DNA of 32,683 bases from Syntrophus aciditrophicus (GCA_020726025.1 DYTH01000010.1:1-32683), one strand, 5' to 3'; counted from the stretch's first letter, positions 1-32,683 are shown. The notes: a model not told the origin generated them from the sequence alone. Translations and numbers: made by a program.

Positions 1-53
1 GTCAAGCACGGAATGACAAAAGGGGACAAAATCGACTTTTGACGAGACCATCA
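1..53 (-). repeat. Partial family-A MITE-like element, cut by the window start
   Basis: Reverse complement is identical to the left end of the copy at 12513 (TGATGGTCTCGTCAAAAGTCGATTTTGTCCCCTTTTGTCATTCCGTGCTTGAC). Right terminus GACTTTTGACGAGACCATCA ends at 53. Confidence 0.9.
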
Positions 54-328
54 ACTTTGCATCCAGCCCGGAGAGATATGTTGCTTAAATCCGATTTTCA
101 CATAGTCGGGTCGGTAACCGCTCCGATGCACCGGGCGAGCGCGGGATTGGCGTGCAGGCCCGCCTCGCCATGAGCTTAGGCGTTAAGCAGCGCACGGTTA
201 GATACTTACTGATTCGGATTCCTTACGCAGGCTGACGTCCGCGACCCATTTCTCCAAGTTGTTCTCCCGTGGTTTCAGATAACGTCATGAGAGAGGTCGG
301 GAATCCCGAGGACACAGCGCTTCATTTG

Positions 329-378
329 AATAGTTTCGACTCAAATCGAAACTATTTGACAATAGCTTCGATTTGAGT
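329..378. promoter_or_regulatory. Overlapping inverted repeats upstream of the ATPase gene (operator or attenuator candidate)
   Basis: AATAGTTTCGA (329-339) pairs with TCGAAACTATT (346-356). ACTCAAATCGAA (339-350) pairs with TTCGATTTGAGT (367-378). A third half-site AATAGCTTCGA lies at 361-371. Confidence 0.6.
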
Positions 379-390
379 TACGGTTTACGC

Positions 391-1674
391 ATGGACGCCA
401 TTTATTACACCTTGAATCCCTGGTGGGAGGGGAAGAAAAGCGATGTCGGCATCGACCGGGACAGCTATCTGAACAATATTTCAACGTATCTCCAACGGAA
501 ACAGATTGAAATCTTCATCGGCAGCAGGCGCACAGGCAAGACGACCCTGCTGAAACAGATTATCAAGACCCTTATAACAACCGGTATTTCTGAGAAAGAT
601 GTTTTCTATCTTGCCCTGGACCACCCTGTCCTGTCCGGCATACGGATATCGGATCACCTCAGGAACATGCGGAAACAATTCATGCATGACCGCGACCGAA
701 AACTGTATCTATTTCTCGATGAAGTTCAGGAAAGTCCGCAATGGGAGGTGGAACTCAAAGCCCTTTACGATCTGGAATCGCTGAAGATCTTCTGCACCGG
801 CTCCACATCGTCTCTGCTGACGAGACAGGAGGGTAAACTGACAGGCAGGCAAATCGTCAACACAATGTTTACCTTAAGTTTTAGAGAATATATTCAGTTC
901 AGGGGCGGGGCTCCCAGCCTCTCCGAAGATTATAAATACGAACAATTGGCAGAGGACTATTTGAGCATTGGCGGCTACCCGGAACAGGTTTTGAATCCAT
1001 CCCCGGAGTACATGGTCAACCTGCTGGAGGATATTCTTGCCCGCGACCTGACCCGCCTTCATTCCCTGAAAAAGTCTTATATCATGAAGGATTTATTAAG
1101 ATTAATTGGCGCGGCGGTGGGATCTCGCACCAGTTGCAACAAACTCTCGAAGGTGCTCGGTCTGTCTGTCGATACGGTTAAAGAGTATATCCGTTATCTG
1201 GAAATGGCTTTTCTTGTTAAGCCATTGGAGAAATGGACGACATCCTGGTCCGAAAAGGTCTATGCCCAGAAGAAGATCTATCTTTGGGACAATGGCGTCA
1301 AAACGCTGCTGACCGGTTCGGGCGACACGGGAAGCAGGGCGGAGAATGCCGTTTTTATGGAACTGCTGAGAAATAATATGGCCTGCGGCTATTACGCGGA
1401 AAGCGAGCGAGAGGTAGATTTCGTCACGGGGAGCAGCGCAAATCCCCTGCCGGTGGAGGTCAAGTATCTGGATCATTTTGACTGGCAGGATAAACATTAT
1501 TCCGGCATCCGTCTTTTTTGTAAGCGATTCCCCTCTGTTAAACAGGCGCTGGTGATAACGAAAAATGCGACCGCGACCGTGACCGCTGATAATATTGTTA
1601 TTCACGCGGTCCCTTTATGGAAATTTTTGCTGGATGCCCCCGCCGTTTTTTCAAAGGGGAAGCTCAACGCTTGA
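391..1674 (+). CDS. AAA-family ATP-binding protein with DUF4143-type C-terminal region
   Basis: Walker A GSRRTGKTT, Walker B LYLFLDEVQ, and C-terminal PVEVKYLDH typical of the COG1373/DUF4143 ATPases. The ORF track starts at 373 (TTG); ATG at 391 is an alternative. Confidence 0.85.
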   Translation: MDAIYYTLNPWWEGKKSDVGIDRDSYLNNISTYLQRKQIEIFIGSRRTGKTTLLKQIIKTLITTGISEKDVFYLALDHPVLSGIRISDHLRNMRKQFMHDRDRKLYLFLDEVQESPQWEVELKALYDLESLKIFCTGSTSSLLTRQEGKLTGRQIVNTMFTLSFREYIQFRGGAPSLSEDYKYEQLAEDYLSIGGYPEQVLNPSPEYMVNLLEDILARDLTRLHSLKKSYIMKDLLRLIGAAVGSRTSCNKLSKVLGLSVDTVKEYIRYLEMAFLVKPLEKWTTSWSEKVYAQKKIYLWDNGVKTLLTGSGDTGSRAENAVFMELLRNNMACGYYAESEREVDFVTGSSANPLPVEVKYLDHFDWQDKHYSGIRLFCKRFPSVKQALVITKNATATVTADNIVIHAVPLWKFLLDAPAVFSKGKLNA

Positions 1675-1741
1675 GCTAAAAAGGCGGCGGACGCGAAACG
1701 AACGACCGCGCCGCCAATGACAGGGATTTTGAAATCTGTAA

Positions 1742-3739
1742 ATGTGCGGAATCTGCGGAAAACTTGATTTTACAGGCAGCCGGATTGAAGAGGGGCTCAT
1801 CCGGCGGATGACGGACCGCCTTGCGCACCGCGGGCCGGACGACTCCGGGGTTTATCTGCGCCGCCAGGATTCCGTCAGTTGCGGCCTCGGCCACCGCAGG
1901 CTCAGCATCATCGATCTGTCGGAGGCCGGGCGCCAGCCGATGACGAACGAAGACCGGTCGCTCTGGATGGTTTTCAACGGCGAGATCTACAACTTCGCCG
2001 AACTGCGCGATAAGCTGGAGAAAAAGGGCCATCGTTTCACGTCGCGGTCCGACAGCGAGGCGATCCTCCATCTTTTCGAGGAAGAGGGGGCGGCGGGCGT
2101 CTCGAAACTTATCGGGATGTTCGCGTTTGCGATCTGGTCGGAAAAGACAAAGACGCTGTTTCTCGCCCGCGACCCGATCGGGATCAAGCCGCTCGTCTAT
2201 TACCGGGACGGCAGAAGATTTCTGTTTGCCTCGGAGATTGGGGCGCTTCTCGCCGACCCGGAGGTTCAGCAAGAAATCGATCTGGAGGCGCTCGATCTGT
2301 ATCTGAGCCTGAACTACATCCCGGCGCCGTACACGATTTTCAAAAATATCCGCAAGTTGCAGCCCGGCCATCTCCTTTTTGTCCATGACAATTCCCTCGA
2401 GGAGGAGGTTTTTTGGGACATTCCCGCGCTCGGCGGCGGCGCCGCAGCCGACAGGTCGGGCGGTTTTTCGGAAAAATCGGGGCAGGCGCGCCCGGGCAGG
2501 GCGGCCGGGGGGTTTGATTTTGAAGAAACGAAGCGGACGCTCTTCCACGCGCTCGATGACGCCGTCCGCTCGCAGATGGTTGCCGACGTGCCGCTGGGGG
2601 CGTTTCTCAGCGGCGGGATCGATTCGAGCGTGATCGCCGGGCTTATGGCCCGCAACGCGACGAAGCCGGTCAAGACCTATTCCATCGGATTTTCCGACAT
2701 GCCGATGTACGACGAAACGGCCTACGCCCGTGAAGTCGCGGCGTTTCATCACACCGATCATCATGAAATCATGCTGAATTCCCGGGAGATGATCGGCGCG
2801 GTTCCGGAAATTCTGCATGCGTTTGACGAGCCGTTCGGCGACTCATCGGCCGTTCCGACGTACATGGTTTCGCGGGAAACGGCCCGCGACGTCGCGGTTG
2901 CCCTCTCCGGCGACGGCGGCGACGAGCTTTTCGCCGGCTACCGGATGTACCGGGGCGAGGCGTGGTACGGACGCTACCGGTTGATTCCGCGCCTGCTCCG
3001 CGATGGGCTTATCGAACCCCTTGCGGCGGCTCTTCCCGAATCAAGGGACGGTCGCATTTCTGAAAAACTCCGCAGAATCAAGAAGTTTGTGCGTGGGGCG
3101 AAGACGTCCCTTCCCGAGCGCTTCTACGCCTGGAACGAGCTGTTCAGCCGCGAGGCGCGGGAGGCGCTGCTGCAACAGGCGTGGAAAACGGACGCATCGC
3201 CTGCCCGGCAAATCTTTTCCGCCGCCCTTGCGCGTTATCCGGGCGATGCCGGGGAGGACGCGCTCAACCGGATGCTCTACGCCGATTTGAAGGTCTCGCT
3301 TCCCGGCGACATGCTCTGGAAGGTCGATAAGATGAGCATGGCGCACGCCCTTGAGGTGCGCGTCCCGCTTCTCGATCACCGCTTCTGCGAGCTGGCCTTC
3401 GGGATCGGCGGCGACTGGAAAATCCGGCATGGCCGGGGGAAATACATCTTTATCGAGGCTTTCAAGGATATCCTGCCCCGGAAACTTCACAACCGCCCCA
3501 AATGGGGCTTCGAGATGCCGATTGCCCGGTGGCTGAAAACAGACCTCAACTATCTGATTTCCGAGTATCTTTCCCGAGAGAGGATCAGGCGGGAGGGGAT
3601 ATTCGATTACCATGAAATCGAAAAAATGACGGCGGATCTGATGGGGGACCGGCGGGACACCGCCTGGAAACTCTGGAACCTGATCGTCTTTCAGGCGTGG
3701 CATGCCTCCCTTGGAAGCAGACGACACACGCATGATTAA
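1742..3739 (+). CDS. asnB: Asparagine synthase (glutamine-hydrolyzing)
   Basis: N-terminal MCGICGK (catalytic Cys2), RGPDDSG, and the SGGIDSS ATP-pyrophosphatase motif. Confidence 0.93.
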   Translation: MCGICGKLDFTGSRIEEGLIRRMTDRLAHRGPDDSGVYLRRQDSVSCGLGHRRLSIIDLSEAGRQPMTNEDRSLWMVFNGEIYNFAELRDKLEKKGHRFTSRSDSEAILHLFEEEGAAGVSKLIGMFAFAIWSEKTKTLFLARDPIGIKPLVYYRDGRRFLFASEIGALLADPEVQQEIDLEALDLYLSLNYIPAPYTIFKNIRKLQPGHLLFVHDNSLEEEVFWDIPALGGGAAADRSGGFSEKSGQARPGRAAGGFDFEETKRTLFHALDDAVRSQMVADVPLGAFLSGGIDSSVIAGLMARNATKPVKTYSIGFSDMPMYDETAYAREVAAFHHTDHHEIMLNSREMIGAVPEILHAFDEPFGDSSAVPTYMVSRETARDVAVALSGDGGDELFAGYRMYRGEAWYGRYRLIPRLLRDGLIEPLAAALPESRDGRISEKLRRIKKFVRGAKTSLPERFYAWNELFSREAREALLQQAWKTDASPARQIFSAALARYPGDAGEDALNRMLYADLKVSLPGDMLWKVDKMSMAHALEVRVPLLDHRFCELAFGIGGDWKIRHGRGKYIFIEAFKDILPRKLHNRPKWGFEMPIARWLKTDLNYLISEYLSRERIRREGIFDYHEIEKMTADLMGDRRDTAWKLWNLIVFQAWHASLGSRRHTHD

Positions 3740-3818
3740 AATGTCTTGAGAGCGGTTATCCCGTCCGCAAAAAGTGAACAGGGGAGAGCTTTGAATTTCT
3801 CCTGAAATCAGCCAAATC

Positions 3819-3895
3819 GTCATACCGTCGAAAGACGGTATCCAGTCTTTTCAGCATCTTCTGGATTCCGGGTCAAGCCCGGAATGACAAAAAGG
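3819..3895. repeat. Chimeric, solo copy of the hairpin core shared by families A and B
   Basis: Left half CATACCGTCGAAAGACGGTATCCAG matches family B. Right half CTGGATTCCGGGTCAAGCCCGGAATGAC resembles family A. Two 8-bp perfect stems; no clear TIRs. Confidence 0.75.
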
Positions 3896-3972
3896 GTAGA
3901 TTTTCAAAGGTCTCCAGGGAGGGCCGCGATTTCAGGGAAAAAACGGGTTCGGCGCCGTGATATCGGATTGTT

Positions 3973-5232
3973 ATGCCTGCATTTTCAGGTGAAAAAACAG
4001 GGCTCTGTCCCTCATTAAAGGTGCTTCATATAATTACCCGTTTCGACAAGGGCGGGTCGGCGGAAAATACGTTTCTGACGGCGGCGCATCGTGACGGGGG
4101 CCGCTACGGGGTGTGTCTTGTTACGGGCCAACAAGATGAAAACACGAGTAATAACGAGAAGTCGGCAATAGAGAAAAACATCGCCGCACTCCGGGAAAAG
4201 GGAGTTCCGTTGATTGTTTGCCCCCATCTGGTGCGGGAGCTGCGTCCGATTGCGGATTTGACTGCATTTTTTTCTCTGTGCGGGATTATCCGCAGGGAAA
4301 GACCCGATATCGTCCATACCCACACATCGAAGGCGGGGATGCTGGGCCGCTGGGCGGCGAGGCTCTGCCGGGTTCCGGTTGTCGTCCATACACCGCATGG
4401 GCATGTTTTTCAAGGCTATTTCGGCCCGGTGAAAACGCGGCTGTTCGTCATTTTGGAGCGATGGACGGCGAAGATTACCGACGTACTGGTCATGCTGACG
4501 CCGCAGGAGATGAAGGAACACCTGGAGCTGCGGATCGCCCCGCCGGAAAAGTTCACCGTCATCCACAGCGGCGTCGATATGGAGGAATGCGACCCGGAGA
4601 GATTTCCCCGCAGCGCGGGACGCAAGGTGCTGCGGATAGATGAAAATAAGACAGTTATCGGGACGGTGGGGCGGCTGACCGCGATCAAGGGACAGGACGT
4701 CCTGATCCGGGCCGCGGCCGAACTGGCGAAGACGCGGGCGGATGTCCTTCTGGTCATTCTTGGCGCGGGTGAATTGCAGGGCGAGTTGGAAAAACAGGTT
4801 CAGTATTCGGGAATATCTGAAATCGTCAGGTTTCTGGGATGGAGGCCCGATGTTTGCCGGGTCATGTCGGCCTTTGATATATTCTGTCTCCCCTCGTTGA
4901 ATGAAGGCATGGGGAAGGTCGTGGTCGAGGCGATGGCCATGGGACTGCCGGTCGTGGCAAGCGATGTCGGAGGGATAAAGAATCTCGTCGGCGACGGTGA
5001 AAACGGTCTGCTGGTTCCTCCCGGCAATGCCTCCGCTCTGGCCGCGGCGCTCGATTCCATGTGCAATAATCCACAGAAACGTCGTCTTATGGGCGCATCC
5101 GGCCGACAAAAGGCCCCCTCTTACAGCGCTGCGGCAATGGTGGCGAAAATCGAAAAACTGTATCAATCTCAGGCCGGAAAGATTCGCCCCTTTCCAGCGC
5201 CCCGGCAACAACGAAAGGAGAAGATACTGTGA
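3973..5232 (+). CDS. Glycosyltransferase family 4 protein
   Basis: KVLHIITRFDKGGSAENTF, VHTHTSKAGMLGRWAA, VIHSGVD, and LPSLNEGMGKVVVEAMAMGLPVVASDVGG (GT-B motifs). Confidence 0.9.
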   Translation: MPAFSGEKTGLCPSLKVLHIITRFDKGGSAENTFLTAAHRDGGRYGVCLVTGQQDENTSNNEKSAIEKNIAALREKGVPLIVCPHLVRELRPIADLTAFFSLCGIIRRERPDIVHTHTSKAGMLGRWAARLCRVPVVVHTPHGHVFQGYFGPVKTRLFVILERWTAKITDVLVMLTPQEMKEHLELRIAPPEKFTVIHSGVDMEECDPERFPRSAGRKVLRIDENKTVIGTVGRLTAIKGQDVLIRAAAELAKTRADVLLVILGAGELQGELEKQVQYSGISEIVRFLGWRPDVCRVMSAFDIFCLPSLNEGMGKVVVEAMAMGLPVVASDVGGIKNLVGDGENGLLVPPGNASALAAALDSMCNNPQKRRLMGASGRQKAPSYSAAAMVAKIEKLYQSQAGKIRPFPAPRQQRKEKIL

Positions 5233-5347
5233 AGATGCGGGGTGCATGCCTTCGACGGGATGGAGCGAGAGGAACGAGGTATTGATTTCAGGCAGTTGTC
5301 CTGAGAGGCACGATGTGATAAAGAGTGCGCCATGCGGATTTCAACGA

Positions 5348-5481
5348 TGATGAACTCGTCAAAAGTCGATTTTGCCCCTTTTTGTCATTCCATGCTTGAC
5401 ACGGAATCCAGAGAATTTAGGTGCTTCTGGATTCCGGCTTTCGCCGGAATGACGGTTTTTGGACTTTTGACGAGACCATCA
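5348..5481 (+). repeat. Complete 134-bp family-A MITE-like element
   Basis: TIRs TGATGAACTCGTCAAAAGTC / GACTTTTGACGAGACCATCA (2 mismatches in 20). Flanked by ACGA at 5344-5347 and 5482-5485, within a longer TCAACGATGA match on both sides. Confidence 0.9.
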
Positions 5482-5484
5482 ACG

Positions 5485-7044
5485 ATGAATATAAAACACG
5501 GGGGGACCTTTAAAAAATACGCCCCGCCGTCATTCCGGGGAAAGCCGGAATCAGGAAGATTGCAAAATAGCAGCGTTTCACCCGCAGGGTTCAGGGCGGT
5601 ATTTTTCAACGCGCTCCTTGCGTTGCTGGCTCCGTTGGTGATTTTTACCTCCCCGGCGCCCTGCCGGGCGGCCTCTTCCGGCTATGAGCACGTGTCGGCG
5701 GTGATCGATGTGCGCACGACGTTCAGCGACGGCGCCTACGATCCTGAAACGCTGGTCGGGATGGCGCGAAAGCGCGGCATAGGGGTTTTGTGCCTGAATG
5801 ACCACGATACGATGGAGATGGAGTACGGGATTCCTCCCTTCCGGAATATCCTCAGAAAACGGGTTGAACTCGGCTCGCTCAAGAAATCGGGCGCCGAAAA
5901 ATATCTTGCGTCTGTCAGGGAAGCCCGCAAAAACTACCCGGACATGATCGTTATCCCCGGTGCGGAAAGCGCCCCCTTCTATTACTGGTCGGGAAATCCG
6001 CTTGCCGGAAATCTGACCGCCAATGATCATGAACGGCGTATCCTGACCATTGGTCTTGAAAAGGCGGAGGATTACCGGACGCTTCAGGCGTTGCACATCG
6101 CAAGCGGCGTTTCCGGGCTGATGACCTGGCCGGCGACCGTTGCGGCCGTCCTGCTCATTTTTTCGCTGTTTCTTCTGCCAGGCAGGGGCAGGCCGCGCTG
6201 GGCAGGGGCCGTTATCGCGGCGGGGAGTCTTCTGTTTATCCTCAATGCGTTTTTCGCATCCGCGTCGCTTTTCGATCCCTACCACGGCGCGCAGGGGGCT
6301 AAACCCTATCAGCGGTTCATTGACGAGATGAATAAAGCAGGGATGCTGACCTTCTGGAATTACCCGGAGACCCGATCCGGGGTCAGAAAAATGGGTCCGA
6401 TCCGGGTGAGCACCCCTCCCTACCCGCAGATGCTGCTGGAGACGACCAACTACACGGGCTTTGCGGCCCTTTACGGGGAAAACATCACCGTGACGGAACC
6501 AGGCGGACTCTGGGACAAGGCGCTTCAGGAGTACTGCATGGGATACCGGCGGCGTCCGCCATGGGGAATCGCCACCGCCGACTATCACGAAGAGGGGGAA
6601 TCCGGTCAGAAACTGGGCGATTTTCAGACGGTGCTGCTTGTGTCCGAACGATCGCCGCAGGGGGTTCTGGACGCCCTGGGCAATGGACGGATGTATGCGC
6701 GCCAGGGGGAGTTCCCCCGTATGCCGCGCCTGACGGAATTCACCATTGCCGCGCTGGAACAGGATAACGCCCGGAAGGCCGTTTCAGGCGAGACGCTGTT
6801 TTTAAGGGGCGCTCCCCGGATAAAAATCTCGGTCGCCGGTTTTCCACCGGAACAGACGGCGCAGCTCAAGGTGCGGCTCATCCGCTCAGGCGAACTGGTG
6901 CAGATTTTTTCCGGGTCCATGCCGCTTACGATCGATTATGTTGACCATTTCGAGGCGTCGGGGAAAAAGGTTTATTACCGCGTTGATGTCAGGGGGTACG
7001 GAACAATCGTTTCCAATCCGATATTCGTGGAGTTTGCCCAATGA
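5485..7044 (+). CDS. PHP-domain-like membrane protein
   Basis: FSDGAYDPETLVGMARKRGIGVLCLNDHDT resembles a PHP domain. Signal-like hydrophobic N-terminus and an internal hydrophobic pair. The ORF is open from 5332 through the family-A element; the true start is uncertain. Confidence 0.75.
   Translation: MNIKHGGTFKKYAPPSFRGKPESGRLQNSSVSPAGFRAVFFNALLALLAPLVIFTSPAPCRAASSGYEHVSAVIDVRTTFSDGAYDPETLVGMARKRGIGVLCLNDHDTMEMEYGIPPFRNILRKRVELGSLKKSGAEKYLASVREARKNYPDMIVIPGAESAPFYYWSGNPLAGNLTANDHERRILTIGLEKAEDYRTLQALHIASGVSGLMTWPATVAAVLLIFSLFLLPGRGRPRWAGAVIAAGSLLFILNAFFASASLFDPYHGAQGAKPYQRFIDEMNKAGMLTFWNYPETRSGVRKMGPIRVSTPPYPQMLLETTNYTGFAALYGENITVTEPGGLWDKALQEYCMGYRRRPPWGIATADYHEEGESGQKLGDFQTVLLVSERSPQGVLDALGNGRMYARQGEFPRMPRLTEFTIAALEQDNARKAVSGETLFLRGAPRIKISVAGFPPEQTAQLKVRLIRSGELVQIFSGSMPLTIDYVDHFEASGKKVYYRVDVRGYGTIVSNPIFVEFAQ
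5527..5555. repeat. Solo hairpin module related to the family-A core
   Basis: CCGTCATTCCGGGGAAAGCCGGAATCAGG closely matches the reverse complement of the family-A right hairpin (CCGTCATTCCGGCGAAAGCCGGAATCCAG). Confidence 0.7.
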
Positions 7045-7724
7045 TTGTGGCCGTTCATCAGCCCCAGTACCTGCCCTGGCTGGGTTACTTTGACAAGATC
7101 GCCTCAGCGGATGTTTTTGTCCTGCTCGACACGGTCCAGTACAAGAAAAACGAGTGGCAGAACCGAAACCGGATTAAAGGGCCGAGCGGATGGCAGTGGC
7201 TGACCGTCCCGGTAACATACCGCTTTGGTCAGATGATTGATGATGTTATAATAAATAACCGGGAACACTGGCAAAGACGACAGAGTCAGGCGATCCTTTC
7301 CAACTACGGCAAGGCCCCCTTCCGTGATGATCTGATGCATACGATGGACGGGATATTCAGCCGTCCCTGGGAGCATCTTTCCCATCTGAATATCTTTACA
7401 GTAAAAATGTTATCAAAAATATTGGGTATTTCTACGCCGGTTTATGTTGCCTCGGAGCTTCCCCCTTTTCCCGATCGTCCGGATGAGCGGTTGATTGCCA
7501 TTGCCGGATATTTTGGCGCGGAGACCTATCTGGCCGGGAGCGGCGGGCGCGACTATATGAATCTTGAAAAGTTTGAACGGGCCGGCATAGAGGTGCGTTT
7601 CCAGGATTACCGCCACCCCGTTTACCGGCAGTTGTTTGCGGGATTTGAACCTTTTTTGTCGGTTGTTGATCTGATTTTAAACCACGGCAGCGAGAGTCTG
7701 AAAATTTTGCGAGGTGAAAAATGA
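7041..7724 (+). CDS. WbqC family protein
   Basis: MIVAVHQPQYLPWLGYFDKIASADVFVLLDTVQYKKNEWQNRNRIKGPSGWQWLTVPV is a typical WbqC N-terminus. ATGA overlap with the previous CDS. Confidence 0.93.
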   Translation: MIVAVHQPQYLPWLGYFDKIASADVFVLLDTVQYKKNEWQNRNRIKGPSGWQWLTVPVTYRFGQMIDDVIINNREHWQRRQSQAILSNYGKAPFRDDLMHTMDGIFSRPWEHLSHLNIFTVKMLSKILGISTPVYVASELPPFPDRPDERLIAIAGYFGAETYLAGSGGRDYMNLEKFERAGIEVRFQDYRHPVYRQLFAGFEPFLSVVDLILNHGSESLKILRGEK

Positions 7725-8338
7725 ACATACTGGCCGTAGGCGCCCATCCTGACGATATAGAGGCCGGCTGCGCCGGCACGCTTGCCAAATATGCCCGGGC
7801 AGGGCATGACATCTTCCTGATGGTCATGACGGAGGGAGACAGAGGGGGAAAGGCAGAAACGAGACGCGCCGAGCAGCAGGCCGCGGCCTCGATCATTGGG
7901 GTGCGGGAGATTATCTGGGGAGGTTACCGGGATACCCGGCTTACCCCCGGCATTAACCGGATGATCCAGACGATCGAAGCCGGGATCAGCAAGATTGCGC
8001 CGGATTTCATCTTTGTCCATTACGGGGACGACACCCATCAGGATCACCGTTCCCTCGCGAGGGCAACGATTTCCGCCACCAGGTACGTAAAGAACGTCCT
8101 TTTCTACGAAGGGCCGACCACGCAGAACTTTTCCCCGACCGTCTTTGTCGATATCTTCGAAACCTTTGACGTGAAGTTAAAAATGCTCATCGCCCACTCT
8201 TCTCAAGTGCAGAAAACAAATATCGAGCATGTAACCATTGCCGACATGGTCCACTCGACGGCCGTTTTTCGCGGCATACAGGGGCGGGTGCGGCTGGCCG
8301 AGGGGTTTGTCCCGCTGCGGTTGTTTATCAATATATGA
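7721..8338 (+). CDS. PIG-L family N-acetylsugar deacetylase
   Basis: AHPDDIEAGCAGTLAKYARAGHDI and HYGDDTHQDHRS motifs. ATGA overlap with the WbqC gene. Confidence 0.93.
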   Translation: MNILAVGAHPDDIEAGCAGTLAKYARAGHDIFLMVMTEGDRGGKAETRRAEQQAAASIIGVREIIWGGYRDTRLTPGINRMIQTIEAGISKIAPDFIFVHYGDDTHQDHRSLARATISATRYVKNVLFYEGPTTQNFSPTVFVDIFETFDVKLKMLIAHSSQVQKTNIEHVTIADMVHSTAVFRGIQGRVRLAEGFVPLRLFINI

Positions 8339-9435
8339 AAACTGTTTCCCATTCACGCCCGTCGATCGACGAAAATGAAATCGCTGCGGTTTCCGCTGTT
8401 TTGCGCTCCGGACAGATAGCCCAGGGGGTGCAGGTGGCGGCCTTCGAGAGGGCGCTGGCGGGACTTGTCGGCGTGCGTGGAGGCGTTGCGGTCAGTTCCG
8501 GGGTTGCGGCGCTCCATCTGAGCCTCCTCGCCCTTGGCGTGCAGGAAGGCGACGAGGTTGTGATGCCGGCTTTTGTCTGCACGGCGCTTCTGCATGCCGT
8601 TCGCTTTGTCCGCGCCGTGCCGGTTTTTGCCGATATCAGCCGCGAGACCTTCACGATCGATTACCGTGATGTAAAGAGGCGCCTGACGAAAAAAACAAGG
8701 GCAATGATCGTTCCGCACATGTTTGGACTTCCCGCCGATATGCGCGAGCTTGTCGCCTTTGGCGTGCCGGTGATCGAGGATTGCGCGCAGGCGCTGGGGA
8801 GCGCCTATGAAGGGAAACAGGCAGGCAGTCTCGGGGCGCTTTCCGTGTTTTCATTTTACGCGACCAAGGTGATCTGTACCGGCGAGGGGGGCATGGTCGC
8901 AAGTAACGACAGAGAATTACTGTCCAGAATTGAAGACTTGCGCGATTATGATGAAAAGGAGGACACAGGGCTGCACTTCAACTGCAAGCTGACGGAGATG
9001 CAGGCGGCGATGGGGCTTGTCCAGTTGAAAAAGCTGCCCGAATTTATCGCCCGCCGCAGGGAAATAGCGGGAAAATATGAGGACGCCCTTCAAAAATATC
9101 AGGTTATACTTCCCTCTTGTCCAGAGAATCGCGAGCATATCTATTTTCGCTATCCGATCAGGACAAAGAGCGCGCGAAAGCTGATTGAAGCCGGTCTGAC
9201 CGGTCGTATCGCCTATCGGCGGCCTGTTTTCAAACCCCTCCACCAGTATACGGCCCTCCACCAGCATACTGCCCTCCACCAGCATACTGGTGGTTACTCG
9301 CTGCCCGAAACAGACGCGGCGTTTGAAGAAACGGTTTCGATTCCCCTCTACCCGGCGCTCGCCAACGGGGAAGTTGAACAAGTCTTGCAGGACCTGACGT
9401 CGGCGCTGGAAGTGCAACGGGGAATCATTTTATGA
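8335..9435 (+). CDS. DegT/DnrJ/EryC1/StrS family PLP-dependent aminotransferase
   Basis: PVIEDCAQALGSAYEGKQAGSLGALSVFSFYATKVICTGEGGMV contains the PLP-Lys region. ATGA overlap with the previous gene. Confidence 0.93.
   Translation: MKTVSHSRPSIDENEIAAVSAVLRSGQIAQGVQVAAFERALAGLVGVRGGVAVSSGVAALHLSLLALGVQEGDEVVMPAFVCTALLHAVRFVRAVPVFADISRETFTIDYRDVKRRLTKKTRAMIVPHMFGLPADMRELVAFGVPVIEDCAQALGSAYEGKQAGSLGALSVFSFYATKVICTGEGGMVASNDRELLSRIEDLRDYDEKEDTGLHFNCKLTEMQAAMGLVQLKKLPEFIARRREIAGKYEDALQKYQVILPSCPENREHIYFRYPIRTKSARKLIEAGLTGRIAYRRPVFKPLHQYTALHQHTALHQHTGGYSLPETDAAFEETVSIPLYPALANGEVEQVLQDLTSALEVQRGIIL
9238..9291 (+). repeat. In-frame 18-bp tandem repeat, 3 units, inside the aminotransferase CDS
   Basis: CTCCACCAGTATACGGCC / CTCCACCAGCATACTGCC / CTCCACCAGCATACTGGT, encoding LHQYTA-LHQHTA-LHQHTG. 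Confidence 0.95.
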
Positions 9436-10592
9436 GTGCATTCAATAACAAAGAATTCCAGCATAATCGTTTTCTGCGTGTGTATCTGACGGCGGCGGCG
9501 ATCGTTTTTATTGCGTTATGGATTTTTCCGGTTCGTCGCCTGTTTTTTGAAAGCGGCGTCCGCTGGTTCTACATCCTGCTTTTTGCCTCCTCCTCGTCCG
9601 CCCTTTTAACGCCGCTTATGATTGCCATTGCCAAAAGGGCGGGCATTGTTGACAATCCCGGCGGTCGAAAGATACACGCCACGGCAACCCCTCTTCTGGG
9701 CGGCGTGGCGATCGTTGTCTCGTTCATTGCGGCCCTGATGTCGAACATGATCCTTGACCGCGCTGAAATAGCGATTATGGCATGCGGTTTTGTCGTCGCC
9801 TTGATAAGTCTCGCGGACGACTGGAAAAATATCCGCGCCTCGTACAAGCTGGCCGTACAGGTTATTGCTGCCGTAGTTCTTGTCATCTTCGGTGTTTCGC
9901 TGGATATTTTCCCGATTCATACGCTCTGGGGCTCTTTTCTGAACGGCGCCGTGTCCGTGCTGTGGGTAGTCGGGTTGACCAACGCGATGAATTTCATTGA
10001 CGGGATGGACGGTCTGGCGACGGGCGTATGCATGGTGATTGCGGGATTTCTGGCGATCGCGGCCTACCAGACCAGTCAGCCGTTCATGGGATGGATCGCG
10101 ATGGGGATGCTGGGGAGCTGCCTCGGTTTTCTGCCGTTCAATTTTGGTTTGAAAAGACCCGCCACCATCTTTCTGGGAGACGCGGGCAGCGCCTTCATGG
10201 GATTTGTGCTTGCAGCGCTGGCTATCAAGGCCGACTGGGCGGACAACAACCCGATCGTTTCTTTCGTCACGCCGATTTTGATCTTCTGGGTTCTGATCTA
10301 CGACATGGCCTACATAACAGTGGAGCGAATCGTCACCGGAAAGGTCAAAAATTTCCGTGAATGGATAGACTACGTCGGCACCGACCACATACACCACAGA
10401 ATTTTCGCCATTTTGCAGGATAAACGCAGAACGGTATTTTTTATCCTCTTTTTGAGCGTTACCCTTGGCATAAACGCTCTCATCCTGAGGAACGCCCGCA
10501 CGATAGACGGCATCCTGACCGTGGTGCAGGCATTCTTCATCACCGTCATTGTCTCGATTCTTGAGTATTTCGGGAAAAAAACAAAAAAATGA
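9432..10592 (+). CDS. MraY/WecA-like undecaprenyl-phosphate sugar-1-phosphate transferase
   Basis: VDNPGGRKIHATATPLLGG, DDWKN, NAMNFIDGMDGLA, FLGDAGS and DHIHHR motifs; many hydrophobic segments. ATGA overlap with the aminotransferase gene. Confidence 0.93.
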   Translation: MSAFNNKEFQHNRFLRVYLTAAAIVFIALWIFPVRRLFFESGVRWFYILLFASSSSALLTPLMIAIAKRAGIVDNPGGRKIHATATPLLGGVAIVVSFIAALMSNMILDRAEIAIMACGFVVALISLADDWKNIRASYKLAVQVIAAVVLVIFGVSLDIFPIHTLWGSFLNGAVSVLWVVGLTNAMNFIDGMDGLATGVCMVIAGFLAIAAYQTSQPFMGWIAMGMLGSCLGFLPFNFGLKRPATIFLGDAGSAFMGFVLAALAIKADWADNNPIVSFVTPILIFWVLIYDMAYITVERIVTGKVKNFREWIDYVGTDHIHHRIFAILQDKRRTVFFILFLSVTLGINALILRNARTIDGILTVVQAFFITVIVSILEYFGKKTKK

Positions 10593-10599
10593 CGGTAAC

Positions 10600-10926
10600 T
10601 TACAACTTTTCCTCAACCGACCTGATTTTCCCCTCCAGCCTGTTTTTGGCCCCCGCCCGGTAGTCCATCTGGAGCGTCATGTAGATGCGCTCCGAATCGC
10701 CTTTGAGTTCCTGAAAGCATTTTTCGACCACCCCCATCACCTCTGCCCAGGCGCTGCCCTCGATGGCGGTGCTCATCGGCCCCAGCTTGTACGGAAGCCC
10801 GCTTTCCTGGATAATGCGAATGGATTTGGCGACATAGGGGCTGACGCTTGTTCCCTTGTCGGTTGGAAAAATAGAAAAGTGAATCAGAACGCTCATTTTG
10901 ACTCCCGGATTTGTTAAATGTGCCAC
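10600..10926 (-). CDS. MTH1187 / UPF0045-type thiamine-binding protein
   Basis: MSVLIHFSIFPTDKGTSVSPYVAKSIRIIQESGLPYKLGPMSTAIEG (probable start at the internal Met); family signature GPMSTAIEG. Confidence 0.85.
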   Translation of the reverse strand: MAHLTNPGVKMSVLIHFSIFPTDKGTSVSPYVAKSIRIIQESGLPYKLGPMSTAIEGSAWAEVMGVVEKCFQELKGDSERIYMTLQMDYRAGAKNRLEGKIRSVEEKL

Positions 10927-10950
10927 GCTGTTTTGTACGCCATCCTGTTT

Positions 10951-10985
10951 CCCCGCCCCCTGCGTGATGGGGTCAATGGGCGGGG
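10951..10985 (-). terminator. GC-rich hairpin downstream of the TlpA-like gene
   Basis: CCCCGCCC (10951-10958) pairs with GGGCGGGG (10978-10985), immediately 3' of the minus-strand gene ending at 11005. No clear U-run. Confidence 0.45.
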
Positions 10986-11004
10986 GGGATGTGCCGAGGG
11001 GTTG

Positions 11005-11517
11005 CTATGGCTTTTTTTTCAAAATCGCATTGAGGATCGGCTCAATCTCCTGACACTGATGGCAGAGAATGTAGCCCTTCTGGTCAACAAGCACCAGCGA
11101 AGGAACGCCCCTGATCTCGTAAATCCCGCTCACGATTCCTGTTTCGTCGAGCAGCACCCGGTAGGGAAGTCCATAGCGTGTGGAAAATTTGGACATTTTC
11201 ACCTGCGACTCCTGAACCCCGACATTGACGATTTCCAGCCCCCTCGCTGCGTATGCTGAGTAGAGTTGTTTGAAATAGGGGATTTCGCTTTTACAGGAAG
11301 AGCACCAGGTGGTGCTGAAGATGATCATGACCGGCTTCTTGCCTTTATAGTCGCTCAAACGAAACGTTTTTCCGTTTAAATCCTTCAGGATGAAATCAGG
11401 CGCCTTGACGGCGCTGATTGGAGTCTTGCTCGACAGAACGTCCGTCGCAAGCAGAAAAAGCGAGAGGATCAAAGCTATCGCGGCAAAGGCCGCCTTTTTG
11501 CGGTTCAACATAAACAT
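11005..11517 (-). CDS. TlpA-like thiol-disulfide oxidoreductase
   Basis: Signal-anchor N-terminus, DFILKDLNGKTFRLSDYKGKKPVMIIFSTTWCSSCKSEIP (CxxC), and GVPSLVLVDQKG. Confidence 0.9.
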   Translation of the reverse strand: MFMLNRKKAAFAAIALILSLFLLATDVLSSKTPISAVKAPDFILKDLNGKTFRLSDYKGKKPVMIIFSTTWCSSCKSEIPYFKQLYSAYAARGLEIVNVGVQESQVKMSKFSTRYGLPYRVLLDETGIVSGIYEIRGVPSLVLVDQKGYILCHQCQEIEPILNAILKKKP

Positions 11518-11538
11518 TTTTCTCCTTTTTACAAGTAT

Positions 11539-11659
11539 GAGCCAATTGCAAAACTAAACTAATCCGTCGCCCCGGCGAAAGCCGGGGCCCAGAAGATCTT
11601 GAAAATACTGGATACCGTCTTTCGACGGTATGACGCACAGGGACTTTTGCAATTGGCTC
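11539..11659 (-). repeat. Complete 121-bp family-B MITE-like element between ccdA and tlpA
   Basis: TIRs GAGCCAATTGCAAAA / TTTTGCAATTGGCTC. Flanking GTAT at 11535-11538 and 11660-11663. Confidence 0.9.
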
Positions 11660-11669
11660 GTATGTATCA

Positions 11670-12386
11670 TTAAAGCCAGAGCATACCGACATTTACCAGA
11701 AAATATTCGCCCGTGGCAAGCAGAATCCACCCGAAGGCCTTGCTGATCCGGACCATCCAGGCGCCTGACCTGGGGATCGCCGACAGCAGGCCCGCGAAGG
11801 TGCCGACCAGAATCAGCAGGGTACCCATGCCGAGCGCGAAGACGAACATCAAGCCGGCGGCGAGAGGTACATTCTGTCGGGTTGCCGCGTAGCCGAGAAC
11901 GACGGCCAGGGCCGGCGCCGTGCAGGGGCCCATGACCATTCCCGATGCCGCCCCCACTAAAAAACTGCCGACGATGTCCTTTGATTTCGATCCGCTTTGC
12001 TTTCTTGAGATGAAATCCGGCGTTCTGATCGAAAACGAAAAGACGCCGAGCATGGATAACCCCATGAGAATGCAGACATTGCCAATGACGAGGTATGTCC
12101 ATGGGTTTGTCTGAATCTGTCCGAACAGTTTGCCGGAAAGTGCGGCAATGGCGCCAAGCGCCGTGTAGGTGACGGCCATCCCGACTACGTAGATGATGGA
12201 CAGGACGAATCCCCGTGACTTTGACCCGGCCCCGCGGGCGCCGATGCAGGCAAGGGTGATCGGGACCACCGGGTATATGCAGGGGGTGAAGCTTACCAGC
12301 ACCCCGGCTAAGTAAACAGCCAGAAACGAGAGGCCAAGAGACCCCTGTAAATATCCCGCAAGACCGTTAATGAAATTTTCTACCAT
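11670..12386 (-). CDS. ccdA: CcdA-type cytochrome c biogenesis / thiol-disulfide transmembrane protein
   Basis: YLAGVLVSFTPCIYPVVPITLACIGA and GMVMGPCTAPALAVVLGYAA, with the paired proline-flanked Cys of the DsbD/CcdA family; about six hydrophobic segments. Confidence 0.9.
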   Translation of the reverse strand: MVENFINGLAGYLQGSLGLSFLAVYLAGVLVSFTPCIYPVVPITLACIGARGAGSKSRGFVLSIIYVVGMAVTYTALGAIAALSGKLFGQIQTNPWTYLVIGNVCILMGLSMLGVFSFSIRTPDFISRKQSGSKSKDIVGSFLVGAASGMVMGPCTAPALAVVLGYAATRQNVPLAAGLMFVFALGMGTLLILVGTFAGLLSAIPRSGAWMVRISKAFGWILLATGEYFLVNVGMLWL

Positions 12387-12512
12387 GGTTTCCTCTTTGC
12401 ACCCTCATCGGAATTCCGGCGCGCTTATCCCGCAGATGTCTGCATTGACCCGTTATGCTCGCCCACTCGGGCCTGTCCATTTTATAACACCGGCAAACGG
12501 CAGAATCATGTT

Positions 12513-12646
12513 TGATGGTCTCGTCAAAAGTCGATTTTGTCCCCTTTTGTCATTCCGTGCTTGACACGGAATCCAGTGAATTTAGTCACTTATGGATTCC
12601 GGCTTTCGCCGGAATGACGGTTTTTGGACTTTTGACGAGTTCATCA
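12513..12646 (+). repeat. Complete 134-bp family-A MITE-like element
   Basis: TIRs TGATGGTCTCGTCAAAAGTC / GACTTTTGACGAGTTCATCA. Flanking TGTT at 12509-12512 and 12647-12650. Confidence 0.92.
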
Positions 12647-12739
12647 TGTTTGTGTCACTCACAACGGCATAGCCAGTTGGCCGCTGATCCACCCGGTATT
12701 TCACGCGCTAAAGACGTAACGCTAACGTTTTCAATTAGT

Positions 12740-12946
12740 TTAGTGATGATGGGCGCGCAGCGCTACAAGGCAATCCACGGATTCACGCAGCTTTTGAGCG
12801 GCGCTTTTCAACGTGTCTGCGATGTCTTTTCCGTCTTCAAGGTCCTTGATTTTCTCCGCCCATGCCTCATAATCGGCGGCGTGTTCCTGCTCGTGTTCGA
12901 TCCAGTGTTCGATAAGATGCTGCACCTTCTCTAAATCATTCATCAT
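12740..12946 (-). CDS. Small His/Glu-rich hypothetical protein
   Basis: 68 aa, MMNDLEKVQHLIEHWIEHEQEHAADYEAWAEKIKDLEDGKDIADTLKSAAQKLRESVDCLVALRAHHH. The minus-strand upstream region contains GGATGAATGATG. Confidence 0.6.
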   Translation of the reverse strand: MMNDLEKVQHLIEHWIEHEQEHAADYEAWAEKIKDLEDGKDIADTLKSAAQKLRESVDCLVALRAHHH

Positions 12947-13042
12947 TCATCCTTTCCGTCTTTCAGGGAACTTATCTCGTTCACGCTGATTTGTCAAGGT
13001 TCCGCGCAAGACAAAAGCGTGCAATGCAGCGATATAAAAAAC

Positions 13043-13071
13043 TTGACAGAGGCACGGCCATTCAATATACG
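13043..13071 (+). promoter_or_regulatory. Sigma70-type promoter candidate upstream of the HAD/ECH fusion gene
   Basis: TTGACA (13043-13048), 17-bp spacer, TATACG (13066-13071). Confidence 0.5.
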
Positions 13072-13186
13072 CACCATCAGCCATTTTCACAAAACGTTCC
13101 ACGCCCCGCACAGACGACGCGAAGGGTCGGCATGGCCCCCGGCATCACAAAGTGTGAGGCCGCTATAAAATAACGGGAGGAATTTC

Positions 13187-15166
13187 ATGGAGATCAAGAC
13201 AGTGGTAGTTCTCGGGGCCGGGGCTATGGGGCACGGCATTGCGCAGGTATCGGCGATGGCCGGCTACACGGTTATCCTGCGCGACATCAATGATGAGTTT
13301 GTGCAGAGGGGTTATTCCAGGATCAAGGAAGACCTGGAGCGGCGGGTAAAGAAAGGCCGGATGTCGGAAGAGGAAAAAAACGCGATCATGGGCAGGATCA
13401 CCCCGATTGTCGATATGCAGGAGGCTGTGAAAGACGCCGATGTCATCGTGGAGGCCGTGCCTGAGATCATGAAGCTCAAACACGAGGTGTTTGGCGAGGT
13501 GGTCAAATTTTGCCCCAAACATACGGTGTTTGCGACGAATACATCTTCTTTAAGTATTACGGATATTTCCAGCGTGCTTGACGAACCCGGCAGGATGGTG
13601 GGGCTCCATTTCTTCAATCCGGTTCCAGTCATGAAACTTGTCGAAATCATCTACGGAAACAAAACCGACGAAAAATCGGTGCAGGTCATCGAGGCCTTCG
13701 TGCAAAAGATCGGGAAAACAGCGATTTATGTAAGAAAGGATGTCCCCGGTTTCGTCGTCAACCGGATTTTCGTCCCGTTTGCCAACGAGGCGGCCTGGGT
13801 TCTGCACTACGGCGAGGTTGCCGCTCCCCATGAGATCGACGCCTCCGTGAAATACAGGCTGGGGCTGCCGATGGGCATGCTGGAGCTGCTGGACACGCTG
13901 GGCAACGGCGCAATCGACGTCCAGTACCACGTCAGCAAATACTTCGAGGAGACGATCGGCGCCTCGTGGGGGCCGCCGACCAATCTGGCCGAGCTTTTCA
14001 AGGCCAGCCAGTTGGGGAAAAAGAGCAAAAAAGGATTCTACGACTGGTCCGACCCGGCGAAAAAGCTCGAACTTTCACTGAAGGCCGGGCGGGGGATCGA
14101 TCCGCTCCGCGTGATTGTGATTGCGATCAATGAGGCGGCCAACCTGCTGGTTGACCAGGTGGCGACCCGTGAGGACATCGACACAGGCGTACTTCTGGGA
14201 CTGGGCTTTCCCAGGGGGATCCTGCGGATGGCCGATGATATCGGCATTGACGTCATCGTGAACGAACTCGACAGACTCTACGAAAAATACCACGAAGACC
14301 GGTACAAGGCATCGCCGCTTCTGGTCGGGATGGCCAAAGAGGAAAAAACCGGAAGAAGGGCGGGGCAGGGATTCTACGCCGCCCGCGAATTTGAAAACAT
14401 CCGGTTTTCGGTCAACGATAAGCATGTGGCGATTCTTACCCTGAACCGCCCGCAGCGGGCAAACGCGCTGAACAACGCGTTTCTCGACGAGATCAACCAC
14501 GTCCTCGATGCCGTCGAGCGCGATCCCGACGTACGGTGTCTCGTCATTACCGGTGCAGGAAAAAATTTCAGCGCCGGCGCCGACATGAACGGTTTTGCCT
14601 CGGGACGTTCCGATGATCTGCTGCAGATATGCACCCTGGGGCATGACGTCTTCACCCGGTTTGAAACCTTCCCCAAGCCGGTGATCGCGGCAATCAACGG
14701 GCCGGCAATGGGCGGCGGGTTTGAGCTGGCCCTGGCCTGCGATATCCGGATCATGAGCAGCAAGGCCTTTGCCCAGCTCCCGGAGGTTAATCTGGGCCTT
14801 TTCCCCGGCTGGGGCGGCACCCAGAGACTTCCCCGCCTGATCGGCATGGGGAAGGCGAAGCAGATTGTCCTGCTTGCGGAAAAAATCGACGCGCAGAAGG
14901 CGCTGGAGTACGGGCTTGTCAATTTTGTGGCCGAGCCCGCCGATTTTGACGCCCTGGTCCAGCAGATCGCGGAGAAGCTTGCAAAGGCCAGTCCTCTGGG
15001 GTTGAAGATGGCAAAGACGGTGATGCATTACGGCGCGCAGGCCGACCAGCGCACAGGGCTTTACCTCGAGGGGACGGCTGCCGGCGGCGTCTGCACGACG
15101 GATGACATCAGCGAAGGGATAACCGCCTTCATGAACCGCCGCGAGGCCGTTTACAAGGGAAGATAA
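13187..15166 (+). CDS. 3-hydroxyacyl-CoA dehydrogenase / enoyl-CoA hydratase fusion (HAD N-terminal, crotonase C-terminal)
   Basis: VVLGAGAMGHGIAQVSAMAGY (Rossmann), HFFNPVPVMKLVEII and VNRIFVPFANEA (HAD), then VAILTLNRPQRANALN, AGKNFSAGADM, GGGFELALACDIR, PEVNLGLFPGWGGTQRLPR (crotonase). Confidence 0.95.
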   Translation: MEIKTVVVLGAGAMGHGIAQVSAMAGYTVILRDINDEFVQRGYSRIKEDLERRVKKGRMSEEEKNAIMGRITPIVDMQEAVKDADVIVEAVPEIMKLKHEVFGEVVKFCPKHTVFATNTSSLSITDISSVLDEPGRMVGLHFFNPVPVMKLVEIIYGNKTDEKSVQVIEAFVQKIGKTAIYVRKDVPGFVVNRIFVPFANEAAWVLHYGEVAAPHEIDASVKYRLGLPMGMLELLDTLGNGAIDVQYHVSKYFEETIGASWGPPTNLAELFKASQLGKKSKKGFYDWSDPAKKLELSLKAGRGIDPLRVIVIAINEAANLLVDQVATREDIDTGVLLGLGFPRGILRMADDIGIDVIVNELDRLYEKYHEDRYKASPLLVGMAKEEKTGRRAGQGFYAAREFENIRFSVNDKHVAILTLNRPQRANALNNAFLDEINHVLDAVERDPDVRCLVITGAGKNFSAGADMNGFASGRSDDLLQICTLGHDVFTRFETFPKPVIAAINGPAMGGGFELALACDIRIMSSKAFAQLPEVNLGLFPGWGGTQRLPRLIGMGKAKQIVLLAEKIDAQKALEYGLVNFVAEPADFDALVQQIAEKLAKASPLGLKMAKTVMHYGAQADQRTGLYLEGTAAGGVCTTDDISEGITAFMNRREAVYKGR

Positions 15167-15172
15167 CGGCGT

Positions 15173-15571
15173 ATGGAATCGGCCGGTGTTCTGATTTACG
15201 GATATCACAGCGAGGATGCCCGGCGCATCCGGAGCTTTCTGGAGGAAGTTTCCGGGGCGCCCGTTTTCGTAACGGGCGCCTCCGGTCAGAACGAAACACG
15301 GATCATCGATATTCTGCAGAACACAACCGAAAGCCGTTTTGCCGACGAAGAGCCCAGGATCATGATGCTCCTCGGTTTTTCCGAGGAGCAGATCAACGCC
15401 ATTCTTGGCGGTTTCTCCGTCGGTCTGCAAGGCATTGACCGCCCCATTTTTTGCATGATGACCGCAAACAATCAAAACTGGCCCCTCAAACAACTGCTTG
15501 AGCATCTTGAGGAGGAACGCCGGTACTGGGCCAAAAAGACCCCGCCCGAAAATTCAGAGGGAGATGAATAG
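15173..15571 (+). CDS. DUF3783-type hypothetical protein
   Basis: VLIYGYHSEDARRIRSFLEE, MMLLGFSEEQINAILGGF, and RPIFCMMTANNQNWPLKQLLEHLEEER; starts 4 nt after the preceding stop codon. Confidence 0.7.
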   Translation: MESAGVLIYGYHSEDARRIRSFLEEVSGAPVFVTGASGQNETRIIDILQNTTESRFADEEPRIMMLLGFSEEQINAILGGFSVGLQGIDRPIFCMMTANNQNWPLKQLLEHLEEERRYWAKKTPPENSEGDE

Positions 15572-16321
15572 ATGATCGATAAAGCGGAAAAAATGGAGGA
15601 GCTTGAACGGCAGGAACTGGTGGAGCTTGTGGTGGATTTTCTTCATCGGACGATGGTGCACCACACCCTCTGGTTCAAGGAGGTTGAACATCAGATGGGG
15701 ATGGCCAGGGCGCTCGACGTTCTGGGCGCGGTCTGGGATAAAAGCCGAAAACTGCAGATGAAGAGGCTTGCCGAGGCTCTTGGCTTTGAGCTGGAAAACG
15801 GGGCGCCGAAAACGCTGGCCGCCATGCCGAAGGAAAAGCTGCTCGATCTGGTGGGCGATCTGGGGAAAAACTGGATCGCCAATGATGGAATCTGGTTTCA
15901 GGAGGTCGAAAACCGCGATAATCTCTTTGATGCCAAACGCTGCAACGACTCGTGCTGGACCCGTTTCTCTCCATTCGAGGCATGGTCGATCAAGCGTTTT
16001 CTGAAGCTGTCCGAACATCCGGGGCTCCCGGGACTCAAAAGGGCGCTGGGTTTCAGGCTTTACGCCGGCATCAACGTCCAGACGACGATTGAGGAAGGGC
16101 CGAACAGCCTGTTGTTTCAGATGAACAACTGCCGTGTCCAGGCGGCGCGCAAGAACCGCGGCCTTGCCGATTACCCCTGCAAATCCGCCGGTATTGTGGA
16201 ATACAGCGCCTTCGCCTCCGGGATCGATTCCCGGATTAAAACCACCTGCGTTGCCTGTCCGCCGGATGAGCATCCGCCGGAGTGGTTCTGCGCGTGGCGC
16301 TTTACGATAGACGAGCCCTGA
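15572..16321 (+). CDS. DUF6125-like hypothetical protein
   Basis: 249 aa, starts directly after the previous stop; conserved-looking WFKEVEHQMGMARALDVLGAVWDKSRKLQMKRLAEALG. Family assignment from memory only. Confidence 0.6.
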   Translation: MIDKAEKMEELERQELVELVVDFLHRTMVHHTLWFKEVEHQMGMARALDVLGAVWDKSRKLQMKRLAEALGFELENGAPKTLAAMPKEKLLDLVGDLGKNWIANDGIWFQEVENRDNLFDAKRCNDSCWTRFSPFEAWSIKRFLKLSEHPGLPGLKRALGFRLYAGINVQTTIEEGPNSLLFQMNNCRVQAARKNRGLADYPCKSAGIVEYSAFASGIDSRIKTTCVACPPDEHPPEWFCAWRFTIDEP

Positions 16322-16346
16322 AAAAAGTAAAACGGAACATCATGCG

Positions 16347-16379
16347 TTTACGGCCCCGGCATGAAGTCGGGGCCGTAAA
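16347..16379. terminator. Perfect 12-bp hairpin between convergent genes
   Basis: TTTACGGCCCCG (16347-16358) pairs with CGGGGCCGTAAA (16368-16379), between genes ending at 16321 (+) and 16395 (-). Confidence 0.65.
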
Positions 16380-16394
16380 TCAATCAACTTTACA

Positions 16395-16616
16395 TCACTC
16401 TACTTTGGCCGCCTCTTTGTCCAGCGCCTCGGCCAGCGCATCATAGCCTTTATTTCCGAATTCGGTCACCTGCCAGCGAATGAGCTGCGCATAGGACAAT
16501 CCCTTCGCCTTCAGCCAGTTCTTGTGAACGCTGTTCGTCTGGCCGATGAAGTGCCGCGCCAGATCCAGCGTGTTGGGTGAAATCTTGCGACAACATGGAC
16601 AACGATACTTTGCCAT
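16395..16616 (-). CDS. Small zinc-ribbon/zinc-finger-like protein
   Basis: 73 aa, MAKYRCPCCRKISPNTLDLARHFIGQTNSVHKNWLKAKG (CxxC plus downstream His residues). Confidence 0.6.
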   Translation of the reverse strand: MAKYRCPCCRKISPNTLDLARHFIGQTNSVHKNWLKAKGLSYAQLIRWQVTEFGNKGYDALAEALDKEAAKVE

Positions 16617-16692
16617 CGAAACCCTCCTTATCTCTATCTCTCCGTTATTCTTCCGGAAAATGCATATTTGCCAATCTTTGACCGCTCACCTG

Positions 16693-18975
16693 CTACGCCT
16701 TGCCCTTTTGTTCCTTGGCGCGAATGGCGTTCAGAACCTTCTCCGGCTTTAACACATTGCTGTCGAACTCCGCCCCGACCGCATGATAAACGGCATTGGC
16801 GAGCGCCGGAGCGCCGGGGGACGTCGTCGCCTCGGCGGCCTCCTTGGCCCCGAACGGACCCTCGGGCTCGTAGGTCGGGACCTCCATCAGCTCAATCGTC
16901 GGCATGTCGCGCGAGCGGATCAGCTTGTAATCCACGAAGGACGGGTTGAGGATCAGGCCGTTGTCGGTCGGCATATTTTCACAGAGGCCGTATCCCAGGC
17001 CCATCTGGGTGGATCCCTCCACCTGTCCCCGGACAGCCGGCGGGTTGATTGGCTGGCCGCAGTCATGGACGACAAGGACATCCTTCATCTCAATGAGGCC
17101 CGTCTCGCGGTCCACCTTCGCCCGCACCGCCTGGATCCCCATGCCATAGGCCGGCGAGATCATTCCCTTGTTGTGCGGGGTATAGTGGCCGATCCCGATC
17201 AGGGGCTCGCCGTCGTTCTGTTTGATCGCATCTTTGACCAGCTCATAATAGGAGAATCCCCTTTCGGGACGCAGCTCCAGATAGATGCGTTTGTTTTTGG
17301 CCACCAGGTCATAGACGATATTCTCGCCGAGTTTCATCCTCGCGACAGCAACGAGCATTTTCTTGATCTCAGCGGCGGCGGCCCGAACGGCGTTGCCGTT
17401 CATCAGCGTCTCACGGCTCCCCCAGGCGCCGAGATCGGCAAGGGTGGTCGCCGTATCGGCGGGGTGCAGGCGGATGTCTTCCATGCCGATGCCAAGCTCT
17501 TCGGCGCAGATCATCACGGAGACGGTGTTGTGTCCCTGCCCGATATCCGACGCCTGGGTGAATAGCTCCACCGTCCCATCGATATTGACCTTCACCATTG
17601 CCCCGGAAAAGGCGTAGGGGGTGTCGATCCAGTTGAATATTCCGCCGGACATGTAGGCGAAAGAGGCGAATCCGATCCCCTCATCCTCGCCGAGGTCGTT
17701 CCATTTCTCCTTGACCCGTTTGCCCATCTTGTCGATGCACTCGAGAATGCCGCAGCTTTCGACGGTGTACTCGCCGGACGCGCTGTAGCCAGGCGTCATC
17801 GCATTGATCCGTCTGATTTCGAGCGGGTCAATTCCCAGATCGTTTGCCGCCCTATCCAACTGGATCTCCGCCGCGTAAACGGCCGGAACGGAGCCGAAAC
17901 CGCGCATTGAGGAACTCCACATCTTGTTGGTGTAGGTGCGCACCCCGTCGTAGCGGTAATTGGGCGTTTTGTAGGGAAAGGTGACAAAGGTCCCCGCCAG
18001 GTACAGCGTCGTTGCCCCAAGCCCCGTATAGGCGCCGCCATCGGTAATGAGCTTGACCTCTTTGGCCACGAGGGTTCCATCCTTCTTGAGGCCGATTTTG
18101 ATCGCGATGTCCATCGCGGTGCGGTGCTCGGTTGTCGTGAATTCCTCTTCCCGGTTAAAGACAATCTTGACCGGTCGCCCCGTCTTCATGGACAGCAGCG
18201 CGGCATTGACCGAATCGGGCATGGTTGAGTTTTTTCCGCCGTATCCGCCTCCGACATGCGGTTTGATGACCCGGATATCGCCTTCCCGCATTTTCAGCGC
18301 ATCGGCCAGACCGAGTTGGAGAAAATAGGGAGACTGCGTGGAAGCCCACACCGTAAGCCGTTTGCTTCCCTTGTCGTAGCTTGCCAGCGCGTTATGCACC
18401 TCCATCGGGGCATGATGCTGGCTGGAAAGAGAAAACCGGTCCTCGCGGACATAGTCGGCATTCTTGAAGGCCTCATCGACGTTGCCCCATTCGATATGGC
18501 GCGTCGTGTTGATGTTGTTTTCGAAGTCGTCGTGCACCAGCGGCGCGTCGTCCTTGATGGCCTCCATCGGTTCAAAGACGGCCGGGAGCGGTTCGTACTC
18601 CACCGCAATGAGATCGAGGGCTTCGTGGGCGATCTCTTCGGTGACGGCGGCGACCGCGGCAACCGGCTCGCCGATAAAGCGCACCTTGTCCATCGCAAGG
18701 GCTGTCTGGTCGCACAACTCGGGAAAACGCCGCCAGAGACCCCATTTGCCTCCGGGTGTGTCCTTTCCGGTGATGATCGCCTTGACGCCGGAAAGTTTTT
18801 CGGCCTCGCTTGTGTCAATGCTGATGATCTTCGCATGCGGATGGGGACTCCTCAGGAGTTTCCCGTAGAGCATGTTCGGCAGCGTCATATCGAAGGCATA
18901 GACCGCCTCCCCGGTGACCTTCGCCACCCCGTCCACATTTCTTGTTGGTTTGCCGATGATTGAATATTCCTTCAT
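16693..18975 (-). CDS. Xanthine dehydrogenase family, molybdopterin-binding large subunit
   Basis: VGGGYGGK, SSSMRGFGSVPAVYAAE, and EGPFGAKEAAE (conserved active-site Glu). The ORF track start at 19065 would overrun the upstream gene; MKEYSIIGKPTRNVDG at 18975 gives a 4-bp ATGA overlap. Confidence 0.92.
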   Translation of the reverse strand: MKEYSIIGKPTRNVDGVAKVTGEAVYAFDMTLPNMLYGKLLRSPHPHAKIISIDTSEAEKLSGVKAIITGKDTPGGKWGLWRRFPELCDQTALAMDKVRFIGEPVAAVAAVTEEIAHEALDLIAVEYEPLPAVFEPMEAIKDDAPLVHDDFENNINTTRHIEWGNVDEAFKNADYVREDRFSLSSQHHAPMEVHNALASYDKGSKRLTVWASTQSPYFLQLGLADALKMREGDIRVIKPHVGGGYGGKNSTMPDSVNAALLSMKTGRPVKIVFNREEEFTTTEHRTAMDIAIKIGLKKDGTLVAKEVKLITDGGAYTGLGATTLYLAGTFVTFPYKTPNYRYDGVRTYTNKMWSSSMRGFGSVPAVYAAEIQLDRAANDLGIDPLEIRRINAMTPGYSASGEYTVESCGILECIDKMGKRVKEKWNDLGEDEGIGFASFAYMSGGIFNWIDTPYAFSGAMVKVNIDGTVELFTQASDIGQGHNTVSVMICAEELGIGMEDIRLHPADTATTLADLGAWGSRETLMNGNAVRAAAAEIKKMLVAVARMKLGENIVYDLVAKNKRIYLELRPERGFSYYELVKDAIKQNDGEPLIGIGHYTPHNKGMISPAYGMGIQAVRAKVDRETGLIEMKDVLVVHDCGQPINPPAVRGQVEGSTQMGLGYGLCENMPTDNGLILNPSFVDYKLIRSRDMPTIELMEVPTYEPEGPFGAKEAAEATTSPGAPALANAVYHAVGAEFDSNVLKPEKVLNAIRAKEQKGKA

Positions 18976-19490
18976 TTCGCCCCTCCCTGCTCTTCTTGCG
19001 TCTGCAGGCGTTTCGCCGCATCCTGGATGGCCTCGTTGATCATGTTGTAGCCGGTGCATCGACACAGATGCCCATCCATCGCCAACTGAATTTCCTCCCG
19101 GGCAGGGTCGGGATTTTCATCCAGCAGACCCTTGGCGGCCATCATCTGACCGGAGGTGCAGAACCCGCACTGGAAAGCCCAGTTGTCAAGAAAGGCCTCC
19201 TGAATGGGGTGCAACTGTGTGCCATTCGCCAGCCCTTCCACCGTCAGAATCTCTTTCCCGTTTGCCTGCAGGGCCAGGATGGAGCATGATTTGACGGCCT
19301 TTCCGTTAAGAAGAACCGTACAGGCGCAGCAGGAACCGCTGTCGCAGCTCCGTTTCGTGCCTTTAAGTCCCAACTCGTCCCTCAAGACCTGAACCAGAAC
19401 CGTTTTGGGCTCTATCCAGAGATCGTAAGTCTGACCATTGACGACAAATTTTAACTCCTTCTTCATAGACATCCCCCTTATCTTTATCAC
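18972..19490 (-). CDS. Xanthine dehydrogenase family, (2Fe-2S) small subunit
   Basis: GLKGTKRSCDSGSCCACTVLLNGKAVKSC and QCGFCTSGQMM ... HLCRCTGYNMI, two 2Fe-2S motifs. Start may be an internal Met at 19472 or 19466. Confidence 0.93.
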   Translation of the reverse strand: MIKIRGMSMKKELKFVVNGQTYDLWIEPKTVLVQVLRDELGLKGTKRSCDSGSCCACTVLLNGKAVKSCSILALQANGKEILTVEGLANGTQLHPIQEAFLDNWAFQCGFCTSGQMMAAKGLLDENPDPAREEIQLAMDGHLCRCTGYNMINEAIQDAAKRLQTQEEQGGAK

Positions 19491-19491
19491 A

Positions 19492-20379
19492 TCAAGCCAT
19501 TGCGGCTCTCTCGAAAGCCTCTTTTCCGACGCGCGTAACCAGGGTGCCCACCAGCTCGCGTTTGTACTGCTCTGATATTTCAGCGTCGGATGTTGGACTG
19601 GCCTCTTCCGAGGCCATGCGACCCGCCTCCACCAGAAGATCGTCGGTGATGACCTTTCCCCTGAGGAGATATTCCGCCTTTTTGGCCCGCATCGGGGCCG
19701 GCGCGACAGAACCCATGGCGATGCGAATATCGGCGCAGGTCTTTTTGTCCGCGTCGAGGGTCATGGAAACCGCGGCGGAGGCAATGGCATAATCTCCCTG
19801 CAACTGGGAGAATTTGGTAAATTTGGCCCCGGTGCGGGGCGGCGGCGCCGGAATCTGGATTTCGGTCAGCAGTTCGTCATGGCCAATATCCGTCTCAAAA
19901 TAGCCGGACGTAAAATCCTCGGCTTCCACGAGACGCTCTCCTTTGGCGCCGGCCAGCTTGTATTTTGCGTTCAGCACGAGCATCACCGGCGCCGGGTCCC
20001 CGGAGGGGTCTCCATGGGCGATGTTGCCGCCGATTGTCCCCCAGTTCCTGGTCTCCACAGAGGAGACGTTCTGTTCCATCTCGGCCAGAATACAGAACGC
20101 ATTTTGCATCAGGGGTGATTTCTCGATGGCCCGGTGGGTTGTCAGCGCCCCGATTTTCAACCCCTCTTTTTCATTCCCGGAAATGGAGTCGAGTTCTGAC
20201 AGCCCTTTAATGTCAATGACATATTGTGGCGTTATCAGACCCTGTTTCAGCAGAATGATGAGGGACTGCCCTCCCGCAATGATTTTGCACTCGTCCTCGC
20301 CGTACTGGGAAAGCAGCTTCAGGGCTTCTTCAAGGGAGCCGGGTGCAAAATACTCAAAGTTGTTCATAATGTTTTTCAT
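19492..20379 (-). CDS. Xanthine dehydrogenase family, FAD-binding medium subunit
   Basis: FEYFAPGSLEEALKLLSQYGEDECKIIAGGQSL and TIGGNIAHGDPSGDPAP FAD motifs. Confidence 0.93.
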   Translation of the reverse strand: MKNIMNNFEYFAPGSLEEALKLLSQYGEDECKIIAGGQSLIILLKQGLITPQYVIDIKGLSELDSISGNEKEGLKIGALTTHRAIEKSPLMQNAFCILAEMEQNVSSVETRNWGTIGGNIAHGDPSGDPAPVMLVLNAKYKLAGAKGERLVEAEDFTSGYFETDIGHDELLTEIQIPAPPPRTGAKFTKFSQLQGDYAIASAAVSMTLDADKKTCADIRIAMGSVAPAPMRAKKAEYLLRGKVITDDLLVEAGRMASEEASPTSDAEISEQYKRELVGTLVTRVGKEAFERAAMA

Positions 20380-20508
20380 TTCGGTCTTGTCCTCCTTCGC
20401 GCATTGTTGTTGCGATAAACCCTTTTATTCAGGCCTCTTCGTCAAAAATTCCCTTGTGCGCCGGTTGAAGCTGCCCGTCGGCAGAAAAAAACCCGGGCAG
20501 CGCGCACA

Positions 20509-20964
20509 TCAAACGACGGCGATCTGGAGCGCCTTTTGCAGGTTGGCGCCAAAGGCTTCGCTTTCGGTCTTCGCCTTTGCCCGCATGATGCGCTCGCCGA
20601 ATGTTGCCAGCTTGCCGACCAGATTGACATCGGTCACGTAGATGATTTCGACGCTGCCATCCGGGATTTCTCTGATGTTGACCTCAAGGGCCATCGAGAA
20701 TGTCCCCATTTTCCCCAGCGCCTCGCCGGCGCCGACCGCTTTGATATGCGTTGGGGGGTCCATTTCCGTAATCTTGACAATAAACTGCAATTTGACGGAG
20801 ATCGGACCGACCGACTGCTTCATCAGGCAATCGTATGTGGTTGCGTCTGTTGCCTCGATTTTTTGCGCCCCTGGAACGCAGGCGGCCAGTGTGCCTGGCC
20901 GAAGCAGAATATCCCAGATCTGCTGCGCGGTGCCTTTTGCCTGAAAAACCCCTTCAATCTTCAT
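20509..20964 (-). CDS. CoxG-like SRPBCC family protein
   Basis: MKIEGVFQAKGTAQQIWDILLRPGTLAACVPGAQKIE is the typical CoxG-like N-terminus. Confidence 0.85.
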   Translation of the reverse strand: MKIEGVFQAKGTAQQIWDILLRPGTLAACVPGAQKIEATDATTYDCLMKQSVGPISVKLQFIVKITEMDPPTHIKAVGAGEALGKMGTFSMALEVNIREIPDGSVEIIYVTDVNLVGKLATFGERIMRAKAKTESEAFGANLQKALQIAVV

Positions 20965-21236
20965 AGTTATCCCTCTTTCAGATTAGAAATTGAACGCGTC
21001 CTGATTGTCGTGCGGGTTAGAAGACCGGAAGCTGGAGAATAAAAGCAAGGGAAGCAAGGGCGCTCCGCAAAAAGCAATCTCCCCGTTTTTCGTGCCTGCT
21101 TAAGGCCGCCATTGCTGGCGGATATACCCTGCATGGTATTGGGTCAACACTGCCACGATACATGAAATTCGGTCGATAAACATACCCAAACACATTTGTC
21201 AATAAATAATAGCCCGCAAACATCCCCTTTTTGAGA

Positions 21237-21632
21237 TCAGGCGGGGACTATCTCCCTGATGTACCGGATGATGTCTTCCGTCGAGGAACCGGGAAGGAAG
21301 ATTTCCTTGATGCCCGCCTCCTTGAGACCGGGGATGTCGTCAACCGGGATGATTCCCCCTCCGAAAACGAGAATGTCCCCGGCGCCTTTTTCCCGGAGCA
21401 ACTGCACGATTTTCGGAAAGAGCCGGTTGTGCGCGCCGGACAGAATGGAGAGTCCAATGATATCGACCCCTTCCTGGATAGCCGCACTGACGATCTGTTC
21501 CGGCGTCTGCCGGATTCCCGTGTAAATAACCTCCATCCCCGCATCCCGCAGCGCCCGGGCGATGACCTTGGCCCCCCGGTCATGACCGTCCAGCCCTGGT
21601 TTGGCGATGAGAGCTCTTATTGTACGTGCCAT
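21237..21632 (-). CDS. Cobalamin-binding (small) subunit of methylmalonyl-CoA mutase
   Basis: [34 protein letters not shown] contains the DxHxxG B12 motif; [14 protein letters not shown] and VFGGGIIP. Confidence 0.92.
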
Positions 21633-21777
21633 AAATGTCCCCTTTCAAAAGTTGCAATCGTGATTCAGTTATACCGTAAGCCTTGATTGCCACGGCAATA
21701 GCATGTTGTCAAGCTGTCGATTCCTCTTGGTGCGCGGCTGCAATCAGCGACAATGTCTGCCGCAGGCCGATATCCGT

Positions 21778-23433
21778 TTATTGCTGCGTGTACTCTCCAA
21801 ACACCTCCCGTAGTGCGTCGGAAATTTCGCCGAGCGTGGCATAGGCCTTTACCGCATCGAGAATCGACGGCATTAAATTATCCGTTCCCTGCGCGGCCTT
21901 TTTCAGGGCGACCAGGGTTTCCATCACCCTGGCATCGTTTCTGTCCGCCTTTACCCTGGCCAGTTTCTGCTTCTGGTAGTCCTCCACTTCAGGTTTGATC
22001 CGCAGAACATCCTTCAGCGGCACATCGGCTGATTGAAATCGGTTGATTCCGACGATGATCTGTTTGTTGGATTCGATGTCCTTCTGGTACTGGTAGGCGC
22101 TGTCGGCGATCTCCTTTTGAATGTAACCGGCGGCGATGGCCTTGATGGCGCCGCCCATCTCGTCGATTTTATTGATATACTCTTCGGCTTTTTTCTCTAT
22201 TTCGTTGGTGAGGGCCTCGACGGCGTAAGAGCCGCCGAGCGGGTCGGTCAAGTCGGTGACGCCGCTTTCGTAGGCGATGATCTGCTGGGTGCGCAGGGCA
22301 ATCGTGACAGAATCCTGGTTAGGCAGCGCGTACGCCTCGTCGCGGGAATTGGTGTGCAGGGACTGCGTCCCGCCGAGCACGGCGGCCAGCGCCTGCAGCG
22401 CGACGCGAACGACGTTGTTTTCCGGTTGCTGCGCGGTGAGCGTGCAGCCGGCGGTCTGGGTGTGAAATCGCAGCATGTAGGAAGAATCCTTTTTGGCATG
22501 GAAGCGTTCCTTCATTATTTTTGCCCAGATACGGCGAGCGGCCCGGAACTTCGCGACCTCTTCGAGAAAATTGTTGTGAGAGCAGAAGAAAAAAGAGATG
22601 CGCGAGGCGATTGAATCGACATCGAGCCCTTTTTTGATGGCCGCTTCCAGATAGGCGATACCGTCGGCGAGCGTGAAGGCAACCTCCTGAACGGCCGTGC
22701 TGCCGGCTTCGCGCATGTGATAGCCGCTCACGCTGATCGAATTCCATTTGGGGACGAAATCCTTGCAGTAGGCAAAGATGTCGGTGACGATCCGCATCGA
22801 TTCCTGCGGCGGAAAAATGTAGGTTCCCCGCGCCGAATACTCCTTCAGGACGTCGTTCTGGATCGTCCCCTGCAACATGTCGCTTTTGACGCCCTGTTTT
22901 TCAGCCACGGCGATGTACATGGCCAGAAGGATCGCGGCGGTTGAGTTGATGGTCATGGAGGTTGAAACCTTATCCAGCGGGATGCTGTCGAAGAGGATCT
23001 CCATGTCTTTGAGCGAATCAATCGCTACGCCCACCTTGCCAACCTCCCCGTCGGAAAGGGGGTGGTCGGAGTCGTAGCCGATCTGCGTCGGCAAATCGAA
23101 GGCCACGCTGAGCCCGGTCTGCCCCTGCTGGAGGAGGTACCGGTAACGCTGATTGGTTTCCTCGGCGGTCGCGAATCCGGCGTACTGCCGCATGGTCCAG
23201 AAACGTCCCCGGTACATGGTCGGCTGGACCCCGCGGGTGAAAGGAAACTCGCCGGGAAGTCCAATATCCGGCATATAGCCGTCATCACCGGCGTCCATCG
23301 GGGTGAAGATATCCTTCAGCTCGATATGGGAGGTGGTTTCAAAGTACGGTTGACGTGCGGGCGATTTGGAAACGGACTTTTTCAGTGTCGTTTCCTGCCA
23401 GCGCCCCAGTTCCTCAGGTGTAAGATTCGGCAT
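21778..23433 (-). CDS. Methylmalonyl-CoA mutase family, catalytic large subunit
   Basis: [84 protein letters not shown]; no B12 domain in this chain. Confidence 0.92.
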
Positions 23434-23600
23434 GAGCGGCTCCTTTATTTGAGTTTTGAGCCAAATTCTTCAATGAACGTGGCCTGTTAACAAGTATCAT
23501 GAATGTACCGGAGAATTCCCCCGACCAAAATAAATCCCCGCCGGAAGTTACTGGCCCCATAACACATTTCAAAATAATTACAACCGGAAAATGGAAAGAC

Positions 23601-23639
23601 GAACCAATTGCAAACGTGCCTGTGCGTCATTCCGGCGAC
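23601..23639 (+). repeat. Decayed left-end fragment of a family-B element
   Basis: GAACCAATTGCAAACGTGCCTGTGCGTCATTCCGGCGAC versus the family-B end GAGCCAATTGCAAAAGTCCCTGTGCGTCATACCG. Confidence 0.7.
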
Positions 23640-23657
23640 TTTTTTCGGAGAATTTGA

Positions 23658-23686
23658 TTGACATGCAGACGGCCTTTTCCTATATA
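23658..23686 (+). promoter_or_regulatory. Sigma70-type promoter candidate for carB
   Basis: TTGACA (23658-23663), 17-bp spacer, TATATA (23681-23686). Confidence 0.6.
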
Positions 23687-23740
23687 CCACCCGCAAAGCG
23701 GAAATAACGAAAAGTACCCCGTCAACCAAGGAGAACGACC

Positions 23741-26944
<3,204 letters not shown>

Positions 26945-26950
26945 ATGATT

Positions 26951-26992
26951 TTCCCTGTTGCCTTACCCGTTGCGGGTGAGGCAACAGGGGAA
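26951..26992. terminator. Long hairpin downstream of carB
   Basis: CCCTGTTGCCTTACCC GTTGC GGGTGAGGCAACAGGG, nearly continuous stem; no obvious U-run. Confidence 0.6.
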
Positions 26993-27064
26993 ATGCAGAC
27001 GGGCGACGATTGCCCCGGCGCAAACAGACGGTTTCAAGGCTGAACCCGGAACATCAACTGGCTC

Positions 27065-28216
27065 TTATGGCTGGTGCAGGGATTTGATCCCGGCGTCAAA
27101 CGGCGGGTGGATGACGCCCTCTTCGGTGATGATCGCGGTGATCAGCTCGGCTGGGGTGACATCAAAGGCGGGGTTCCAGACAAAGACGCCTTCCGGGGCG
27201 GTCTGTGTTTTGCCGCAGTGGGTGACCTCGGCGTGGGGGCGTTCCTCGATGGGTATCCGGGCGCCGTCGGCAAGCGAGGCATCGATCGTCGAGAGGGGGG
27301 CGGCGATGAAAAGCGGAAGACCGTGGGCGCGGGCGAGGACGGCAAGCCCGTAAGTACCGATCTTGTTTGCCGTATCGCCGTTTGCGGCGATGCGGTCGGC
27401 GCCGACAACTACCAGATCAACCCGCTTTTCCTTCATCAGAAAGGCGGCCATGTTGTCGGTGATTAAGGTGCAGGGGATGCCCTCGCGGGTCAGCTCCCAG
27501 GCGGTGAGCCTCGCCCCCTGCAGCACGGGGCGCGTCTCGTCGGCGTAAACGTGGATATTCTTCCCCTGCCGCCATGCCGAGCGGACGACCCCGAGGGCCG
27601 TCCCGTAGCCGGCGGTGGCGAGCGCCCCGGCGTTGCAGTGGGTCAGTATCCGGGCGCCGTCGGGGATCAGCGCGGCGCCGTTTTCGCCGAGGCGGATGTT
27701 GATCGCGATGTCCTCCTCGCATATCCCGATTGCCTCGGCAATCAGGTCATTCTGGATCTTTGCGATATCCCGCGGGCTGCTGGACAAGGACGTTGCGTCG
27801 GCAGGATGGCCGATCTCACTTTCCGGCTTGCGGCCGGTTCCTGCCCGTTGGCTCAGCGATGCGGCGAAGCGGGCGCGCATCCGCTCGATCGCCCAGAAAA
27901 GATTCCGGGCGGTCGGACGGGACGCGGCGAACTGACGGCATATTTCGTCGAACTCCTGTTGAATCTTATCGTACGAGTCGCCGCAAAAAGAAAGCGTGCC
28001 CAGGGCAATCCCCATCGCCGCTGCGACGCCGATCGCCGGCGCGCCGCGTACGGTCAGATTTTTGATCGCCTCGACGACCTCGCGGTAATCGGTGCAGGTC
28101 AGACAGGATTCCTCGAGAGGCAGGGCCCGCTGGTCTATCAGGACAACGGCGTTGTCCTGCCAGACGATGGTGTTGATTTTGGTCTTTGCTTCAGGGGACG
28201 ACGCATTCGTGTGCAT
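27065..28216 (-). CDS. mtnA: S-methyl-5-thioribose-1-phosphate isomerase
   Basis: LTVRGAPAIGVAAAMGIALG, LTHCNAGALATAGYGTALGVVR, and DLVVVGADRIAANGDTANKIGTY. Confidence 0.95.
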   Translation of the reverse strand: MHTNASSPEAKTKINTIVWQDNAVVLIDQRALPLEESCLTCTDYREVVEAIKNLTVRGAPAIGVAAAMGIALGTLSFCGDSYDKIQQEFDEICRQFAASRPTARNLFWAIERMRARFAASLSQRAGTGRKPESEIGHPADATSLSSSPRDIAKIQNDLIAEAIGICEEDIAINIRLGENGAALIPDGARILTHCNAGALATAGYGTALGVVRSAWRQGKNIHVYADETRPVLQGARLTAWELTREGIPCTLITDNMAAFLMKEKRVDLVVVGADRIAANGDTANKIGTYGLAVLARAHGLPLFIAAPLSTIDASLADGARIPIEERPHAEVTHCGKTQTAPEGVFVWNPAFDVTPAELITAIITEEGVIHPPFDAGIKSLHQP

Positions 28217-28277
28217 GACGCTTGCCGCCTTCGTGAAAAGTCAGACATTCCGGTAGTCTTTATACCATTGAAATACT

Positions 28278-28418
28278 GAGCCAATTGCAAAAGTCCCTGT
28301 GCGTCATACCGTCGAAAGACGGTATCCAGTATTTTCAAGATATTCTGGACCCCGGCTTTATGAACATTAAGCTTCGCTTTCGCCGGGGTGACGGATAAGC
28401 TTATTTTGCAATTGGCTC
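28278..28418 (+). repeat. Complete 141-bp family-B MITE-like element with a loop insertion
   Basis: TIRs GAGCCAATTGCAAAA / TTTTGCAATTGGCTC. Flanking TACT at 28274-28277 and 28419-28422. Confidence 0.92.
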
Positions 28419-28516
28419 TACTTACTAAATATTGAATCTGAACCTTCAAAAAACTGGCCGTCGGTCTTCGTTTTCATCGGTGCGACGAGTTGCCGCGGCG
28501 AAGTGTCACGAGGCCA

Positions 28517-29953
28517 TCATTCCTGATTTGACAGCATTTTTTTCAACAGGTCGTTGAGCATCTGCGGGTTTGCCTTGCCTCTGGTCGCCTTCATCGCCTG
28601 GCCGACGAAGAAACCGAAGAGCTTGTCCTTGCCTGCACGGTACTGGGCGACCTGGTCGGGATTCTTCGCGAGAATCTCGGAAAGTGCAGCCGCGAGGGCG
28701 TTTTCATCGGTGATCTGGACGAGCCCTTTTTCCTCGATGATTTCTCCCGGTGTTTTTCCGGTCGTGTACATCGCCTCGCTGATATCCTTCGCCATCTTGC
28801 CGCTGATCGTCCCATCCTGAATCAGCGTGATCATCCGGGCGAGGTTGGTCGGCGTCACGGGGCACTCCACGACGGTTTTTTTGTCTTCGTTCAGGAGGCG
28901 GAGAATATCGCCCATCACCCAGTTCGCGGCGGCCTTCGGTTGCCCGGAAAGGCGGGCGACCTCCTCGAAATAGTCGGCAAGCGCCCGGCCGGAGGTAAGC
29001 ACCCCGGCGTCATAGGGTGAAATCTGGTACTGGCTGACAAAGCGCTCGCGCTTTTCGAGCGGCAGCTCCGGCATGGCGCTGCGAATCTCTTCCAGCCACT
29101 TGTCATCAACGTGAACGGGGACAAGATCCGGTTCGGGGAAATAGCGGTAATCGTGGGCCTCCTCCTTGCTCCGCATCGATTTGGTGACGCCAGCGGCGTC
29201 GTCCCACAGCCTTGTTTCCTGCACAACCACCCCGCCGCTTTCAAGGATGTACTGCTGACGCTTGATCTCGTATTCGAGGCCGCGCTGGACATTCCGGAAC
29301 GAATTCATGTTCTTGAGTTCTGCCCTCGTGCCGAACGCCTTCTGTCCGACGGGCCGGAGCGAGATGTTCGCATCGCAACGGAAGCTCCCCTCCTCCATGT
29401 TGCCGTCGCAGATCTCCAGATAGACGAGGATTTCGTGGAGCCGCTTGAGGTACGCCGCCGCTTCCTCGGCGGTGCGGATGTCCGGATCGCCGACGATCTC
29501 GATGAGCGGCACACCGGTGCGGTTCAGATCAACATAGCTCGACGGGCTGTTTTCGTCGTGGATCAGCTTCCCCGCATCCTCCTCCATGTGGATTCGGGTA
29601 ATCCCGATTCTCCTTTTCCCGGCTTCGGTTTCGATATCGACCCAGCCGTGTTCGGCGGGAGGCTCGGCGTACTGCGATATCTGGTATCCCTTCGGAAGAT
29701 CGGGATAAAAGTAGTTTTTTCGGGCGAAGCTCGATTCCCGGTTGATCGTGCAGTGGGTCGCCATCGCCATTTTCAGCAGATAATCGACCACCTTTTTGTT
29801 CAAGACCGGCAGCACCCCGGGCATCCCGAGGCAGACCGGGCAGGTGTGGCTGTTCGGCTCCGCCCCGAACCGGGTGGAGCAACCGCAGAAGATCTTCGTG
29901 TCCGTAAGAAGCTGGGCGTGTACCTCAAGCCCGATTACAGGTTCAAATTCCAT
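28517..29953 (-). CDS. gatB: Asp-tRNA(Asn)/Glu-tRNA(Gln) amidotransferase subunit B
   Basis: [52 protein letters not shown]. Confidence 0.97.
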
Positions 29954-31410
29954 CAGAGATTCGGTCTCCTTTTTTCAATGTTTGCCTGTTTTTCATAGGC
30001 AGAGGCGATCTGGAGCAGGCGGCCCTCCTGGAAATGGGCGGCCAGAAACTGCACCCCGATTGGCAGGCCGGAGGCGCTGTAACCGCAGGGCACGGAGATT
30101 CCCGGAATCCCCGCCATATTCGTAGAAATTGTAAAAAGATCGGAAAGATACATCTGCATCGGGTCGCCGGTTTTTTCTCCGATGCGGAAAGCGGGCGTCG
30201 GCGTCGTCGGCGTGATGATCGCGTCGCACATCGTGAACGCCTCATCAAAATCCCGCTTGATCAGCGAGCGCACCTGGGACGCCTTCTTGTAATAGGCGTC
30301 GTAATACCCCGAGGACAGCGCATAAGTACCCAGCATAATGCGTCTTTTTACCTCCGTACCAAAGCCGGCCGACCGGGTCTTTTTGTACATGTCCAACAGA
30401 TCGCGGCTCTCCGGGGCGCGGAAGCCGTATTTGACGCCGTCGTAGCGGGCGAGATTCGACGAGGCCTCCGCGGGCGCTACAATGTAATAGACGGCAAGCG
30501 AGTATTCCGTGTGGGGCAGCGACACCTCAACACACCGGGCGCCGGCTTCCTCAACGGTTTTTACCGCCTGACGGACGGCCTTTTCCACCTCGGGATCGAG
30601 CCCGCCGACGAAAAACTCTCTGGGGATGCCGACCGCCCAGCCTTCGATCCCTTTTCCGATAAACTGTCTGTAATCGGGAACTTCCTCTATCGACGAGGTT
30701 GAATCGCGGTTGTCGTATCCGGCAAGGACGTTCATCATGATGGCAGCGTCCTCGACATCTTTCGTAAAGGGGCCGATCTGGTCGAGCGACGAAGCAAAGG
30801 CAATCAGGCCGAAACGGGAAACCCGGCCGTAGGTGGGCTTCAGCCCGACAACCCCGCAGAGGGCCGCCGGCTGACGGATCGACCCGCCCGTGTCGGAGCC
30901 GATGGAGGCTATGCATTCGTCTGCCGCTACCGCCGCCGCCGAACCGCCGCTGGAACCGCCGGGAATTCTCTCCAGATCCCAAGGATTCCGGGATGTTCCG
31001 TAAAACGATGTCTCCGTTGAGGAGCCCATCGCGAACTCGTCCATGTTGGTCTTGCCGGTGAACACCGCCCCCGCCGCGCGCAGTTTTTCGATCACGGCCG
31101 CGTCGTACGGCGGGATGAAATTGGAGAGCATCCGGGAGCCGCAGGTGGTAAGCGTCCCCTTCGTGCAGACGATGTCCTTGAGCGCAATCGGAATACCGGT
31201 CAAAACGCCGCATTCACCCTTTTTGATCGCCTCGTCCGCCCTTTTTGCCTCGGCGAAAGCTGTCTCTTTCATCAGCGTGATGTAGGCGTGGACGTCCTTT
31301 TCAACCGCGTCGATCCGGCCGAACGTGGAGGCCGTGATCTCCTCGGACGACGTCTCTTTGGAGCGCAGCTTTTCGCTCAATTCATGAATGGTCAGTTGGT
31401 GCAATTCCAT
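29953..31410 (-). CDS. gatA: Asp-tRNA(Asn)/Glu-tRNA(Gln) amidotransferase subunit A
   Basis: [61 protein letters not shown], and [28 protein letters not shown] amidase signature. Confidence 0.97.
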
Positions 31411-31562
31411 AAAACATTTCTCTTTTCTGTTTAATCACCCCTACCTGGCCTTTCCCCGTTAAAAAGGGAGAAATAAAAGGGATGGGCGTTTTCGTTCACT
31501 GCCGCATTGGCCGCCGCAGGCGCCGCCGCTCGGCCATTACGGTAGATGGATGGTCTCTATGG

Positions 31563-31850
31563 CTACTCGATGACCTTCGGCACCTGAAAAAAGCCGCCCC
31601 GCGCCTCGGGGGCGTTGGCCAGCGACGCATCCGGCGACAAGGAATCCCTGACGTCATCCGCCCGGAAGGCGTTTTTCCGCAGTGTCGCGTTCGCGAGCGG
31701 CTCTACCCCGTTCGTATCCACCAGGGAGAGCTTGTCCATATAGCTCAATATGTCATTCATCTGGGCGGTGAACTTCTTTGTTTCGTCCTCTTTGAATTCG
31801 AGTCGGGCCAGATGGGCCACCCAGGCGACCTGCTCCCTGCTTATCTTCAT
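31563..31850 (-). CDS. gatC: Asp-tRNA(Asn)/Glu-tRNA(Gln) amidotransferase subunit C
   Basis: MKISREQVAWVAHLARLEFKEDETKKFTAQMNDILSYMDKL. The ORF extends to 31868; MKISREQ at 31850 is the likelier start. Confidence 0.92.
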   Translation of the reverse strand: MKISREQVAWVAHLARLEFKEDETKKFTAQMNDILSYMDKLSLVDTNGVEPLANATLRKNAFRADDVRDSLSPDASLANAPEARGGFFQVPKVIE

Positions 31851-31993
31851 AGTATCCAATGCATTCACCCCTTTTCCACTTTGCGGCAGCCTGAAGCGTT
31901 GCCGGTGTTTCTTGTAGTTTCCACGGGGGGGTAATATTGCTTTCAGCCTTGAAAATCAAGCCGTTTTTCGCATGCGGGGCATCCAGATATTCC

Positions 31994-32022
31994 TTGACAA
32001 GAAAAAACAGACCCTTTATAAA
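31994..32022 (+). promoter_or_regulatory. Strong sigma70-type promoter candidate upstream of the J-domain gene
   Basis: TTGACA (31994-31999), 17-bp spacer, TATAAA (32017-32022). Confidence 0.6.
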
Positions 32023-32108
32023 GTTATCCACATAGCACACTTGATGTTTCCGCCATGGCATAAGGAGGTTTTGATCCATCTCGATTTTCCCCCGAGATGG
32101 CCGCCACA

Positions 32109-32528
32109 ATGAATCAAACCGACAGCGAAAACAGAATCATCATTCCGGAAAAACAGCTTCTCGATTCGTGCCGGGTTCTTTTTGGCAAGGAAATTTAGAT
32201 GTTGCCGCAGTTCCTCGGGTATCTGCAACCGTCCGGAGTAAAGGCGGCGTACCGTAAACTGGCTATGGAGACGCATCCCGACCGCGCCAGTTACATCGGC
32301 GTGGATGAGGCAATCCTGTCGGAACGATTCAAGGAGGTACGCTCTGCTTATGAGCAGGTTTTTTCGTATGTTCAGGAACCGGAACGTTACATTCTGGCAA
32401 TGTCGGCACGCCCGTTCGGCAGACCGGTTCGTCCCGCAGCCCGCACACAGGCTCCCCGGCGCCATAATTTCTATACGGGACAAATCCCTTCCCGCAAAAT
32501 TCTCATCGGTCAATTTCTCTATTATTGA
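32109..32528 (+). pseudogene. J-domain protein gene with in-frame amber codon and a 3' end cut by a MITE
   Basis: MNQTDSENRIIIPEKQLLDSCRVLFGKEI-TAG(32196-32198)-MLPQFLGYLQPSGVKAAYRKLAMETHPDRAS (HPD motif). The reading frame then ends on the TGA that starts the family-A element at 32526. Confidence 0.7.
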
Positions 32529-32680
32529 TGAACTCGTCAAAAGTACATTTTCCCCTCCCCTTGCGGGAGGGGATTAAGGGGAGGGGAAAACTACATCCCG
32601 AAATACAGTCACTTATCACCCCCACCCGGACCCTCCCCCGTGAAGGGGGAGGGAATTTCAGACTTTTGACGAGTTCATCA
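32526..32680 (+). repeat. 155-bp element with family-A termini but a different core
   Basis: TIRs TGATGAACTCGTCAAAAGT / ACTTTTGACGAGTTCATCA. Core is C/G-rich: CCCCTCCCCTTGCGGGAGGGG ... CCCTCCCCCGTGAAGGGGGAGGG. Left flank TTAT; right flank TTA, then the window ends. Confidence 0.88.
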
Positions 32681-32683
32681 TTA

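What the first reader, a model, noticed from the sequence alone, without database searches (positions are those of the whole stretch)
3819..28418. Compensatory base changes across elements support conserved hairpins in the core
Written in one orientation, the first stem is ATTCCGTG/CACGGAAT in the 12.5-kb copy and ATACCGTC/GACGGTAT in both B copies and the 3.8-kb copy. The last stem is ATTCCGGC/GCCGGAAT (A), GCCCCGGC/GCCGGGGC (B, 11.5 kb), ACCCCGGC/GCCGGGGT (B, 28.3 kb) and ATTCCGGG/CCCGGAAT (3.8 kb). Each is an 8-bp perfect stem despite changed bases. A shorter CCAG...CTGG stem sits between them in most copies. In A the element could also fold as one long hairpin (GTCATTCCG with CGGAATGAC), but in B that long pairing is lost while local stems are kept. 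Inference: the local multi-hairpin form (with TIR pairing, a cloverleaf-like shape) is the selected one, for transposition as single-stranded DNA or as RNA.
Basis: partly seen in the sequence, partly recalled or inferred. Interest (0 to 1): 0.82.

Follow-up and report, generated by a model that had tools for sequence, protein, structure and literature searches.

The report
REP hairpin pairs inside transposon MITEs
The hairpins are real and their paired bases do change together, but they are a known kind of bacterial repeat (CGTC-type REP pairs) riding inside three kinds of miniature transposon, two of which can now be matched to the DNA transposases that probably move them.

Summary
The stems are in the sequence as described, and paired bases covary well beyond chance. 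Among 41 distinct units, the covariation score is 0.506 against 0.189±0.019 in shuffles. Across a phylum, in a set chosen without regard to the four tested pairs, it is 0.334 against 0.104.

The core is a head-to-head pair of CGTC-tagged REPs (Di Nocera 2013).

The proposed route, transposition as ssDNA or RNA, is not. The pairs lie in three MITE shells with target duplications of 6 bp (A), 4 bp (B) and 5 bp (C, the 3.8-kb copy). Relatives hold full-length elements with matching ends and duplications and a DDE transposase: 1,924 bp/597 aa for A, 1,510 bp/366 aa for B. This gives a concrete vehicle for CGTC REPs, which were reported to lack a dedicated transposase. What keeps the stems perfect (selection on the hairpin, or template-switch homogenisation) remains open.

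In passing: the 28.3-kb copy carries a 21-bp insert that recurs 133 times in this genome, follows (G)AA, and is read in frame as seven codons in genes of a relative.

The parts
12514..12645 (+). Element A (MITE shell A), 132 bp, TIR GATGGTCTCGTCAAAAGTC/GACTTTTGACGAGTTCATC; target duplication ATGTTT at 12508-12513 and 12646-12651
12548..12576 (+). REP unit, CGTC-2 type: TGTC ATTCCGTG CTTGA CACGGAAT CCAG
12592..12619 (-). REP unit, CGTC-1 type: CGTC ATTCCGGC GAAA GCCGGAAT CCAT
5349..5480 (+). Second A element, 132 bp; target duplication AACGAT at 5343-5348 and 5481-5486; first unit has one broken pair (ATTCCATG/CACGGAAT)
1..52 (-). Part of a further A element, cut by the contig start
11539..11659 (+). 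Element B (MITE shell B), 121 bp, TIR GAGCCAATTGCAAAA; target duplication GTAT at 11535-11538 and 11660-11663
11565..11592 (+). REP unit, CGTC-1 type: CGTC GCCCCGGC GAAA GCCGGGGC CCAG
11608..11635 (-). REP unit, CGTC-1 type: CGTC ATACCGTC GAAA GACGGTAT CCAG
28278..28418 (-). Second B element, 141 bp; target duplication TACT at 28274-28277 and 28419-28422
28302..28329 (+). REP unit, CGTC-1 type: CGTC ATACCGTC GAAA GACGGTAT CCAG
28345..28393 (-). REP unit, CGTC-1 type with stem ACCCCGGC/GCCGGGGT, its loop interrupted by the 21-nt insert
28358..28378 (-). 21-bp dispersed insert AGCGAAGCTTAATGTTCATAA, directly after GAA
3784..3914 (+). Element C (third MITE shell, the 3.8-kb copy), 131 bp, TIR GAGAGCTTTGAA/TTCAAAGGTCTC; target duplication CAGGG at 3779-3783 and 3915-3919
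3818..3845 (+). REP unit, CGTC-1 type: CGTC ATACCGTC GAAA GACGGTAT CCAG
3861..3889 (-). REP unit, CGTC-2 type: TGTC ATTCCGGG CTTGA CCCGGAAT CCAG
32527..32679 (+). A shell carrying a different palindrome pair (CCCTCCCC...GGGGAGGG), 153 bp; left target duplication ATTATT, right flank cut by the contig end
5526..5552 (+). Single CGTC-1-like unit outside any recognised shell
23601..23638 (+). Remnant of one end of a B element

Best explanation
The core is a head-to-head pair of CGTC-tagged REP units (types CGTC-1 and CGTC-2) carried as non-coding cargo inside three unrelated MITE shells, A, B and C. Shown here: the unit stems covary; local pairing is kept while pairing between units is not; the shells have TIRs and fixed-length target duplications; full-length elements with matching ends and duplications and a DDE transposase exist in relatives for A and for B. 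Inferred: those DDE transposases move the MITEs in trans as double-stranded DNA by cut and paste, and the REP pair rides along without its fold being required for that step. Inferred with less certainty: stem perfection is kept at the level of the REP unit, because the tag strand is recognised as a folded hairpin by host or mobile-element factors, helped by template-switch correction of imperfect palindromes during replication.
For: Covariation: score 0.506 against 0.189±0.019 and at most 0.10 when slid, a phylum-wide set with four pairs left free, 0.334 against 0.104, 185 of 206 unit copies perfect, selected by tag, left arm, loop and tail only, 13 compensated doubles against 0.38. Local against long pairing: 984/992 against 702/992 in 62 HH dimers; 6 TT, 0 HT. 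Target duplications: A 6 bp, perfect in 56/71; B 4 bp, perfect in 21/29; no other length fits. C 5 bp. 12 A insertions split a recognisable 21-mer and duplicate its AAGCTT-type site. Partner of A: L340:1277-3200, TIR mismatches 0 and 2, duplication ATTGTT twice, 597-aa ORF with PF13751, PF01609 and PF05598 over cut-off. Partner of B: L295:6-1515, duplication TGTT twice, PF01609 and PF05598 over cut-off. Y1 transposase genes of the genus have other repeats at their ends. Alignment to the congener's syntenic stretch breaks off at the window's 3.8-, 5.3-, 11.5- and 12.5-kb elements.
Against: No transposition was observed. The window's own draft genome (92% complete) has no PF01609 match, so the partners come from relatives: A from the same genus, B from another genus of the family. 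No full-length partner was found for C. Within the recent A burst, single-copy mutations hit stems about as often as other positions (6 at 32 positions against 20 at 100), so current selection on each copy's fold is not visible. Why three unrelated shells carry the same cargo is not explained.
Confidence: 0.85

Rival explanations
1. The covariation does not need selection on a fold: replication template switching repeatedly copies one arm of the palindrome onto the other, so both arms change together.
For: The process is documented in microbes and can produce compensatory changes (PMC8794818). Broken pairs show no preference for G-T over A-C (8 against 6). Singletons are not clearly depleted in stems of the recent A burst, and a broken stem is shared by three copies.
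Against: Tag, tail, the CC/GG pairs and the GAAA loop are nearly invariant in the family set, though tag, loop class and tail were partly fixed by the selection. Conservation of unpaired letters points to recognition of the unit as well.
Confidence: 0.4
2. The elements act as RNA: transcribed hairpins that stabilise or terminate mRNAs, with base pairing kept by selection on the RNA.
For: Strong RNA folding (z -5.6 to -8.8); GNRA-type loop GAAA on the tag strand; REPs are often thought to be transcribed (PMC3733652).
Against: No Rfam match at gathering thresholds; no excess of G-T wobble; the copies arise by DDE-type insertion, so structure need not be selected as RNA.
Confidence: 0.2
3. The units are moved by a single-strand (Y1, RAYT-like) transposase that recognises the folded tag strand, as for GTAG REPs; the MITE shells are secondary.
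For: Same general layout as GTAG REPs (tag, stem, loop, HH dimers); the same cargo sits in three unrelated shells and as single units, so the cargo seems able to enter shells.
Against: None of the Y1 genes examined in the window's genome, its congener and one other family member (G003) carries CGTC units; the three intact congener genes checked for repeats have other inverted repeats at their ends, two with GGGGTCAG. Di Nocera et al. found no CGTC association either. Whole elements show DDE-type duplications.
Confidence: 0.15
4. The element is one single-stranded or RNA-mobile cloverleaf.
For: B and the 3.8-kb copy fold as a cloverleaf.
Against: TIRs with 4-, 5- and 6-bp duplications and DDE partners; A folds differently; tag-to-tag pairing is imperfect in most dimers.
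Confidence: 0.03

Closest known systems
CGTC-tagged REPs, families CGTC-1 and CGTC-2 (Di Nocera et al. 2013, PMC3733652)
   Same: Tag CGTC/TGTC, 8-bp stem usually starting AT, 4- or 5-nt loop, CCA tail, HH dimers, heterodimers with a conserved spacer, no Y1 transposase at their ends.
   Different: Here the dimers sit in three TIR shells with target duplications, and DDE partner elements are found for two. The 2013 paper reported no dedicated transposase; it noted H. neapolitanus dimers inside a 41-bp palindrome, which may be a similar shell.
Bacterial MITEs (for example Nezha, NEMIS, QMITE2)
   Same: Short, non-coding, TIRs, target duplications, many copies, matching full-length IS. QMITE2 of Coxiella contains a GTAG REP (PMC5896051).
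   Different: The interior is a CGTC REP pair, and one TIR shell (A) carries several unrelated palindrome pairs at nearly fixed lengths.
IS1182/IS5-like insertion sequences
   Same: Partners of A and B have DUF772 and DDE_Tnp_1 domains and best or near-best NCBIfam scores to IS1182 and IS5 models.
   Different: Scores are below the curated cut-offs (162.5 against 270 bits for A). A's 6-bp duplication differs from the 4 bp listed for an IS1182 element, ISPse1 (PMC3281130).
GTAG REPs with RAYT transposases (REPINs)
   Same: Small hairpins, HH dimers, high copy number.
   Different: Different tag; no Y1 partner; here moved inside DDE-type shells.

Membership tests
CGTC REP superfamily | CGTC (or TGTC) tag, 8-9-bp stem, 4-5-nt loop, CCA tail | tested here: met
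CGTC REP superfamily | HH dimers predominant, TT rare, HT negligible | tested here: met
   62 HH, 6 TT, 0 HT
CGTC REP superfamily | Not associated with Y1 transposase genes | tested here: met
MITE | Terminal inverted repeats at both ends | tested here: met
MITE | Fixed-length target-site duplication | tested here: met
   A 56/71 perfect at 6 bp, B 21/29 at 4 bp; C 5 bp, few copies
MITE | Full-length partner with the same ends and duplication length | tested here: met
   A: L340; B: L295; none found for C
MITE | Mobilised in trans by that transposase | not testable with these tools
   Needs a transposition assay
IS1182 family (partner of A) | NCBIfam IS1182 equivalog cut-off | tested here: not met
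   162.5 bits against 270
IS200/IS605 or RAYT-moved element | No target duplication; Y1 transposase linked to the repeat | tested here: not met
Known structured RNA (Rfam) | Match above the family gathering score | tested here: not met
   0 matches
Selected RNA structure | Covariation beyond phylogenetic expectation (R-scape) | tested here: inconclusive
   Shuffle, slide and spanning-tree controls are passed; R-scape was not available, and template switching gives the same signal

The most novel reading that the evidence does not exclude
The 21-bp insert in the loop of the 28.3-kb copy (AGCGNAGCTTMATGTTCAYAA) is itself a mobile element, possibly among the smallest known. It enters directly after (G)AA in fixed orientation, can fold as a GNA-loop mini-hairpin with compensating stem bases, re-creates its own AA target so that tandem arrays grow, and is tolerated in genes because it adds seven codons without a frameshift.
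Probability: 0.5. Interest if true: 0.8.

Novelty: new variant of a known kind. Interest (0 to 1): 0.6.

Why it matters
CGTC REPs occur in at least five phyla, and how they spread was left open. Here they ride inside MITE shells that match identified DDE elements, so the question becomes testable with two specific transposases. The case also warns that perfect covariation in a repeat need not mean an RNA or a ssDNA intermediate.

Tried and rejected
Rfam search of the window (nothing at gathering thresholds). Y1/RAYT transposases as partner (other end repeats). Helical phasing as the reason for the 132- and 153-bp lengths: for the CGTC-carrying A elements the 21-bp step is the insert itself. 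Length peaks near 110, 121, 132, 142, 153 and 174 bp remain suggestive of phasing, but the clusters share ancestry and a collapsed set gives only p about 0.014, so it is not claimed. An autonomous version of the 21-bp insert with split ends: none found in the stretches held. Plasmid and phage collections: no match to the heptad protein or to element A. PARCELs (25-residue coding palindromes, PMC2996958): different unit length. One search, an E. coli record, was not needed.

Full report
Observation. The unit pattern occurs 9 times in the window against 0.09 expected, and 106 times in the genome against none for the reversed pattern. The genome is a 2.16-Mb draft in 149 contigs.

What the core is. 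Each hairpin is a unit: tag CGTC or TGTC, 8-bp stem, loop GAAA (4 nt) or CTTGA (5 nt), tail CCAG/CCAT. This is the definition of CGTC REPs, types 1 and 2, in Di Nocera et al. 2013. Units come as head-to-head pairs: 62 HH, 6 TT, 0 HT in the stretches read. A and the 3.8-kb copy are CGTC-1/CGTC-2 heterodimers; B pairs two different CGTC-1 units.

Covariation. To limit circularity, units were selected by tag, left arm, loop and tail only, and the right arm was then scored: 185 of 206 copies are perfect, and 25 of 44 haplotypes. Six of eight pairs covary; the two CC/GG pairs hardly vary (and the left-arm CC was part of the selection). On 41 distinct CGTC-1 units the score is 0.506 against 0.189±0.019 in shuffles and at most 0.10 when slid. 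A search of 247 genomes with four pairs left free found the unit in 64 of them; the distinct sequences listed, with own-genome ones added, give 0.334 against 0.104. A minimum spanning tree has 13 compensated doubles against 0.38 expected. These controls are not R-scape; relatedness is only partly handled.

Which fold. Within units 984 of 992 pairs are Watson-Crick; the long pairing between units has 702 of 992. A folds as a long hairpin and B as a cloverleaf with RNA parameters, and the same with DNA parameters. So the local hairpins are the conserved feature. The cloverleaf's tag-to-tag arm is not supported: most dimers combine CGTC with TGTC.

The shells. A: 19-bp TIR GATGAACTCGTCAAAAGTC, 6-bp duplication, consensus AAGCTT, perfect in 56 of 71. 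B: TIR GAGCCAATTGCAAAA, 4-bp duplication, perfect in 21 of 29. C, the 3.8-kb copy: TIR GAGAGCTTTGAA, 131 bp, 5-bp duplication CAGGG. Twelve A copies split a recognisable 21-mer and duplicate its six-base site, which serves as a paralogous empty site. The A shell also carries other palindrome pairs, for example at 32527-32679, and other interiors in relatives.

The partners. A PF01609 search of nine genomes returned a transposase in the congener G001 lying between A ends: L340:1277-3200, 1,924 bp, TIR with 0 and 2 mismatches, ATTGTT on both sides, 597-aa ORF with PF13751, PF01609 and PF05598. For B, L295:6-1515 in G004 is 1,510 bp with TGTT on both sides and a 366-aa ORF with PF05598 and PF01609. 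Both are IS1182/IS5-like but below the NCBIfam cut-offs. The window's own genome has no PF01609 match, although A is far more abundant there (146 TIR matches against 6 in G001); the partner may be lost or unassembled. The Y1 genes found carry none of these repeats, and those checked have other end repeats.

Mechanism. Shown: ends, duplications, partners, covariation. Inferred: movement in trans by DDE cut and paste. The REP fold is probably not required for that step, since three A copies share a broken stem. What keeps stems perfect over long times is open. Selection on a recognised hairpin fits the conserved tag, tail and loop. Template switching (PMC8794818) fits the lack of wobble preference (8 G-T against 6 A-C) and the singletons in stems, which are not clearly depleted. 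I lean slightly to recognition aided by template switching.

The 21-bp insert. In the 28.3-kb copy the last loop contains AGCGAAGCTTAATGTTCATAA. With one mismatch allowed, the genome has 133 copies and the congener 199; many in the congener ride in B elements. Distinct contexts number 62 and 80 in the stretches read; AA precedes nearly all, and G precedes AA in 79% and 64%. Element pairs with and without it show clean 21-bp steps: G005 elements of about 131 bp against G001 elements of 174 bp with two inserts. Its mini-stem uses G-C, A-T and, in G001, T-A pairs. In the congener it is read in frame as K[AT]K[LF]NVH heptads, often just after the start codon, in genes matching IspD, a sigma-54 regulator, OmpH and DUF1015. 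The predicted DNA hairpin of a single copy is weak by itself (-1.7 and -0.6 kcal/mol). No paper in the library held the heptad or the insert sequence. Whether it moves by itself is unknown.

Noticed in passing
window 28358-28378 (-); 133 places in G000, 199 in G001: 21-bp dispersed insert AGCGNAGCTTMATGTTCAYAA after (G)AA, fixed orientation, mini-stem with compensating bases, sometimes in tandem (L091:221-283, L229:18801-18884).
   Followed up: partly
L252:13855-14610, L229:18796-19995, L253:8758-9330, L252:7426-8781 (congener G001): The 21-bp insert is read in frame as heptads such as KTKFNVH in genes matching IspD, a sigma-54 activator, OmpH and DUF1015, three of them directly after the start codon.
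   Followed up: partly
window 32527-32679 and other A-shell copies: The A shell also carries an unrelated G/C-rich palindrome pair (CCCTCCCC...GGGGAGGG) at 153 bp, so one TIR family has several interiors.
   Followed up: partly
A, B and C elements in all loci: Element lengths cluster near 110, 121, 132, 142, 153 and 174 bp, roughly one helical turn apart; shared ancestry makes the statistics weak.
   Followed up: partly
G000 against G001: A-type ends: 146 in the window's genome and 6 in its congener, suggesting a recent burst, with no PF01609 transposase detected in the window's draft genome.
   Followed up: no
L251:19451-19600 (G001) against window 12387-12764: The same intergenic gap holds a C-like element in the congener and an A element in the window.
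   Followed up: no
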